Shown here one piece after another: positions 1-64,000 of a stretch of DNA of 64,000 nt. The DNA comes from Bacteroidota bacterium (GTDB taxonomy: Bacteria > Bacteroidota > Ignavibacteria > UBA10030 > UBA6906): the NCBI GenBank assembly GCA_019637975.1, contig JAHBUR010000022.1:1-64000 (forward strand). Direction: 5' to 3'. The notes under the pieces were generated by a model. The model searched no databases, was not told the origin of the DNA, and was given only the letters and a program-made list of their open reading frames with translations. The first letter of the stretch is position 1, and each line of letters begins with the position of its first letter. The position numbers and the translations under genes were made by a program.

Positions 1-314
1 GGATCATCGAAGCCGATGTGCAGCCGATGCTTCACGTTTCCGACAAAGACGGGACATGTTTCTTTCGCATTATCACACACGGTGATCACGAAGTCGAACG
101 GTTCATTGATGAAACGGTCAACGTTCTTTGGCAATGCTCCGTCGAGACTGATGCCGACTTCGTTCATCACTTGAACGGCTTTCGGATGAACGCGTGTCGA
201 GGGATTCGTGCCTGCCGAGTACACTTCCGGAGACGGGTCAAATGACCTGAGAAAATACTCCGCCATCTGGCTGCGGCACGAGTTGCCGGTGCAGAGAATG
301 AGAATTCGCTTCAT
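1..314 (-). CDS. arsC: Arsenate reductase, low-molecular-weight phosphatase type (3' end outside window)
   Basis: The reverse strand from the ATG at 314-312 reads MKRILILCTGNSCRSQMAEY, then continues in frame to the window edge (about 104 codons). CTGNSCRS is the CX5R phosphate-binding loop of the LMW protein tyrosine phosphatase / thioredoxin-coupled ArsC family, with the nucleophile Cys at residue 9. Further family features follow: SAGTNPS, VMNEVGISLDG and a second Cys pair in VCDNAKETCP, which in ArsC takes part in the disulfide relay. It would reduce arsenate to arsenite in the cytosol. It lies 91 bases downstream of, and on the same strand as, an outer-membrane porin gene, so the two may be co-transcribed. 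The C-terminus is not visible. A protein tyrosine phosphatase is less likely because of the second Cys pair. Confidence 0.85.
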   Translation of the reverse strand, partial: MKRILILCTGNSCRSQMAEYFLRSFDPSPEVYSAGTNPSTRVHPKAVQVMNEVGISLDGALPKNVDRFINEPFDFVITVCDNAKETCPVFVGNVKHRLHIGFDD

Positions 315-405
315 ATGGCTATTCGTTGGTTTCTGTTGAGATGTCATGTTTTGATTGAATGCTGTACCCGGGGCGCTCTCGCGTCTTCGGTGATGCACAA
401 GGTCC

Positions 406-1527
406 TCATAGAAAGGTGTAGAACAACGTCACACGCGCCGTCACCGATGCCTTGTGCTTGATCTCAGATGTTGTCGCGGTCGCCGGTTGCTTCTCGTAAG
501 ACTCTATCTGCACGTTCGGAATTATGGAGACACTCTTGTCCGGCTTCCAGCTTATACCCGCCAGAATGTAGTTGCGTGCATCTCCCGTAAAATCGCGGTT
601 ACTGTTCGGATCGAAGAAATCAAACCGCACAACTGCCGCTACATCGGGGTGTAGATTGTATGAACCGAACACTGAGAACCCGATTGCGTTCTTCGGCTTC
701 AGCTCGAAGGGGGCAATCGTACCTTTCTTGATGCCGTTCGCTGTACTTGCAACAAATCCCTCCGCACCAATAGAGAACACATCCTTCTCACTGTAACCGA
801 CAAAGAGGGCGCTCGTGAGGATGTCATTGCCGAGAGTACCTTGAGGTGTGCCGGTGCTGTTCGGGTCGGAGATCGAAGCTTGAAGTCGCAAATCGCCATA
901 GACGGTCACATGGAAATTTTGAACGGGCTTGAAGTAGAGATGTGCATAGATCCGTTTGTACTTATCCGATTCCGGCTTGTTGCCGCTGTTGTTGCCGGCC
1001 ATTAACCAATAGTTGACTGTACCCGCTTCATTGAACTTTCCCTTCAACGCCACGCCGATATCGCGTGAACTGACAATCCCCCGCAAATCCATAATGGTTT
1101 TGTCCAGCGAGCGGTATCCCCATACCGCCTCGGAGATTTCGTAGGCTGGCGGAGGCTGGATTCCAAAAAACAGGTCGCTGCCGGAGAAGATGTTTCGCCA
1201 CCGCAGATACGCATCCTTCACAAACACCCCGATCTTGCCATCGCTGGTGTTCGATACCTGATCGGCTTCGAGGCGAAAGCGCGTGCTGAAGATGTCGGAA
1301 ATCTCATAGTCATACGTGAAATAAATGCGTCGAAACTGGAATCCCTGCATGTCCTTCTTTCCCGGCGTGGCAACATTCGAGAACGAGGATATGCCGGTGT
1401 CGCGGGCAACATTGTAGAAGTAGTCGCCAAACATGTAACCGGAAAATTTCCCGGCTGACTTTTCCTGCGCACCGAGGTACATAGGCAGAATGAGTACCAG
1501 CAAAAAAACACGGACTGTTTGCTTCAT
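406..1527 (-). CDS. Outer-membrane porin, OprO/P-like beta-barrel
   Basis: A 373-residue protein starting at the ATG at 1527-1525. A longer in-frame start at 1602 exists, but it would put 25 polar residues before a good signal peptide (MKQTVRVFLLVLILPMYLGA then Q), so the shorter start is chosen. The mature part alternates aromatic and polar residues in strands, contains GYMFGDYFYNV and FRRIYFTYDYEISDIFSTRF, and ends in the strand VTARVTLFYTFL with a terminal aromatic-hydrophobic pair as in barrels. These patterns resemble phosphate-selective or general anion porins, but substrate specificity cannot be read. The arsC gene follows on the same strand, so uptake of an oxyanion is a possible link, inferred only from position. 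Confidence 0.7.
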   Translation of the reverse strand: MKQTVRVFLLVLILPMYLGAQEKSAGKFSGYMFGDYFYNVARDTGISSFSNVATPGKKDMQGFQFRRIYFTYDYEISDIFSTRFRLEADQVSNTSDGKIGVFVKDAYLRWRNIFSGSDLFFGIQPPPAYEISEAVWGYRSLDKTIMDLRGIVSSRDIGVALKGKFNEAGTVNYWLMAGNNSGNKPESDKYKRIYAHLYFKPVQNFHVTVYGDLRLQASISDPNSTGTPQGTLGNDILTSALFVGYSEKDVFSIGAEGFVASTANGIKKGTIAPFELKPKNAIGFSVFGSYNLHPDVAAVVRFDFFDPNSNRDFTGDARNYILAGISWKPDKSVSIIPNVQIESYEKQPATATTSEIKHKASVTARVTLFYTFL

Positions 1528-1918
1528 AGTGTGATCTGATTGAGTGCTTTTGATTGCGGAGAGGCCGGTCGGGTCTTCCATGATCCGCCTGTTGCATGGC
1601 ACCTCCCGGCTTGAGATCTCATCTTGGCTTGGAGAAGATATGTCATTTTGGACGAAAAAGTTTCATTGGCGCTGTATAGGGACAACTGTTGTGTCTCCGT
1701 TTCCGGTCTCAAAAGATCCGTTTTCGACAATTGAAAAAAGATAACGAGAAGTGAAATCTTAGGCAATGAGAAATCTTTCTTAAACCGGCAGTTTTCCCGC
1801 AAGGTAATTTTAACATACAGATAACAGGCACTTCATTTTTGCATAACGCTGCACTCGTACATTTTTCCATCAGGGACATAGATGCGGGAAATCTTAATTA
1901 TAGAGAAAGGCTGAATCA
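1528..1918. other. Divergent intergenic region, 391 bases
   Basis: This stretch separates the porin gene (minus) from a small secreted protein gene (plus). I see no convincing gene in it. Toward the plus gene there is TACATTTT at 1858-1865, close to the Bacteroidota -7 consensus TAnnTTTG, with TTTG at 1838-1841 but only 16 bases between them, which is short. Toward the minus gene, TATCTTTT can be read on the reverse strand at 1743-1736 with ATTG 20 bases further upstream. It probably carries both promoters, but neither site is certain. Confidence 0.35.
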
Positions 1919-2275
1919 ATGGTAAATGCTCTTTTTGCTCTGCTTCTACTTATCCCGCCGGCTCAGGGCGTTGGGGAGGGACAAGAGAACGTTGACACTC
2001 TGGAGGTTTACTCCCCGACAATAGGGTTTCTGAAAGTCCATACATCGGTTGCGGACCGCTACGATGATGGCATGTGGCGCCGGGAGTTCGCAAGCTATCG
2101 CATATATACGACCAACGGGGCGATGGTACGGCGAGTCTTGAGCAGTTTGGATGAACCACGCACCATACGCCTCGAAGAAGGAACGTATGTTATCCGGGAG
2201 GAAGGTGGGAAACGTCGTACCCCTGAGTACAAGGTTCTGATCGAAGGCGGAAAAACAACTGAAGTTGTGAAGTAG
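1919..2275 (+). CDS. Small secreted protein of unknown function
   Basis: A 118-residue protein that I do not recognise. The first 18 residues (MVNALFALLLLIPPAQGV) look like a signal peptide. The rest is a predicted small beta-rich domain with GTYVIREEGGKRRTPEYKV near the end, a pattern seen in carboxypeptidase-regulatory or PEGA-like surface folds, though the match is weak. GAGAAAGG precedes the ATG by about 7 bases. The gene is monocistronic: a divergent region lies upstream, and hairpins and a broken gene lie downstream. It is probably periplasmic or surface exposed. Confidence 0.55.
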   Translation: MVNALFALLLLIPPAQGVGEGQENVDTLEVYSPTIGFLKVHTSVADRYDDGMWRREFASYRIYTTNGAMVRRVLSSLDEPRTIRLEEGTYVIREEGGKRRTPEYKVLIEGGKTTEVVK

Positions 2276-2302
2276 CCGCGACAACAGAACACGCATTTGA
2301 TG

Positions 2303-2402
2303 CTCGGCAAACCGAGAATCGGGACCCTCCGACGGGAAAAAGCCCGGCTGTTCTGATAAACCCTTTCCTCATTTCCGCAGACGCGGTAACAGGGGAAGGG
2401 TT
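2303..2402 (+). terminator. Hairpins after the small secreted protein gene
   Basis: Two inverted repeats follow the stop at 2275: CTCGG (2303-2307) with CCGAG (2312-2316), and AACCCTTTCC (2359-2368) with a near-complement ending at 2402. Neither is followed by a clear T-run, so intrinsic termination is uncertain. Confidence 0.25.
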
Positions 2403-2457
2403 CTTGCATTTCGCGGGTTGTCGGTCGATCTGCTGTCTCGCCCATCTCTACCTTTTC

Positions 2458-2631
2458 ATGAAGACGAAATTACTGGTATTGCTGTTTTGCGTGACAAACA
2501 TTGTCCAGTCACAATGGGAACAGATCAACAACGGATTGCCCAGCTTGAATATTAAGGCACTTGCCGTTGCCCCGAACAGCGGCGGCGTTGATTTTTTGTA
2601 TGCCTGCGGCTACCGGGTCAGCCACAGGTAA
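2458..2631 (+). pseudogene. Truncated 5' end of a secreted BNR/YCF48-type repeat protein
   Basis: The ATG at 2458 opens a 57-codon frame that starts with a signal peptide (MKTKLLVLLFCVTNIVQSQ) followed by WEQINNGLPSLNIKALAV. That is the opening of the Sortilin/BNR-repeat secreted proteins common in this group. Compare the intact gene at 48882, whose mature part begins QWAQTNGPYGGAVYALTTSG. The frame then stops at 2631 within a palindrome, and no downstream frame resumes the repeats. I read this as the remnant of a large T9SS-type protein whose body was lost. A real short secreted peptide is possible but less likely. Confidence 0.5.
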
Positions 2632-2813
2632 CCCCTGAATATGTGGCTGAGCCTCTCGCGCCAAGCGAGCCGAAGTGTGCCGAAGCCACTTTGTGAGGGG
2701 AAAACTCACGAATGCTGATATTGACAAGCTCAATGAGCAGCTTATTGCCGGTGCTTGAACCTCCCGCAGGCAATAGAAGATAATGCCGAAACGAAACGGA
2801 GTTCAGCACTCCG
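2618..2813. repeat. Cluster of five short inverted repeats
   Basis: Perfect arms can be read at 2618-2626/2642-2650 (TCAGCCACA/TGTGGCTGA, 9 bp), 2655-2659/2665-2669 (CTCGC/GCGAG), 2693-2697/2705-2709 (GTGAG/CTCAC), 2744-2749/2769-2774 (ATTGCC/GGCAAT) and 2797-2801/2809-2813 (CGGAG/CTCCG). They start exactly where the broken BNR gene stops. The stretch also contains a 35-codon frame ending NADIDKLNEQLIAGA at 2757, which looks like the tail of some protein. It could be a structured RNA, a mobile-element scar or chance. Confidence 0.35.
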
Positions 2814-2827
2814 GTTCAATATCCTAC

Positions 2828-2859
2828 CTTGCTTGTCTCTCGCTATTTCGATAACTTTT
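2828..2859 (+). promoter_or_regulatory. Candidate Bacteroidota-type promoter for the YfiT/DinB gene
   Basis: CTTG at 2828-2831 and TAACTTTT at 2852-2859 are 20 bases apart. The known Bacteroidota consensus is TTTG, 19-21 bases, TAnnTTTG. The ATG of the next gene lies 31 bases downstream. Confidence 0.4.
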
Positions 2860-2890
2860 CAAAGCGTAACTCATGAAATTATAGCGTGTT

Positions 2891-3424
2891 ATGAACATCG
2901 AGGAACTGAAGTACCCGATTGGCAGGTATAAGCGTCCTGACGCAATCTCCGAGGCAGATATTGCCCGATGGATCGATGAACTTGCGGTTGCTCCGGCTCG
3001 ATTTCAAGAGGCGGCAAAGGGGCTTTCCGGGGAGCAGCTATCGACTCCGTATCGGGAGGGAGGGTGGACTGTCCGGCAGGTTTTCCATCACGTGCCTGAC
3101 AGCCACTTTCAGGCTTACGGTCGCTTCAAGCTTGCGCTCACGGAGGATCATCCCACCATCAAAGCATACATGGAGGATCGCTGGGCAATGCTCCCCGACT
3201 CCGAACTGACTCCGGTGGAAGTGTCGCTCGCAATGTTAGATGCTCTTCACAAGAGATGGGTAGTGTTGCTGAAATCGATGACGAGGAATGACTTCAAACG
3301 GACGTTCTTTCATCCCGAACACCAGAAGGATTTCCCGCTCGACGCAATTCTCGGTCTGTACGCATGGCATGGCAAGCATCATCTGGCCCATATCCTCAAT
3401 GTGAAAAAGCGGATGAATTGGTAA
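2891..3424 (+). CDS. YfiT/BstA-like DinB-fold metal-dependent thiol transferase
   Basis: A 177-residue protein of the DinB/YfiT four-helix family. The family signature GGWTVRQVFHHVPDSH is present, and the three metal ligands of B. subtilis YfiT can be placed at His67, His160 and His164 (WHGKHHLAH near the end). Length and ligand numbering match YfiT closely. Family members are Ni/Zn-dependent and many act as bacillithiol- or other thiol-S-transferases in detoxification, so a cytosolic thiol-transfer or hydrolase role is likely. The next gene, a recombinase, starts 8 bases after the stop. Family assignment is strong; the substrate is unknown. Confidence 0.85.
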   Translation: MNIEELKYPIGRYKRPDAISEADIARWIDELAVAPARFQEAAKGLSGEQLSTPYREGGWTVRQVFHHVPDSHFQAYGRFKLALTEDHPTIKAYMEDRWAMLPDSELTPVEVSLAMLDALHKRWVVLLKSMTRNDFKRTFFHPEHQKDFPLDAILGLYAWHGKHHLAHILNVKKRMNW

Positions 3425-3432
3425 AAGCCGGA

Positions 3433-4335
3433 ATGAGCGCCCAACCCCGGCCTGTCAAAACCCGCTTGTCGGAGCAACGGCTCAGGATGTCCATCGCCTC
3501 GTTTCTCGATTCGTTCGGGAACCCGGTAACGCGGGGAACGTATGAACGAAGCCTGCGTGAATTTGTCAGATGGTTTCGCAAAACGAATGATTTCCGGTTT
3601 CTTGTTCAGGATGTCGAGCGATACAAGCGCTATCTCACGAAAGGCAAAAAGCTCTCCGCGGTTTCCGTTTCGGCATATCTGACATCCTTGCGCAGCTTGT
3701 GTTCTTTTCTTGTTGAGAAGAACATACTGAAGGCGAATCCGGCGAAGTTCGTCGGCGGCAACAGCCGGCCAAGAGTTCATGTTAGAAAAGCGCTGTCGGA
3801 TGACGACGTACGCAAGTTGCTGGATACGCTCGGCTCGGAAAGTGAAACCGGCTTGCGGGATGCAGCCATCATGTTGCTGATGCTCGACTGCGGCCTCTCC
3901 GAATCGGAACTTGTTCATGCAAACGTGGAGGATTTCAGGAATACCACATTGTGTGTGCAGAGCAAAGGGATGAAATCCAAAGGCGAACCTGTTGCTGTTA
4001 CTTCCCGCGTTGCTGATGCTATCGAGCGGTATTCGGAGTTCCTGACGAGTCTGCCGGCAGAAAACCGGAAGCCGGAAAGTCCGCTGTTTCTCAGTGCCGG
4101 CAACCGTACGCGGGGAATGCGGATGTCGACACGGGGCATCCGTGATGTTGTGAACAATCATCTGCACGCTGCCGGTATCAGGAGAACTGAAAGAGGAGGA
4201 ATTACTCCTCACTCATTGCGCTGCACGGCGGCACGGCGGTTGGCCGAATCGGGCGCAACGCCTGAAGAAATCCGGCAGCGCCTGAGGCTCGGTACAATTC
4301 AAACCGCAAAGATATATCTGAAGGCAAACCCATAG
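3433..4335 (+). CDS. Degenerate XerC/D-type tyrosine recombinase
   Basis: A 300-residue protein with the two-domain layout of tyrosine recombinases: an N-terminal SAM-like core-binding domain (about 15-105) and a catalytic domain (about 118-300). The ATG at 3433 is preferred over one at 3364 that overlaps the DinB gene. HSLR (His260, Arg263) and the nucleophile region KIYLK (Tyr295) are present, and a beta-hairpin Lys is likely at 178. However, the motif that normally reads TGLR-xSEL reads CGLSESEL, so Arg I is Ser156. Where LGH-xx-IQT is expected, LRLGTIQT occurs, so the second His is Leu286. It may be a DNA-binding but poorly catalytic Xer relative. No att sites or cargo genes were recognised nearby. 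Confidence 0.75.
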
Positions 4336-4378
4336 TTCAGAATCCGACATTGACAATTCGAAACTCGCAATCCCGACA

Positions 4379-6985
<2,607 letters not shown>

Positions 6986-7019
6986 TGCGCTGCACACCAT
7001 CCCGCAAACCCGGCACGCT

Positions 7020-8843
7020 ATGAAAGTTTTTTTGCGTGTCGTCCGCTACGTCAAGCCGTATCGCTGGAAGCTGATCGCGGCCAACTTCTGCATGCTTGTC
7101 AGTCGCCCCTTGGAATTGCTGTCCTACATTCTCCTCATCCCGATGCTCGATGTCGTCTTTTCTCCGCCGAACGTCGGGGAAGTTGGCGCCACGGGAACAT
7201 CCGTCTTCAATCTTGGAAATTACCTCAAACAGTTTCTCGCCGGGCTTGTGGCACAATACGATCGCCCGACTGCATTGCTGTTTCTTGTGATTGCCGTCTT
7301 TGCCTCTTTTCTGCTGAAGAACCTTTTCTCGCTCGTGAACCAGTATCTGATGGCGGATATCGAGCACGGCATCATGCACAGGTTGCGCAATGATGTGTAT
7401 CGTCATCTACAACATCTTTCCCTTTCTTACTTCACGGAAGAACGAAAGGGAAACCTTATTGCCACGGTCGTGAACGACGTGAGAATTCTGAACGATTCGG
7501 CGATGGCCGTGGTGAACAGCTTCTTCAGAGACCCTCCCACCATCGTCCTTTCAACACTCGTGTTGCTGCTGCTCGATTGGCAGTTGACGGTGATTGTGGC
7601 GTTGATTATTCCGATAGGCGGCATCATCATCAGCCGCATCGCCGACAAGCTGAAGAAGCAATCCATCTTCATGCAGGAGAAGATGGCGGATATGATGTCT
7701 GTGCTGGATGAGTCACTGGCGAATGTCCGCATCGTGAAGGCGTTCGGGATGGAAGAGTTTGAGACGGGGAGATTCTCGAAAGAATCATCCCGCTATGCCG
7801 ATCTGATGAAAACCATCCAGCGAAGAAGAAATCTCGCATCACCCATTTCCGAAATGTTCGGCGTGATCGCGATTGCCGTGATCGTCTGGTTTATCGGCGG
7901 CAGAGTCATCAGCGGAACCAGCTCGATGACGTCGAGCGCCCTCATCGGCTACATCGTTGTGCTTTCGCAAATGCTGCCGCCCATCAAGCTGTTCGGACAG
8001 ACATTCAACAGCGTGCAGGAAGGAATCGGTGCGGCGGGGCGTGTGTTCAAGATTCTCGATACGAAGCCGGCGATTCTCGACAAACCATCGGCTGCCGCCG
8101 TCACCGGATTCAAACATCAGATCCGGTATGAGAATGTCTCGTTCAAGTATGAAACGGGTGATGTTGTTCTGAAAGGCGTGTCGCTGGAAATCAAGCAGGG
8201 CGAACGGGTTGCCATCGTCGGGCCGAGCGGCGGAGGAAAATCAACGCTCGTGGATTTGTTGCCGAGATTCTATGATCCGCGTGAAGGGAGAATTACGTTG
8301 GACGGCATGGATCTCCGTGATATTACGGTTGATTCCTTGCGCGGCCTGATGGGAATCGTGACACAGGAGACGATTCTGTTCAATGATACTGTTCGGAACA
8401 ATATCGCGTACGGCCGGAGCGAAACATCGCTCGACCGGATCATCGAAGCGGCGACCATTGCCAATGCGCACGAGTTTATTGCCCGATTGCCCGACGGCTA
8501 TGACACGAAAATCGGCGACCGGGGAACGAAACTCTCCGGCGGGCAGCGGCAGCGTATATCGCTTGCGCGGGCAATCCTGAAGAATCCGCCGATACTGATT
8601 TTCGATGAAGCAACCTCGGCACTCGATACCGAATCGGAAATCCTCGTTCAGGAAGCAGTCGAGAGAACGCTTGCGGGGAGAACATCCGTGGTGATTGCGC
8701 ATCGCCTTTCCACCATTCAACACTCCGACCGGATTATTGTGATTGAGAAAGGAGAGATTGTCGAAGAAGGGAAACATGCGTCGTTGCTTGCAAACAGCAA
8801 CGGTGTGTACAAGAGGCTGTACGAACTTCAGTTCCAGGTGTGA
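7020..8843 (+). CDS. MsbA-like lipid/LPS ABC exporter (fused TMD-NBD)
   Basis: A 607-residue half-transporter with six predicted membrane helices in the first 330 residues and one ATPase domain. Walker A is GPSGGGKST (about 401-409), the Q-loop TQETILF, the signature LSGGQRQR (about 505), Walker B ILIFDEATSALD and the switch His IAHRLST. This is the MsbA-type architecture, which flips lipid A-core or related lipids across the inner membrane as a homodimer. Neighbouring genes are glycosyltransferases and an O-antigen ligase, which supports an LPS role over drug export. The stop overlaps the next start (GTGA), indicating translational coupling. Confidence 0.85.
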   Translation: MKVFLRVVRYVKPYRWKLIAANFCMLVSRPLELLSYILLIPMLDVVFSPPNVGEVGATGTSVFNLGNYLKQFLAGLVAQYDRPTALLFLVIAVFASFLLKNLFSLVNQYLMADIEHGIMHRLRNDVYRHLQHLSLSYFTEERKGNLIATVVNDVRILNDSAMAVVNSFFRDPPTIVLSTLVLLLLDWQLTVIVALIIPIGGIIISRIADKLKKQSIFMQEKMADMMSVLDESLANVRIVKAFGMEEFETGRFSKESSRYADLMKTIQRRRNLASPISEMFGVIAIAVIVWFIGGRVISGTSSMTSSALIGYIVVLSQMLPPIKLFGQTFNSVQEGIGAAGRVFKILDTKPAILDKPSAAAVTGFKHQIRYENVSFKYETGDVVLKGVSLEIKQGERVAIVGPSGGGKSTLVDLLPRFYDPREGRITLDGMDLRDITVDSLRGLMGIVTQETILFNDTVRNNIAYGRSETSLDRIIEAATIANAHEFIARLPDGYDTKIGDRGTKLSGGQRQRISLARAILKNPPILIFDEATSALDTESEILVQEAVERTLAGRTSVVIAHRLSTIQHSDRIIVIEKGEIVEEGKHASLLANSNGVYKRLYELQFQV

Positions 8844-9715
8844 GCGTGAAGGTCAGCGGATTTTCCATCATCAGAAACGGAGTGAAGTACGGTTATCCGG
8901 TTGTCGAGGCGGTATCATCGATTCTCCCGGTCTGCGATGAATTTATTCTGAATGTGGGGAAGTCCGATGATGAAACACTTGAACTCGTTCGAACGATTTC
9001 GTCTCCGAAACTGACGATCATCGAACGTGAATGGGATATGAGTCTGCGCGAAGGAGGGCTATTGATTTCTTTCGAGACGAACGCCGCTCTCGACAAATGT
9101 ACCGGCGATTGGTGTTTCTATATTCAAGCGGATGAAGTGTTGCACGAACGGTACTTTCCTGTTGTTCGCTCGGAAATGGAGCGGTATCTGCATGACGGGA
9201 ACGTCGAGGCGCTTCAGTTCGGCTATCGGCACTTTTACGGCAGTTACGACTTCTATCAAGATGATTATCGAACCTGGTATGTGAAGGAGAGCCGCATTGT
9301 CAAACGCCATCCGGATATTGCGTCGTGGGGAGACGGTATGGATTTTCGCCATCGCGACGGCACATTGTTGAGGCGCAAAAAGATCGATGCGGAGATATAC
9401 CACTACGGATGGGTTCGCCCGCCGCAAGTGATGTACTCGAAGAATGTCGGCTTTCATCAACTCTACTTTTCCGATGAAGAAGTGAAGAAGCGGGTTCCTT
9501 CTGTCGAACATACATACCATCATCTCGGCCATTTGAAACGGTTTGCCGGGACACATCCTGCAGTCATGAAGGAACGCATCGCAGCGTCACAATGGGATTT
9601 TGATTCGAAGATCGACGAACAGCCCCCCGATTGGTGGCGTCACGTGACGTTGTTTCTGCAGCCCCTGACAAAACGTTTGCAACGATGGTTCGGAACGGAC
9701 AGGAAGACGCAATGA
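8840..9715 (+). CDS. Family 2-like glycosyltransferase
   Basis: A 291-residue protein starting at GTG 8840, which overlaps the MsbA-like stop by four bases. The N-terminus VSGFSIIRNGVKYGYPVVEA and CDEFILNVGKSDDETLELV form a GT-A nucleotide-binding fold, and WCFYIQADEVLHE carries the acidic sugar-nucleotide/metal site (QADE in place of DxD). The middle is rich in Tyr, His and Asp, with FRHRDGTLLRRKK. It is likely a cytosolic or membrane-associated transferase in LPS core or glycan assembly. Donor and acceptor cannot be inferred. Start and stop are both coupled to neighbouring genes. Confidence 0.75.
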   Translation: MSVKVSGFSIIRNGVKYGYPVVEAVSSILPVCDEFILNVGKSDDETLELVRTISSPKLTIIEREWDMSLREGGLLISFETNAALDKCTGDWCFYIQADEVLHERYFPVVRSEMERYLHDGNVEALQFGYRHFYGSYDFYQDDYRTWYVKESRIVKRHPDIASWGDGMDFRHRDGTLLRRKKIDAEIYHYGWVRPPQVMYSKNVGFHQLYFSDEEVKKRVPSVEHTYHHLGHLKRFAGTHPAVMKERIAASQWDFDSKIDEQPPDWWRHVTLFLQPLTKRLQRWFGTDRKTQ

Positions 9716-10950
9716 CTCAACATGCGAACACAGGTGTACGGCGGTTTCTCTTCGGCGACGCGGCAGATTCTGCAACGCGCCTCGATGCGGCAATCCTGCT
9801 GTTGCTGATGGCGTTCTTGTTCAGCAGCACGCTGTCCATTGCCGCGATGAATATCGCCTACGGGTCGGCGGCGCTGTTATGGTTGGGAAGGATGGCCGTC
9901 AGACGATCGTGGGGGTTTCCTTCCACTCCGCTGGACAAATTCTTCCTGGCATACATCGTGGCGGAAGGTATTTCCACCATCTTTGCATACAATAGGGAAC
10001 AGTCACTCTTGTACATGTACCGGCGCGTAACACTGTTGCCGATCATGTACATTTTGCTGGCGAACATCAACTCACGGCGGACGTTGAAGATTGTTTTCGG
10101 TACGCTCGCCCTGTCAATGGTGTTCGTCTCCCTTTGGAGTCTTCGCGATGTTATTCTTCACTTTGGCGAGTATCTGCAGTTCGGTCGCAGGCTGCGTGAG
10201 TTTCAGATGTACATGACGGCAGGCGGGATGATGATGTTCGGGATGCTGCTTGTGCTGCCGTTTGCCGTTCATCCGAAAACTCCGGCAAAGCTCAGGTGGG
10301 TTGCGGTTCTCGCAATGATCCCCATCGGCACGAATCTTCTGTTCACGTTCACCCGAAGTTCATGGCTCGGTTTTCTTGCCGGGGCAATCATCATCGGGGC
10401 GTTTCGTGCGAAGAAAATCTTTCTTCCGCTCGTTCTTCTTGTTGGAGCAGTAGTACTGTTTGCATCCCCCGAAATGCAGGAACGAATGTCCAGCATCTTC
10501 AATCCGTATCACGAACACAACATCGAACGGCTGCGGATGTGGCAAACGGGAATCAACATCTTCAAAGATCATCCCGTTATCGGCATCGGCGACATCGGCA
10601 TCGAGCAGGTCTGGCCAATGTATGCGCCGCCCGAATGGAAGCCTGAAGGGCATCTTCACAACAATCTTATCACGTTGCTCGTTACGGTAGGATTATTGGG
10701 AACCGCGGCAGTCGCGGCAATCTTTGTGAAGTTGTGGTTGGTCATCTCAAACATCGAGCGGCAATGGCAGGCCGATTGGCTGTACGGATCGATTGCGCTG
10801 GGCGCGCTTGCGGCAATGGCGGGCTTTCACATCAACGGATTATTCGAGTGGAACTTCGGCGACGCGGAGATTATCATGGTCGTGTGGGCGGTATGCGGAA
10901 TGGCGTTGGCCGCCGCAAAAGTAGCACAGAGGGAGGCAGCGAATGGCTAA
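9712..10950 (+). CDS. O-antigen ligase/polymerase-like membrane protein (Wzy_C family)
   Basis: A 412-residue polytopic membrane protein with roughly 10-12 hydrophobic segments. The ATG at 9712 overlaps the preceding stop (ATGA) and is preferred to an upstream ATG at 9631 that lies inside the glycosyltransferase gene. Family signatures are FTRSSWLGFLAGAIIIG, a periplasmic loop with RLRMWQTGINIFKDHPVIGIG, and the conserved HLHNNLITLLVTVGLLGT. It would either ligate O-polysaccharide to lipid A-core (WaaL) or polymerise O-units (Wzy); the two cannot be told apart by sequence reading. Its position after MsbA favours a ligase. It overlaps the next gene by 8 bases. Confidence 0.8.
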   Translation: MTQHANTGVRRFLFGDAADSATRLDAAILLLLMAFLFSSTLSIAAMNIAYGSAALLWLGRMAVRRSWGFPSTPLDKFFLAYIVAEGISTIFAYNREQSLLYMYRRVTLLPIMYILLANINSRRTLKIVFGTLALSMVFVSLWSLRDVILHFGEYLQFGRRLREFQMYMTAGGMMMFGMLLVLPFAVHPKTPAKLRWVAVLAMIPIGTNLLFTFTRSSWLGFLAGAIIIGAFRAKKIFLPLVLLVGAVVLFASPEMQERMSSIFNPYHEHNIERLRMWQTGINIFKDHPVIGIGDIGIEQVWPMYAPPEWKPEGHLHNNLITLLVTVGLLGTAAVAAIFVKLWLVISNIERQWQADWLYGSIALGALAAMAGFHINGLFEWNFGDAEIIMVVWAVCGMALAAAKVAQREAANG

Positions 10951-11722
10951 GCTCTCCGTGATCACTCTTGTACTGAATGAAGAGCATAATATTGCCAATT
11001 GCCTCGAAAGCGTGAAATGGGCTGACGAAATTATTGTTGTTGATTCGGGCAGTACCGACAAGACAGTTGAACTGGCGCGGCGGTTTACCGACAAGGTTTT
11101 GACAGTTGAGTGGAAGGGTTACGGCGCAACTAAGAATGTAGCGTTGGATCGCGCGACGGGAGATTGGATTTTATGGCTTGATGCGGATGAACGTGTGCCC
11201 CCCGAACTGGCTGAGGAGATACAGTTGGTATTGCGGGAAGACACAATGTATGCGGGCTTTGAGGTTGCGAGGAGGGCGTACTTTCTCGGCAAGTGGATCA
11301 GGCATTGCGGCTGGTATCCGGGACGTGTGACGAGGCTGTTTCGCAAGGATAAATCACGCTTCACGGAAACCAATGTTCACGAGCAAATTGTTGTTGTCGG
11401 AAAAATCGGCAACCTGCAGCATGACTTGTTGCATTTCACCGACCCCGATCTTCAACACTATTTCAGCAAGTTCAACAACTACACAACTCTTGCCGCGAAA
11501 GACATGCACGCTGCCCGAAAGACGTTCTCGATGTATGACATTCTCGTTCGCCCGCCGTTTCTCTTTTTCAAGATGTATATTGCAAGAAGAGGATTTCTCG
11601 ACGGCATTCAGGGATTCATGCTCTCTGTCGTCTCATCGGCGTATGTCTTTACAAAGTATGCGAAGCTGTGGGAACTGCAACACAAGACAATGAAGGAGGA
11701 ATCACATGGACTTCAAGGATAA
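10943..11722 (+). CDS. WaaE/LgtF-like family 2 glycosyltransferase for LPS core
   Basis: A 259-residue GT2 enzyme: LSVITLVLNEEHNIANCLES at the N-terminus, DEIIVVDSGSTDKTVELA, and the acidic site ILWLDADERVPPEL. The central GWYPGRVTRLFRKDKSRF and NVHEQI patterns are typical of the KdtX/WaaE group that adds glucose or heptose to the inner core. The C-terminal amphipathic region (FLFFKMYIARRGFLDGIQGF) probably docks at the inner membrane. It overlaps the O-antigen ligase-like gene by 8 bases and the following DUF1844 gene by 17, so it belongs to the same operon. Confidence 0.85.
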   Translation: MAKLSVITLVLNEEHNIANCLESVKWADEIIVVDSGSTDKTVELARRFTDKVLTVEWKGYGATKNVALDRATGDWILWLDADERVPPELAEEIQLVLREDTMYAGFEVARRAYFLGKWIRHCGWYPGRVTRLFRKDKSRFTETNVHEQIVVVGKIGNLQHDLLHFTDPDLQHYFSKFNNYTTLAAKDMHAARKTFSMYDILVRPPFLFFKMYIARRGFLDGIQGFMLSVVSSAYVFTKYAKLWELQHKTMKEESHGLQG

Positions 11723-12038
11723 AAACAGCCAGCTTTTTCTTCAACTCGTTTTTATGTATCACGCTGCCTGTATGGAGCAGTTGGGAAAAGTAAAGAGCAC
11801 GATCACGGGAAAGATCGAGCGCGACCTTGGGGCGGCGCAAAGCACAATTGATCTTCTCGATATGTTGAAGGAGAAAACCAAAGGCAATCTCTCGCAAGAA
11901 GAAGATCGCTTTCTGACAGAACTCATCCGCGAATTGAAATTGAACTTCGTGGATGAGAAGCTAAAAGACGAGAAGGCGAAGCAAAAGCAACCAAAGGAAG
12001 AGGCTCCGAAACAGGAAGAAACAGGCACATCACAATGA
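11706..12038 (+). CDS. DUF1844 family small cytosolic protein
   Basis: A 110-residue acidic, Lys-rich helical protein. The first 75 residues match the DUF1844 pattern: QLFLQLVFMYHAACMEQLGK followed by AQSTIDLLDMLKEKTKGNLS and FLTELIRELKLNFVDE. The tail (about 80-110) is low-complexity Lys/Glu/Gln. A strong ribosome site (AAGGAGG, 5 bases before the ATG) lies inside the previous gene. The stop overlaps nadK (ATGA). The family has no firmly known function; a regulatory or assembly role is possible. Confidence 0.8.
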   Translation: MDFKDKNSQLFLQLVFMYHAACMEQLGKVKSTITGKIERDLGAAQSTIDLLDMLKEKTKGNLSQEEDRFLTELIRELKLNFVDEKLKDEKAKQKQPKEEAPKQEETGTSQ

Positions 12039-12916
12039 AATTCGGAATAATCGGAAACCGGTCGAAACACGAGCTTCCCGGAGTTGTGAAACTGCTTGTC
12101 GATACGCTCAACCGCTCGAGCGTCGAGTTCGTGATCGACGGCGAGATCGTCGAGTTGTTGAACGGAAAAAATGTCCGGCTCGGAGCAGTCGAGGCGCGCA
12201 AACATGCGGAATGCATTCGCGGGGTCGACATAGTAATCGCGCTGGGTGGCGACGGGACTATTCTTTCGGCTGCCCGGACCGTCGGAGCCGGGAGCACGCC
12301 GATTCTCGGCGTGAATCTTGGAAAACTCGGATTCCTTGCCGAGTTTGCGCCGGATGAACTTGAGACTTCAATCAAGAATGTTATTGCGAACAACTATCAT
12401 GTTGAAGAGCGAATGGTGCTGGAAGCGACATCGCCGTCGCTGCCGGGACAAACATTGTTCGGCGTGAACGACATTGTTGTGGATAAATCGCGCTCGGCAC
12501 GCGTGATGGATGTCGAAACTTACATCAACGGAACATTTGCCGTAACATACCGGGGCGACGGGCTGATCATTTCCACGCCGACTGGTTCGACCGCGTATGC
12601 GCTTTCCAACGGCGGGCCGATAGTTACGCCAACCTCACAAGTCATCGGCATAACGCCGATTGCTCCGCATACTCTCAGCGGCCGCCCCCTCATTGTCCCC
12701 GATACCGACACGATTCGCGTTGTCGCGTACGCAACGGCAAATGAAGTATTGCTCTCCGCCGACGGTCAGGAAACGGGAATACTGGAGCCGCCGATCGAAA
12801 TCTTCATCCGGAAAGCGCCTCACACATTGCGCCTCGTGAAGTGTGTGGACAGGTCGTACTACGAAGTGTTGCGGGGAAAGCTCTTGTGGGGGAAAGATGT
12901 GAGGCAGGGAGAGTAG
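12035..12916 (+). CDS. nadK: NAD kinase
   Basis: A 293-residue enzyme that phosphorylates NAD to NADP in the cytosol. The diagnostic GGDGT motif lies at 71-75 (IALGGDGTIL), followed by GVNLGKLGFLAEF, the NExxD-like site as GVNDIVVDKS, and GDGLIISTPTGSTAYALSNG GP for nucleotide and substrate binding. Length is normal. The start overlaps the DUF1844 stop by four bases. The gene converges on a minus-strand lipoprotein gene with only 5 bases between the stops. It would supply NADP(H) for, among others, the NAD(P)H-type flavoprotein encoded at 26725. Confidence 0.95.
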   Translation: MKFGIIGNRSKHELPGVVKLLVDTLNRSSVEFVIDGEIVELLNGKNVRLGAVEARKHAECIRGVDIVIALGGDGTILSAARTVGAGSTPILGVNLGKLGFLAEFAPDELETSIKNVIANNYHVEERMVLEATSPSLPGQTLFGVNDIVVDKSRSARVMDVETYINGTFAVTYRGDGLIISTPTGSTAYALSNGGPIVTPTSQVIGITPIAPHTLSGRPLIVPDTDTIRVVAYATANEVLLSADGQETGILEPPIEIFIRKAPHTLRLVKCVDRSYYEVLRGKLLWGKDVRQGE

Positions 12917-12921
12917 CAGCG

Positions 12922-13347
12922 TCAGTTCTTCAAGGCACCTTCAGCAATCCACGTTCGTATTCCATTGATCTGATTTTGATTGAGGGGATTTGTCGTGTTC
13001 GGTGGCATGCGTTGTCCCGTTCTCCCTTCGATCCGAAATACCAACTCGCTTGTCTCGGGTGAGCCCGGAATAACAACCGGCAATCCGCGGACGCCATACC
13101 GCAGATTCTCATAAGTGTCGAGTTTCAGTTGATCGGCCGGCTCCGCCTGGCTGTGACATCCCGCGTACATGCACGTCTGGCTGAAAAGCCGCTGGACGTG
13201 CTGCGAGTAACTAACGTTGGTGGTCGGGAAGATCACATCGGACGGGCTGCCGTCAGGTCCGATAATGCCTTCGTCTTTCTTGCAACTCACGATTGATAAG
13301 GCGGCGATGAGTGTAGCGAGACAAATGCGTAAGAGTGTTGTATTCAT
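12922..13347 (-). CDS. Lipoprotein with a c-type-cytochrome-like domain and CX4CH motif
   Basis: A 141-residue protein with a lipoprotein signal peptide; the lipobox is SIVSC with Cys22. The domain resembles the planctomycete-type cytochrome C (PSCyt1) family: HVQRLFSQTC, a heme-like CMYAGCH (Cys59, Cys64, His65), PGSPETSELVFRI and RMPP (Met114 as a possible distal ligand). Spacing between the cysteines is four residues rather than two, which recurs in this family but is atypical for standard heme attachment. It would sit in the periplasm on a membrane face. It is transcribed toward nadK, with a tRNA gene and terminator upstream. Confidence 0.7.
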   Translation of the reverse strand: MNTTLLRICLATLIAALSIVSCKKDEGIIGPDGSPSDVIFPTTNVSYSQHVQRLFSQTCMYAGCHSQAEPADQLKLDTYENLRYGVRGLPVVIPGSPETSELVFRIEGRTGQRMPPNTTNPLNQNQINGIRTWIAEGALKN

Positions 13348-13421
13348 GCAGTTACTGCGTTAAAGATCCGTTCTCTTTCTGTTACTATGCAAAACACCCA
13401 CAGCGCAAGAAAGATTCTCCG

Positions 13422-13452
13422 GAAAAGAAAAAGGGAAGAAATTCTTCCCTTT
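13422..13452 (-). terminator. Rho-independent terminator of tRNA-Ala
   Basis: On the minus strand AAAGGGAA (13452-13445) pairs with TTCCCTTT (13437-13430) around a GAAATTC loop, and is followed by a T-rich tail (TTCTTTTCC). It begins 3 bases after the tRNA 3' end. Confidence 0.8.
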
Positions 13453-13455
13453 CCG

Positions 13456-13528
13456 TGGAGCTGAGGGGGATCGAACCCCTGACCTCGTGAATGCCATTCA
13501 CGCGCTCTCCCAGCTGAGCTACAGCCCC
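13456..13528 (-). tRNA. tRNA-Ala (anticodon GGC)
   Basis: The reverse strand folds into a full cloverleaf of 73 nucleotides. Acceptor arms GGGGCTG and CAGCTCC pair and include the G3-U70 wobble that marks tRNA-Ala. The D-arm is in GCTCAGCTGGGAGAGC, the anticodon stem CGTGA/TCACG encloses ATGGCAT (anticodon GGC, reads GCC), and the T-arm contains GGTTCGATCC. The discriminator is A, and CCA is not encoded. Confidence 0.97.
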
Positions 13529-13541
13529 TTAAGTAACCGTG

Positions 13542-13573
13542 TCAATATATGAACTTGCCTGTCCAAAATCAAA
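13542..13573 (-). promoter_or_regulatory. Candidate promoter for tRNA-Ala
   Basis: On the minus strand TTTG (13573-13570) is followed after 20 bases by TATATTGA (13549-13542), close to the Bacteroidota TTTG / TAnnTTTG consensus. The mature tRNA starts 13 bases downstream. Confidence 0.45.
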
Positions 13574-13690
13574 GCGTGCTGCAGCTAACAACGACTCTTG
13601 AGTCATCTTGCTTTTCTGTGATGCGAATTGTACTATGTAGCCAAGTTCTTTGTCAGTCACTACAATCCGTTCAGGAAACAAGGGGAGCCG

Positions 13691-15310
13691 ATGCACGGAG
13701 TTGTCAGCAAGTCTATTCCGGTTCGAAACCGATTAGCCGCATTGCTTCGAGCAGGCTTCTTTCTCCTCCCCTGTGTATATGTGTCGTCTTGCGACACGAT
13801 TCAGAACCCGTCCTCATCCGCCCAAGTCTGTACGCCGCTTCTTTCTCAAATCGACGTTGAAACACTCATTTCCCGCGCAGTTGAACAAGCACAACGTCTC
13901 AATCAACGAGTAACTATTGCCGTCTCGGACCGGGAAGGGAACATTCTCGGCGTATTCCGTATGAACGGGGCCCGGTTTGTTTCTGCGCCGCTTACTGTCA
14001 ACAATGCCCCGGTTCAAATTACAACTGTTGATACGTGTATCCGCAAGGCGCGTACCGCGGCCTTCCTGAGCAGTAACGGGCACGCTTTCTCCACGACCAC
14101 TGCATGTTTCATTACGCGTTCTCATTTTCCCCCCGGAGTTGCCAATGCTCCCGGCGGACCATTGTTTGGCGTTGGTTTGTCCAATTTGCCCGGCAGCGAT
14201 ATTATGCCGAACGGCAGCGCGCTGAATGATCTCCCCGGAGGCATCCCTGTTTACAAAGGCGGGTGCCTTGCCGGCGGTATCGGCGTTATCGGTGCCGAAT
14301 CGCAATTCAACCAGTCACTGTGCACGGGAGTCAGTTCCGACGAAGTTATTGCCCTCGGCGCCCTTTCCGGCTACTCTGTGCCGGACGATCGAAGAGGAGA
14401 TCGAATCTTTATCGACGGGATTCGATTTCTCTACACAACTGCCGAAACACCTGCCGGAAATCTCTCGCTGACATTCGCCCAAGCTCTTGCGCTGGGATCG
14501 GTGGATACCGACTATCCGATTCGGGCGACTCCTGCGCAACGTTTTCCGAACGAGGGCGAAGTTCTGCTCGGTGGCGGATTTGACTTTCCGATTGTCGGAG
14601 GATCGGTGTTCACGGCTGCCGAAGTTCAATCGATTGTTCTGCAAGCGAAAACTCAGGCCGAACGGACACGCGCTGCGATCCGTCGTCCGGTTGGGGCGGC
14701 ATCGCAGGTTTTCATTGCAGTGGTTGATGTGGACGGATCCGTTCTTGGAATCTGGCGAACACCGGATGCGACGATTTTCAGCTACGACGTCAGCGTTCAA
14801 AAAGCACGAACAGCTCTTGTGTTCAGCAATCCGAACAATCCCAATCCCCAAAACAATGCCGAGTTCGGTCAGAGAATAAGAACAATTCTCGGCCTGCCTT
14901 CCAGTTCTTCCCTTGCCATAACAACCCGGGCAATCGGCTTTCTCGCACAAGATTTTTTTCCGCCGGGAATCGACAGGGATTCGTTGGGCAACCGGACAGG
15001 GTCGGGTCCGTTGTTTGAAGGAGCAAGCTTCGCCTACCAATTTCGTCTTCTCGCTCAAGGACTTCCTACGTTTGGCCCGAACCGCGGCAACGGCGTCACT
15101 ATTTTTCCGGGCGGGATTCCTTTGTACAAAAACGGCCAGATTGCCGGTGCCATCGGCGTCAGCGGTGACGGAGTTGATCAGGATGATTTGATTGCCGCGG
15201 CCGGGGCAGCAGGATTCGAACCGCCGCTGAACATTCGTTCCGATCAGTTCTTCTATCAAGGCGTCCGGCTTCCGTATGTCAAATTTCCACGCCAGCCCGG
15301 AATACAATGA
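13691..15310 (+). CDS. Lipoprotein with two GlcG/HbpS (DUF336) heme-binding domains
   Basis: A 539-residue protein. The ATG at 13691 follows AAGGGGAG by 4 bases and is preferred to one at 13628. A lipoprotein signal ends at YVSSC (Cys34). Two copies of the GlcG/HbpS fold follow, about 45-250 and 305-525. Each opens with a helix and a strand (VTIAVSDREGNILGVFRMNG; VFIAVVDVDGSVLGIWRTPD) and ends with GGIPVYKGGCLAGGIGVIG or GGIPLYKNGQIAGAIGVSG. HbpS-type proteins bind heme and can sense redox state or iron outside the cell. The stop overlaps the following barrel gene (ATGA), and decaheme cytochrome genes come next, so a role in heme handling or redox sensing at the envelope is likely. This is inferred from context. 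Confidence 0.75.
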   Translation: MHGVVSKSIPVRNRLAALLRAGFFLLPCVYVSSCDTIQNPSSSAQVCTPLLSQIDVETLISRAVEQAQRLNQRVTIAVSDREGNILGVFRMNGARFVSAPLTVNNAPVQITTVDTCIRKARTAAFLSSNGHAFSTTTACFITRSHFPPGVANAPGGPLFGVGLSNLPGSDIMPNGSALNDLPGGIPVYKGGCLAGGIGVIGAESQFNQSLCTGVSSDEVIALGALSGYSVPDDRRGDRIFIDGIRFLYTTAETPAGNLSLTFAQALALGSVDTDYPIRATPAQRFPNEGEVLLGGGFDFPIVGGSVFTAAEVQSIVLQAKTQAERTRAAIRRPVGAASQVFIAVVDVDGSVLGIWRTPDATIFSYDVSVQKARTALVFSNPNNPNPQNNAEFGQRIRTILGLPSSSSLAITTRAIGFLAQDFFPPGIDRDSLGNRTGSGPLFEGASFAYQFRLLAQGLPTFGPNRGNGVTIFPGGIPLYKNGQIAGAIGVSGDGVDQDDLIAAAGAAGFEPPLNIRSDQFFYQGVRLPYVKFPRQPGIQ

Positions 15311-16998
15311 AGCATACTTTTTTGCTCATAAGCGGATTGATTCTGTTGGTTGCTGTTCTCATGAGCATCCGGTCTTTTGCCCAATCATCGAACGAATCAC
15401 CAACATCCGGAACGGATACGCTTTCAACGAAACCACCCGGACTCAAAGACTTCGAAGTGATTGAAGATCGTTGGAGAATTGTTCCGCCGGCTTCCGAATA
15501 CACTGTTGAAGGCGGTGCAGCTGATCCCTACAATCAAAATATCCTGAAGGGCGACTACCCGATTGCCGGTCAGAGTACATTCCTGATTCTCACGGCAACT
15601 GCCGAGAATATCTTTGAAATGCTCACCAACCCGACTCCCATCGGAATCAGCACACGTGAGCCGTCGGGAGATGTATTCTTCGGAGAGAATAACCGGCTCG
15701 TCAACAATTCCTTTGCAAAACTCTCGGTTGAACTATACGGCGGTCAGACGGCATTCCGTCCGCGTGATTGGGAGGTGAAAGCAACTGCCGTCTTCAATTT
15801 GAATTTCACACAATTGAAGGAGTTCAACGGGGTGAACATCAATGTTCGCAAAGGTGACACGAGGACGGAAAACCACGTCGGATTTCAAGAGTTATTCGTT
15901 GAGAAACATCTATTTGATGTGAGCGACAGATACGACTTTGTTTCGCTCAAAGTCGGTATTCAGAAATTCGCCAGCGATTTCAGGGGATTTCTTTTCAACG
16001 ACTTCAATCTCGGGGCGAGACTGTTCGGGAATCTCAACTCGAACCGGATTCAGTGGAATCTCATCTACCTGCCGATGCTGGAGAAGGAGACAAACAGCGA
16101 ACTGAATACCGTGTTCGACCGGCGCAATCAGGATGTCGGCATAGCAAACATCTACATTCAGGATTGGTGGGCACTCGGATACACAACCCAGTTCAGTTTC
16201 CATTTCAATCATGACAAACCGGGCACGCATTACGACGAGAACGGATTTCTCGTCCGGCCTGCGCTTGCCGGCAGCGTAAAGCCGCATGAGATCAAAGCAT
16301 ACTATGCAGGTTGGGCGGGAGACGGCCATTTCGACTGGTTGAATATCACGCACGCGTTCTACCAGGTGTTCGGCACCGATGATTTCAATTCGTTTGCGGG
16401 CAAGAAGATCACCATCAACGCACAAATGGCGGCGCTCGAGCTTTCGGTTGATGACGACTGGCAGCGCTTCAAGATTTCGGGCCTCTACGCCTCAGGCGAC
16501 GACGATATTGCCGATGATGTCGGAAAGGGTTTCGACGCAATTCTTGATGCCCCGTTCTTTGCAGGTGGCGCATTCAGTTACTGGCAACTGCAACGCATCG
16601 GGTTACAGGGGGTGGGACTTGTACAGAAGCTCAGCTTTCTGCCGACGTTGCGCAGCAGCAAACTCGAAGGGCAAGCCAACTTCGTGAATCCGGGACTCAT
16701 TCTTCTGAATGCAGGATACGACGCCGAGATCACTCCCAAAATCAAAACATCTCTCAATCTGAGCTATCTTCGATTTGTGAATACCGCCGTGCTTGTTGAC
16801 TTTCTGAATCAGAATGCGATTCACAAACAAATCGGGGTGGAGGCAAGTCTTGGCATTCTCTACCGCCCGTTTTTGAACAACAATGCAATCATCACGCTCG
16901 GGTTCTCGGCTTTCTCGCCGCTTGCCGGTTTCAAGGACATTTATGAACGGGGGGATATGTTGTATGCCGGAACTCTCGGGCTCGCATTTACATACTGA
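15307..16998 (+). CDS. Outer-membrane beta-barrel protein, possible porin of a porin-cytochrome conduit
   Basis: A 563-residue protein with signal peptide (about 1-25, LVAVLMSIRSFAQ). The body is strand-rich with alternating patterns, for example VELYGGQTAFRPRDWEVKAT and RIQWNLIYLPMLEKE, and it ends LYAGTLGLAFTY with a terminal Tyr as in outer-membrane barrels. No family was recognised with certainty. It is translationally coupled to the GlcG lipoprotein and lies 9 bases before a secreted decaheme cytochrome, the gene order expected for an outer-membrane porin-cytochrome pair. A role as the sheath for electron transfer across the outer membrane is inference from this order. Confidence 0.65.
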   Translation: MKHTFLLISGLILLVAVLMSIRSFAQSSNESPTSGTDTLSTKPPGLKDFEVIEDRWRIVPPASEYTVEGGAADPYNQNILKGDYPIAGQSTFLILTATAENIFEMLTNPTPIGISTREPSGDVFFGENNRLVNNSFAKLSVELYGGQTAFRPRDWEVKATAVFNLNFTQLKEFNGVNINVRKGDTRTENHVGFQELFVEKHLFDVSDRYDFVSLKVGIQKFASDFRGFLFNDFNLGARLFGNLNSNRIQWNLIYLPMLEKETNSELNTVFDRRNQDVGIANIYIQDWWALGYTTQFSFHFNHDKPGTHYDENGFLVRPALAGSVKPHEIKAYYAGWAGDGHFDWLNITHAFYQVFGTDDFNSFAGKKITINAQMAALELSVDDDWQRFKISGLYASGDDDIADDVGKGFDAILDAPFFAGGAFSYWQLQRIGLQGVGLVQKLSFLPTLRSSKLEGQANFVNPGLILLNAGYDAEITPKIKTSLNLSYLRFVNTAVLVDFLNQNAIHKQIGVEASLGILYRPFLNNNAIITLGFSAFSPLAGFKDIYERGDMLYAGTLGLAFTY

Positions 16999-17007
16999 CA
17001 TTCCTGA

Positions 17008-20000
17008 ATGAACCGAATGAGGTACATAGTTGGATTGATGCTTCTTGTTTCGGCAGGAAACGCGCAGGAAGCCGATCTCATGCGCCAATCGCAAGCCGAT
17101 GCCGATCGCAAAAGCAAAGGCTGCGTTACGTGTCACGGCGGCATCGAGCCGATGCACAAGAACACCGCGGTGAAGTTAGGATGCACGGATTGTCACGGCG
17201 GCAATGCCGATGCTGCGACAAAAGATGCAGGACACGTGAAGCCCCGTTTCCCAGCTCGCTGGAAATCTGCCGCGAATCCGCAGCGATCATACACACTTCT
17301 CAATGAAGAGTATCCGGAGTTCGTTCGCTTCGTTAATCCGGGCGATTTGCGTGCAGCGGACAAAGCCTGCGGCCCTTGCCACAACACAGCCGCCGATCCT
17401 ATCGTGCGCAATGTGCAGAAGAGTATGATGACGACTTCGGCGTTGTTGTGGGGTGGGGCGGCGTACAACAATGGTATTCTACCTGTTAAAACTTACATCC
17501 TCGGAGAAAGTTACAGTTGGGATGGAAAGCCGCAACGTATTAATACCGTACCGGCGCCGACACAAGAGGAGATGGAGAAGAAGGGAATCCTTCCGTTTCT
17601 TCTGCCGCTTCCCCGATGGGAAATTACGCAGCCGCCGGATAACTTCAGAAGTTTTGAACGGGGCGGAAAGGTTCCACGCATCAATGCTTCAGAGATAGGA
17701 ATTCCAAATCCGTTGGAGGAGCCGGGCAGGCCTGACAACAAGCTGAGCGACCGCGGCCCGGGCACGCAACTGCGCATCAGTTCGCCCGTGCTCAATATCC
17801 ACAAAACGCGATTGAACGATCCGCATCTTTCTTTTCTTGGGACGAATGATCATCCCGGCGATTACCGTTCCAGCGGATGCACGGGTTGTCACGTTGTGTA
17901 TGCCAATGATCGCTCGCCGTTCAATGCCGGGCCGTACGCGAAGTTCGGCAACCGCGGGCAATCGCAAACAGCCGACACGACAATTTCGAAATCGGCTTCG
18001 GGTCATCCGATCAAACACCAATTCACGAGGTCGATTCCTTCCAGCCAGTGCATGAGTTGTCACATGCACCAGCCGAATTCGTTCGTCAACACATACCTCG
18101 GTTTTCAAATGTGGGATTACGAAACCGACGGCGAGTTGATGTATCCGAAGCAGCAAAAATATCCTTCGGACGCCGAGGCGTTTGCCATTCTCTCCAGGAA
18201 TCCGGAAGAGGCGGTGCTGAGAGGAAACTGGAGTAATGATGAATTTCTGGCGAAGACAAGCGAGTTGAATCCTCAACTCGCACACACACAATTCTCCGAC
18301 TATCACGGGCATGGCTGGGTGTTCAGGGCCGTGTTCAAGAAAGATCGGAAGGGAAATCTGCTCGACAAAGATGGCAGTATTATTCCGTTCAACGCGCCGT
18401 ACAAGTTTGAAGGAGTCGTTCCGGTTGAAGGCGCCACGCCGACGATTCCCTCTCCCGCAAGCAGGAATGCTCAGAAAGCCGTTCATCTGAAGGATATTCA
18501 TCTTGAGAAGGGAATGCATTGTGTCGATTGCCACTTCAAGCAGGATAGTCACGGCAGCGGCAAATTGGTCGGCGAGTTTCATAATGCGGTAGAAATTCAA
18601 TGCGTTGATTGTCACGGCACGTTCTCCGAAAAAGCGACGCTGCGAACATCCGGAGTTGCGGCGCCGTCGGGCGGAACGAATCTCGCTGATCTCTACACAC
18701 CGTTCAGCGAGCGGCGGTTCAGAAAGGCGGGAGGAAAAATCGTGCAGCGTTCGTCCCTTGTCGATACACTGCAGTGGGAAGTCCTGCAAACTGTTGATCT
18801 TCACTCAAAAGAATCGCAGGCTTACAACGCCAAAGCGGAGGCCGCTCATTTGATGATGAAGGATGGTACGATCGGCAAGCCGGGTACGGACGAAAACCTG
18901 TTCGCCCATTCCTACAAGAAAATGGAATGTCAAAGCTGCCACACGTCGTGGATTACGAATTGCTTCGGGTGTCACCTTCCCCAACAGGCGAACTGGAAGA
19001 AGCAGATGAATCACTATGAGGGTGAGGTCTCGCGCAACTGGACGACCTACAATCCGCAAGTGTTGCGCGATGACGGCTACATGCTCGGCCTGACAGGGAC
19101 GACAAAGGGAAGCAAGATTACAACTGTACGTTCATCAAGCGCGTTGATTCTCAGTTCGGTGAATGCAAATCGTGAGCAGATTTACAACCAACAGGCGCCG
19201 ATCTCATCGCCCGGTTTCAGCAGTCAAGCATTCAATCCGCATTTTGCGCATACGGTCCGCTCAACGGAAACCCGTACGTGCACGGACTGCCACGTGTCGT
19301 CGAAGAACGACAATAACGCGTGGATGGCGCAGTTGCTCCTTCAGGGAACAAATTTCGTCAACTTCATGGGCAAGTACGCGTATGTTGCGGGAGGCGCCGG
19401 TGGCGTTGCGGCTGTTCAGGTGACGGAGGGAGATGAACCGCAAGCCGTTATAGGAAGTTACCTGCACAGTCTGGCCTTCCCTGACTATTACAAGGCACAT
19501 CTCGCCGACAAGAAGACTCTGCAAGCAGTGTACTCGCACGGTGGTACTGTGTTACGGGCAGAGCTACGCGGAGAATATCTCTATGCAGCGTGCGGCGACG
19601 ATGGTTTCCGAGTTTATGATGTAGCGAACATCGACAACAAGGGTTACTCTGAACGCATCGTGACAGCTCCCGTTTCGCCGCTCGGACAACATACGCGGGT
19701 CAAAACAACATACGCGACCGCCGTTGCATTGCCGACGAACATGCCGATTGATACACGACGGAAAGTCAGGCCTGAGAATCAGGAGCAGGGGCCGCTGCAT
19801 CCGCTGTACAGCTACGCGTACATCACCGACAAGTCTGAAGGGCTGATTCTCGTTGATGTCATGAATCTTGTCGATGCCGATCCGCGAAATAACTTCTTGG
19901 AAAGGGCGCTGACATACAATCCGGGCGGCGTACTCAACGGCGCCGTCAATCTGACGATCGCCGGGAATTATGTCTACATTTGTGCCGATAGGGGAATCGT

Positions 20001-20685
20001 GGTTGTGAATATCGGGAATCCGCTGCAACCTCGCATTGTGAAAGAGATTGGCGCGCCGTTCATTCGTAACCCGAAAGCAGTGGCCGTTCAGTTCCGATAT
20101 GCTTTTGTGTGTGATGAGGAGGGCGTGAAGACCATCGACCTCACAAACAATGAAGATCCCAAACCTGTTGCAGGAGGTACGCTGGCTTTACAAGGCGCCA
20201 ACGATATCTACGTTGCCCGGACGTACGCGTACGTTGCAGCGGGGCGGCAGGGACTCGTAATAGTCGATGTCGAGAATCCGGAAAAGATGAAGTTGGAGAA
20301 AATCTTCACCGCCGATGGCCAAATCAACGATGCTCAAGGAGTGAAAGTCGCCTCAACGAACGCAAGTCTCTTTGCCTACGTTGCCGACGGCAAAAACGGA
20401 TTACGGGTCATTCAACTGACCTCACCCAAAACCGTTCCGGGTTTCTTGGGGTTCAGTCCGGCTCCAGCCCCGGTCCTGATTGCTTCGCGCAGAACTCCGG
20501 GTCGGGCAGTATCGATTTCGAAGGGGATGGATCGTGATCGCGCAGCGGATGAAAGCGGCAATCAGGTAAGCGTTTTCGGGAGATTGGGTTCCCGTCCGTT
20601 TACACTCCCGGAAATGCAGAAGATGTATCTGAAAGACGGAAAATTGTGGACTGTCTCTGATGACGGCAAAGTAATCAGAAAATAA
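17008..20685 (+). CDS. Secreted decaheme c-type cytochrome fused to an LVIVD-repeat propeller
   Basis: A 1225-residue protein with a short signal peptide (to about residue 19). Ten CXXCH motifs lie between residues 39 and about 760: CVTCH, CTDCH, CGPCH, CTGCH, CMSCH, CVDCH, CVDCH, CQSCH, CFGCH and CTDCH. From about 785 to 1140 there are LVIVD-type repeats, for example GFRVYDVANID, GLILVDVMNL, GIVVVNIGNP and GLVIVDVENP, predicted to form a beta-propeller, a common extracellular binding or docking module. The protein could carry electrons from the periplasm to the cell surface, with the propeller contacting a partner or substrate. Upstream is a beta-barrel gene, downstream another cytochrome. 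An enzymatic role cannot be excluded, since some octa- and decaheme proteins are reductases. Confidence 0.85.
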   Translation: MNRMRYIVGLMLLVSAGNAQEADLMRQSQADADRKSKGCVTCHGGIEPMHKNTAVKLGCTDCHGGNADAATKDAGHVKPRFPARWKSAANPQRSYTLLNEEYPEFVRFVNPGDLRAADKACGPCHNTAADPIVRNVQKSMMTTSALLWGGAAYNNGILPVKTYILGESYSWDGKPQRINTVPAPTQEEMEKKGILPFLLPLPRWEITQPPDNFRSFERGGKVPRINASEIGIPNPLEEPGRPDNKLSDRGPGTQLRISSPVLNIHKTRLNDPHLSFLGTNDHPGDYRSSGCTGCHVVYANDRSPFNAGPYAKFGNRGQSQTADTTISKSASGHPIKHQFTRSIPSSQCMSCHMHQPNSFVNTYLGFQMWDYETDGELMYPKQQKYPSDAEAFAILSRNPEEAVLRGNWSNDEFLAKTSELNPQLAHTQFSDYHGHGWVFRAVFKKDRKGNLLDKDGSIIPFNAPYKFEGVVPVEGATPTIPSPASRNAQKAVHLKDIHLEKGMHCVDCHFKQDSHGSGKLVGEFHNAVEIQCVDCHGTFSEKATLRTSGVAAPSGGTNLADLYTPFSERRFRKAGGKIVQRSSLVDTLQWEVLQTVDLHSKESQAYNAKAEAAHLMMKDGTIGKPGTDENLFAHSYKKMECQSCHTSWITNCFGCHLPQQANWKKQMNHYEGEVSRNWTTYNPQVLRDDGYMLGLTGTTKGSKITTVRSSSALILSSVNANREQIYNQQAPISSPGFSSQAFNPHFAHTVRSTETRTCTDCHVSSKNDNNAWMAQLLLQGTNFVNFMGKYAYVAGGAGGVAAVQVTEGDEPQAVIGSYLHSLAFPDYYKAHLADKKTLQAVYSHGGTVLRAELRGEYLYAACGDDGFRVYDVANIDNKGYSERIVTAPVSPLGQHTRVKTTYATAVALPTNMPIDTRRKVRPENQEQGPLHPLYSYAYITDKSEGLILVDVMNLVDADPRNNFLERALTYNPGGVLNGAVNLTIAGNYVYICADRGIVVVNIGNPLQPRIVKEIGAPFIRNPKAVAVQFRYAFVCDEEGVKTIDLTNNEDPKPVAGGTLALQGANDIYVARTYAYVAAGRQGLVIVDVENPEKMKLEKIFTADGQINDAQGVKVASTNASLFAYVADGKNGLRVIQLTSPKTVPGFLGFSPAPAPVLIASRRTPGRAVSISKGMDRDRAADESGNQVSVFGRLGSRPFTLPEMQKMYLKDGKLWTVSDDGKVIRK

Positions 20686-20702
20686 CCGGGCGTGACTGTT
20701 CA

Positions 20703-21662
20703 GTGAAACGTGTTCTGTATCCCATCACTCTCTTCAGCGTTGTGACTCTTTTGCCGGTCTACGCATGGAGTCAGAAGTATCAAACACTCGGCCCCGCCGG
20801 ATGCGGTGTCGGGCAGAACAACTGTCACGCCGCCGACAACAAGAACATGATCGATAAGCACAAGAACTCGGTCGATGATATTGCAGATAGCGAAGATGCG
20901 AGAAAATATGCTGAACTCTCGGGCATCGGCGCTGCAAATTATCTCAAGGGATCATCGAAGTGCATGGAGTGTCACGGCACAATCATTTCAGGAAAAGAGA
21001 GCAAGGACGTTGAAGAAGGTGTAAGCTGCGAAAGCTGCCACGGGCCCGGCAGCGGATACAAGGACGTTCATCAGGAAGGGAAGTACGCTCCGGGCACGAT
21101 TCGCCCCGGCTACACAAAGTCCCTCCCGCTTGGCTTGCTTGATATCAAACAGGACTTGAACGCTCGGGCAAAAATGTGCGTGCGTTGCCACTATCTGACA
21201 GATCAGAAGATTCTTGCCGCAGGCCATCCCTCCGGAGAGAAATTCAACTACCGTTCGGGAATGAAATCCGTTGCCAAGCATTGGCGGCATCCTATCACCG
21301 ATGAAGATCAAAGCGTAAAATACTTTGCGGATGCAAAGAAGGTACGGGGACCCGCAACAGCAGGGCCTGCACCAAAACCCGCCGGGAAGCCGGGCAACGC
21401 AACGGTAGGCGTACAATCCGTTTCCGGGCAAAGCGTTACGGACATTGATCAAGAAGGGGATTCAGCCCCGCGTCAACGCGTGCGCAGGCCGCCGCCACCT
21501 CCGAAGCCCGTGCCGGCCGATGTAAGCGCCGCGCCGCCTCCCCCAAAGGAGCCGATTGTGCTTCCGCCGTTTCCGGCAATCACCGACAGCACCCGGGTAG
21601 ACTCGGTGTTATTATTGTTGAAGCAGCGGCTTGAGTTGTTGTACAGGAAAACCGGCGGGTAG
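20703..21662 (+). CDS. Periplasmic multiheme cytochrome, c554-like, with Pro-rich tail
   Basis: A 319-residue protein starting at GTG 20703, with signal peptide ending near AWSQ (23). Three canonical CXXCH sites are at 87-91, 109-113 and 159-163 (CMECH, CESCH, CVRCH). A fourth site, Cys34 to Cys41-His42 with six residues between the cysteines, sits where cytochrome c554-type proteins have their first heme. The region from about 215 to 290 is Pro-rich (RRPPPPPKPV, APPPPKEP), followed by a helix at the end (VDSVLLLLKQRLELLYRK). It is likely a periplasmic electron shuttle, with the tail spanning peptidoglycan or binding partners. It lies 17 bases behind the decaheme-propeller gene. Heme attachment at the odd site is uncertain. 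Confidence 0.8.
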   Translation: MKRVLYPITLFSVVTLLPVYAWSQKYQTLGPAGCGVGQNNCHAADNKNMIDKHKNSVDDIADSEDARKYAELSGIGAANYLKGSSKCMECHGTIISGKESKDVEEGVSCESCHGPGSGYKDVHQEGKYAPGTIRPGYTKSLPLGLLDIKQDLNARAKMCVRCHYLTDQKILAAGHPSGEKFNYRSGMKSVAKHWRHPITDEDQSVKYFADAKKVRGPATAGPAPKPAGKPGNATVGVQSVSGQSVTDIDQEGDSAPRQRVRRPPPPPKPVPADVSAAPPPPKEPIVLPPFPAITDSTRVDSVLLLLKQRLELLYRKTGG

Positions 21663-21722
21663 CAAGATCTCTCCTGTTGAACTATGGTACTTTATTTTTT
21701 GAGTGTAGTAGAAGAATAATCA

Positions 21723-23366
21723 GTGGTTGCATATATGCCATCCGGTCAAACTCAACTCAAACGTCTTGAACAGTACAAGGATCGCTGGACATCTTTCGGC
21801 GGCAATACGGGTATCATCGAACTTTCCGAGAAACCGACACCGGAAGTCCTGAAAACATTCGAGATATTTGCAGACTATGATGAGAAGTTTCTCGAGAAGA
21901 TCTCGCCCGACATTTCCGTAGCGAGGTGGAAAGCAGGAACCGTTCTTTTTGAAGAGGGCAGCTACATTGACATCGCCTTCTTCGTTGTGTCGGGATCGGT
22001 TGACGTGTATTTCCAGAAGCAGCACGCTTCAGCATCGCCAATCTTCAACCGCTCACGCACGATGATTGCAACGGCACCGGCCAAAAGTGAAGCGAGCGAG
22101 CAGCCCCGGGCAGCGCAAACACTGTTTCAGGCACAGATCGCGAAACAACCCCGGAGTGAAGGCGCAATCTCATTTCTTGCGTCGCTGGACTTTGAACTTC
22201 CCAAAGGTGGGGCCGTGAAACTTGGCGCGGGAGAGATTTTTGGTGAGATTGGCGCGCTCAGCGGATGGCCGCAATCCGCCACCGCAAAAACATCAAGCGA
22301 GTGCAGGTTGATCCAGATTCGTACTTCGGCGCTTCGGACGATGCGAAAGCGTTCAACCGCACTCAAGTCACGTCTTGATTCTCGCTACAAAGAACGCTCG
22401 CTGAAGTCACAACTTCGGGCAACGCCATTATTCAGGGAACTCAATGATTCCTCAATAGAAGAACTTGTTCAGAAGGTTGAGCTTGTTTCCAGCGAACCGG
22501 ATGAAGTAATCGCCGCCGAGGGGCAACCGGCTGATTGCCTCTATCTCATTCGTTCGGGTTTCATCAAAGTATCCAGGAAGATAGCGGAAGGCAGCATCGT
22601 CGTTTCGTATCTCTCGAAGGGAAGCATCTTCGGGCACACCGAGCTTCTTCTTGATGGAATGACGAAGTGGTTGTATACGGCCTCATCGAAGGAATATTCT
22701 GAGTTAATTAGAATTTCCCGGGCGGATTTTGCATCGTTGCTTGACGGGCACCCGGCAATGGAACGCTTGATGTGGGACTCTGTTGTTGCGCGGGTCAAGG
22801 AAGCCGGCTACAGCAAAAAGAACATCAGCCAATCGGAGTTTATTTCGAGTGCGCTCAACAAAGGATTGGTGGAAGGAAACAGCATTCTCGTTATTGACCT
22901 GAATATCTGCACACGTTGCGACGACTGCGTACGCGGCTGTGCGGATACACATGATGGAATTCCCCGGTTTGTTCGTGAGGGAGACAAAATCGGCAACTTC
23001 CTTGTCACGCGGGCGTGCTATCATTGCGAAGACCCTGTGTGTTTGGTCGGATGCCCGACAGGCGCAATTCGCCGGACAGATGTGGGAGATGTTGTTGCGA
23101 TCGATGACAAGTTGTGTATCGGCTGTGCCTCATGCGCGAACAACTGTCCGTATGACGCAATCACGATGCACGAAACGGGCGGCCAATGGCCGGTCGACAT
23201 GATTCCCGAGGGCTTACGCGGCAAAGAGAAACAGCTTGCATCAAAATGCGACCTCTGTTACACGGATCCGGCAGGGCCTGCGTGCGTCAGGAGTTGCCCT
23301 CACGGTTGCGCCGTGCGGGTTGGCGATGTGGAAGAGTTCAGAAATCTCCTGTGGAAAGAGGCATGA
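21723..23366 (+). CDS. Two cNMP-binding-type domains fused to a four-cluster [4Fe-4S] ferredoxin domain
   Basis: A 547-residue cytosolic protein (GTG 21723; ATG 21735 is an alternative). CNB domain 1 spans about 50-205 and carries a 60-residue insertion (100-165) rich in Ala, Ser and Gln. CNB domain 2 spans about 235-355. The C-terminal part has four Cys sets: 396/399/402/406, 432/435/440/444, 465/468/471/475 and 509/512/521/525, as in HybA/DmsB/NrfC electron-transfer subunits. The phosphate-binding cassette keeps the acidic residue (GEIGALSGWPQSATA; GHTELL) but lacks the Arg that binds cyclic-nucleotide phosphate, so the ligand may differ. It precedes the membrane cytochrome b gene by one base. 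It probably passes electrons to that protein under allosteric control (inference). Confidence 0.8.
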   Translation: MVAYMPSGQTQLKRLEQYKDRWTSFGGNTGIIELSEKPTPEVLKTFEIFADYDEKFLEKISPDISVARWKAGTVLFEEGSYIDIAFFVVSGSVDVYFQKQHASASPIFNRSRTMIATAPAKSEASEQPRAAQTLFQAQIAKQPRSEGAISFLASLDFELPKGGAVKLGAGEIFGEIGALSGWPQSATAKTSSECRLIQIRTSALRTMRKRSTALKSRLDSRYKERSLKSQLRATPLFRELNDSSIEELVQKVELVSSEPDEVIAAEGQPADCLYLIRSGFIKVSRKIAEGSIVVSYLSKGSIFGHTELLLDGMTKWLYTASSKEYSELIRISRADFASLLDGHPAMERLMWDSVVARVKEAGYSKKNISQSEFISSALNKGLVEGNSILVIDLNICTRCDDCVRGCADTHDGIPRFVREGDKIGNFLVTRACYHCEDPVCLVGCPTGAIRRTDVGDVVAIDDKLCIGCASCANNCPYDAITMHETGGQWPVDMIPEGLRGKEKQLASKCDLCYTDPAGPACVRSCPHGCAVRVGDVEEFRNLLWKEA

Positions 23367-23367
23367 G

Positions 23368-24204
23368 ATGATGAAGGTACTTGGATCATTGGAATGGCAG
23401 CGTTACGTCCGGTCCCCCCGATGGGCGCTTGCGTTTGTTCTTGGCACCGGCGCATTCATTCTCATGTACCTCCTGAATGTTCTCTTTGCCGAAATCAACC
23501 CCGGAAATTGGTGGGGGATAACGTACGGAACAGTGTCTTCGCTGCTCATGCTCGGAGCCGCACTCTATGCTGTCCGTCGCAGAATGTTGAGCCGCAGCAT
23601 CGGCGACTCAAAAGCATGGGTACAGTTCCATCTCTACGGAGGAACCCTGGCAGGATTGCTTGTGCTGCTGCATACGGGTTTTCGACTACCGCATGGCTTC
23701 TTCGATTGGATGCTGTGGCTTCTCTCTCTTTGGGTTACACTCAGCGGATTGTTGGGGGTTGTGCTGCAACGATGGATCCCTAAAATCCTCTCATCCGGAT
23801 TGTCGGTTGAAGCGATGTATGAGAGAATACCGGAACTTGTCGAGCAGGTTCGTGTCAGGGCGGAGAAAATGGTGGAATCATGTACGGAGCCCGTCCGAGA
23901 TTTCTATCGATCGAATGTCGCCGCAGTACTGATTGCGCCGCAGATGCGTTTGATTTACTACATCGACGTGACAGGCGGCATCCAATCTTCCATCAAACAA
24001 TTCGGCTTTTTGCGGAAGGTGTTATCTTCCGAGGAGAAAGAGAAATTGGACCAACTTCAGGACTTGTATCGAACAAAATTGGAATTGGATGCACATTACT
24101 CTCTGCAGAAGCCGTTGCGATTGTGGTTGATCACTCACGTACCTCTTTCGCTGGTTCTGTTGCTGATGGTGGCGATGCATATCTGGGCCGTCTGGTACTA
24201 CTAA
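23368..24204 (+). CDS. b-type cytochrome-like integral membrane protein
   Basis: A 278-residue protein starting at one of two adjacent ATGs (23368 or 23371), one base after the previous stop. Five hydrophobic segments are visible at about 18-40, 48-70, 84-104, 111-133 and 250-275. His88 and His102 (QFHLYGGTLAGLLVLLHTGF), and His257 and His271 (THVPLSLVLLLMVAMHIW), each lie 14 residues apart within one helix. That spacing suits bis-His heme b ligation as in cytochrome b561 and ferric-reductase-like families. The cytosolic stretch between 140 and 245 is soluble. It likely conducts electrons across the inner membrane, from the FeS protein to the membrane-anchored decaheme cytochrome that follows 5 bases later. 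Confidence 0.75.
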   Translation: MMKVLGSLEWQRYVRSPRWALAFVLGTGAFILMYLLNVLFAEINPGNWWGITYGTVSSLLMLGAALYAVRRRMLSRSIGDSKAWVQFHLYGGTLAGLLVLLHTGFRLPHGFFDWMLWLLSLWVTLSGLLGVVLQRWIPKILSSGLSVEAMYERIPELVEQVRVRAEKMVESCTEPVRDFYRSNVAAVLIAPQMRLIYYIDVTGGIQSSIKQFGFLRKVLSSEEKEKLDQLQDLYRTKLELDAHYSLQKPLRLWLITHVPLSLVLLLMVAMHIWAVWYY

Positions 24205-24209
24205 CGATT

Positions 24210-25787
24210 ATGGCAAAGCAGAAAGACGAAAGCAGAAAGAAAGGAACCTTCGGCGATGTCCGGTTGCCGGTGACGAAGAAGTACGTGTTTCCCCTCTCCC
24301 GAAAACTGTTGATGATCGCGGGCGGAATTGGTTGCGCCCTGATTGCATTGTATTACGCGGGGGATGCCCTGATTCTCGACAACACATTCATCTCAAGCGG
24401 CGATCTTTCATCCAACCATTCACAATTCGAGGCAAATTGCACCGGCTGCCATCAATCATTTGCAGGCGTTACAGACTCGAAATGCTCCACGTGTCATGAA
24501 AAGGCAAACGACAAATCAGGCGTGTACACGTTTTCTGCTCACTATCTGTATCGCTCGGAAGATGTCGGCAGGATTGGCGCAGCGAAAGAGAAGCACGCAT
24601 CCGACGAACAACGGTGCGCGAGCTGCCATCCTGATCATAAGGGAAGAGATGCGGCAATTACCCGAACTCCTGATTCAAAATGTGCATCGTGCCACTTCTC
24701 ATCGTTCAACAGCAATCATCCTGAGTTCGCGTTTGCCCGTACAACTACGCCGGATGATTCGACATTGAAGATGACGCACGTTCTGCACACGAAAGAAGTG
24801 CTGAAGCTGCTGAAAACGCCGAATGCTGAGCAGGCGTGTTTATATTGTCACGAAGCCCAACCCGACGGCAAAGGATTCAAGTCTCTGGACTTCGAGGCAC
24901 ATTGCGGAGATTGTCATCTGACGGCGAATGTCGAGACGCCCTCGCTTGCAATCAAAGACGCTGCAAATCCTTCCTCCATCGGTGTTGAGACGCTCGAGAT
25001 GATTCAGCGACGACGCGGGCCCGGTACGACATGGGCTTTCTACACAAACCCGAACGAGTTTACTGTGAGCGGCTCCCGCGTCAAGAAATCGCCCGTGTAT
25101 CATCGCGATCCGTGGATTCTTGAAAACCTCAGGCAGCTGTACCGGCTTATACATTCCGATTCGACTTTGGCTGATCTGCTGGCCGCTTCCGGTCAGGGAA
25201 CGACGAGAAGCAAAGAAGGCGTGTATCGCGAGGCCATCAAGACTCTTCAGGATTACGTGATTGGTTTGCGTTCGCGCCCTGAAGTTGAGATTCAGCGGGA
25301 GTTGACGATGATAGACTCATTGCTGAAAGAGGCGCAGCAACGGATTTCATCAGGCGAGACTGTTCCGGAACTCCCGGGCCTTGCGCATAGTGTCAAAGCA
25401 GCCGTTCAGCGTCAAGAGATTGAGGAGTTTGCAGAAAAGGTAGCGAAGCCCTGTCTCGAATGTCACTTTGTGCAGGGTGCATCAATCCTTAACGTCAAGG
25501 CAGGCCAGCGTTCGTTTCTGCGTGCAGAGTTCGATCATCGGGCGCATATCATTCAACGGCGGTGTCTCGATTGCCACAATGTGATTCCTGTCGAACGGGC
25601 GCTCGCTGGCGATACGACGGGTGTTGCCGCAATCGACAAAGCAACAACCCACAACCTTCCGAAACTCGACAACTGCACGGAATGTCATACACAAAGTGCC
25701 GGGTTGAGCAACTGCGTGTCGTGCCACTTCATGCATCCGAATAAGCAGAATCGCGGCAGTCTGCAATTGTTTGTTGAGAGGAAATGA
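24210..25787 (+). CDS. Membrane-anchored decaheme c-type cytochrome
   Basis: A 525-residue protein. The ATG at 24210, 5 bases after the cytochrome b stop, gives a short basic cytosolic segment and one N-terminal membrane helix (about 30-52, LLMIAGGIGCALIALYYAG). Longer in-frame starts overlap the previous gene and are rejected. Ten CXXCH motifs follow: CTGCH, CSTCH, CASCH, CASCH, CLYCH, CGDCH, then after a 200-residue helical gap CLECH, CLDCH, CTECH and CVSCH. Many additional His residues could be distal ligands. The heme domain should face the periplasm and receive electrons from the b-type partner. The stop overlaps the FHA gene (ATGA). It resembles cytochrome c3 / class III multiheme families. 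Confidence 0.85.
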   Translation: MAKQKDESRKKGTFGDVRLPVTKKYVFPLSRKLLMIAGGIGCALIALYYAGDALILDNTFISSGDLSSNHSQFEANCTGCHQSFAGVTDSKCSTCHEKANDKSGVYTFSAHYLYRSEDVGRIGAAKEKHASDEQRCASCHPDHKGRDAAITRTPDSKCASCHFSSFNSNHPEFAFARTTTPDDSTLKMTHVLHTKEVLKLLKTPNAEQACLYCHEAQPDGKGFKSLDFEAHCGDCHLTANVETPSLAIKDAANPSSIGVETLEMIQRRRGPGTTWAFYTNPNEFTVSGSRVKKSPVYHRDPWILENLRQLYRLIHSDSTLADLLAASGQGTTRSKEGVYREAIKTLQDYVIGLRSRPEVEIQRELTMIDSLLKEAQQRISSGETVPELPGLAHSVKAAVQRQEIEEFAEKVAKPCLECHFVQGASILNVKAGQRSFLRAEFDHRAHIIQRRCLDCHNVIPVERALAGDTTGVAAIDKATTHNLPKLDNCTECHTQSAGLSNCVSCHFMHPNKQNRGSLQLFVERK

Positions 25788-26728
25788 TGAAGGCGCGATT
25801 GTTCTGCAAAACAGGTCAGTTGGCCGGAGCCTCGTTTGAAATCGGCAGGGAGGCAACTATCGGCAAGGCTCCGGGGAATTCGATTCAACTCTATCCGCAG
25901 TCAATTTCAGGGAACCATGCGCGCATCTTCTTTGATGAAAAAGAGAAGAAGTACATCATCGAAGATCTCGGTAGTCGTAACGGTACCCGTCTTGATGGCG
26001 TCCGTGTCCGGGGAAGAGAACGCCTCAGCGAATTGCATATTATCACTTTTTCAAACACGTTTGATTTTCTCTTTCAGGTGATGGAAGATTCCTCGCAACA
26101 GCAGAACAATAAACCCGATGAACAGGCGATACAGAAGCAGGCTCCTCCCAAGGCCTCCGTTCCTGATCGGAAGACGAAAATCAGCGATGAATTCGTTCCC
26201 CTTCCCTCACAATCCAACAAAGAAGAGCGTGCCGGTCAAGGAACCGAAGAACGGCAGAAGACTGTCTTTGACGATGGTGCCTTCTCGCTTCCGGCATTTC
26301 AAGAGATCCGGGAGCAACCCGTTTCGGAAGATGTCCAACGCACGAAAGTCGGGATTGATTTCACGCCTGTTCCTTCATTTGTCGAACCTTCGAAACCACC
26401 GAAACCTGCCGCTCCGGAATCGTTGCCGCATTACGTTTTGATTTTTGAGGGATTGAAAGGAGGGCCCGCTGCGTTCGACCTGAAGGAAGGCTCTATGATC
26501 GTAGGTCGTGAACAATCATCCGCCATATTCATTGATGATGGTTCGATGTCGCGCAAACATGCAGAGTTCGTGTTGAAGGAGGGAACGCTGACGCTGAAAG
26601 ATCTTGGAAGCAAGAATCATACGTATATCAATAATCAGAAAATTTCGAAAGAAGTTGAAGTGAGGGAAGGAATAAGCATCACGTTTGGCATTGTCAAGGC
26701 GCGTCTCGTCAGAAAGCCTTCAAAATGA
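25784..26728 (+). CDS. Tandem FHA-domain protein
   Basis: A 314-residue cytosolic protein with two forkhead-associated domains, about 24-90 and 238-300. FHA modules bind phosphothreonine. Domain 1 has IGREATIGK, Ser42 and His45 (SGNHARI) and Asn66-Gly67 (GSRNGT). Domain 2 has VGRE, SRKH (256-259) and Asn278, but Gly is His279 (SKNHT). The linker (100-215) is polar and Pro-rich and includes KTVFDD (Thr160), which fits the pThr-x-x-Asp preference of FHA domains and recalls the phospho-switch tail of GarA-type proteins. Both ends overlap neighbouring genes (ATGA). The kinase and phosphatase encoded three to four genes downstream are plausible partners. Confidence 0.85.
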   Translation: MMKARLFCKTGQLAGASFEIGREATIGKAPGNSIQLYPQSISGNHARIFFDEKEKKYIIEDLGSRNGTRLDGVRVRGRERLSELHIITFSNTFDFLFQVMEDSSQQQNNKPDEQAIQKQAPPKASVPDRKTKISDEFVPLPSQSNKEERAGQGTEERQKTVFDDGAFSLPAFQEIREQPVSEDVQRTKVGIDFTPVPSFVEPSKPPKPAAPESLPHYVLIFEGLKGGPAAFDLKEGSMIVGREQSSAIFIDDGSMSRKHAEFVLKEGTLTLKDLGSKNHTYINNQKISKEVEVREGISITFGIVKARLVRKPSK

Positions 26729-29016
26729 CAAGCGTAACGTACTCGGCCGATGGTTCGCTGGTATTGAACACGCCGACAGCGCTACCCGGCGTTCTCGACC
26801 TTCTTATTGTCGGAGGAGGCCCGGCAGGAACTGCCGCAGCTTTCCGGGCGAAAGAACTCGGCCTCAATGCGTTGGTGATTGATTATGACGATCTCATGAA
26901 GCGCATTCGTGATTATCCGAAGGACAAGTTGATTCTTCCCGATTTCGGCGGCGGAGACCGGATGCGTTTTCCGAAGGGCGGCAACCTCATCTCAGCGCTG
27001 CACTTCTCCGCCATTGACAAAGATGAGATGGTGGATGAATGGAAGCGCCTGTATGTTGCAAACAGCATTCCCGCTCAAATTGGAATCGAATTGCTCGGAC
27101 TCCAACGTCGCGGTGATGGCGTGTGGCAAGTGAAAACGTGGAATCACAACACGAAATCGGAACAGACGATTCCGGCCAGACATATTGCCGTCGGAATCGG
27201 GCGCGGCGTGCCGCGACGATTTGACATTCCGGGCAATACAGACGGGATCGCCTACCGGCTTGCCGACGCGCATGCCAATGTGAATGGCCCGGCGCTCGTA
27301 ATCGGCGGAGGAACTTCGGCTGCCGAGGCTGTTATTGCCATCTCCAATGCAAAAGTAAAAGCAAACGAATCATCGGCGGTGTACTGGTCGTATCGCGGCG
27401 ACAAACTTCCCAAGGTTTCCAAGGCTCTCGCCGATGTGTTCTTTGAAGCGTACATCGGCAACGGTAATATCCGCTACTTTCCCAACAGTGAGCCGGTGGC
27501 AATTGTAACTGCGGATGACAAACGGGAATATCTGTCGCTCAGAACCGATCGCAAGTCGATTCCCGGCCGCCCGAATGAAACGTCGCATCTGGAGTTTTCC
27601 AAAGAACTTTGCATAGCCTGCATCGGCGAGGACATTCCCGAGGCGTTTCTCAATTCTCTCGGTATCAGGATGGTGACCGGCGGCCCCGCAAACAAGAAGC
27701 GAATGTGTGTCACGTCTCTTCTTGAAACTCAACAACCGAACGTGTATCTCATCGGCGACATACTCAGCCAGGTCTATCTCGAAACACAAGATTTCAATGC
27801 CGATCCGTCAACATTCCGGGAAGTAAAACACAGGGGCAATATCAAGGCGGGAATGATTGACGGGGTTATTGTCGCGGAAATCGTTGCCCAGCGGGTCGCA
27901 GGAAAGAAAGAGATCGAAGTGAACGTCCAGCTTGCGGATGAAGCGCCAACGTCGGATCAACCGCCGGTTCCCCTATCTCCCCTCATGACCGTGTTCTCTA
28001 AAATCACGGAGCCGCCGCAGGAAAAGACGCCGGACAAAGGGGCGTACCTTGTCCGCCTGACGGCCGGCGGAGTAGAGGAAGATGAGTTTGCAGTAAATAT
28101 GAATGGCGTTACAACGATCGGACGAAAATTCTGCGATATTGTATTTCCGGAGGACGCAAATCTCTCGGAACGTCACGCCTCAATTTCACATAGCGGAGAC
28201 GGGTTCTCGCTGCGTGACGACGGAAGCCAGACAGGTGTATTTTTGCGAACAACCGAAGCGAAGCCGGTGGAAGTGACCGACGGGGACCTGGTGAGATTGG
28301 GCAGACAGTTTCTTATCTTCAGGCAGGAAAACGGACAGCCGGCATTTTTCCATTACGATCAATCCGGAAAACAGGTCGGTAAATATTTTCCGGCACAAGA
28401 AAAAGCCATTGTACTTGGTCGCGAAGCTCCAGATATTACGCTTGATGCCAAGGATATGACCCTTTCCCGGCGGCACCTTTCCATCGCTACCAAAGACCGG
28501 AAGGTGTTTATCAAAGATCTCAAGAGTGTTAACGGCACGTACCTCAAGGTTCGTAATGCCGTCCGGATCGAACCCGGGGAAATGTTCCGCGTCGGGAGTC
28601 AGGCGTTCAGACTAGACTTGCAGGAAGAGATCGTCGTTGATCGGGTTCGGGTGACAACGAAGGCGCCTTCTGTAGCGAAGCCTGTCGCAAAACCTGTTGA
28701 ACCGGTTTCTGCCCCGGCCGCATCCGGGATGGTGGTTATCTTCAAGGGTCTCGACAAAACAGTCCCGTTCGACCCCGGGCAAACCATTTGTACTGTTGCC
28801 GAGAATAGTGGAATCAAGATTGTTGCAGAATGCCATGCAGGAATTTGCGGCAGCGATCCTGTCAGGATTATTTCGGGCGGAGAACATCTGAATCCGGTTG
28901 GTGAGGATGAACGTGGAACGCTCGAAGACATTTGCGGTCTAAAACCGGGCGAGTGCAGGCTTGCATGCATGGCGAAGCCTTCAGGCGCCGTTGAACTGGA
29001 GATACTTGCTTCGTGA
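26725..29016 (+). CDS. FAD/NAD(P) oxidoreductase fused to two FHA domains and a ferredoxin-like domain
   Basis: A 763-residue multidomain protein. Residues 20-400 form a two-dinucleotide-binding flavoprotein of the YpdA/thioredoxin-reductase type, with FAD site IVGGGPAGTAAAF (28-40), NAD(P) site VIGGGTSAAEAV (about 192-203) and VYLIGDILSQVYLE. The redox CxxC of TrxB is absent. FHA A lies at about 458-515 (GRK, SERH, but no Asn-Gly) and FHA B at about 560-615 (GRE, SRRH, VNGT). The C-terminus (668-763) looks like a plant-type [2Fe-2S] ferredoxin with Cys703, Cys708 and Cys748, but the third expected Cys is Asp711. Extra Cys are at 737 and 744. It is probably the cytosolic electron entry point, recruited or gated by phosphothreonine (inference). 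Confidence 0.8.
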   Translation: MTSVTYSADGSLVLNTPTALPGVLDLLIVGGGPAGTAAAFRAKELGLNALVIDYDDLMKRIRDYPKDKLILPDFGGGDRMRFPKGGNLISALHFSAIDKDEMVDEWKRLYVANSIPAQIGIELLGLQRRGDGVWQVKTWNHNTKSEQTIPARHIAVGIGRGVPRRFDIPGNTDGIAYRLADAHANVNGPALVIGGGTSAAEAVIAISNAKVKANESSAVYWSYRGDKLPKVSKALADVFFEAYIGNGNIRYFPNSEPVAIVTADDKREYLSLRTDRKSIPGRPNETSHLEFSKELCIACIGEDIPEAFLNSLGIRMVTGGPANKKRMCVTSLLETQQPNVYLIGDILSQVYLETQDFNADPSTFREVKHRGNIKAGMIDGVIVAEIVAQRVAGKKEIEVNVQLADEAPTSDQPPVPLSPLMTVFSKITEPPQEKTPDKGAYLVRLTAGGVEEDEFAVNMNGVTTIGRKFCDIVFPEDANLSERHASISHSGDGFSLRDDGSQTGVFLRTTEAKPVEVTDGDLVRLGRQFLIFRQENGQPAFFHYDQSGKQVGKYFPAQEKAIVLGREAPDITLDAKDMTLSRRHLSIATKDRKVFIKDLKSVNGTYLKVRNAVRIEPGEMFRVGSQAFRLDLQEEIVVDRVRVTTKAPSVAKPVAKPVEPVSAPAASGMVVIFKGLDKTVPFDPGQTICTVAENSGIKIVAECHAGICGSDPVRIISGGEHLNPVGEDERGTLEDICGLKPGECRLACMAKPSGAVELEILAS

Positions 29017-29795
29017 AGTCTATTCTCTTTGCAGGGAAAAGTGATGTAGGAATGGTTCGATCCGAGAACCAGGATGCCTTTGCCAAATTCCCTGAGGATG
29101 ATCTCGATCTTTCCGGCCCCAGGGGACAACTCTTCATAGTTGCCGACGGCATGGGAGGTCATGCGGGAGGACGAGAGGCAAGCAGGCTTGCCGTTGAAAC
29201 AATCGGCGAATCGTACTTTGCGTCGAACGGCTCTGTAGTAGCCGGATTGAAGAAAGCCTTTACCGACGCGAACCGCGCCATCTACGAATACAGTCTTCAT
29301 CATCCGCAATTTCACGGGATGGGAACCACATGCATAGCGCTGGTCATTCAGAAGGGAGCCGCGTATGCGGCTCACGTCGGCGACAGCAGGTTGTATCGAA
29401 TTGCATCCAAACGCATCGACCAACTTACCAATGATCATTCCAAAGTTGCGGAAATGGTGAGACGCGGGCTTATCACGGCAGAAGAAAGCAAGGCTCATCC
29501 TGAACGTTCGATGTTGTACCGTGCTATGGGCGTTCGAGCGGATTTTGACTACGATCTTCTCAATGGTATTGAGTTGGGTGGTGACGAGTATTTCCTGATG
29601 TGTACCGACGGGCTGACATCGTATGTTGAGGATGAAGAATTGAGGGACATTGTACTTTCCAATTCGCTGCAGAAATCATGCGACAAGCTTGTTGATCTTG
29701 CAAAACAACGCGGCGGACATGACAACATTACGGTTCAGATCATTCAGGTCAAGGGTTCGGAGAGTTTCTTGAAATCAGTTTTCAGATCGAGATAA
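29013..29795 (+). CDS. PP2C-family Ser/Thr protein phosphatase
   Basis: A 260-residue cytosolic phosphatase starting at GTG 29013, overlapping the preceding stop (GTGA). Metal-binding motifs of the PPM family are all visible: SDVGMVRSENQDAF (Asp21), VADGMGGHAGG (Asp45-Gly46), AAHVGDSRLYRI, MCTDGLTSYV and GGHDNITV. Length is normal for a stand-alone bacterial PP2C (PrpC/PstP type). It would remove phosphate from Thr residues placed by the kinase encoded 3 bases downstream, and so reset FHA binding in the two FHA proteins upstream. Targets are inferred from position. Confidence 0.93.
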   Translation: MKSILFAGKSDVGMVRSENQDAFAKFPEDDLDLSGPRGQLFIVADGMGGHAGGREASRLAVETIGESYFASNGSVVAGLKKAFTDANRAIYEYSLHHPQFHGMGTTCIALVIQKGAAYAAHVGDSRLYRIASKRIDQLTNDHSKVAEMVRRGLITAEESKAHPERSMLYRAMGVRADFDYDLLNGIELGGDEYFLMCTDGLTSYVEDEELRDIVLSNSLQKSCDKLVDLAKQRGGHDNITVQIIQVKGSESFLKSVFRSR

Positions 29796-29798
29796 GCG

Positions 29799-31592
29799 AT
29801 GCAGCAATCCATCATCGGCAAAGTGATCGACAATTACGAGATCACCGGCATCCTCGGCAAGGGCGGAATGGGTGTTGTGTACAAAGCGAAGGATATGACG
29901 CTTGACCGGGATGTCGCCCTCAAAATGATGGATGCGAACTTTGCTCGGGACGAGGATTTTCTCAAGCGCTTCAAATCCGAAGCCAAGGCTCTTGCAAAAT
30001 TGCAGAACTCGAACATCGTGAGCGTGTTTGCGTTGCGTGAAACGGAGATCGGCTTCGCGCTGGTGATGGAATTTGTGGAAGGAAACACTCTTGCCGACCG
30101 CATCCGCATGAACGGCGCGCTGCCGCTGAACAAGACTCTGCCCATTTTCAAGCAACTTCTTACTGCGCTCGATCACGCTCATCGTCTGGGAATCATCCAC
30201 CGCGATATCAAGCCGGGCAACGTCATGCTGACGCCGCAGGATGTGGTCAAGGTGACGGATTTCGGCCTTGCAAAAATCCAGCAGGTTTCCAGCGCAACCG
30301 TGACGATGGGAACAGGTGGTACACTGTACTACATGTCTCCCGAGCAGATACGCGGGCTCGCCAATGTAGATGCACGCGGCGACGTGTACTCGCTCGGCAT
30401 GACGCTGTACGAGACGGTGACGGGGCGTGTTCCGTTCGGGAACAACGCAACAGATTTTGATATTCGCCAGATGATTGTTGAGGGGAAAATTCCGCCCGCG
30501 GACAAATTCAATCCTTCTCTCCCGAAGGAAATCGTAAAAGCGATCTCCAAATCCCTCGAAAAAGATCCTGCAAAGCGATTCCAGTCTGCCGCCGAAATGT
30601 GGGACATGTTGTCACGTGTGGATGTTGGAAAAGCGCCGGCCGCGGAGGAATCGACGGGGCAGCCAATTCTTCCCGCCCCGAACCTTAAGAAACAGACGTC
30701 CACACGGCGTCCGCTGTACTTGACACTCGGTGCGGGAGCAACGCTCATTGCGGTGTTGTTCGCTCTTCGACCAGTACTTTTTCCGCCGGATGCAACGCTC
30801 TCTGTTCAATCCGATCCCGCCGGCTCAAAGGTGATGCTCAATGGAAAACTTGTGGGTACGACGCCGCTCAAAAGTCTTTCTGTTGATCCCGGAAAGATTT
30901 CCGTACGGGTTGACCGTGAAGGGTACTATGTAAAGGATACATCCTTTATGCTGTCCGAAGGCCAGGTGTTCGGGCTTTCTCTTGCCCTGAACAAGCTTCC
31001 CGAACAGATCGTTACGGAAGAAAAACCCGGGCTCACCGGCGAGGATCGTGCCTCAACGAAGGATGGAGCCCTGGAGAGTGAGACTGCCAGCATAAAGCCT
31101 GCGCGCGAGGAAACGCAAACGTCACGACCGGTTGATTCCAAGCCCGTTGGTTTCGGTACCTTACAACTGGCGATGGTTCCTGACGGATCGGTTTCGATTG
31201 ACGGATCGAGGTCAAGCATCGGAAAAAGCGGAATGTCCTTTCAGGCTGCGGCCGGCGATCGTGTTGTGGTGTTTGAACATCCGCAATACGGAACCAAACG
31301 CACAACCATCAAAGTGAAACCGGGCGAAACGGAAGCTCTTACATGTTATTTTGAAACATACTTCAGCATTGTCGTACAGGGTGATGCATCAGGGGGGATG
31401 ATTTCGGTGAACGGTAAGACCACGGATATCTTCGCGCCTGTTGCACGATTTCCACTCGGGCCGGGAAGACATCGCGTTACTGTAACCAGGTTCGGATATG
31501 AGACGCAGGGAGGGGAAAGGGAAGTTCTCGTGTCTCCCTCCTTCGAAGAAAAGACGGTTCCGTTGACGTTTACATTGAAGAAAGAAGGGTAG
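29799..31592 (+). CDS. PknB-type Ser/Thr kinase with C-terminal PEGA domains
   Basis: A 597-residue membrane kinase. The catalytic domain (about 11-275) has [11 protein letters not shown] (20-30), Lys42 (VALKMM), catalytic HRDIKPGNV (about 134-142), DFG at about 154 and MSPEQ for the activation loop, with several Thr in [10 protein letters not shown] as autophosphorylation candidates. One membrane helix follows at about 303-322 ([18 protein letters not shown]). Outside the membrane, PEGA repeats are recognisable ([20 protein letters not shown]; a second with SIDGS and a third with [11 protein letters not shown]). The extracytoplasmic PEGA part may sense or bind an envelope ligand. It lies 3 bases after the PP2C gene, in the redox operon. 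Confidence 0.93.
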
Positions 31593-31648
31593 AAATGCCG
31601 TTCAAATTGCGAAGTGGAAAGTCTATTTTCAAACCAAGGGAGGAAGCT

Positions 31649-32674
31649 ATGATTCGTTTTTTGCGGTGTATTCGTGTCGTGTTCATTTGCGTCCTGTCGT
31701 TTGGCGCGAGCATTGTAGCTCAAGCGCAAGGCGATGGCGTCAAACGATGGGAGGAGGCAATGAAGTGGTACAGCTCCGCCAATTTCGACAAGGCGATTGA
31801 AATTCTCGCGCCAATGGCGGATGATGTTTCGGTGGACAAGAAGATCAGGAAGAATGTCCTTCTTGCATTAGGCCGCTCGTACGTCGCGAAGGGAGATAAG
31901 AAGCAGGCGACAGATGCGATGATCAAGTTGCTTGAACTTGAACCCCCGATAATCGAGCCTGATCCCGATACAGAAGCTCCCCCGCTTCTCAAAGTGTATT
32001 ATGAAGCACGGAAAACCAAGTCCGGAACGTTGCAAGTTGAGCAACGGCCCGATCCGGGCATCAAGACCATCGCAATTCTTGATTTCAAGAACCGCTCAGT
32101 TGACGACAAGGACAAGTACGATCCGCTGGAGAAGGGTTTCGCGGAATTGATGATCGATCAACTCAATGGTTCGGTTGATCTGAAGGTGATCGAACGTGAG
32201 CGCATCCAATGGATTCTGGAAGAAATAGGGTTGGAAAACGATCCAACCAAGTTCGACCAGTCGTCGGCCGTGCGTGTCGGGAAGCAGCTTGGGGTGCATA
32301 CGATTCTGCTGGGAAGCTTCATCAAAGTGAAGAACAATATGAAACTTCTTGCCCGATTGGTGAAGGTCGAAACAAGTGAAATACTTGCGACCGAACAGGC
32401 TGACGGCAAGGCGGATGATTTCTTCGAGATTGCCGAGAATCTCAGTCTCAAAGTTGCCAAGAAAATCAACGCAACCCTGACCAAGGCTGAAATTCAGAAG
32501 GGGAACGAAACTAAATCCCTGGATGCAATGATGTCGTATTCCGAAGGCCTCGTAATGCTGGAAAAAGGCAACTACAAAGGCGCCTACGACAAATTCATGC
32601 AAGCGCTGGAAATGGATCCGAAGTACGACAAGGCAAAAATGAAGGCGGAAAGCCTCAAGCCTTTGCTCGGATGA
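31649..32674 (+). CDS. CsgG/FlgO-like protein with TPR segments
   Basis: A 341-residue periplasmic or outer-membrane protein. The ATG at 31649 follows AAGGGAGG by 6 bases and begins a clean signal peptide (to AQAQ), so it is preferred over 31595. Residues 25-95 and 285-335 are TPR-like helices (AMKWYSSANFDKAIEIL; GNYKGAYDKFMQALEMDPKY). In between (about 130-285) is a CsgG-like alpha/beta domain: TIAILDFKNRSVDD, LKVIERERIQWILEEIGLE and LGVHTILLGSFIKVKNN. CsgG relatives form outer-membrane pores or bind envelope ligands. The location behind the PEGA kinase suggests an envelope sensor or assembly factor; its job is unknown. Confidence 0.75.
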   Translation: MIRFLRCIRVVFICVLSFGASIVAQAQGDGVKRWEEAMKWYSSANFDKAIEILAPMADDVSVDKKIRKNVLLALGRSYVAKGDKKQATDAMIKLLELEPPIIEPDPDTEAPPLLKVYYEARKTKSGTLQVEQRPDPGIKTIAILDFKNRSVDDKDKYDPLEKGFAELMIDQLNGSVDLKVIERERIQWILEEIGLENDPTKFDQSSAVRVGKQLGVHTILLGSFIKVKNNMKLLARLVKVETSEILATEQADGKADDFFEIAENLSLKVAKKINATLTKAEIQKGNETKSLDAMMSYSEGLVMLEKGNYKGAYDKFMQALEMDPKYDKAKMKAESLKPLLG

Positions 32675-32757
32675 ACGTTAACATCTGTTCTTAAGGTATT
32701 GTAAGAAGTACCCGGGGGGTCGAATCCACCTAACTACAACGAAGCATTGAGGACTCA

Positions 32758-34062
32758 ATGCAGCAACTCCGTTCGTTCCTTATAGCCGGTTTTACTCTCA
32801 TCTTCATTTCTTCATGCGCCGCATTGAGGGAAGGAGGAAGAGAGCAGGACTATTCCTCCGACATGGCGAAGTTGCAGCGTCAGTTGATCGTCAATCCCAA
32901 CGATCCGGCTGCGTTGCGCGATCTTGGCGTTGTTTATTTTCAGACGAATCGCTATGAGCCTGCCAAATCATATCTCTCACGCTCCTACTATCAGGTAAAA
33001 GACGATCCTCGTACGATGTTTTATTACGGGATGACGCTTGAGTACTTGGAAGATCTTCAGGGGGCGCTTTCCGTGTACATCAGCTATTCGGAGGTACCCG
33101 CAATCTCGCAATACCGGAAACTCATCGAGGGACGTTACCGGTCGCTAACGCAGGAACTCATCCGCCGGCAGTTCAAACAGCTTGTTGCCGATGAACAGAG
33201 ACTCGGGACGGAGAAAATTGCTCCGAGGGCTGTCGCCGTTTTCCCTCTCACATACCAAGGTACGGACCCAAGATATGAAGCGCTGGGAAAAGGACTCAGC
33301 GAAATGATTCTCATCGACCTCGGTCAAGTGAAAAGCCTTCAAATGGTCGAGCGCATCCGGATTGAGGCGTTGCTGGAAGAACTCCAATTTGCGCAATCGG
33401 CATCTGTCGATCGTTCGTCCGCTCCCCGCATGGGTAAGTTGTTGAGCGCCGGCCGGATTGTCTCCGGTTCATTTAATGTGAACAACTTCAACCTCCGGAT
33501 GGATGTTGCCGCGTGGGATATTGTGGCGCAAAAATTTCCCGGTTTCCAGTCAGGATCAGATGAGTTGGACAAGTTGTTCAGAATACAGAAAGAACTTGTT
33601 TTCGGCATTATCCGTGAACTCGGCATCACGCTGACTGTCGAGGAGAGGGAGAAAATCCAACTCGTCCCGACAAGAAACACATTCGCGTTTCTCACATACT
33701 GTCTTGCTTTGAAGAGTGAAGACGCCCGTGATTTCCGGGCTGCGAAGGTATTGTACAACGAAGCGGCAGCGCTCGATCCCGGCTTCAATCTTGCAAAGTC
33801 GAAAGCAGAGGCGATGGAGGCGCTGAGCATTGCCGGCGGCCCGAAGGAAGATGCTCTTCTTGCAGCCGAGGAACTTGAACTTGGCCCGAAGAAAGCGAAA
33901 AAGAAAACGAATCTCGTTCTTGATCGACTGAGACATTTGGGGCAGGGAATCGGGGGTACGTTCAATTCAGGCGAAGACAATCGCAAATCGGTTGAAGAAG
34001 CCGGCAGAAACGGCGCGGGTGTCGGGCGTCTTCCTGAACCTCCTCCTCCTCCCGGAAGGTGA
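32758..34062 (+). CDS. Lipoprotein with TPR and CsgG-like domain
   Basis: A 434-residue lipoprotein; the lipobox is IFISSC (Cys20). TPR-like helices occupy about 35-130 (NPNDPAALRDLGVVYFQTNR), and the CsgG-like core about 155-300 has AVAVFPLTYQGTD, LQMVERIRIEALLEELQF and LSAGRIVSGSFNVNN, the same motifs in the same order as the preceding protein. A further TPR-like helix pair follows (FRAAKVLYNEAAALDPGFN). The C-terminus is basic and ends in a Pro-rich tail (LPEPPPPPGR). The two adjacent genes look like diverged paralogs and may form a complex. There is an 83-base gap to the preceding gene. Confidence 0.72.
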   Translation: MQQLRSFLIAGFTLIFISSCAALREGGREQDYSSDMAKLQRQLIVNPNDPAALRDLGVVYFQTNRYEPAKSYLSRSYYQVKDDPRTMFYYGMTLEYLEDLQGALSVYISYSEVPAISQYRKLIEGRYRSLTQELIRRQFKQLVADEQRLGTEKIAPRAVAVFPLTYQGTDPRYEALGKGLSEMILIDLGQVKSLQMVERIRIEALLEELQFAQSASVDRSSAPRMGKLLSAGRIVSGSFNVNNFNLRMDVAAWDIVAQKFPGFQSGSDELDKLFRIQKELVFGIIRELGITLTVEEREKIQLVPTRNTFAFLTYCLALKSEDARDFRAAKVLYNEAAALDPGFNLAKSKAEAMEALSIAGGPKEDALLAAEELELGPKKAKKKTNLVLDRLRHLGQGIGGTFNSGEDNRKSVEEAGRNGAGVGRLPEPPPPPGR

Positions 34063-34067
34063 CGGCC

Positions 34068-37000
34068 ATGAAACGTACGTTCAAGTTTTTCATCTCTCTC
34101 GTCATTCTTGTTGCTTGTTCTGAAGGAACGAATGCTCAAACGGTGAAGCAAAGACTCTGGGTCACCGATGGCGAGGTTCGTGCTATTGTCAAGAGCGGCA
34201 GAATATCCTATGTCGGCGGCTCGTTCGGCTATGTCGGACCGGTTACAGGCGGGGCTGTTGTGCTGAGCTCGGCATCGGGGCTCATTCTTCCTTCCTCGCC
34301 AAAAGTCAATGGCGACGTGCTGACAGTCGCCGCCGACGGCAACAACGGATGGTACATCGGCGGCAGCTTCACGGAGGTTAACGGCGTTGCCCGTTCGCGT
34401 GCAGCGAAAATTCTCCCGAACGGCTCTCTTGACAATACGTGGAATCCGCAGTTCGACGGCCCCGTTCATGCAATCGTTGTCGGAACGGCGGGGGTGTATG
34501 TTGGTGGGAGTTTCTCGCGAGTCGGTGCTGCGGTTCGTAATAACGCTGCTCTTCTCAATCCGACAAATGCGGCTGTACTTTCTTGGAATCCGAATCCCAA
34601 CAATACCGTCAGGACGATACAAGTTGTGCCGCCGTATGTGTATGTCGGCGGCGAGTTTACAGCCGTCGGCGTTGTGCCGATCGCCCGCGACTATGTTGCG
34701 AGAATAGATATATCGTCGGGAGGAGTTGACTCTGTTTGGAGTCCGTCGCCCAACGGATTTGTCCTTTCGATCCTCACCGCGGTAGGTCAGAACAATGTGT
34801 GGTTGGGAGGAGAGTTCTCACTGATCGACACTTCGTCTCGACCGCATCTTGCTTCTGTCACGAGCGGGGGAACGGGGTTCGTTACAGACTGGAATCCGCG
34901 CCCGAACGGCCCGGTGCATGTGTTGAGATTGGCAGGCTCGCGGCTGCATGTGGGGGGAAGGTTTACCGCAATCCTGGATTCCGTTCGCGGCAATGCCGCC
35001 GCCGTTGATCCGTTTGTCAGCCGGCTTCTGTCTTGGAATCCGAATCTGAACGGTCCGGTAAATACAATGGAATTTTCCGGAGGGATATTCTACGTCGGCG
35101 GGCTGTTCTCGTCCGTCGGAGTTGCGCAACGCAGAAACATTGCAGCTGTTGATTCTGTTCTTGGCAACGTGTCGGGCTGGAACCCGGTTGCCGGCTCTGA
35201 AGTGAAGGTAATCGGCGTTCAGTCAAATGTGTTCTTGGGTGGATTGTTCAGAAGCGTGAACGGCGCTGTTCGCAGAAATGTCGCAGCGCTTGATGACACT
35301 GCCGGAGCCACTGCTTTCAATCCGAATGTAAATGGCGGCGTCAATGCAATGAGACTTTCAGGGAATACACTCTATCTCGGAGGGGGATTCGACACGGTTT
35401 CGGGACAACGAATCACGAGACTCGCGGCCGTTAACGCGAACTCGGGTTTCCCGACAGCGTGGAGGCCGCAGGTTGGCCCCGATGGAGTCGTCAACGCAAT
35501 CGAACTTTCAGGGCCGACTGTTTACGCCGGCGGCACCTTTACGACAGTCGGAACGACACAAAGGAGATATCTTGTTGCCCTCGATTCGGCAACAGGCTCG
35601 CTAACGGCATGGAATCCGAATCCGGACGATCATGTGCTGGCCCTGAAGCTCTCTGGCGGAGTACTGTACGCCTCAGGACTTTTCACTCAAATCGGGACAG
35701 AGCCGCGAAACCGGGTTGCCGCAATCAATCTCGCAACGGGAGCGCCAACGGTGTGGGAGCCGAATACGGCGGGTGTCACTTCTATTTCCGCATTGGCGGT
35801 AACCGGACCCGCCGTGTATGTCGGTGGGGCATTCACAACAATCGGCGGTCAGCAGCGCAACGCGCTCGCCGCGCTCGACTTGACACGAGGGGATATAACG
35901 GAATTCAACGCCGGACTTGCATCGCAAAGCAGCGTGAACGTTATCGTTCCTGCCGGAAACTCTCTGTATGTCGGCGGCATTCTCAACTCCACTTCTGATC
36001 TGATTTCTGTGAACAGGGTTTCCGGCGCCATCAATCCTTGGAATCCGCAGGTTGTCGGCGGTGTGTCGGCAATTGCGATCTCGGTTAACGATACGAGTGT
36101 GTTAGCCGGTGGAAGGTTCACGCACGCTCTGAGTGATCTTCGCCCGTCGTTGGCGGCATTCACAGACCCGGCGGTGCTGCTGCCTGCGTTTGTGATGAAC
36201 AGGACTTCCATTCCCTTCGGCACAGTTCCTCTCGGCGGTGAGAAATCGGAGGCTGTGGTTATCACGAATACGGGTGGTGCATCATTGGTTCTTAGCGATA
36301 TAGCAACCAGCAATCCGGCCTTTGCTGTTCTCCTTCTTCCCTTTCCTCCAATCGAAATTCTGCCCGGTCAAAGCCGGGTGTACTCGATCTCGTTCTTGCC
36401 GTCTACCGGCGGGCCGCAGACCGGGGTTATCACGTTCACGCACACTGCTGCCGGGTCACCTGCTACTCTTCCCGTCAGTGGAACGGGGTTTGGGCCGTTC
36501 CTCGTTGCGTCGAAGCTTGATATGCCATTCGGGAGCATCCGGGTTGGCACAACAAGAGAGGATACGATCACTCTCGCGAATACAGGCAACGACACGCTTA
36601 AGATCAGTCTTGCCGCTGTAACCGACACGCAGTTCATCGTTTCACCTTCTCTTGCAAACATTCTTCCCTCGGCGAACAGAGTGTTTACTGTGACGTTCAG
36701 GCCGGGGTATCGCGAAGCGTTTGGCGGACTTCTACGATTTGAGCACAATGCGGCCGGCTCTCCAACTTCTATCGGGATTTCAGGTACAGGTGTCGCGTCC
36801 GAACTTGTACCTCTCCCGCGAATTGTGCAGTTCGATTCTGTTGCGGTGGGCAGCAGCCGCACGCGCTTACTCTCAATCGTGAACGGGGGCGATGCGAATC
36901 TCAATGTGTCGAACGTCAGAATCATCGGGCCGAACGCCAATGAGTTTGCTATAGTCGGAACAACAGGGCCGTTTCCTCCGGTGGGGTCCATCGGCGATAC

Positions 37001-38711
37001 GCTGAGAATCCCGATACGCTTCTCTCCGGTTTCCCTGCAGGAAAACAAGTCGGCATCACTCGTTATTCACAGCGATGCGCTTGTTGCGGTTGATACTGTG
37101 CTGCTCAGAGGCTCCGGGAGAACCACGCTTATTCAAGTGACGATCGGAGGCGATACGCTGCTTGGTTCACAGATCAATGTGACTGCACAAGGGCCGCCCG
37201 GCTTCCAGATTCTGCGTGCCGCATTGTATTACCGTGCAGCCGGACGCTTCAACTACGATTCTCTCGATCTAACGGTGAGCGGACAAGCATATACGGGCTT
37301 CTTCCCCGATAGCGCTGTCACTCCGCGGGGGATTGAATATTTTGTAAGACTGACAGGTACGGAGGAATCGATCACGAATCCTGAACTCAATCCTGAAGAG
37401 AATCCCGCCATCGTTCGGGTGAAAGTCGGAGCCCTCGTGACGTCGCTGCAATTTGAGCCCAGAAAATACAGAATGATTTCAGTTCCGCTGGATCTGGCCG
37501 ATGCGGATCCTGAAGAACAGCTTGTTGACGACTACGGCCCGTACAATCAAACACGGTGGAGACTGTTCCGTTGGGAAGGTGACAGGAACGTCGAGCTTCC
37601 TGCCATTCAACATGACTTCCGTCCCGGTTACGCATTCTGGCTGATCACGTCGGATGGAAAACGCTTTGATGCAAAAGACGGAAAATCTGTGCTGTCGGGA
37701 ATTCCTTTCAATATTCAACTCGTCCCGGGCTGGAATCAGATTGCGGCGCCGTTTGCATTTTCTGTTGATTGGGAAGAGATTGAAAACCACAATCTTGTTC
37801 AACGCCCTGTGTTCTGGAATGGTGATGAATTCGATCCTGATGTCGAGTTGCTTCATCCGTGGGAGGGATATTTTGTTCTGAACGATTCATCGCAACCGAT
37901 CACGCTGTCTGTGCCGTCGTTTGAATCGACAGTCCGAAGGCCGAAGAACGCCCAGCCGTTTCCGTTGAAGAACGACGGAGACTACGTTTTGCAGCTTTCA
38001 GCATTTTCCGGAACGATGAAAGACAGCTACAATTATCTTGGATTTGTCGGGAATGCAACGCCGGAGTTTGACCGGCTGGATATTGTCGAGCCGCCGCCAA
38101 TTGACGAGTATGTGAACCTTGCGATTGTCGAAAACGGGAGGAAATATCTCGGCAATTTCAAGCCGCAATCAGAGAGGGGGAATCAGTGGCGGGTTCAGAT
38201 TGCTTCCACACAGTCTGATCAAACTGTGGCCGTTGCCGTTCGTGAAATCGGCCGACCGGTTGATGGCTTCAATACCTACATTCTCGATGAAGATGAATTT
38301 GCATACGTGCCGTTGGCAAACGGCTCGTTTTCCGTTCGTTCGGGTGCTGCAAACACCGTCCGTTCGTTCAGAGTGATTATCGGAACTCCGGAATTTGCCC
38401 GGGAGGCAAGCGGTGGCATTCCACTTGCCCCTGTGGAATATGTACTCGATCAGAATTACCCCAATCCGTTCAATCCAATAACAACTATCCGCTTCGCACT
38501 CAGCAAGCGAAGCGAGGTTTCGCTCTCTCTTTACAATCTGCTCGGGCAGAAAGTGAGGACGCTTGTCAGCGGAGAACAGACGACAGGAATCTACTCGGTG
38601 GTTTGGGACGGCTTGACGGACGGCGGCTCCCAGGCGGCGAGCGGAGTGTATGTGTATCGTCTCCGCGCCGGTGAATTTCAGGCAACCAGAAAACTCCTCC
38701 TATTACGGTGA
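34068..38711 (+). CDS. Giant secreted beta-propeller / HYDIN-like protein with T9SS sorting domain
   Basis: A 1547-residue protein. The ATG at 34068, preceded by GGAAGGTGA, is preferred to GTG 34059. Signal peptide to about residue 22. Residues 25-700 are about fourteen DUF5122-like repeats (pattern VYVGGSFTxVG…AALDxxTGxxxxWNPN). Residues 712-1020 hold three HYDIN/ASPM-like Ig domains (FGTVPLGGEKSEAVVITNTG). Residues 1133-1450 are a module shared with the protein encoded at 40012. The last ~90 residues carry the sorting signature DQNYPNPFNP, NLLGQKVRTLVSGEQ and ASGVYVYRLRAG. Such C-termini direct proteins through the type IX system to the cell surface. Function is probably adhesion or binding. 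Confidence 0.85.
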   Translation: MKRTFKFFISLVILVACSEGTNAQTVKQRLWVTDGEVRAIVKSGRISYVGGSFGYVGPVTGGAVVLSSASGLILPSSPKVNGDVLTVAADGNNGWYIGGSFTEVNGVARSRAAKILPNGSLDNTWNPQFDGPVHAIVVGTAGVYVGGSFSRVGAAVRNNAALLNPTNAAVLSWNPNPNNTVRTIQVVPPYVYVGGEFTAVGVVPIARDYVARIDISSGGVDSVWSPSPNGFVLSILTAVGQNNVWLGGEFSLIDTSSRPHLASVTSGGTGFVTDWNPRPNGPVHVLRLAGSRLHVGGRFTAILDSVRGNAAAVDPFVSRLLSWNPNLNGPVNTMEFSGGIFYVGGLFSSVGVAQRRNIAAVDSVLGNVSGWNPVAGSEVKVIGVQSNVFLGGLFRSVNGAVRRNVAALDDTAGATAFNPNVNGGVNAMRLSGNTLYLGGGFDTVSGQRITRLAAVNANSGFPTAWRPQVGPDGVVNAIELSGPTVYAGGTFTTVGTTQRRYLVALDSATGSLTAWNPNPDDHVLALKLSGGVLYASGLFTQIGTEPRNRVAAINLATGAPTVWEPNTAGVTSISALAVTGPAVYVGGAFTTIGGQQRNALAALDLTRGDITEFNAGLASQSSVNVIVPAGNSLYVGGILNSTSDLISVNRVSGAINPWNPQVVGGVSAIAISVNDTSVLAGGRFTHALSDLRPSLAAFTDPAVLLPAFVMNRTSIPFGTVPLGGEKSEAVVITNTGGASLVLSDIATSNPAFAVLLLPFPPIEILPGQSRVYSISFLPSTGGPQTGVITFTHTAAGSPATLPVSGTGFGPFLVASKLDMPFGSIRVGTTREDTITLANTGNDTLKISLAAVTDTQFIVSPSLANILPSANRVFTVTFRPGYREAFGGLLRFEHNAAGSPTSIGISGTGVASELVPLPRIVQFDSVAVGSSRTRLLSIVNGGDANLNVSNVRIIGPNANEFAIVGTTGPFPPVGSIGDTLRIPIRFSPVSLQENKSASLVIHSDALVAVDTVLLRGSGRTTLIQVTIGGDTLLGSQINVTAQGPPGFQILRAALYYRAAGRFNYDSLDLTVSGQAYTGFFPDSAVTPRGIEYFVRLTGTEESITNPELNPEENPAIVRVKVGALVTSLQFEPRKYRMISVPLDLADADPEEQLVDDYGPYNQTRWRLFRWEGDRNVELPAIQHDFRPGYAFWLITSDGKRFDAKDGKSVLSGIPFNIQLVPGWNQIAAPFAFSVDWEEIENHNLVQRPVFWNGDEFDPDVELLHPWEGYFVLNDSSQPITLSVPSFESTVRRPKNAQPFPLKNDGDYVLQLSAFSGTMKDSYNYLGFVGNATPEFDRLDIVEPPPIDEYVNLAIVENGRKYLGNFKPQSERGNQWRVQIASTQSDQTVAVAVREIGRPVDGFNTYILDEDEFAYVPLANGSFSVRSGAANTVRSFRVIIGTPEFAREASGGIPLAPVEYVLDQNYPNPFNPITTIRFALSKRSEVSLSLYNLLGQKVRTLVSGEQTTGIYSVVWDGLTDGGSQAASGVYVYRLRAGEFQATRKLLLLR

Positions 38712-38733
38712 ACTGACAATGGAGAGATTCTAC

Positions 38734-39837
38734 ATGAAACCGACAATACTTGTACTTCTTGTTACCGTATTTCTGCTTGAGTCGTACGCACAACCGCAAT
38801 CCGATCAGGAAGCACAGCTCATCAGTCAAACCGGGACGTTGAGCGTGATGCCGTTGTATCAGCGATGGTCAATGGACAGCGTTGCATTTGCCGAAGCAAG
38901 CTCGATCGTTTCCCTCTACTATCCCGTCAGCAGAGAGGCGAGCGTGTCGTTGCGGGGGGCTTTCGGATCGACATCAGGCGATATCGCGTCGCTTGGCGGA
39001 GTTGCGGATCTGGAACTTTCCGGAACGTATCATCTTGAATCTGCCAATCTCATGTTCAATCTCGGTATCGGGATTCCGAGCGGCAAGAAGGAATTGACGG
39101 CGGATGAGTTCGGCACGTCACTCGTCCTGGCGAACAGCCTGTTTCGATTTCAGATTCCTCATTTCGGTGAAGGGATTCGACTGTCTCCCGGCGTTGTGTG
39201 GGCAATGCCCATGAGCGAGGATGTTGTGCTCGGATTCGGGCTCACGTACCAGTATCGGGGGCGATTCGAGCCGTTGCAGAGTTTCGGGAAGTACGATCCG
39301 GGCGACGAAGTATCGGCAACCGCGGGATTCGAAGTCCGTATCGGCGACGTCTCCTCACTTTCCGGCGATGTCATCTACACACATTACGGAGTTGATAAAC
39401 TGAACGATGCCGATTTCTTTTCGGCAGGGGACAAGGTGTTAGCTATATTGCAATACCGGACATTCTTCGATCTTGACGAGCTGGTTATTCATGGCACATA
39501 CCGGACGAGGGCAAACCCGGATGTTGCTCTCGGCAGAATCCTTACGCCGTTGAAAGATCGGCTTGAGCCGGCGTTGGGCGAATTGTTTGTATCGTACACA
39601 TCGGAATTCAGCAAGACTTTTTCGGCGCAATTCTCGCTTGAAGGACGGTTCTTTGAGTCAACTGCAGTTCCATTCTCCGGGTTCACGCTCGTCGAGATCG
39701 GGGTACAGCCGACATTTGTTCTTGCCGATGGTATTTCGCTTCCTCTGAGATTGAAGTACGTGTACGGGAATGTGACCAGCACAAGCGGGGCTCTTTCCGG
39801 TATCGAAGCCGGTGTCGGACTTGTCTTGAATTACTGA
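38734..39837 (+). CDS. Outer-membrane beta-barrel protein of unknown function
   Basis: A 367-residue protein. The ATG at 38734 is preceded by GGAGAG and starts a signal peptide (MKPTILVLLVTVFLLESYAQ); an ATG at 38719 is in frame too. The remainder consists of beta strands separated by short turns (SVSLRGAFGSTSGDIASLGG, LMFNLGIGIPSGKKEL) and ends GIEAGVGLVLNY with a terminal aromatic residue, as in outer-membrane barrels of the MetA-of-phenol-degradation or long-chain transporter type. It follows the giant secreted protein by 22 bases. A fragment of a paralog, reduced to its two ends, lies at 41814. Confidence 0.65.
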   Translation: MKPTILVLLVTVFLLESYAQPQSDQEAQLISQTGTLSVMPLYQRWSMDSVAFAEASSIVSLYYPVSREASVSLRGAFGSTSGDIASLGGVADLELSGTYHLESANLMFNLGIGIPSGKKELTADEFGTSLVLANSLFRFQIPHFGEGIRLSPGVVWAMPMSEDVVLGFGLTYQYRGRFEPLQSFGKYDPGDEVSATAGFEVRIGDVSSLSGDVIYTHYGVDKLNDADFFSAGDKVLAILQYRTFFDLDELVIHGTYRTRANPDVALGRILTPLKDRLEPALGELFVSYTSEFSKTFSAQFSLEGRFFESTAVPFSGFTLVEIGVQPTFVLADGISLPLRLKYVYGNVTSTSGALSGIEAGVGLVLNY

Positions 39838-40011
39838 AATGAACCCTCACAGAAAAATTGACACGTGAGCAACCCGGTTTTCGAATTCTGTGCGGCAACT
39901 ATCTCCCTGCGGCAATTCTTGTGCTTGTTGCAGCATCACAGGCGAATTCAGGAACCGTGATCGGCCGTCAAATCTCTTCAATCGAGATTTGCGGCTAACA
40001 AGGAAGTTCAA

Positions 40012-41808
40012 GTGAACAAGCTCCTATTTATCGCATCGTTGTTGACCCTGCCTGTTGTGGCAATCTATGCACAAACAAGCAGAGTGGATTTTTCCGCCTT
40101 TGGCATGGGCTTCGGAATTCTTCCCTCCTCCAACTCGCATATTATCGGCATCGCTGGCGAACCGGCCATCGGGAACCTTGAAGCTCAGAATACCCGTATC
40201 GAAAGCGGTTTTGTCAACAACGTCAACTTAGGAAATACAGGCCTCATCTTTGCCGTACAATCGGAGGTTGCAACACTCGGACGGTCTGTTGGAATCAGGA
40301 TGTTTGTGCCTGCAAATCTTCAAACAACGGCAGAGAGTTTGTTCTACCGGAAAGGTGGCGAACAACCATTCAGCCGGATTGCGCTTGCAAGATCGGGTGA
40401 CACACTTTCCGCGACAATTCCGGCAGTTGCCACAACGATCCGCGGAGTCGAGTACTACATCACCGCCGCTTCCACCCAAGGGCCGATTCGGTTTCCCGGT
40501 TTCGGCGTGGACACTCTACGGGTCAACATCGAGACCTTCGCGAGCCCTTCAACTTTCCGAAGTCGTGTTTACAGAATGATCTCTGTTCCGGTGGAATTGG
40601 CGAACCCTTCGCTTCTCTCGGTGTTAGGGGATGATTTCGGCAGCTATGATCCTAATGTATGGAGAGTATTCCGTTGGGAGAACAACAGGAATGTTGAGTT
40701 CCCGGACATTCGCGCACGGTTCACGCCCGGTGAAGCATTCTGGCTTGTTAGCCATGCAGCAAACGGTTTCGGGATAGAGAATGGGAAATCGGTTCCAACA
40801 CTTCTGCCATTGTCAATCGTGTTGGATACGGGATGGAACCAGATCGCCAATCCCTTCGCATTTCGGGTAAGCATGAACAGTGTTTCACCAAGTGGCGATG
40901 TGAGCAATCTCTACTTCTATGATGCCGAAAGTCCGTACGTGCCGAACGTGAACGTACTGGAGCCGTGGGAAGGATACTTCATCGAGAACAGATCGGGTGA
41001 ACAGGTTGTGCTGCAAGTGGCGCCGGTTGAAGCCTCGCCTTCTGTTCCGAAGCAAATCGAGCAGTCATTGTCCGGTAGTGACTTTATCCTGCAAATGTCG
41101 GCAGAACTGGAACAGTCTTCTCTGAAGGACATCCACAACTACGTCGGTTTTGTGGAGGGGGCTTTGCCTGGTGACGACATTCTCGACCAGCGCGAGCCGC
41201 CATCGATCGGGGATTATGTTCAACTGTCGATCGAAGACGGGAGGTCGTATCTCAGCAACTTCAAACCTCCGCAAACCGAGGGTGAGCAGTGGAATCTCAG
41301 TATATCATCAACCCTTCCGAATCGGCAGGTGAATGTGAGGCTCACAGAATACGGCTCCCGTCCCGAAGCATTCGACATCTACATACTGGACAGGGATGAT
41401 TTCAATGCGATTCCGGTTTTGAACTCCCGGTTCGCCCTGACTCTGCGTGACACGCGCCGTTCATTAAAGCTGATTCTCGGAACGAAGGAATATGCTGAAC
41501 AGAACAATGAAGGTATCCCGCTTGTGCCGCTCGCATATACGTTGGAACAGAATTTCCCGAATCCGTTCAATCCATCCACGACAATTCGCTATGCGTTGAG
41601 TAAGAGAAGCGATGTTTTGCTTTCCCTCTACAATCTGCTCGGGCAGAAGGTAAAAACACTCGTCAGCGGCGAGCAGAAGACGGGCACCTACAGCGTGGTG
41701 TGGGATGGTGTAACGGATAGCGGTTTTCCCGCAGCAAGCGGCGTGTACCTGTATCAGTTGCAGGCCGGTGAATACCGGGCAAGCAGAAAACTCCTTTTGC
41801 TAAGGTGA
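40012..41808 (+). CDS. Secreted protein with T9SS sorting domain, paralogous to the C-terminus of the 34068 protein
   Basis: A 598-residue protein starting at GTG 40012, preceded by AAGGAAG. Signal peptide to AIYAQ (about 21). Residues about 186-500 repeat the module of the giant protein: YRMISVPVELANPS, WRVFRWENNRNVEFPDI and GWNQIANPFAFRV, matching YRMISVPLDLADAD, WRLFRWEGDRNVELPAI and GWNQIAAPFAF. The C-terminal ~90 residues are a sorting domain (EQNFPNPFNPSTTIRYALSK, ASGVYLYQLQAG, KLLLLR). It is expected at the cell surface or secreted. It lacks the long propeller and HYDIN parts of its paralog. The tandem arrangement implies local duplication. Confidence 0.82.
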   Translation: MNKLLFIASLLTLPVVAIYAQTSRVDFSAFGMGFGILPSSNSHIIGIAGEPAIGNLEAQNTRIESGFVNNVNLGNTGLIFAVQSEVATLGRSVGIRMFVPANLQTTAESLFYRKGGEQPFSRIALARSGDTLSATIPAVATTIRGVEYYITAASTQGPIRFPGFGVDTLRVNIETFASPSTFRSRVYRMISVPVELANPSLLSVLGDDFGSYDPNVWRVFRWENNRNVEFPDIRARFTPGEAFWLVSHAANGFGIENGKSVPTLLPLSIVLDTGWNQIANPFAFRVSMNSVSPSGDVSNLYFYDAESPYVPNVNVLEPWEGYFIENRSGEQVVLQVAPVEASPSVPKQIEQSLSGSDFILQMSAELEQSSLKDIHNYVGFVEGALPGDDILDQREPPSIGDYVQLSIEDGRSYLSNFKPPQTEGEQWNLSISSTLPNRQVNVRLTEYGSRPEAFDIYILDRDDFNAIPVLNSRFALTLRDTRRSLKLILGTKEYAEQNNEGIPLVPLAYTLEQNFPNPFNPSTTIRYALSKRSDVLLSLYNLLGQKVKTLVSGEQKTGTYSVVWDGVTDSGFPAASGVYLYQLQAGEYRASRKLLLLR

Positions 41809-41813
41809 TTTGC

Positions 41814-41912
41814 ATGGAGAAACTGCCCATGACACCGAAGGTGTTTCAGCCGATTCTGTTTGTTGCCGCATCCGGCGTTGAGGCCCGGCTCGGGCTCGTT
41901 GTGAGTTACTGA
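41814..41912 (+). pseudogene. Internally deleted remnant of an outer-membrane barrel gene
   Basis: A 32-codon frame reads MEKLPMTPKVFQPILFVAA followed by SGVEARLGLVVSY and stop. The first part resembles the start of the barrel gene at 38734 when read from its upstream ATG at 38719 (MERFYMKPTILVLLV), and the last part matches its end (SGIEAGVGLVLNY). The position after the second T9SS-type gene is the same as that of the intact barrel after the first. I read it as a duplicate that lost nearly all of its interior. The 267-base gap to the next gene holds nothing else recognisable. Confidence 0.55.
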
Positions 41913-42075
41913 GAATACCTTCCATGTGATTGTGGCGCGGGGGAGACAGTGTGCCGCATTTCGGAGGCTGGCGAAATCATCCGGTTGAGTGCGATTTCGC
42001 ACACCGGCTTCTTCTTTCCCCTTTGTCGCAACAAGACGTTTTCGAATTCATCAACATACTTCTGAAAGGTGTGCA

Positions 42076-45000
42076 ATGAAAGCAAAAGCCATTGCTTTGC
42101 TGATTGTTCTGTCGGTGGTCGGCGTGTTTGTCGCGGAAGCTCAGGTTCCGCGCTTCATTTCGTACCAGGGATCCCTCACCGATAGTACCGGGATGCCAAA
42201 GCCCGACGGCAACTACACGTTCACATTCCGTTTGTATGTCGATAGCACGGGCGGCACTCCACTCTGGACGAATCAACAAACGTTGCAACTCATGCGCGGC
42301 CTCTTCTCTGCACGGCTGGGTGGACAACTGGGATTCGAATCACTTTTCTCGGGATTGCGTTGGCTGAGTATTCAACTTGCGGGGGAATCCGAAATCACGA
42401 AACGCATACCCCTTGCTTCCACGGCTTACAGTTTTCGATCAGTTAAAGCGGACACGGCTTCTGTTGCCCTGAGCGCTCCGGCACAGCAGACTGTCGATAG
42501 CGCCCGCATTGCTGGCACCGTACCGGACAATGCGATCACTTCCGCAAAGATACTGAACGGGACGATACAACGGCTCGATGTTGCAGCAAATTTCAAATCT
42601 CCTCAAGCCGACTCGGCCGATTATGTCAGAAATCTTCCGCCAATCGACAGTGCCCGGATTGCGGGAACGGTTCCCGATAACGCCATAACTTCTGCGAAGA
42701 TTCTGAACGGGACGATTCAACGGCTCGATGTCGCGGCAAACTTCAAATCTCCTCAATCCGACTCGGCCGATTATGTCAAGAATCTTCCGCCAATTGACAG
42801 CGCTCGCATAGCCGGGACCGTGCCCGATGACGCCATAACTTCTGCAAAGATTCTAAACGGGACGATTCAACGAGTGGATGTGGCAACGAATTTCAAGGCG
42901 CCCCTTTCCGATACATCGGATTTCGTCAGAACAGCTCCGCCGATTCCGGCCGGTTCGATCGACAGCAGCAAGCTCTCTGTAAACTCTGTCGTGAACTCAA
43001 GAATTCTCAACAATACGATTACCTCTACGAAAATTGCAGCGGGGCAAGTAGTGAAAGGGATTAATAGTGTGAGGGATGAACTTCGCCTTGTCGGGCGGGG
43101 ATCGGCAACAGTAACAACCAGCAATGATACAATTTACATTGATGCTGCAGGCGGCGGCGGAAGCGGAATACAAGGGATTCAGAATACCAACAATACCTTG
43201 ACAATTCTCAACCCGACGGGCCCGACTGCGACAATCAACGTGAGAGATCAGGGGATTGGAACACTGCAACTTACCGACAATGCCGTTGGTACGTCGAAAA
43301 TTGCCGATGGAGCCGTGACTCAGTTAAAAATCGCTGCGGGTGTCGTACTTCCTCCGGGAGGCGCGGCTGGCGGCGACTTGACGGGAGATTTTCCAAACCC
43401 GACTATTGCGGCCAATGCCATCACCACCACTAAAATTCTGAACGGTGCAGTCACGCAGGCGAAAATTGCTGCCGGCGTTGCGTTGCCACCAAGCGGCACC
43501 GCGGGAGGTGACTTAACCGGAACGTACCCCAACCCAACCGTTGCGAACAGCGCCATCACCACTGCAAAACTCCTTGACGGAGCGGTGACTCAAGCGAAGA
43601 TCGGTGCCGGTGTGACTCTGCCGCCGGGTGGGGCTGCGGGCGGCGATTTGACGGGAACATATCCCAATCCCGTGATTACCACAAATGCGGTAACGTCTGT
43701 CAAGATCCTCAACGCGGCCGTCACCAACACGAAAATCGCTGATGGGGCAGTTGGCACAACAAAAATTGCGGATGCTGCCATTACTCAAGCAAAGATCGCA
43801 GCGGGAGTAGTCTTGCCACCGGGTGGTAATGCGGGAGGCGATCTGACGGGTACGTATCCAAATCCTACGATTGCCGCAAATGCGGTAACTTCCGCCAAGA
43901 TAATAGATGGCGCTGTTACGCAGTCAAAGATCGGAGCCGGGGTTACGCTGCCGCCAAGTGGAACGGCAGGCGGTGATTTGACCGGAACCTTTCCTGCTCC
44001 TGTTATTGCAACAAACGCAGTCACATCGGCCAAAATTCTCAATGGCGCTGTCACTCAGGCAAAGATCGCGGCAGGCGTAACTCTGCCGCCGAGCGGAAAT
44101 GCAGGAGGGGACTTGTCCGGTACCTATCCCAATCCTGTGGTCAAAGGATTGTTCAACAGGGCCATTGCAGATTCAACGCCGTTTCACAATCAGGTGCTGA
44201 AGTGGGACAACAAAATGCTTCAGTGGATTCCGGGAAACGACGAGATCGGGGGATTCGGTACAGTGACCAGTGTTGCGGCGGGAACTCCGGGTACGCCAAC
44301 GGGAACCAGCGGCCTGACATTTTCTCCGAATCCGATCACAACAACCGGCACGCTTGCAATCGCAACTGCCGGCGTTGACAGCTTCAAGCTTGCCTCAAAT
44401 TCGGTGACATCTGCGAAGATTGCCGATGGTTCGATTCTCTTTCAGGATATCGGGCAGAATGGCGCCGCTGCCGGACAAGTGATGAAATGGACAGGCTCGA
44501 CGTGGGCCCCCCGTAATGACTCCGTCAGCAGCGGAATAACTGGAACCGGCGCAAACGGACGCGTGGCATTTTGGACTGGAGCAACCTCGATGTTCAGCGA
44601 CAGCAATTTATTCTGGAACAACAGCCTTGCACGACTCGGTGTCGGAACGACTGCACCCTACACACAACTCACCCTATCGAACACATTAGGATTCAAGAAC
44701 AGTACCGCTCCGATGACCTACATCTTCGAGTCCGGCTCAACAAACCCCTCGCGGTTGGTTGCGGCGCATTCACCGGCGTTTGCGGCGTGGGGACTTGCGT
44801 ACAACGATGTTACCGATCAGATGATCTTTCAACAGAGCAACACTCTCCCGGCAGTATCGGTCGGAATTTCCAGCCTTTCCCTCGGTATCGGCACGTCAAC
44901 TCACGAAGGGGCACTTGATGTACGAGGCGGCACTGTTGTGCAGAATACCAGCGCGACGAACTCCAACGACATCACCATCAAGCGGCCGGGGAGTGTCTCG

Positions 45001-45606
45001 CCTTCGAATGTCCGGTTCGTACTGTCGCAACGCTCGACAAACAGGGATTTCTGGATTTTTGGAGAAGATGGGACGGGGCTGTTCAGGAATTTTGTCGGAT
45101 TCAATTACTCTGCAAACAGAGTTTCATTTCCGGCAGACTCAAACACGTTGCTGATTGATAATGTGTTTCAGAGTGTCGGAATCAGAACGTCAAGTCCGAC
45201 AGCTGCGCTTGATGTGAACGGTGGCATTCGTGCACGGCTTCTCAGCACAGGAACGGGCGCTTCCGTTTTCGTGGATGTGGCAGGAAATCTGCTGCAATCA
45301 GGGTCCAGTATCCGGTACAAGAAGAACATCCGCCAGCTCGAACCCTCGTCTGTGCTTGACTTGAATCCCGTGCGTTTCCAATGGAAATCGACAGATGAAG
45401 AAGATGTCGGGTTGATTGCAGAGGAGGTCGTGAAGGTCGTGCCCGATCTTGTCTTTCATAACAACGAAGGAACTCCTGAAGGCGTGAAGTACGACAAGCT
45501 TGCTCTCTACCTGCTGAACGTTATCAAGGATCAACAAAAACAGATTCAGGAATTACAGTCGGCTGTCAAATCTCTCCAGTCATCATCTTCGCTCGGTGCC
45601 AAATGA
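42076..45606 (+). CDS. Repeat-rich surface fibre with peptidase-S74 chaperone tail
   Basis: A 1176-residue protein. The ATG at 42076 (after GAAAGG) begins a signal peptide ending at AEAQ (about 24); a start at 41989 is rejected. An N-terminal domain (VPRFISYQGSLTDSTG) is typical of secreted fibre proteins in this group. Three 50-residue repeats and six 45-residue repeats follow (GAVTQxKIAAGVxLPPxG xAGGDLTGTYPNP), likely forming a trimeric beta stalk. From about 1075 the C-terminus matches the S74 intramolecular chaperone of phage tail fibres: SSIRYKKNIRQLEPSSVL, FQWKSTDEEDVGLIAEEV and a closing coiled coil. S74 domains trimerise the fibre and then cleave themselves using a Ser-Lys pair, here probably in SSIRYKK. 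No phage genes surround it. Confidence 0.85.
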   Translation: MKAKAIALLIVLSVVGVFVAEAQVPRFISYQGSLTDSTGMPKPDGNYTFTFRLYVDSTGGTPLWTNQQTLQLMRGLFSARLGGQLGFESLFSGLRWLSIQLAGESEITKRIPLASTAYSFRSVKADTASVALSAPAQQTVDSARIAGTVPDNAITSAKILNGTIQRLDVAANFKSPQADSADYVRNLPPIDSARIAGTVPDNAITSAKILNGTIQRLDVAANFKSPQSDSADYVKNLPPIDSARIAGTVPDDAITSAKILNGTIQRVDVATNFKAPLSDTSDFVRTAPPIPAGSIDSSKLSVNSVVNSRILNNTITSTKIAAGQVVKGINSVRDELRLVGRGSATVTTSNDTIYIDAAGGGGSGIQGIQNTNNTLTILNPTGPTATINVRDQGIGTLQLTDNAVGTSKIADGAVTQLKIAAGVVLPPGGAAGGDLTGDFPNPTIAANAITTTKILNGAVTQAKIAAGVALPPSGTAGGDLTGTYPNPTVANSAITTAKLLDGAVTQAKIGAGVTLPPGGAAGGDLTGTYPNPVITTNAVTSVKILNAAVTNTKIADGAVGTTKIADAAITQAKIAAGVVLPPGGNAGGDLTGTYPNPTIAANAVTSAKIIDGAVTQSKIGAGVTLPPSGTAGGDLTGTFPAPVIATNAVTSAKILNGAVTQAKIAAGVTLPPSGNAGGDLSGTYPNPVVKGLFNRAIADSTPFHNQVLKWDNKMLQWIPGNDEIGGFGTVTSVAAGTPGTPTGTSGLTFSPNPITTTGTLAIATAGVDSFKLASNSVTSAKIADGSILFQDIGQNGAAAGQVMKWTGSTWAPRNDSVSSGITGTGANGRVAFWTGATSMFSDSNLFWNNSLARLGVGTTAPYTQLTLSNTLGFKNSTAPMTYIFESGSTNPSRLVAAHSPAFAAWGLAYNDVTDQMIFQQSNTLPAVSVGISSLSLGIGTSTHEGALDVRGGTVVQNTSATNSNDITIKRPGSVSPSNVRFVLSQRSTNRDFWIFGEDGTGLFRNFVGFNYSANRVSFPADSNTLLIDNVFQSVGIRTSSPTAALDVNGGIRARLLSTGTGASVFVDVAGNLLQSGSSIRYKKNIRQLEPSSVLDLNPVRFQWKSTDEEDVGLIAEEVVKVVPDLVFHNNEGTPEGVKYDKLALYLLNVIKDQQKQIQELQSAVKSLQSSSSLGAK
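42499..42948 (+). repeat. Three 150-base coding repeats in the fibre gene
   Basis: Three in-frame copies of a 50-codon unit starting SARIAGTVPDxAITSAKILN, nearly identical at DNA level for the first two copies, which suggests recent duplication. Confidence 0.85.
43309..44136 (+). repeat. Six roughly 135-base coding repeats in the fibre gene
   Basis: Six in-frame units of about 45 codons with the core LPPxGxAGGDLTGTYPNP, with one 20-codon interruption after the third copy. They encode the fibre stalk. Confidence 0.85.
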
Positions 45607-45664
45607 GGATGGTTGAGTGAACATGTTTGCCGACAATATGAATTGTCCGGGGCGCTGATCACGC

Positions 45665-46684
45665 GTGCAACTGCGATTCTCTTCTTACACACTCGAACTT
45701 CGTCATGCGTTTACAGTTTCAACGTATTCGCGCACGACTACTCCTGTAATGATTGTGGAGGCGGAGGAGGAGGGCATTATCGGCTACGGTGAGGCCTCGA
45801 TGCCGCCGTATCTGGGCGAAACTCCCGAATCGGCAACTACATTTCTTTCACGAGTTGATCTGGATAAATATGCGAATCCTGCTGCCTTTGATGATATTCT
45901 GAAGGGTATTGATGCAATCGCTCCCGGTAATCATGCAGCAAAGGCTGCAGTCGACATCGCATTGCACGATTGGCTCGGCAAGAAACTCGGGTTTGCGTGG
46001 CATCAGGCGTGGGGACTTGATCCGTCAAAGACACCTGTGACGACTTTCACGATTGGTATTGAGAGTGATAAGGATCTCCTCCGGCAAAGGGTACGTGAGG
46101 CTGACACCTTCAAAGTCCTAAAAGTAAAATTGGGGAGTAAGAACGACACGGATATTGTCACGTCAATTCGGCAAGTAACGGACAAACCGTTGCGAGTTGA
46201 TGTGAATCAGGGATGGAAGAACAAGGAGAAGTCTCTGGAAATGATACAATGGCTTTCAACTCAAGGTGTCGAACTTGTTGAACAGCCTTTGCCAAAAGAG
46301 ATGATTGATGAACAGGCGTGGTTGAAGGAACGAAGTCCGCTGCCCATTATTGCGGACGAGGCAGTCTCACGCCTATCCGACATCGCAAATGTAGTGGGCC
46401 TCTATGATGGCATAAACATCAAATTGATGAAATGTACCGGCATGCACGAGGCGTACATGATGATTCTGCTTGCCCGGGCTCTCGACCTGAAAGTGATGCT
46501 CGGTTGCATGACGGAGACATCCTGCGCAATCTCGGCTGCAACGCAATTGTCGCCACTTGCAGATTACGCCGATCTTGATGGAGCGGCGCTCATCTCGAAC
46601 GATCCGTTCGCTGGAACGACAATTGCTGAGGGCAAGCTTAACATGCCGGGGGGATTCGGAATAGGCGTTAGCCCGAAACACTAA
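45665..46684 (+). CDS. Dipeptide epimerase, enolase superfamily (L-Ala-D/L-Glu epimerase-like)
   Basis: A 339-residue protein starting at GTG 45665. The muconate-lactonizing subgroup signature is complete: the KxK pair at Lys153/Lys155 (VLKVKLG), metal ligands Asp179 (RVDVNQG), Glu206 (ELVEQP) and Asp231 (IIADEAV), and Lys253/Lys256 (NIKLMK). The C-terminal DLDGAALISNDPF matches L-Ala-D/L-Glu epimerases (YcjG/YkfB), where the Asp binds the substrate amine. It would epimerise dipeptides from murein turnover in the cytosol. There is no peptidase or transporter gene next to it. The exact dipeptide specificity is uncertain. Confidence 0.85.
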   Translation: MQLRFSSYTLELRHAFTVSTYSRTTTPVMIVEAEEEGIIGYGEASMPPYLGETPESATTFLSRVDLDKYANPAAFDDILKGIDAIAPGNHAAKAAVDIALHDWLGKKLGFAWHQAWGLDPSKTPVTTFTIGIESDKDLLRQRVREADTFKVLKVKLGSKNDTDIVTSIRQVTDKPLRVDVNQGWKNKEKSLEMIQWLSTQGVELVEQPLPKEMIDEQAWLKERSPLPIIADEAVSRLSDIANVVGLYDGINIKLMKCTGMHEAYMMILLARALDLKVMLGCMTETSCAISAATQLSPLADYADLDGAALISNDPFAGTTIAEGKLNMPGGFGIGVSPKH

Positions 46685-46817
46685 TCTCCGGTCGCCAATC
46701 CTCTTGCATCTCTCTTGACGGTTTTCAATATTGTTCACGCACACAACGCGATAGTCGAACGTCCCCGTTGAAATCAAATCATCATACACTACACACTATT
46801 TTCTAGGATACTGAACC

Positions 46818-48710
46818 ATGGCAGACAAGACTCTTTCCGGCGAAATTTTTCATCCGACTGAGGAAGCAATCCGGCACGCGCATGTGAAAGATTGGGACAA
46901 AATGCGCGAGGAGGCGGAACGTGATTTAGAAGGATTCTGGGCGAAAGAGGCCAACGAGTTGCATTGGTTTCAACATTGGGATAAGGTGTTGGATGATTCG
47001 AAGAAGCCCTTCTTTCAATGGTTTGTCGGCGGAAAGACGAACATTGTGTACAACTGCCTTGATCGTCATGCCGAAACTGCACGGCGGAACAAGCTTGCTT
47101 TGTTGTGGGAGGGAGAGAAGGGAGAGTTTCGTTCGTTCTCGTATTTTGCGTTGCGACGCGAAGTCTGCCGCTTTGCCAACGTGTTGAAGAGTCTCGGCGT
47201 ACAGAAGGGCGACCGCGTTACAATCTACATGGGGCGTGTACCTGAACTGCCCATTGCTATGCTTGCAGCAGCGCGTATTGGCGCAGTGCATTCTGTAGTC
47301 TACGGCGGCTTCACCGTCGAAGCTCTCGCTGAAAGAATTGAAGACAGCGAATCGAAAGTTCTGATCACCTGCGACGGTGCCTATCAGCGCGGCAAGATTG
47401 TTCCGCTCAAGCAAATCGCCGATGAAGCGGTTCAGCGGGCGGGAACGATTGAGAGTGTGCTTGTTGTGAAGCGTACCGGCGAGCCCGTGAACATGGAGCA
47501 GGGAAGGGATTTGTGGTATCACGAGTTGATGATGCTGCCGATTGCAAACGGCGCCTGCCAGATTGAAGTGATGGATGCGGAAGACCCGTTGTACATGCTT
47601 TACACATCCGGCACAACGGGAAAGCCGAAAGCCATTCTTCACACGCACGGCGGCTATATGGTCGGCACCTACACGACGCTCAAGTATGTGTTTGATATTC
47701 ATGAAGAAGATCGTTTCTGGTGTGCCGCAGATCCCGGCTGGGTGACGGGACATAGCTACATTGTGTACGGCCCGCTACTGAATGGGGCGACATCGTTCAT
47801 GTATGAAGGGGCGCCAACGTATCCGTACCCCAATCGTTGGTGGCAGATGATCGAGAAGTACGGCATCAACATTCTCTACACGGCACCGACGGCGATTCGC
47901 GGCCTGATGCGCTTCGGCGAGGCGTGGCCCAACCGGCATGACTTGTCGTCGTTGCGACTTCTTGGTTCCGTCGGCGAGCCGATCAATCCCGAAGCGTGGA
48001 AATGGTATCACCGCGTCATCGGCAAAGGACGATGCCCGATTATGGATACGTGGTGGCAAACCGAGACTGGAATGTTCATGATTACTCCGATGCCGTGTGT
48101 GCCGTTGAAACCCGGCTCCGGTACCCGGCCTTTCCCCGGGTTGAAGATGGATATTTTGAGTGAAGAAGGAAAACCCGTGAAACCGAACGAAGAAGGTTTC
48201 CTCGTCATCAAAACACCGTGGCCTGCAATGCTTCGCACACTTTACAAAGACCCCGAACGCTACGTGCAACAGTACTGGTCAAAATATCCAGGCATGTACA
48301 TGACGGGTGATTCAGCGCGCCGCGACGAGGATGGCTACTACTGGATCATCGGCCGTGTTGACGATGTTATCAAAGTCTCAGGATACCGACTCGGTACGGC
48401 AGAGATAGAAAGTGCGCTCGTCAGTCACCACGCTGTAGCCGAAGCCGCTGCTATTGGATTGCCGCATGAAGTGAAAGGGAATGCGATTCACGCGTACGTC
48501 TTGCTTAAAGCGGGACAAGCGAAAGCCGACACGTTGGTCGAAGATCTGCGCCAGCACGTTTCCAAAGAACTCGGCCCCATTGCCAAACCCGAACACATCG
48601 AAATCGTTGATTCGCTGCCCAAAACACGCAGCGGCAAAATCATGCGCCGGGTGTTGAAGGCAAGAGCGTTGGGGCAGGATCCGGGAAATATTACGACGTT
48701 GGAGGAATGA
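46818..48710 (+). CDS. acs: Acetyl-CoA synthetase
   Basis: A 630-residue AMP-forming acyl-CoA ligase that activates acetate with ATP and CoA in the cytosol. The N-terminal acetyl-CoA synthetase segment ([13 protein letters not shown]), P-loop [35 protein letters not shown], the A8 hinge region [18 protein letters not shown] and the catalytic Lys607 (TRSGKIMRR) are all present. That Lys is the classical acetylation site for regulation in this family. Length is slightly short of the usual 640-660. A 133-base gap separates it from the epimerase gene, so it probably has its own promoter. Confidence 0.93.
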
Positions 48711-48881
48711 TCATGGGGCAAGAGTTGTAGGCTAACAAGACATAAAAACGACTATATTCTGGAGAATTCAGGCCGGTAGAGTCAGATGTACCGCCGGTTT
48801 TCAAGGACTGTGATATTACGTTGGCCAGAGTAATGGACCAATTGGGCATTGTCACAAGCGAATCATGAAAGGAAGGATTCT

Positions 48882-51752
48882 ATGGAGAGGTTTTTTCGAG
48901 ATGTTATCCTGATAGGTATCATTTTCTGCTCGACAAGACTCTATTCCCAGTGGGCACAGACCAACGGACCCTATGGAGGTGCTGTATATGCCCTGACGAC
49001 TTCTGGGGAGACAATTCTCGCTGGATCAAGTGCTGGCGTGTTTCTCACGACCAACAACGGCGCGGATTGGGTGAAAGCCGCTGGTATGGCTAATTCGAGG
49101 GTATACACTTTTGCCGCATCTGGTGGGAACATTTTTGCAGGTACGGGCGATGGGGTCTATGTTTCAAGCGACAACGGCAGAGATTGGACTTGGACTGGTG
49201 GGCCGCCTTTTACGGTGGTTTATACGCTCGCTGCATTGGGTTCCAACCTTTTTGCGGGAACTGGGGGTGGAGGTGTTTTTCTCTCGACCGACAACGGTAC
49301 AAGTTGGACAAGCGTAAACACGGGGTTGACGAACACCCATGTCAGAGCCTTGGCAGTTTTGGGGACGATCTTGTTTGCGGGAACCGCGGGTGGAGGTGTC
49401 TTTCGTTCGACCAATAGCGGTATGGCCTGGATCCAGGCAAATAACGGCCTAACGAATGACTATATTTATTCCTTAGCAGTTTCAGGAAGCAGCTTGTTTG
49501 CGGGCTCAGGTGGTATTTTTCGATCAAATGATAGCGGTGCGACATGGACACAGTTGTCTACGATCGGGGGGGGGTGTCTCCTTGCCTCCGGTTCTAGTCT
49601 CCTCGCAGGGTCAGCCAACGGATTGTGGTCTTCGAATGATAGTGGGGGAACCTGGATCCGAATTGGCTTTCAAAACTCTTCGGTTCTCTCCCTCGTTAAA
49701 TCCGGCGAGCATTTATTCGTCGGGACTGGTACTAAAGGAATATTCCTGTCGACGAGTGGAGGGAGAGACTGGGTTCGAGCCAGTTCAGGGTTGACAAATC
49801 CTTTTGTTGGCTCCTTAGCGGTTTCTGGAACAAATCTCTTCGCAGGCACCTATACTGGAGGAGTTTTTTTATCCACAAACACTGGTTCAAGTTGGAATCC
49901 CGTTAACAGTGGGCTTTCAAACTTATTCATTAACGATCTTGCCGTTTCCGGATCCAATATCTATGCCGCCACAGGGGCGGGGCCTTTTCCCGGGGGAGTG
50001 TATCTTTCCACCAACAACGGAACGAGTTGGAATCCCCTTGACAGTGGATTGACCAATCGATTTGTCAATGCCCTGGCCATTTATGGCACGAACTTATTAG
50101 CTGGAACAATTGGTGGTATTTTTCTTTCCACCAACAACGGAACGACTTGGGGATTTCTTAGTACTGGCCCAGATAGCGTGCTATCGCTCGCCGTCGCTGG
50201 ACAGAACATTGTTGCTGGCAGTCTCGGAGGCGTTTTTCTATCAACGAATGGGGGAGCAAGCTGGAGGCAGACAATATGGAATGTTTATGATGTTTCCCTT
50301 GCCGCTTCCGGCACAACCGTCTTTGCCGGAACAGAGTGGGGCACCTTCCGTTCGACGAATGCTGGCGAGACCTTTTACCTAAGTAACACAGGGCTGGAGA
50401 ACCTTACAGTCCAAGCTTTCGCTCTTTCCGGGCCCCATGTCTATGCAGGGACCTCATCCGGGAATGTATTCCTCTCGACGAACAACGGCACGAGTTGGAC
50501 TTTTGCTGTCGGGCTTGCGCCTGTAAATGCTTTTGCAATTTTTGGCGCGAGTCTCTTTGCGGGCACAACTGACGGTATATTTTTCTCCCCTAGCATGGGT
50601 TCACTCTGGATTGAAGCAAACGGTGGTCTGGCAAGCGTATCAGTTAGCAAACTAAGTGTTTCTGGCGCGACTCTTTTGGCAGGGACCGAGGAGAATGGCA
50701 TTTTTTCTACCACAGACAATGGCGTAACCTGGGAAAACGCCAGCATTGGATTGACAGATTCACGCGTTCGAGATTTAGTTGTTCTTGGGTCGGATATCTT
50801 TGCAGCAACACTCGCTGGTGTTTGTCGGTCAACAAATCAAGGTGCGACCTGGAGTCCTGTCGGCCCTGCCTTCTGGAGTACAATCAATTGTCTATCTGTT
50901 AATGACAGTCTTCTGTATGCGGGGACTCAAGGAGGGGGGGTCTTGGTATCAAGCAACTTTGGGGCAGACTGGACTCCGATCAATTCAGGTTTAGCGAACC
51001 TTTATGTGAATTCACTCGCAAATTCAGGGTCAAGGCTTTTTGCGGGGACGGCGGGTGGTGGAGTTTTCCTCTCAACCGACGCAGGAATGAACTGGACACA
51101 GGTCAATACGGGTTTGAGCACTCTAGTCATTTCACGTCTAGCTGTTAAAGGCACAAGCGTTTTTGCCTCGGGGTCCTTACTTCTATTTCGTTCAACTAAC
51201 AACGGAGCCAGCTGGGCTCAAATAGGTTTTGGACCGGAATTCCATGCTACATGTTTTGCTATAGAAGATACTAATCTATTCATGGGGTCATTAAACGGTG
51301 TTCTACTCTCTACAAACGATGGCGCCAACTGGACTCAGGTTAACACAGGTTTGCCAAACGATATTTACATTGCCAGTGTTGCAGTTCAGGTAAGCACACT
51401 TTTTGCAGCAAGTCGTCTATCAGTTGTGTGGAAACGACCAATATCAGAAATGATCACATCACTGGGAGTGATGTCCAATACTGAGTTGATCCATTTTGGC
51501 CTGGAGCAGGCCTACCCGAACCCCTTCAATTCAACAACTACTTTTCAGTTTCGTATTCCATTCAAGTCTCCTGTATCAATAAAAGTGTTCGACGTATTGG
51601 GAAGGGAAGTATCGACAATTGTATCAGAGGAGCTACCCTCTGGTACATATGTAAGACAATGGGATGCTGGAAAGATAGCGACCGGTGTGTATTTCTGCAC
51701 TCTAAAAGCAGGGTCTTTTGTAACAACTATTAGAGTCGTGCTGCTGAAATAA
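48882..51752 (+). CDS. Secreted BNR/YCF48-type repeat protein with T9SS sorting domain
   Basis: A 956-residue protein. The ATG at 48882 follows AAAGGAAGG by 5 bases and is preferred to an upstream start at 48849. Signal peptide to LYSQ (about 22). Some twenty repeats of ~40 residues carry the core LFAGTxGGVFLSTNNGTSW, expected to form one or more beta-propellers. The C-terminal ~80 residues (EQAYPNPFNSTTTFQFRIPF, VFDVLGREVSTIVSEELPSG, TGVYFCTLKAG) are a T9SS sorting domain of a different subtype from those at 34068 and 40012. Codon choice seems more AT-rich than in neighbouring genes, hinting at transfer. The broken gene at 2458 belongs to the same broad family. Confidence 0.82.
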   Translation: MERFFRDVILIGIIFCSTRLYSQWAQTNGPYGGAVYALTTSGETILAGSSAGVFLTTNNGADWVKAAGMANSRVYTFAASGGNIFAGTGDGVYVSSDNGRDWTWTGGPPFTVVYTLAALGSNLFAGTGGGGVFLSTDNGTSWTSVNTGLTNTHVRALAVLGTILFAGTAGGGVFRSTNSGMAWIQANNGLTNDYIYSLAVSGSSLFAGSGGIFRSNDSGATWTQLSTIGGGCLLASGSSLLAGSANGLWSSNDSGGTWIRIGFQNSSVLSLVKSGEHLFVGTGTKGIFLSTSGGRDWVRASSGLTNPFVGSLAVSGTNLFAGTYTGGVFLSTNTGSSWNPVNSGLSNLFINDLAVSGSNIYAATGAGPFPGGVYLSTNNGTSWNPLDSGLTNRFVNALAIYGTNLLAGTIGGIFLSTNNGTTWGFLSTGPDSVLSLAVAGQNIVAGSLGGVFLSTNGGASWRQTIWNVYDVSLAASGTTVFAGTEWGTFRSTNAGETFYLSNTGLENLTVQAFALSGPHVYAGTSSGNVFLSTNNGTSWTFAVGLAPVNAFAIFGASLFAGTTDGIFFSPSMGSLWIEANGGLASVSVSKLSVSGATLLAGTEENGIFSTTDNGVTWENASIGLTDSRVRDLVVLGSDIFAATLAGVCRSTNQGATWSPVGPAFWSTINCLSVNDSLLYAGTQGGGVLVSSNFGADWTPINSGLANLYVNSLANSGSRLFAGTAGGGVFLSTDAGMNWTQVNTGLSTLVISRLAVKGTSVFASGSLLLFRSTNNGASWAQIGFGPEFHATCFAIEDTNLFMGSLNGVLLSTNDGANWTQVNTGLPNDIYIASVAVQVSTLFAASRLSVVWKRPISEMITSLGVMSNTELIHFGLEQAYPNPFNSTTTFQFRIPFKSPVSIKVFDVLGREVSTIVSEELPSGTYVRQWDAGKIATGVYFCTLKAGSFVTTIRVVLLK

Positions 51753-51797
51753 TCTGGAACCAAACTTTCTTATCTGCACCTGGAAGCATCTACATAC

Positions 51798-52178
51798 ATG
51801 TCCCCATCCCAACTCATCAAAATCTGGATTGACCGCTTCAACGCCGCCGACGTGAATGGCTTGATGGAATTATACGCCAAGGATGCCGTCAACCATCAGG
51901 TTGTTACGCAGCCATTGAAAGGCAAAGCCGAAATCAGGAAGTTGTTTGAAACGGACTTTGCCCGCGCAAAGATGGTCTGCATTCCGGTGCAGATACATGA
52001 GGCGGGCGATTGGGCAATTCTCGAATGGCGTGACCCGCTGGGCTTGCAGGGATGCGGTTTCTTTGAGATCGAGAATAATCTGATCGTGTTTCAACGAGGA
52101 TACTTCGATCAGCTGACGTTCTTCAAAATACAAGGCATCCCGATTCCTAACGACTATCTTGATGTACCAAAGTCGTGA
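51798..52178 (+). CDS. NTF2/SnoaL-like fold protein
   Basis: A 126-residue cytosolic protein with the NTF2-like pattern: IKIWIDRFNAADVNGLMELY, AKDAVNHQVV, GKAEIRKLFETDF, then strands with WAILEWRDP and a closing IVFQRGYFDQLTFFK. Such proteins are small enzymes or binding cups acting on hydrophobic compounds. The stop overlaps the next start (GTGA). Specific function is unknown. Confidence 0.8.
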   Translation: MSPSQLIKIWIDRFNAADVNGLMELYAKDAVNHQVVTQPLKGKAEIRKLFETDFARAKMVCIPVQIHEAGDWAILEWRDPLGLQGCGFFEIENNLIVFQRGYFDQLTFFKIQGIPIPNDYLDVPKS

Positions 52179-53143
52179 CGTCTCTCAACTACATAAGTCT
52201 TGGACTTCTTCCTCTCGTCGCAATCCTTATCAACGACACAGGTTCGCCGCATCCTGTGCCCGAACAATCCGCTCCACGACAATCCCAATATATCTGGACC
52301 CGGCTGACTGCAAACGCCGGATTTTCCCAAAGCTACAACTATCAGATGTTCGCCGACGGAGAGTACATTCGGGTGTTTCACCCGTCGGGTGTATGGGAAT
52401 CATCCGACGGGAAATCGTGGCGACAAACCTCACTCACCAACATCGTCATGAATCAGGCTTTTCTCGACTACGTTGAATTCAAGGGGGCCGTCTATGCGCT
52501 TGGAACATTTGAGGGGAATATTGAGAGATTCACACAAACCTCTCAGATTGCCCGGACAACGGACTTCAAGAACTGGGAAATTCTTGCGGCGGAATCGAAT
52601 CTCCCAAAACGATTCTTCTATCATCCTTTCGTATTCCAAGACAAGATCTGGATCATCGGCGGGGGAGATACTGCGGGAAGCTATGCCGACGCGTGGGTAT
52701 CAACAGATGCCGTTCGCTGGACAAAGGTCGCCGACAACCTTCCCTTCGGGACAGAAGGGGGAAAGAGATTTGTCGTTTTCAAGAATAAACTCTACATGCT
52801 CAGGCATGATGTCTGGGTGTCCTCCGACGGTGTGGAATGGACAATGCTCACTCCGAATATCGCACAAGGAGACATCTTTGGATATTCGGTGGAGGTTTTC
52901 GACGACAAGATTTGGCTGATCGGTTGCAGCCGAAATGGCAGGTTCCGGAGCGAAGTTCTCTACTCATCAGACGGCATTACGTGGAAAGAAGAGCGCGCTC
53001 CCTGGTCGCCTCGCGGCGCGACCGCAACTTGCATTTTCCGGAATCAGATTATTATGACGGGAGGAAAATACGGCGGGCCCGGTATCGGCGGCCAGACGGA
53101 ATTCGTGTACAGCAATGACGTGTGGGCGATGAAGAAACAATGA
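52175..53143 (+). CDS. Exported kelch/BNR-like beta-propeller protein
   Basis: A 322-residue protein starting at GTG 52175, overlapping the preceding stop. Residues 1-22 are a hydrophobic export signal (ISLGLLPLVAILIND). Repeated units such as VWESSDGKSWRQTSL, WVSTDAVRWTKVADNL, WVSSDGVEWTMLTP and LYSSDGITWKEERAPW suggest a single propeller of the sialidase/BNR or kelch kind. No catalytic residues can be assigned. It probably acts in the periplasm or on the surface, within a small operon of unknown purpose. Confidence 0.72.
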   Translation: MTSLNYISLGLLPLVAILINDTGSPHPVPEQSAPRQSQYIWTRLTANAGFSQSYNYQMFADGEYIRVFHPSGVWESSDGKSWRQTSLTNIVMNQAFLDYVEFKGAVYALGTFEGNIERFTQTSQIARTTDFKNWEILAAESNLPKRFFYHPFVFQDKIWIIGGGDTAGSYADAWVSTDAVRWTKVADNLPFGTEGGKRFVVFKNKLYMLRHDVWVSSDGVEWTMLTPNIAQGDIFGYSVEVFDDKIWLIGCSRNGRFRSEVLYSSDGITWKEERAPWSPRGATATCIFRNQIIMTGGKYGGPGIGGQTEFVYSNDVWAMKKQ

Positions 53144-53388
53144 ATGCGTTCGAGCTTGTGAAAGCAATTGAACTCGCCCTTGCTGACAACTGGGAGGAAG
53201 CCCACCGCATTGTCCAAAACTACGACGATGAATTTGCCTGCTGGATTCATGCCGTTCTCCACAAGATTGAAGGCGACGAAGGGAACAGCCGCTATTGGTA
53301 TCGGCGGGCGGGGAGGGAGTTTTCTCATTTCGACTCAACGAATTCTGAACTCGAACGAATCAAAACCATCCTGACAAAGCAAACCTGA
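53140..53388 (+). CDS. Small conserved hypothetical protein
   Basis: An 82-residue cytosolic protein. The ATG at 53140 overlaps the previous stop (ATGA) and is favoured over GTG 53122. The sequence has the pattern NWEEAHRIVQNYDDEFACWIHAVLHKIEGDEGNSRYWYRRAG, which I associate with a widespread short helical family of unknown function. It overlaps the next ATG by a single base. Confidence 0.7.
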   Translation: MNAFELVKAIELALADNWEEAHRIVQNYDDEFACWIHAVLHKIEGDEGNSRYWYRRAGREFSHFDSTNSELERIKTILTKQT

Positions 53389-53936
53389 TGTCACCACAGC
53401 TTCAAACTTTGGTTGCAGAGATAGATGCTTGCTCCGGGCAGGCCAAATCACTTCTCGGCAGCAGCAATAAATCCCATCTAACAAAACGTCCGGCGAACGG
53501 CGGTTGGTCGGCTGTTGAATGTGTAAAGCATCTTACACTGACCACAGATCTCTATCTCAACCTTCTTCCTCCGCTTATTCAACAAGCAAAAGAACAAGGC
53601 AAAATCGGCGACGGTCCCTACAAAATGGATTGGAAGGGGAGACTGTTGAAATGGATTTTAGAACCTCCGTATCGAACAAAGGTCAAGACAATACAATCAC
53701 TTGAAGTAGTTACAACTGAATCACCGAAGGAAGTTCTTGCTGAATTTCTTGCTGCACAATCTCGTCTAAGGGAAACCTACGAGTCGGCAAACGGAGTCGC
53801 TCTCGACAAAGTGGTAATGCGTTCGCCGTTCAATGAACGGATGAAGTACAATTTGTATTCATGCTTCTGTGTGATTCCGGCACACCAACGAAGGCATTTG
53901 TGGCAAGGGGAACAGGCTTGTCTGCGGGTGCAGTAG
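53388..53936 (+). CDS. DinB-fold (DinB_2) protein
   Basis: A 182-residue protein with the DinB-superfamily pattern GGWSAVECVKHLTLTTDLY near residue 45 and PAHQRRHLWQGE near the end. His residues in VKHL and AHQRRH are candidate metal ligands. This subgroup is distinct from the YfiT-like protein at 2891. It is probably a metal-dependent transferase or hydrolase; the substrate is unknown. It is coupled to the preceding gene by a one-base overlap (TGATG). Confidence 0.75.
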   Translation: MSPQLQTLVAEIDACSGQAKSLLGSSNKSHLTKRPANGGWSAVECVKHLTLTTDLYLNLLPPLIQQAKEQGKIGDGPYKMDWKGRLLKWILEPPYRTKVKTIQSLEVVTTESPKEVLAEFLAAQSRLRETYESANGVALDKVVMRSPFNERMKYNLYSCFCVIPAHQRRHLWQGEQACLRVQ

Positions 53937-53956
53937 CAAACTAACAAGGAGGGGAT

Positions 53957-54358
53957 ATGAACTGGAAAATCATCCTCACGCTCGCGTTCTTCGGCATTGC
54001 AATGGGAACGGCTTCTCTATTCGGACTAACCGAACGTATCGAACCTTTGCTTTGGCTGCTGATTGCATTCTTTGCGGCATACTGGATTGCGAAACGCCGT
54101 GCGCCGAAGCCGTTTCTGCACGGACTTTTATCCGCAGTAGCGATGGGTGTGTGCAACTCGGTGGTTCAGTCCGCATTCTTCGATCTGTACAGAGCAAACA
54201 ACCCGACGGCGGCAAAAGGCTTCAGCCAGATTCCCGACGCAATCCCCGGGAAATACTTCATTCTGCTCATTGGTCCGGCAATCGGGCTTACGTACGGACT
54301 CGTTGTCGGGCTGTTTGCCGTTGTCGCTTCGAGAATGATGAGAAAGCGTGCAACCTAG
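53957..54358 (+). CDS. Small integral membrane protein of unknown function
   Basis: A 133-residue protein with about four membrane segments (1-22, 28-46, 55-75, 100-127) and a strong ribosome site AAGGAGGGG 5 bases before the ATG. The C-terminus is basic (SRMMRKRAT). I do not recognise the family. The gene lies 20 bases behind the DinB gene and probably ends the operon, unless the small frame that follows is real. Confidence 0.65.
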   Translation: MNWKIILTLAFFGIAMGTASLFGLTERIEPLLWLLIAFFAAYWIAKRRAPKPFLHGLLSAVAMGVCNSVVQSAFFDLYRANNPTAAKGFSQIPDAIPGKYFILLIGPAIGLTYGLVVGLFAVVASRMMRKRAT

Positions 54359-54527
54359 AGATCTGGACGAGAAGTACCATCTCTTAGGCGAGATCTCCGG
54401 GAATGTTTCCGATACGAAGCTGTTCATCTTTGAATGCGAGCTTTCGTCCACGTCTCTAGCCAGTCTTGTTTCAAATATCGGAATGCCCGTTCCCGAATCT
54501 GACAAATCCATCAACCTAATTGTCTAA
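54348..54527 (+). CDS. Possible small protein (59 residues)
   Basis: An open frame starts at GTG 54348, overlapping the end of the membrane protein gene by 11 bases. It reads MQPRDLDEKYHLLGEISGN, continues as SDTKLFIFECELSSTSLASL and stops at 54527. The overlap fits the coupling used throughout this window, and the composition looks protein-like. It is short, has no recognised family, and could be a fortuitous frame or a gene remnant. Confidence 0.3.
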   Translation: MQPRDLDEKYHLLGEISGNVSDTKLFIFECELSSTSLASLVSNIGMPVPESDKSINLIV

Positions 54528-54614
54528 CCATCCTCTCGACCATCATTTTAGCTGTTTTTTTCTTCACATCCGCTTGAAGTTGTTTCGGCATAGATGTTGA
54601 AATTTACATCATTG

Positions 54615-54645
54615 TTTCTGTTCTAGCCCGTTTTTCGTATATTTT
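54615..54645 (+). promoter_or_regulatory. Candidate promoter of the heme operon
   Basis: TTTC at 54615-54618 and TATATTTT at 54638-54645 are 19 bases apart, near the Bacteroidota TTTG / TAnnTTTG consensus. The first ATG lies 29 bases downstream, within an AT-rich 147-base gap. Confidence 0.5.
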
Positions 54646-54674
54646 TAGCGTTCTTCACTCTTCAATCGGAGTTC

Positions 54675-55505
54675 ATGGATATCGTAGCGCTCGTTGACGT
54701 TCTTGTAGTGGCAATGCCCCTGCTCTATGCGTTATTAGTGGGGATCTACGCAGTTTCGTTTTTTCTCAACCTGGCGTCCATCACCCGCCTGAAAACTCCT
54801 GCTCTGGTTTTCACAGTCGGGCTTCACGTCGTCTACATTGCAATCCGTACAGTTGCTTTTGACCATCCACCGATCACAACAGTATTTGAGATTATGACGA
54901 TGCTGGCCGTCTGCATTTCGATTGCATACACGTACATCGAACTGCGGACAAAGGCAAGCAATACAGGAATGTTTATTCTCCTGTTGGCCTTTGTGTTTCA
55001 GCTTGTTTCTTCTCTCAACATCAGAGACTTGACAGAAATTGCGCCAATCCTCAGAAGCCGTCTGCTTGGTTTCCATGTCTCGACTGCATTGTTAGGCTAT
55101 ACGGCAATCTCGCTTTCCGCCGTGTACGGCTTTCTGTATCTGATGTTGTACCGCGAAATCAAATCATCAAGCTTCGGTCTGATCTACAACAAACTGCCCA
55201 ACCTTGAGATGCTTGAGAAGATGAGCAGTAAGTCCGAGATTTTCGGTTTCATCATGCTCACCGTTGCGATTGCCATTGGGTTGATTTGGCTCCCCAAGGC
55301 GTTCGACAGTTTCTCTTATCTCGATCCGAAACTGATCGGAACAATGACGGTGTGGGCATTGTATGCAATCAGTCTTGCGGCAAAACGGAAATTAGGGTGG
55401 CAGGGGCGCAAGATGATGATCGTTTCCCTCATTGCCTTCGGGTTTGTGTTTTTGTCGATGACGGTGATAAACATGTATATGAGCGGCTTTCACAGTTTCT
55501 ATTGA
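54675..55505 (+). CDS. HemX/CcsA-like cytochrome c assembly membrane protein
   Basis: A 276-residue protein with about eight membrane helices. It shows the CcsA/CcmC-type core: conserved His residues in GLHVVYIA, FDHPPI, GFHVSTALLGYTAISLS and GFHSFY, and GLIWLPKAFDSFSYLDPK replacing the Trp-rich WWD loop. In many bacteria a protein of this family (HemX) precedes hemA and affects glutamyl-tRNA reductase levels; others export heme for cytochrome c maturation. It is the first gene of the heme operon, 1 base before hemA. Both roles would suit a genome with so many c-type hemes. Confidence 0.8.
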   Translation: MDIVALVDVLVVAMPLLYALLVGIYAVSFFLNLASITRLKTPALVFTVGLHVVYIAIRTVAFDHPPITTVFEIMTMLAVCISIAYTYIELRTKASNTGMFILLLAFVFQLVSSLNIRDLTEIAPILRSRLLGFHVSTALLGYTAISLSAVYGFLYLMLYREIKSSSFGLIYNKLPNLEMLEKMSSKSEIFGFIMLTVAIAIGLIWLPKAFDSFSYLDPKLIGTMTVWALYAISLAAKRKLGWQGRKMMIVSLIAFGFVFLSMTVINMYMSGFHSFY

Positions 55506-55506
55506 A

Positions 55507-56802
55507 ATGAACCTTCTTTCCATAGGCATAAGTCACAACACTGCATCGCTCGACATTCGCGAAAGAATGTGGATGTCAAACGATGAAGTGAAGGAAGCAT
55601 TGAAGCAGTTGAAGGAAAAGTACTTCAACGAAGCGATGCTTGTGTCGACCTGCAACCGCACGGAGTTGTACGGGCTCACGCCTGATACACAAGTGGACGA
55701 TGCCGGATTGAAGACATTCCTGATTGATTTCAAGGGCGCGTCGGGAATTGTAACGCCGAATCACTTTTACGGCAGTCTTGCCGGCGGATCAGTCAGCCAC
55801 TTGTTCAAAGTTGCGGCGGGGGTGGATTCGATGGTGATTGGCGATATTCAGATTCTCAACCAGGTAAAGGAAGCATTCAATCTTGCCACCGAAACGGGCG
55901 TGATGGGGCCTGTGATGAACAGGCTGATGCAGGCAACGCTGCACGTCGGGAAGCGTGTCCGGACGGAGACGTCCATTTGCGAAGGTGCTGTTTCCGTAAG
56001 TTATGCTGCGGTAGAATTGGCCAGCAAGATTTTCGCCGAACTGTCGAAGAAATCGGCCCTGCTGATCGGGGCTGGAGAAACCGGCGAACTGACCATGAAG
56101 CATCTGATCGGCAAAGGGATTGGAAGAATAAAAATAGCCAACCGCACGCGGGAAAAAGCCGAAGCGCTGATCACGTCGCTCAAAGCCTACACCATCGGCG
56201 AAGTGCTGGACTACGATCAGATTTCGGAAGCTCTCCGCACAGTGGATATTGTGATTACGTCTGTCAATAGTCCTGCCTACATAGTTCAGCCCGATCATGT
56301 CCGCAGCATGATGAAACAGCGCGCAAACAATCCTCTTTTCATTATTGATATCAGCGTACCGCGTAGCGTCGATCCATCATGCAACAAAGTGGAAAATGTG
56401 TTCGTGTACGATATGGATTCGCTGAGCGCTATTGTTGACAAGAATATTGAAAAGCGCAAAGCCGAGTTGCCGAAAGTGACCACGATCGTTCGAGAGGAAA
56501 CGCTGGAGTTCTTCAAATGGCACAACTCGCTGCAAGTCGGCCCGACGATTCAGGAACTGACCTCCGCGATTGAATCGATCCGCCAGTTGGAAGTCGAGAG
56601 GAACATCAATCGCTTCAAGCCGGAGGATCGTGAACTCGTGGAAATGCTGACAAAACGTATCATCAACAAAATCCTGCACCAACCGATTACCAACTTGCGA
56701 AACGGGGCACAAAACGGCGCCCGGGGTTCCGAGACGGTGAACCGCATCAAAGCACTGCGCGATTTGTTCGGAATCGAAGAGAAGGATAGTCATGGCAGTT
56801 GA
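55507..56802 (+). CDS. hemA: Glutamyl-tRNA reductase
   Basis: A 431-residue enzyme of the C5 pathway, reducing Glu-tRNA to glutamate-1-semialdehyde with NADPH. The catalytic Cys49 is in VSTCNRTELYG. GVDSMVIGDIQILNQVKEAF, the NADPH-binding LLIGAGETGELTMKHLIG and FIIDISVPRSVDP are diagnostic, and the C-terminal dimerisation helix is present. It overlaps hemC by 11 bases. Regulation often acts on this step by heme feedback. Confidence 0.96.
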   Translation: MNLLSIGISHNTASLDIRERMWMSNDEVKEALKQLKEKYFNEAMLVSTCNRTELYGLTPDTQVDDAGLKTFLIDFKGASGIVTPNHFYGSLAGGSVSHLFKVAAGVDSMVIGDIQILNQVKEAFNLATETGVMGPVMNRLMQATLHVGKRVRTETSICEGAVSVSYAAVELASKIFAELSKKSALLIGAGETGELTMKHLIGKGIGRIKIANRTREKAEALITSLKAYTIGEVLDYDQISEALRTVDIVITSVNSPAYIVQPDHVRSMMKQRANNPLFIIDISVPRSVDPSCNKVENVFVYDMDSLSAIVDKNIEKRKAELPKVTTIVREETLEFFKWHNSLQVGPTIQELTSAIESIRQLEVERNINRFKPEDRELVEMLTKRIINKILHQPITNLRNGAQNGARGSETVNRIKALRDLFGIEEKDSHGS

Positions 56803-57763
56803 CAGGATCATTATCGGAAGCCGGGGGAGTGAACTTGCCTTGTGGCAGGCACATTGGGTGCAAGGAGAGTTGCTGAAGCGGTTTCGCGATCTCGAAATCC
56901 GGATTGACAGAATCAAAACAAAGGGGGACAAGATTCTCGATTCACCTCTATCGAAAATCGGCGACAAGGGGTTGTTCACGCGGGAGATCGAAGAGGCGCT
57001 TCTCACGAAACAGATTGACCTGGCCGTCCACAGTCTGAAAGATCTCCCGACACAACTTCCCGACGGTCTCATGCTCGGCGCGATTTGCGAGCGTGAGGAT
57101 GTTCGCGATGTGTTCATTCCTCATCCCGCCAACCAGGAAAGGACCCTGCTCAATCAGCCGCAACGGGCGAGAATTGCAACCGGAAGCTTGCGTCGGAAAT
57201 GTCAATTGTTGAACCTTCGACCGGATTTTGAAATCATTGATATTCGTGGCAATCTCAACACACGAATGAAGAAACTCGAAGAGAGTGACTGGGCCGGAAT
57301 GATACTTGCACGGGCCGGGGTTGTCCGGCTTGGTTGGGAGGCACGTATCGGCGAGAGCATTGATGCGGAGACGATACTTCCGGCAGTCGGGCAAGGAGCA
57401 TTGGGTATCGAAATCAGAGTTGGTGATACGCGAACGGCGGAGTTTGCGAGATCCCTTCATCATCATATCACTGCACAAGCGGCATTGGCTGAGCGTGCGT
57501 TGCTGCGAAAGCTCGAAGGCGGCTGCCAGGTGCCGATCGGAACATTCGGTCGGGTTGATGCTGAAAAGAATGAACTGAAGCTTGACGCGATTGTCGGATC
57601 ACTCGACGGCAAAACAATCGTGCGAGGTAAAATGCACGGAAGTGTTTCGTCCGCTGAAAACATCGGCTCGAAGCTCGCGGAAACACTGCTCGCCGGAGGC
57701 GCTGATCGTATTCTTGATGCAATCCGATCGACAGCGAGCGCGGACAAGGTTGGCGGGGCATAG
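56792..57763 (+). CDS. hemC: Porphobilinogen deaminase (hydroxymethylbilane synthase)
   Basis: A 323-residue enzyme that polymerises four porphobilinogens. Visible motifs are IIGSRGSELALWQAHWV, KGDKILD, LAVHSLKDLPTQLPDGL, RIATGSLRRKCQLLNLRPDF and LEGGCQVPIG, in which Cys245 carries the dipyrromethane cofactor. Length and architecture are normal. It overlaps hemA by 11 bases and precedes hemD by 8. Confidence 0.97.
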   Translation: MAVDRIIIGSRGSELALWQAHWVQGELLKRFRDLEIRIDRIKTKGDKILDSPLSKIGDKGLFTREIEEALLTKQIDLAVHSLKDLPTQLPDGLMLGAICEREDVRDVFIPHPANQERTLLNQPQRARIATGSLRRKCQLLNLRPDFEIIDIRGNLNTRMKKLEESDWAGMILARAGVVRLGWEARIGESIDAETILPAVGQGALGIEIRVGDTRTAEFARSLHHHITAQAALAERALLRKLEGGCQVPIGTFGRVDAEKNELKLDAIVGSLDGKTIVRGKMHGSVSSAENIGSKLAETLLAGGADRILDAIRSTASADKVGGA

Positions 57764-57771
57764 CTGACTCC

Positions 57772-58557
57772 ATGAGTCTTCACGGCAAGACAATTCTGAT
57801 TACCCGCCAGCGCGAGCAGTCGGGTGAGTTTGTGGCCGAGATTGAAAAGCGGGGAGGTCGTGCTGTTGTCATTCCGATGATACACATCTCCGACCCGGAA
57901 AGTTGGAAAGAATGTGACGAAGCGTTGGATCATCTTTCTGCATATCATGCAATCGTCTTCCCAAGTGCAAATGGTGTTGAGGGTTTTTTTCGGAGAGTTG
58001 AACAACTCGGGATTGATCCGCCGACCTTGGCAAATACCGATATCTTCCCTGTCGGCGAGAAGACGGCTGAAGAGATTGAGAAACGCGGCCTTCGAGTCTA
58101 CCACATACCCGATGAATTTTCGGCTGATGGATTGATTGAATATTTCAGGCAACAGCAAGTAGACGGGAAGCGCTTCTTGCTCGTTCGGGGTAACCTTGGC
58201 AAGGATGACCTCAGGCAAGAACTTGTACATATGGGTGCCGAAGTTGATGCCGTTGAAGTGTACAGTACCGATCCGCCCGGTGAGCCGGCAAGACAAGAAT
58301 TGAAGCAATGCCTTGGCGGAGGATGTGACGTCGTGACATTTGCCAGCCCTTCTGCCGCGAGACATTTCTCTTCGGTTATCAGTGCGGTTGATTTTAGTCG
58401 TGTATCGCAGAAAACGCAAATTGCAGTTATCGGTCCCACAACTCGTGACGTCGTGGAACGGCTTGGATTTCACGTCGGTATAGAAGCGAAGGAATCCACG
58501 AGCAAAGGGCTGGTTGAGGCAATAGACGAATATTACCGGAACCACAACGAACAATAG
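57772..58557 (+). CDS. hemD: Uroporphyrinogen-III synthase
   Basis: A 261-residue protein with the two-lobed HemD fold: KTILITRQREQSGEFVAEIE, AIVFPSANGVEGFF, DIFPVGEKTAEEIEKRG, FLLVRGNLGKDDLRQEL and CDVVTFASPSAARHF, then IGPTTRDVVERLG. Sequence conservation in this family is low, so position between hemC and hemE is part of the evidence. It closes and inverts ring D of hydroxymethylbilane. Confidence 0.93.
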   Translation: MSLHGKTILITRQREQSGEFVAEIEKRGGRAVVIPMIHISDPESWKECDEALDHLSAYHAIVFPSANGVEGFFRRVEQLGIDPPTLANTDIFPVGEKTAEEIEKRGLRVYHIPDEFSADGLIEYFRQQQVDGKRFLLVRGNLGKDDLRQELVHMGAEVDAVEVYSTDPPGEPARQELKQCLGGGCDVVTFASPSAARHFSSVISAVDFSRVSQKTQIAVIGPTTRDVVERLGFHVGIEAKESTSKGLVEAIDEYYRNHNEQ

Positions 58558-58563
58558 GATTTC

Positions 58564-59601
58564 ATGAACGACTTGTTTCTTCGAGCATGCAAGCGACAAA
58601 AGGTTGAACGAACGCCCGTTTGGATGATGCGGCAGGCAGGACGCTACTTGCCGCAGTACCGTGCAGTCCGTGCCAAATCCGATTTCTTGACGATGTGTAA
58701 AACCCCCGAGCTTGCAGCAGAAGTGACGGTACAACCGGTTGACATCATTGGTGTTGACGCGGCAATCATCTTCTCCGACATTCTTGTCATCCCCGAAGCA
58801 ATGGGGCTGCATTTGGAGATGGTGGAGTCGAAAGGCCCGAAGTTTCACAATCCGGTGAGAACGAGTGAAGATGTTCATGCACTTGCGATACCCGATCCGG
58901 AGAGGTCACTTCGCTATGTGATGCAAGCGCTTGAAACAACGAAGCGCATTCTCGGAGGAAGAGTCCCGTTGATCGGTTTCTCCGGCTCTCCGTGGACACT
59001 CGCCGCATACATGATTGAAGGGTCGGGAGGAAAGGAGTGGAAATATGCAAAACGCATGATGCTCGACGACCCTGAGTTGATGAAAGAATTGCTGGGCAAA
59101 CTTGCCGACTCGGTATGTATTTATCTCGAGGCGCAGCTTGCCGCGGGTGCCGATGCAGTGCAAATATTTGATACGTGGGGCGGCGTGTTGACGCCGGATC
59201 AATACAAACGGTTTTCACTTGAATACATCCATCAGATTGTGTCCAAGTTGCATCGGAACGGGCAGCCCGTTATTGTATTCTCCAAAGGCGCCAACCATTC
59301 TCTGAAAGAAATTGCTGATATCGGAGCCGATGTCGTTGGTCTGGATTGGACGATTGACATGGCAGAAGTTAGAAAGTTCATTGGCGACAAAGTAGCGCTT
59401 CAGGGGAATCTCGATCCGTCGACGTTGTACTCTTCTCCGGAATCAATTCGTCACGAAGTGAAATCAATCTTGCGCAAGTTCGGGAAAGGAAGCGGGCATG
59501 TGTTCAATCTCGGTCACGGCATTTTCCCTGATGTGCCGGTGGAACATGCACAAGCATTTGTGCGGGCAGTGAAGGAAGAAAGTCCGCAATATCACTCTTG
59601 A
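58564..59601 (+). CDS. hemE: Uroporphyrinogen decarboxylase
   Basis: A 345-residue enzyme that converts uroporphyrinogen III to coproporphyrinogen III. The signature RTPVWMMRQAGRYLPQYR contains the conserved Arg residues binding the propionates. IIFSDILVIPEAMG with a catalytic Asp, GFSGSPWTLAAYMIEGSGGK and LQGNLDPSTLYS are all typical. Length is normal. It lies 6 bases after hemD. Confidence 0.97.
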   Translation: MNDLFLRACKRQKVERTPVWMMRQAGRYLPQYRAVRAKSDFLTMCKTPELAAEVTVQPVDIIGVDAAIIFSDILVIPEAMGLHLEMVESKGPKFHNPVRTSEDVHALAIPDPERSLRYVMQALETTKRILGGRVPLIGFSGSPWTLAAYMIEGSGGKEWKYAKRMMLDDPELMKELLGKLADSVCIYLEAQLAAGADAVQIFDTWGGVLTPDQYKRFSLEYIHQIVSKLHRNGQPVIVFSKGANHSLKEIADIGADVVGLDWTIDMAEVRKFIGDKVALQGNLDPSTLYSSPESIRHEVKSILRKFGKGSGHVFNLGHGIFPDVPVEHAQAFVRAVKEESPQYHS

Positions 59602-59612
59602 AAACCTGAGCG

Positions 59613-60548
59613 ATGTTCAATCTTCATACATCGGATTCGATGCCCCCGCTGGGTGAACGGGCGCGAGCGTATTTCGAGCAACTCCAGCAAACACTCTGTG
59701 CCGGACTCGAATCGTTCGAACAGGAGAAGCGTTTCTCTGAAGATCATTGGGAACGGGCTGATGGACGCCATCCCGATCAATCAGGCGGTGGTGGACTGAC
59801 GCGCGTTCTTGAAGGCGGAAAGGTGTTCGAGAAGGCGGGAATTCTAACGTCAACCATATTCGGCGGGCTGCCCGAATCACTTGCGATGAAGATGAATGTT
59901 CCGCCGACTGAATTTTACGCCACAGGTGTTTCGCTTATCGTTCATCCGCTCAACCCGATGGTGCCGACAGTGCATGCAAATTTCCGCTACCTCGAGCAAG
60001 GGAACGGCGACAGTTGGTTCGGAGGCGGCACGGACTTGACGCCGTACTATCCTTACGACGAAGATATCAAGCATTTTCACTCTGTCTTGAAGAAAGCGTG
60101 CGATGCCAACGGAGCTGGGTACTATCGGAGCTTCAAAAAATGGTGCGATGAATACTTCTTCATCAAGCATCGGGATGAGGCGCGTGGTGTCGGCGGGTTG
60201 TTCTTCGACTACTTGCGCGGCGATACGGAACATTATTTTGATTTTGTGAGAGCAGTCGGCGGGGCCTTCCTTGAGGCCTATCTTCCCATTGTCAGGAAGA
60301 GGATGAACGAGCCCTGGGGAGATCGTGAACGTGCCTGGCAGGCGCTTCGACGCGGCAGGTATGTGGAATTCAATCTTGTGTATGACCGGGGAACGACTTT
60401 CGGCCTTGAAACCAAGGGGAGAATCGAATCGATCCTCGTGTCGATGCCGCCGAAAGTGGAGTGGCATTACAACATACATCCGGAGCCGAACTCACGCGAA
60501 GCGAAACTGGTTGAAATGTTGAAGTCGCCCAAAGATTGGATTTCGTAG
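59613..60548 (+). CDS. hemF: Oxygen-dependent coproporphyrinogen III oxidase
   Basis: A 311-residue enzyme that decarboxylates coproporphyrinogen III to protoporphyrinogen IX using O2. Family hallmarks are GGGGLTRVLEGGKVFEKAGI, SLIVHPLNPMVPTVHANFRY, WFGGGTDLTPYYPYDED, KHRDEARGVGGLFFDY and YVEFNLVYDRGTTFGL. The oxygen-dependent form, rather than radical-SAM HemN, indicates aerobic or microaerobic life. It is 11 bases downstream of hemE. Confidence 0.97.
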   Translation: MFNLHTSDSMPPLGERARAYFEQLQQTLCAGLESFEQEKRFSEDHWERADGRHPDQSGGGGLTRVLEGGKVFEKAGILTSTIFGGLPESLAMKMNVPPTEFYATGVSLIVHPLNPMVPTVHANFRYLEQGNGDSWFGGGTDLTPYYPYDEDIKHFHSVLKKACDANGAGYYRSFKKWCDEYFFIKHRDEARGVGGLFFDYLRGDTEHYFDFVRAVGGAFLEAYLPIVRKRMNEPWGDRERAWQALRRGRYVEFNLVYDRGTTFGLETKGRIESILVSMPPKVEWHYNIHPEPNSREAKLVEMLKSPKDWIS

Positions 60549-60576
60549 TCAGAAGGTAAAGACAATCTCCTATCAC

Positions 60577-61560
60577 ATGAAACAGGAAAAGCCGGTTGGA
60601 GTAGTTCTTCTGCAGTTGGGCGGTCCCGACTCGCTCGAAAGCGTAGAGCCGTTTCTCTATAACCTCTTTTGCGATCCCGATATTATCGACCTTCCGCTTG
60701 CGTTTCTTTTTCGTGAACGGCTGGCGAAGTTCATATCTGCAAAGCGTGCCCCGAAAGTCCAGGACTTGTACAAGCATATCGGCGGCAAGTCGCCGATCCT
60801 CAAACTGACCAACCGGCAAGCACGGGCGTTGGAACTGGAGCTGCGCAAATCGATCACTGCAAAAGTGTATGTCGCAATGCGCTACTGGCATCCGTTGACG
60901 GATGAAGTTATTGAACAGATCAAAGCGGACGGGGTTGCACGTGTGGTGTTGCTTCCGTTGTACCCGCACTATTCGCGATCAACGACGGGGTCGAGCGTCA
61001 ACGAATGGAACAGGGTTCTTAAACGTCTTCATTGCAACGGGTTACAGACGAGCTTGGTCGAACACTATTGTGACCATCCCCTCTACATCAAGGCGCTGGT
61101 GAACAATATCAATATTGCGTTGAAGCGTGTGGAGGCTCCCGATCGATCAAAAGTGCATCTTGTGTTCAGCGCACACGGTACGCCGATGAAGTTGGTAAAG
61201 GAGGGAGATCCCTACTCGCATCACATACGAAAGACTTATCAAGCTGTTGTCGAGGAGGGAAAATTCGGTTTGCCGCATCATTTGTGTTTTCAGAGCAAAG
61301 TCGGGCCGCAGAAGTGGCTCGAACCGTCGCTCGACGGAACGATTGAGCGGCTCGCTGCCGAGAACGTCTCGCACATTCTTGTTATCCCTGTCGCATTTGT
61401 GTCCGATCATATCGAAACACTCTCCGAAATCAATATGGAGGGAAAGCAAGAAGCAAAGGAGATGGGTATATGGTACTTTGACATGATGCCGGCGTTGCAT
61501 ACGAACCCGCTGTTCATTCAGGCTCTCGCGGATGTTGTTTTGAACGAAGTGAATGTATGA
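60577..61560 (+). CDS. hemH: Ferrochelatase
   Basis: A 327-residue enzyme inserting iron into the porphyrin. GVVLLQLGGPDSLESVEPFL at the N-terminus, VAMRYWHPLTDE, VVLLPLYPHYSRSTTGSS, LVFSAHGTPMKLVKEGDPYS with the catalytic His, and VIPVAFVSDHIETLSEI are visible. The stop overlaps the next gene (ATGA). The adjacent hemF implies the protoporphyrin-dependent route. Confidence 0.96.
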   Translation: MKQEKPVGVVLLQLGGPDSLESVEPFLYNLFCDPDIIDLPLAFLFRERLAKFISAKRAPKVQDLYKHIGGKSPILKLTNRQARALELELRKSITAKVYVAMRYWHPLTDEVIEQIKADGVARVVLLPLYPHYSRSTTGSSVNEWNRVLKRLHCNGLQTSLVEHYCDHPLYIKALVNNINIALKRVEAPDRSKVHLVFSAHGTPMKLVKEGDPYSHHIRKTYQAVVEEGKFGLPHHLCFQSKVGPQKWLEPSLDGTIERLAAENVSHILVIPVAFVSDHIETLSEINMEGKQEAKEMGIWYFDMMPALHTNPLFIQALADVVLNEVNV

Positions 61561-62939
61561 GTTACAACGTGGTTGTCGTTGGCGCCGGTATATCCGGTTT
61601 GACAGCCGCATACTGGCTTCATAAAGCCGGAATAGATGTTACTGTTCTTGAGAAGAACAATGCGGCCGGAGGCACGATGCGTACCTTGAGTGAAGACGGC
61701 TGGCTGATTGAAACCGGACCGAACAGCGCCCTTGAAACAACACCGCTCTTCAACGAGATGTTCGAGGGGCTGGGGATTCTGAATGAACGGTTGTATGCCG
61801 ACGAGAGATCGAACAATCGCTACATTCTCCGTGACGGAAAGCTGCAAGCGCTGCCAATGTCACCGGGGGCGTTTCTGGGAACATCCTTATGGAGCGTTGG
61901 GGGGAAGTTACGGCTCCTGAAAGAACCTTTCATTGGCAAGGCTGAGAAAGAAGAAACAATTGCAGAATTTGTCGAGCGGAGGCTCGGCCGCGAGTTTCTT
62001 GACTACGCGATCAATCCCTTCGTCGCCGGTGTCTATGCCGGAAATCCCGAGCAGTTGAGTGTGCGTGCGGCATTCCCGAAACTCTATGCTTTGGAAGAAA
62101 AGTATGGCGGACTTATAAGGGGTATGATCAAGGGGGCAAAGGAGCGCAAACAGCGGGCAGAGAAGGCGAAAGATCGAGCAAGGATGTTTTCGTTTTTGAA
62201 CGGGATGGAGACGTTCCCGCAGGCGATTGGCGCCCGGCTCGGTGATCGGCTCCGGCTTGGTCGCGAAGTGCTTTCTGTTTCACGCAACGACAATTTCGCG
62301 ATTGCCCTTGTCGAAAGTGGACGTGAACGCTCAATTTCTGCTGATGCCGTCATTGTCGCAACTCCTGCATCGACAGCAAGCGGAGTTATCAAACAACTTG
62401 GCGGGTCCCTTTCTTCTTCCCTCAACCAAATCTACTATCCTCCAGTCGCTGAAGTATTTCTGGGTTTCCGCAGGGAACAAATCAAACGATCGCTGGATGG
62501 ATTCGGGTTTCTCGTTCCTGCGAAAGAACAGAGGAAAATTCTCGGAACAATATGGTCGTCTGTCCTGTTTCCTGGGCGTGCCCCGGAAGGACATCTGGCG
62601 ATGACGACATTCGTGGGCGGCTCACGTCAGCCCGAGTTGTGTGATCGGGATGATACAGAACTTGTCAAGATGGTGACTACGGAGTTGAAGGCGTTAATGA
62701 ATGTTGCCGGCGATCCCGTTTTCTCGAGGATTGTTCGATGGCCGAAGGCCATTCCACAGTACAATCTTGGATACGATAAGATTGTTCAAGAAATGGAGAG
62801 GTGTGAGTACAACAATCCCGGTCTGTACTTCTGCAGCAATTTCAAAGGGGGAATTGCTGTGGGGGATTGCGTTATGAACGGGAAGAAGGTTGCGGAGAAG
62901 ATTCTTTCATTGCGGGATGGCAATCCTGTTGCAGCATGA
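61557..62939 (+). CDS. hemG: Protoporphyrinogen oxidase, FAD-dependent (HemY type)
   Basis: A 460-residue flavoprotein that oxidises protoporphyrinogen IX with O2. The FAD site is VVVVGAGISGLTAAYWLHKA, followed by VTVLEKNNAAGGTMRTL, GPNSALETTPLF, VAGVYAGNPEQLSVRAAFP and the C-terminal NLGYDKIV and GGIAVGDCVMNGKKVAEKIL. It is homologous to HemY proteins and unrelated to the FMN-type E. coli HemG; databases use either symbol. Coupled to hemH by ATGA. Confidence 0.95.
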   Translation: MSYNVVVVGAGISGLTAAYWLHKAGIDVTVLEKNNAAGGTMRTLSEDGWLIETGPNSALETTPLFNEMFEGLGILNERLYADERSNNRYILRDGKLQALPMSPGAFLGTSLWSVGGKLRLLKEPFIGKAEKEETIAEFVERRLGREFLDYAINPFVAGVYAGNPEQLSVRAAFPKLYALEEKYGGLIRGMIKGAKERKQRAEKAKDRARMFSFLNGMETFPQAIGARLGDRLRLGREVLSVSRNDNFAIALVESGRERSISADAVIVATPASTASGVIKQLGGSLSSSLNQIYYPPVAEVFLGFRREQIKRSLDGFGFLVPAKEQRKILGTIWSSVLFPGRAPEGHLAMTTFVGGSRQPELCDRDDTELVKMVTTELKALMNVAGDPVFSRIVRWPKAIPQYNLGYDKIVQEMERCEYNNPGLYFCSNFKGGIAVGDCVMNGKKVAEKILSLRDGNPVAA

Positions 62940-62975
62940 GTAGCGAGCAAATATGACTATCACGAGGAGATAACA

Positions 62976-63995
62976 ATGCAAACAACACTTGTTCCGGGCA
63001 TGTCTTCACGAACAAAAACCGAACCGTTCAAGCGATTGCGGCGAACGCGAATGACGGAAGCGTTGCGGTCAATGGTGAGGGAAACAGAACTCGCGAAGAA
63101 CGATTTTATCTATCCGCTTTTCGTCGTGGAAGGAAACAACTTCAGGAAAGAGGTTTCGTCAATGCCCGGCGTGTATCAGATGTCGGTAGATCACATTGTG
63201 CGGGAATGCGTAGATGTAAAGAAATTGGGGATACCGGCGGTGATCCTGTTCGGAATCCCGAAAGAAAAGGATGAAGTCGGGTCGGGAGCATACGATGAGC
63301 TTGGAGTTGTTCAACAGGCGACAAGGGCTATAAAACAAGAAGTACCGGAACTCGTCGTGATTACTGATGTCTGCTTGTGTGAATACACCTCCCACGGACA
63401 TTGCGGCATCGTCCGCGGGAATGAAATCGTCAATGATGAATCTATTGAGTTGTTGGCAAAGGAAGCTCTGACGCATGTACAGGCGGGTGCGGATATGGTA
63501 GCTCCATCGGATATGTTTGACGGGAGGGTGAAAGCCATCCGTTCGATTCTTGATGAAAACGGGTTCCAGAATATCCCCATTATGTCGTATGCGGCGAAGT
63601 ATGCCTCGGGATTTTACGGACCGTTTCGCGAAGCAGCGGAAAGCACGCCTCATTTCGGCGACCGGCGTTCGCATCAGATGGATCCGGCCAACTCTAACGA
63701 AGCCTTGCGGGAAGTGGAGCAGGACATTATCGAGGGGGCAGACATCGTGATGGTAAAACCGGCAACTCCGTATCTTGATATTATTCGTCGTGTCAAGGAT
63801 AGGTTCGAAATGCCGACAGCAGCCTACAACGTCAGCGGTGAGTTTTCGATGGTGAAAGCGGCAGCGAAAAACGGCTGGATAGATGGCGAACGTGTGATGA
63901 TGGAAATGCTGACCGGCATCAAGCGTGCGGGGGCGGATATGATCCTCACCTACTTCGCAAAGGAAGCTTCCGCCGTTCTTGACAGACAAAAATAA
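62976..63995 (+). CDS. hemB: Delta-aminolevulinic acid dehydratase (porphobilinogen synthase)
   Basis: A 339-residue enzyme joining two 5-aminolevulinates. The two Schiff-base lysines are at 208 ([14 protein letters not shown]) and 261 ([10 protein letters not shown]). The Cys-rich [14 protein letters not shown] is the zinc-binding version of the metal site. GGAG precedes the ATG by 7 bases. It is the last heme gene visible; hemL (glutamate-semialdehyde aminotransferase) is absent from the window and may lie beyond the end. Confidence 0.97.
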
Positions 63996-64000
63996 TTCCA

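Follow-up and report, generated by a model that had tools for sequence, protein, structure and literature searches.

Introduction

In MtrCAB and in the Geobacter Omc and Ext systems, the gene for an outer-membrane β-barrel lies beside genes for periplasmic and outer multiheme cytochromes. The Geobacter extHIJKLMNOPQS cluster combines a porin and several multiheme proteins with an inner-membrane cytochrome b of the bc type and an Fe-S protein, the Rieske protein ExtO (PMC5877670). In Hmc, Nrf and Nar type complexes, a cytoplasmic four-cluster ferredoxin of the NrfC/HycB type feeds a membrane b cytochrome. OdhI and GarA, in turn, are switches in which an FHA domain senses Thr phosphorylation by a Hanks kinase and controls metabolism. 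The locus described here resembles each of these arrangements in part.

Organization of the locus

The locus lies in a window of 64,000 nucleotides, in which an initial annotation had placed a candidate transmembrane electron conduit under kinase/FHA control. All of the proteins that it listed, from the β-barrel to the CsgG-like protein, were recovered by profile and sequence analysis and are encoded on the + strand between 15307 and 32674. The cluster begins one gene earlier than was proposed, however, since the HbpS-like lipoprotein gene at 13628-15310 shares 4 nt with that of the barrel and, in other phyla, accompanies the genes for barrel and propeller. The features are as follows.

13628..15310, + strand: HbpS-like lipoprotein (PF03928, 2.3e-29), accompanying the barrel and propeller in KSB1, Myxococcota, Planctomycetota, Acidobacteriota and Sphingobium
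15307..16998, + strand: outer-membrane β-barrel, predicted to have about 18 strands (AF2 model, Foldseek, VIA)
17008..20685, + strand: decaheme cytochrome with LVIVD-repeat propeller (10 CxxCH; PF08309, 3.9e-19)
20703..21662, + strand: periplasmic multiheme cytochrome with 3 CxxCH and one CX6CH (PF13435, 3.2e-07)
21723..23366, + strand: cytoplasmic protein with two CNB domains and four [4Fe-4S] (PF00027, 1.1e-30; Fer4 matches)
23368..24204, + strand: diheme cytochrome b of four to five helices (invariant His pairs; no Pfam family)
24210..25787, + strand: periplasmic decaheme cytochrome, membrane-anchored at its N-terminus (10 CxxCH, N-terminal TM)
25784..26728, + strand: FHA1, two FHA domains with a Thr-motif linker between them (PF00498, 4.5e-35)
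26725..29016, + strand: FAD/NAD(P)H reductase-FHA-FHA-[2Fe-2S] protein (PF07992, PF13738, PF00498 x2, PF00111)
29013..29795, + strand: PP2C phosphatase, accessory (PF13672, 2e-17)
29799..31592, + strand: membrane Ser/Thr kinase with PEGA domain, accessory (PF00069, 2.1e-52; PF08308, 4.7e-22)
31595..32674, + strand: CsgG-like and TPR periplasmic protein, accessory (PF03783, 7.4e-08)
32758..34062, + strand: second CsgG-like and TPR lipoprotein, accessory (PF03783, 2.8e-05)
34059-38711: T9SS-tailed protein, downstream of the second CsgG/TPR lipoprotein

The genes had been described as mostly overlapping from start to stop; overlaps, of 4 nt each, were found at 3 of 10 junctions, the remainder being gaps of 1-60 nt. 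The spacing is nevertheless tight throughout, with overlaps in the minority, and suggests that the cluster may be read as one transcript. A search for promoter and terminator signals at the locus gave nothing above the shuffled expectation.

Conservation of the gene set

The set recurs in about ten bacterial phyla. Six genes form its conserved part, those for the periplasmic multiheme cytochrome, the double-CNB/4x[4Fe-4S] protein, the diheme cytochrome b, the anchored decaheme cytochrome, the double-FHA protein and the FAD-FHA-FHA-[2Fe-2S] protein, and their order is kept in Ignavibacteria, KSB1, Zixibacteria, Acidobacteriota, Gemmatimonadota, Rhodothermota, Calditrichota and Nitrospirota. In Myxococcota the set is rearranged and divergent. 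In the window's phylum, of which 395 genomes were compared, flavoprotein, cytochrome b (> 380 bits) and decaheme cytochrome (> 700 bits) were found in the identical 5, with the next-best matches below 70 bits. Among 297 Acidobacteriota genomes, flavoprotein and cytochrome b (≥ 299 bits) occur in the same 7, and all 8 copies of the pair are separated by only a few kb. Homologues of the core are thus not scattered, as they would be if the initial annotation were wrong, but co-occur exactly in two genome samples and keep their order across phyla, which argues against a chance association.

Further cytochrome b matches in Acidobacteriota stand without a window-type flavoprotein, and those inspected were mostly re-wired versions of the system. 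Window-type flavoproteins themselves were found only in metagenome-assembled genomes. An apparent absence of the inner core from three Myxococcota loci (L091, L097 and L089) was discounted, as a divergent copy was found in their genomes; for the Planctomycetota locus L095 there was no more than a 40-bit match.

Relatives of the set also carry gene fusions. These join FAD, CNB and 4Fe-4S domains in one protein, FHA domains to relatives of the anchored decaheme cytochrome and, in KSB1 (L131), 4Fe-4S and cytochrome b domains within a single ORF; the FeS protein of Myxococcota has an FHA domain inside it. The fusions link neighbouring steps of the chain proposed below (FAD/4Fe-4S, 4Fe-4S/cytochrome b and FHA/decaheme). 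Other candidates were rejected: the apparent cytochrome b/FeS fusions of L072 and L127 are frame-overlap or long-ORF artefacts, and an FHA1-flavoprotein fusion in L063 had no more than a fragment of FHA1 in frame and was left out of the counts. A full re-wired set is present on megaplasmids of cultured Sphingobium, where the FAD-CNB-FeS protein, cytochrome b and propeller protein are encoded together, and the outer half occurs alone in Sphingopyxis indica. One carrier of the Sphingobium version is the soil isolate S. herbicidovorans MH, with the plasmid pMSHV of about 801-817 kb.

The predicted outer-membrane components

The HbpS-like lipoprotein contains three PF03928 stretches and a VSSC lipobox spotted by eye, and the true start of its gene may be the ATG at 13691. 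The AF2 model of the barrel is of moderate confidence (pLDDT 64.9, pTM 0.67) and its predicted strand number, about 18, equals that predicted for ExtB (PMC6148476). The model matches AlgE (3rbh) in Foldseek with an E-value of 2.1e-15, and the VIA comparison gave a Z-score of 24.4 with an rmsd of 3.1 over 351 aligned residues. A second barrel type (L086) gave a model of low confidence (pLDDT 55.5). The Foldseek and VIA lists for both types contain AlgE and OccK-type porins, which are the best structural matches of the window's barrel. MtrB was absent among the matches listed for the two barrels, an absence that excludes nothing. The barrel gene adjoins those of the 10-heme and 3(+1)-heme cytochromes, which is a porin-cytochrome arrangement.

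The decaheme assignments stood, as the propeller protein and the anchored cytochrome each contain 10 CxxCH motifs, all of them invariant in alignments. The propeller cytochrome is 51% identical over 98% of its length to homologues from Sphingobium plasmids, and a PDB sequence search returned no convincing relative for it. Against the ExtM model NF040943 it scores 88.2 bits, well short of the curated cut-off of 800 for that family. Across phyla the outer half takes two forms on one inner core, either HbpS-like lipoprotein, barrel and propeller decaheme or, in many phyla, another multiheme cytochrome with another barrel. This exchange argues for a conduit.

The inner redox proteins and the FHA domains

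The periplasmic cytochrome is indeed a multiheme protein, but with 3 CxxCH motifs plus a conserved CX6CH (C34..C41H42), and it aligns with the second half of a protein that has 8 hemes in other phyla; its homologues elsewhere are 7-8 heme proteins. The CNB/FeS protein has 16 invariant cysteines in four groups of four, for four [4Fe-4S] clusters, and its PDB matches are of the HycB/NrfC type (HycB3, 5.8e-17; NrfC, 3.4e-11), as expected of a 4x[4Fe-4S] subunit; the profile search gave no Rieske match. The protein had been called cNMP-type. The CNB fold and the four clusters bear this out, but the phosphate-binding Arg of the first CNB domain is replaced by Gln184, a residue shared by at least 93% of window-type members, which makes binding of cNMP doubtful. 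The CNB domains look degenerate in the window's branch, while the fused type of Acidobacteriota and Sphingobium keeps the Arg. A PIFDxxRT loop is present in 19 of 29 CNB/FeS proteins. In the cytochrome b, the pairs H88-x13-H102 and H257-x13-H271 are invariant in a 20-sequence alignment and are spaced as would be required for two stacked hemes. Profile and PDB sequence searches gave this protein no Pfam family and no convincing relative, and its Sphingobium homologue matches cytochrome b561 weakly (PF01292, 1.4e-4). In total, the set contains at least 23 heme motifs and 16 FeS-cluster cysteines.

The flavoprotein is thioredoxin-reductase-like, with conserved GGGPAG and GGGTSAAEA motifs for binding FAD and NAD(P)H. 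Its Fer2 cysteines in the window are C703, C708 and C748. At the third [2Fe-2S] ligand position most members have Asp (37 D, 4 C), a feature that counts against the proposed electron path.

FHA domains are universal in the system, and four of the five in this genome are encoded in the cluster. The residues expected to ligate phospho-Thr (G-R, S-R-x-H, N) are conserved in the second FHA domain of FHA1 (G241, R242, S256, R257, H259, S276 and N278) and in that of the flavoprotein (G565, R566, S581, R582 and N603, with H584 in 42 of 51). The FHA1 linkers hold 49 Thr motifs against 10.1 ± 3.1 in shuffled sequences, although the linkers are related to one another and this statistic therefore overstates the independence of the motifs. 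The PEGA kinase, one of five kinases in the genome, has catalytic HRDxKPxN and DFG motifs. By a hand count from locus maps, 16 of the about 37 loci with enough flank have a kinase gene no farther than about 1 kb away. PP2C recurs beside loci of KSB1, Rhodothermia and Myxococcota, and both CsgG-like/TPR genes are found in a Zixibacteria locus (L053). As PP2C, kinase and CsgG genes are missing next to many copies of the core, these frequent but non-universal neighbours are regarded as accessory.

Discussion

On balance we favour, by a modest degree, the reading of the cluster as a conduit that carries electrons from NAD(P)H across the envelope and whose assembly or gating depends on FHA domains. 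The parts of the set, its cofactor ligands, its co-inheritance and its fusions can be read from the sequences and agree with the chain originally drawn, less the kinase, PP2C and CsgG as fixed members; the detailed electron order, outward direction, acceptor and phospho-control are what we infer. The flavoprotein would oxidise NAD(P)H, and its own [2Fe-2S] domain would hand the electrons to the 4x[4Fe-4S] protein, docked on the cytochrome b from the cytoplasm. The two stacked b hemes would carry them over the membrane to the anchored decaheme cytochrome. From there the periplasmic multiheme cytochrome would relay them to the decaheme-propeller protein, which would sit with the β-barrel in the outer membrane and pass them on to an extracellular acceptor. 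The FHA domains of the flavoprotein and FHA1 may bind phospho-Thr motifs, candidates being the FHA1 linker repeats and the PIFDxxRT loop of the FeS protein, and the membrane kinase and PP2C would thereby set assembly or flux.

Electrons might instead flow inward, from an extracellular donor such as Fe(II), minerals or a partner cell, through the propeller and barrel to cytochrome b, the FeS protein and NAD(P)+ or another cytoplasmic acceptor. Multiheme conduits are able to work in either direction, and a Gallionellaceae pangenome lists, for 27 of 87 iron-oxidiser genomes, a 'Forkhead-associated protein' that bears 10 heme motifs and by its description resembles the FHA-decaheme fusions (PMC10734462, cluster 403). 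The cluster, however, is without an ion pump for the uphill reduction of NAD(P)+ and the layout of the flavoprotein-ferredoxin suits NAD(P)H oxidation, so inward flow, though credible, is unlikely. We also think it rather unlikely that the system is an NAD(P)H-powered surface reductase for a specific substrate, used, for example, to acquire iron or heme by reduction or to reduce metalloids, instead of for respiration. The HbpS-type (haem-binding/degrading) lipoprotein accompanying the barrel and propeller cytochrome points that way, as does the weak resemblance of the latter to ExtM of a Geobacter selenite/tellurite operon (PMC5877670), far under its cut-off as that score is. The plasmid-borne Sphingobium version and the lone outer half in Sphingopyxis would suit such a function too. 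Sphingobium is generally aerobic, a poor fit with dissimilatory respiration and a point against the favoured reading. The exchange of the outer components in many phyla nevertheless argues against one fixed substrate.

A redox sensor, in which CNB and FHA proteins read the oxidation state of periplasmic or surface hemes via cytochrome b and the FeS clusters and inform the kinase network, would account for the unusually large number of signalling folds in the cluster (CNB, FHA, PEGA kinase, PP2C). So many hemes and FeS clusters, a barrel and a flavoprotein would be costly for sensing, however, and the conserved core holds no output regulator; this reading is very improbable. That unrelated redox and signalling genes are neighbours by chance has a negligible likelihood and, given cross-phylum order, exact co-occurrence and fusions, is refuted for the core genes; the variable accessory genes are all that was found in its favour.

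If the conduit reading is correct, a single two-membrane electron route is common to many little-studied bacteria (Acidobacteriota, Zixibacteria, KSB1, Ignavibacteria, Gemmatimonadota, Myxococcota) and to Sphingobium cultured from soil. Screens for extracellular electron transfer, which rely on marker models for Mtr, Omb, Ext and Cyc2, do not at present look for this route, and the Sphingobium version makes it testable in a culturable soil bacterium. We know of no earlier case in which domains that read phospho-threonine are fused into the redox proteins of an electron route across the envelope; this would be the first such fusion, tying signalling to electron flow. The view that no named system joins these parts agrees with a literature search of partial coverage, which found no publication on this gene set. 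More tentatively, and with the odds somewhat against the whole, the set may represent an unnamed, old, multi-phylum class of trans-envelope pathway in which electrons taken directly from NAD(P)H move by way of a flavoprotein, then four [4Fe-4S] clusters, then a diheme cytochrome b into decaheme cytochromes, bypassing the quinone pool, with Ser/Thr phosphorylation switching assembly or flux via FHA domains.

In comparison with MtrCAB, Omc and Ext, the barrel and cytochromes of the window appear to come from other families, and the outer half is linked to a set of its own made up of an NAD(P)H flavoprotein, a 4x[4Fe-4S] protein, a diheme cytochrome b and FHA proteins. Where extHIJKLMNOPQS has a Rieske protein and a bc-type cytochrome, the window has four [4Fe-4S] clusters and a cytochrome b outside Pfam; no rhodanese or selenoprotein was seen in the window's cluster, whereas the FHA, CNB and flavoprotein components found here are not reported for that operon. 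The four-cluster protein differs from its counterparts in Hmc, Nrf and Nar type complexes in that it carries CNB domains in the same chain and has an FHA flavoprotein as its partner, with no molybdenum or hydrogenase subunit. Three Ignavibacteria loci (L132, L134 and L135) place a distantly homologous cytochrome b beside a TrxR-like membrane FAD/[4Fe-4S] protein and cytochromes of 20-61 hemes, but no FHA, CNB, propeller or kinase was seen there. Finally, the models of OdhI and FhaB give scores with the FHA1 domains. Unlike in the OdhI and GarA switches, FHA domains here form part of a redox enzyme and of a gene cluster for electron transfer.

Layout and cofactor sites of the cluster

Thirteen consecutive + strand genes extend from 13628 to at least 34062, with gaps of no more than 83 nt and several overlaps of 4 nt. 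Domain searches of all thirteen upheld the gene list of the initial annotation, from which two genes were missing, HbpS and the second CsgG.

Gene order of the cluster, from domain searches
From 13628, +: HbpS-like lipoprotein, barrel, 10-heme cytochrome with LVIVD repeats (propeller decaheme); the outer part
Next, +: small multiheme cytochrome; double CNB and four [4Fe-4S] protein (CNB-FeS)
Next, +: integral membrane protein without a Pfam match; anchored 10-heme cytochrome
Next, +: double-FHA protein (FHA1); FAD reductase-FHA-FHA-[2Fe-2S] (flavoprotein)
To at least 34062, +: PP2C; PEGA kinase; two CsgG/TPR proteins

The genome is 4.25 Mb in size (completeness 98.65%), and the closest relative with a name, 'uncultured Chlorobi bacterium CHB1', carries a 90% identical flavoprotein. 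A gene for a 1550-aa protein with a DUF5122-like propeller, ASH/HYDIN-type Ig repeats and a T9SS sorting tail (34059-38711) shares 4 nt with the CsgG gene; in a Rhodothermia locus (L142, 4617-6842) the kinase is likewise followed by a protein with a T9SS tail.

Family alignments of 11-52 sequences showed that all ten CxxCH motifs are retained in both decahemes, as are 16 Cys in four groups in the Fe-S protein. The membrane protein retains H88-x13-H102 and H257-x13-H271, as in a diheme b cytochrome, and the flavoprotein its FAD motif, GGGTSAAEA and, in the [2Fe-2S] domain, C703, C708 and C748. At the third [2Fe-2S] ligand position (residue 711 of the protein encoded at 26725-29016) 37 aligned sequences have Asp and four have Cys, the latter being from Myxococcota and one acidobacterial sequence; the Asp is an unusual substitution. 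C299, where the NAD-binding domain ends, is invariant, and C296 is present in 41/52 sequences. The short multiheme protein (20703-21662) has a possible CX6CH heme site at residues 34-42, conserved in several phyla, where its long 8-heme relatives have CX2CH.

Distribution and co-inheritance

A profile scan of 84,980 species genomes gave 52 flavoprotein loci. By record title all are metagenome-assembled or uncultured, and they belong to Ignavibacteria/Chlorobi, KSB1, Zixibacteria, Acidobacteriota, Gemmatimonadota, Rhodothermota, Calditrichota, Nitrospirota (Troglogloeales), Myxococcota, Planctomycetota and Binatia. Gene content was counted over 56 loci, of which a few are near-duplicates within one genome and many lie on short contigs. 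Flavoprotein and FHA1-type signals were present in 56/56, the FHA1 count being an upper bound because its profile also picks up the FHA domains of the flavoprotein; the anchored decaheme was present in 43, cytochrome b in 38, CNB-FeS in 35 and the small multiheme in 27. The conserved order is multiheme, CNB-FeS, cytochrome b, decaheme, FHA1, flavoprotein.

The flavoprotein tree is arranged mostly by phylum (11 label changes against a possible minimum of 9), which indicates that the system is old and inherited mostly along lineage. Moreover, the pairwise distances are correlated between core proteins (r 0.45-0.83, reached by 0/500 permutations for each pair), as expected for co-inherited genes. 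Among 395 genomes of the window's phylum the flavoprotein, cytochrome b (>380 bits) and decaheme (>700 bits) occur in the identical five, from four families, the next matches being below 70 bits. Similarly, in 297 Acidobacteriota genomes all eight flavoprotein copies (seven genomes) have cytochrome b (≥299 bits) on their own contig at a distance of a few kb. Given this exact co-occurrence, the core genes are together and not scattered, scattering being what the initial annotation had named as evidence against its reading.

Fused relatives and an exchangeable outer half

Weaker cytochrome b matches led to four Acidobacteriota loci (L145, L147, L148 and L151) in which the FAD reductase, two CNB and four [4Fe-4S] are in a single protein of ~790 aa, and the membrane-anchored decaheme is fused to FHA domains; HbpS, barrel and propeller decaheme then follow. 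One KSB1 locus encodes a CNB-FeS-cytochrome b fusion of 827 aa, and in Myxococcota the CNB-FeS protein contains an FHA domain, with PP2C and kinase genes adjoining in one locus (L128). In these fusions neighbouring steps of the proposed chain are physically joined.

The fused form is also found on 12 megaplasmids of Sphingobium, an aerobic, cultured genus, including pMSHV of S. herbicidovorans MH.

Re-wired Sphingobium system
L154 16031-32320 (NZ_CP020539.1, ~801-817 kb), and 11 other Sphingobium plasmids

These loci also encode cytochrome b, a decaheme whose N-terminus is FHA-like, a 4-heme protein, HbpS, barrel and propeller decaheme (51% identity to that of the window over 98% coverage). 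PP2C is replaced by a calcineurin-like phosphoesterase, which carries the annotation CpdA on the sister plasmid AP027315.1. A search of 72,556 plasmids gave 11 records for the window cytochrome b and 12 for the fused flavoprotein, from Sphingobium only, and 13 for the propeller protein, from Sphingobium and one Sphingopyxis. On Sphingopyxis indica pMC4 (L156, 8402-18101) the outer half stands by itself (multiheme, HbpS, barrel, propeller decaheme), adjoining glutamate dehydrogenase and putA.

In three loci of other Ignavibacteria families (L132 8192-17001, L134 1-9332, L135 1-8090) the neighbours of a distant cytochrome b homolog are an FAD/2x[4Fe-4S] protein anchored in the membrane and cytochromes that have as many as 61 CxxCH; from gene content these loci appear to encode a parallel NAD(P)H-to-multiheme system, likewise without a name.

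The window shares the HbpS-barrel-propeller decaheme form of the outer part with Zixibacteria, KSB1, Myxococcota and Planctomycetota. The window barrel has ~18 strands in a predicted structure of moderate confidence, and the best structural matches of this model are to AlgE (Z 24.4). Acidobacteriota, Gemmatimonadota and Rhodothermota have another set, comprising a c554-type multiheme, an 8-heme periplasmic protein and a ~500-aa protein that is distinct from the window barrel, ends in an aromatic residue and gives a barrel-like model. One inner core with two different outer conduits is predicted by a conduit, not by a chance cluster.

Proposed phospho-control

Four of the five FHA domains of the genome are in the cluster, and their ligand residues are conserved in family alignments; the fifth is on contig C57 (4953-5141, in a 496-aa frame). 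Of the ~37 loci whose flanks are long enough, 16 have a kinase gene no further than ~1.1 kb away (a rough count from maps). Chance kinase neighbours should be rare because the window's genome has five kinase domains, with a higher background in the kinase-rich Acidobacteriota.

The FHA1 linker carries a repeated motif resembling [ED][KR]T-x-[VILMF]-[DE]...[LV]P (window copies DRKTKISDEFVPLP, RQKTVFDDGAFSLP and VQRTKVGIDFTPVP). In 45 FHA1 linkers [KRE]Tx[IVLMF] was observed 49 times against 10.1±3.1 after shuffling, and PIFDxxRT is present in a variable loop of 19/29 CNB-FeS proteins and almost never in shuffles; since the sequences are related, these figures denote conservation and not independent events. 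Phospho-Thr docking by the FHA domains of the cluster is likely. In the window type the phosphate-binding Arg of the first CNB domain is replaced by Gln184, and this branch therefore probably relies on FHA and not on cyclic nucleotide; the Arg is retained in the fused type of Acidobacteriota and Sphingobium.

Proposed mechanism and relation to known systems

Most likely, electrons would pass from NAD(P)H through FAD, [2Fe-2S] and 4x[4Fe-4S] in the cytoplasmic part to two b hemes and the anchored decaheme, and from there via the periplasmic multiheme and the propeller decaheme/barrel to the outside; contacts between FHA and pThr would hold or gate the cytoplasmic part. The order FAD, FeS, cytochrome b is taken from the fusions that join these parts, and the remainder from cellular location and homology. 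Given its HbpS protein and the fact that the Sphingobium hosts are aerobic, the chain may serve a reductive iron/heme or metalloid role.

We infer outward flow because the cluster encodes no ion pump to drive NAD(P)+ reduction, which speaks against electrons entering through the same conduit. Nevertheless, flow may be inward, since 27 of 87 genomes of iron-oxidising Gallionellaceae are listed as having an FHA protein that carries ten heme motifs (PMC10734462).

Among known systems, this candidate outward conduit is closest in kind to the porin-cytochrome conduits and to the ext clusters of Geobacter. The window cluster scores under the ExtM cut-off and has no Rieske protein, and so lies outside extHIJKLMNOPQS; in the open-access literature searched, the coverage of which is incomplete, no system joining FHA and decaheme cytochromes was found. 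From its genes, the cluster probably encodes a trans-envelope electron conduit, of a kind already known but in a new variant, and there is a fair chance that its proposed NAD(P)H-linked, phospho-gated inner half merits a class of its own.
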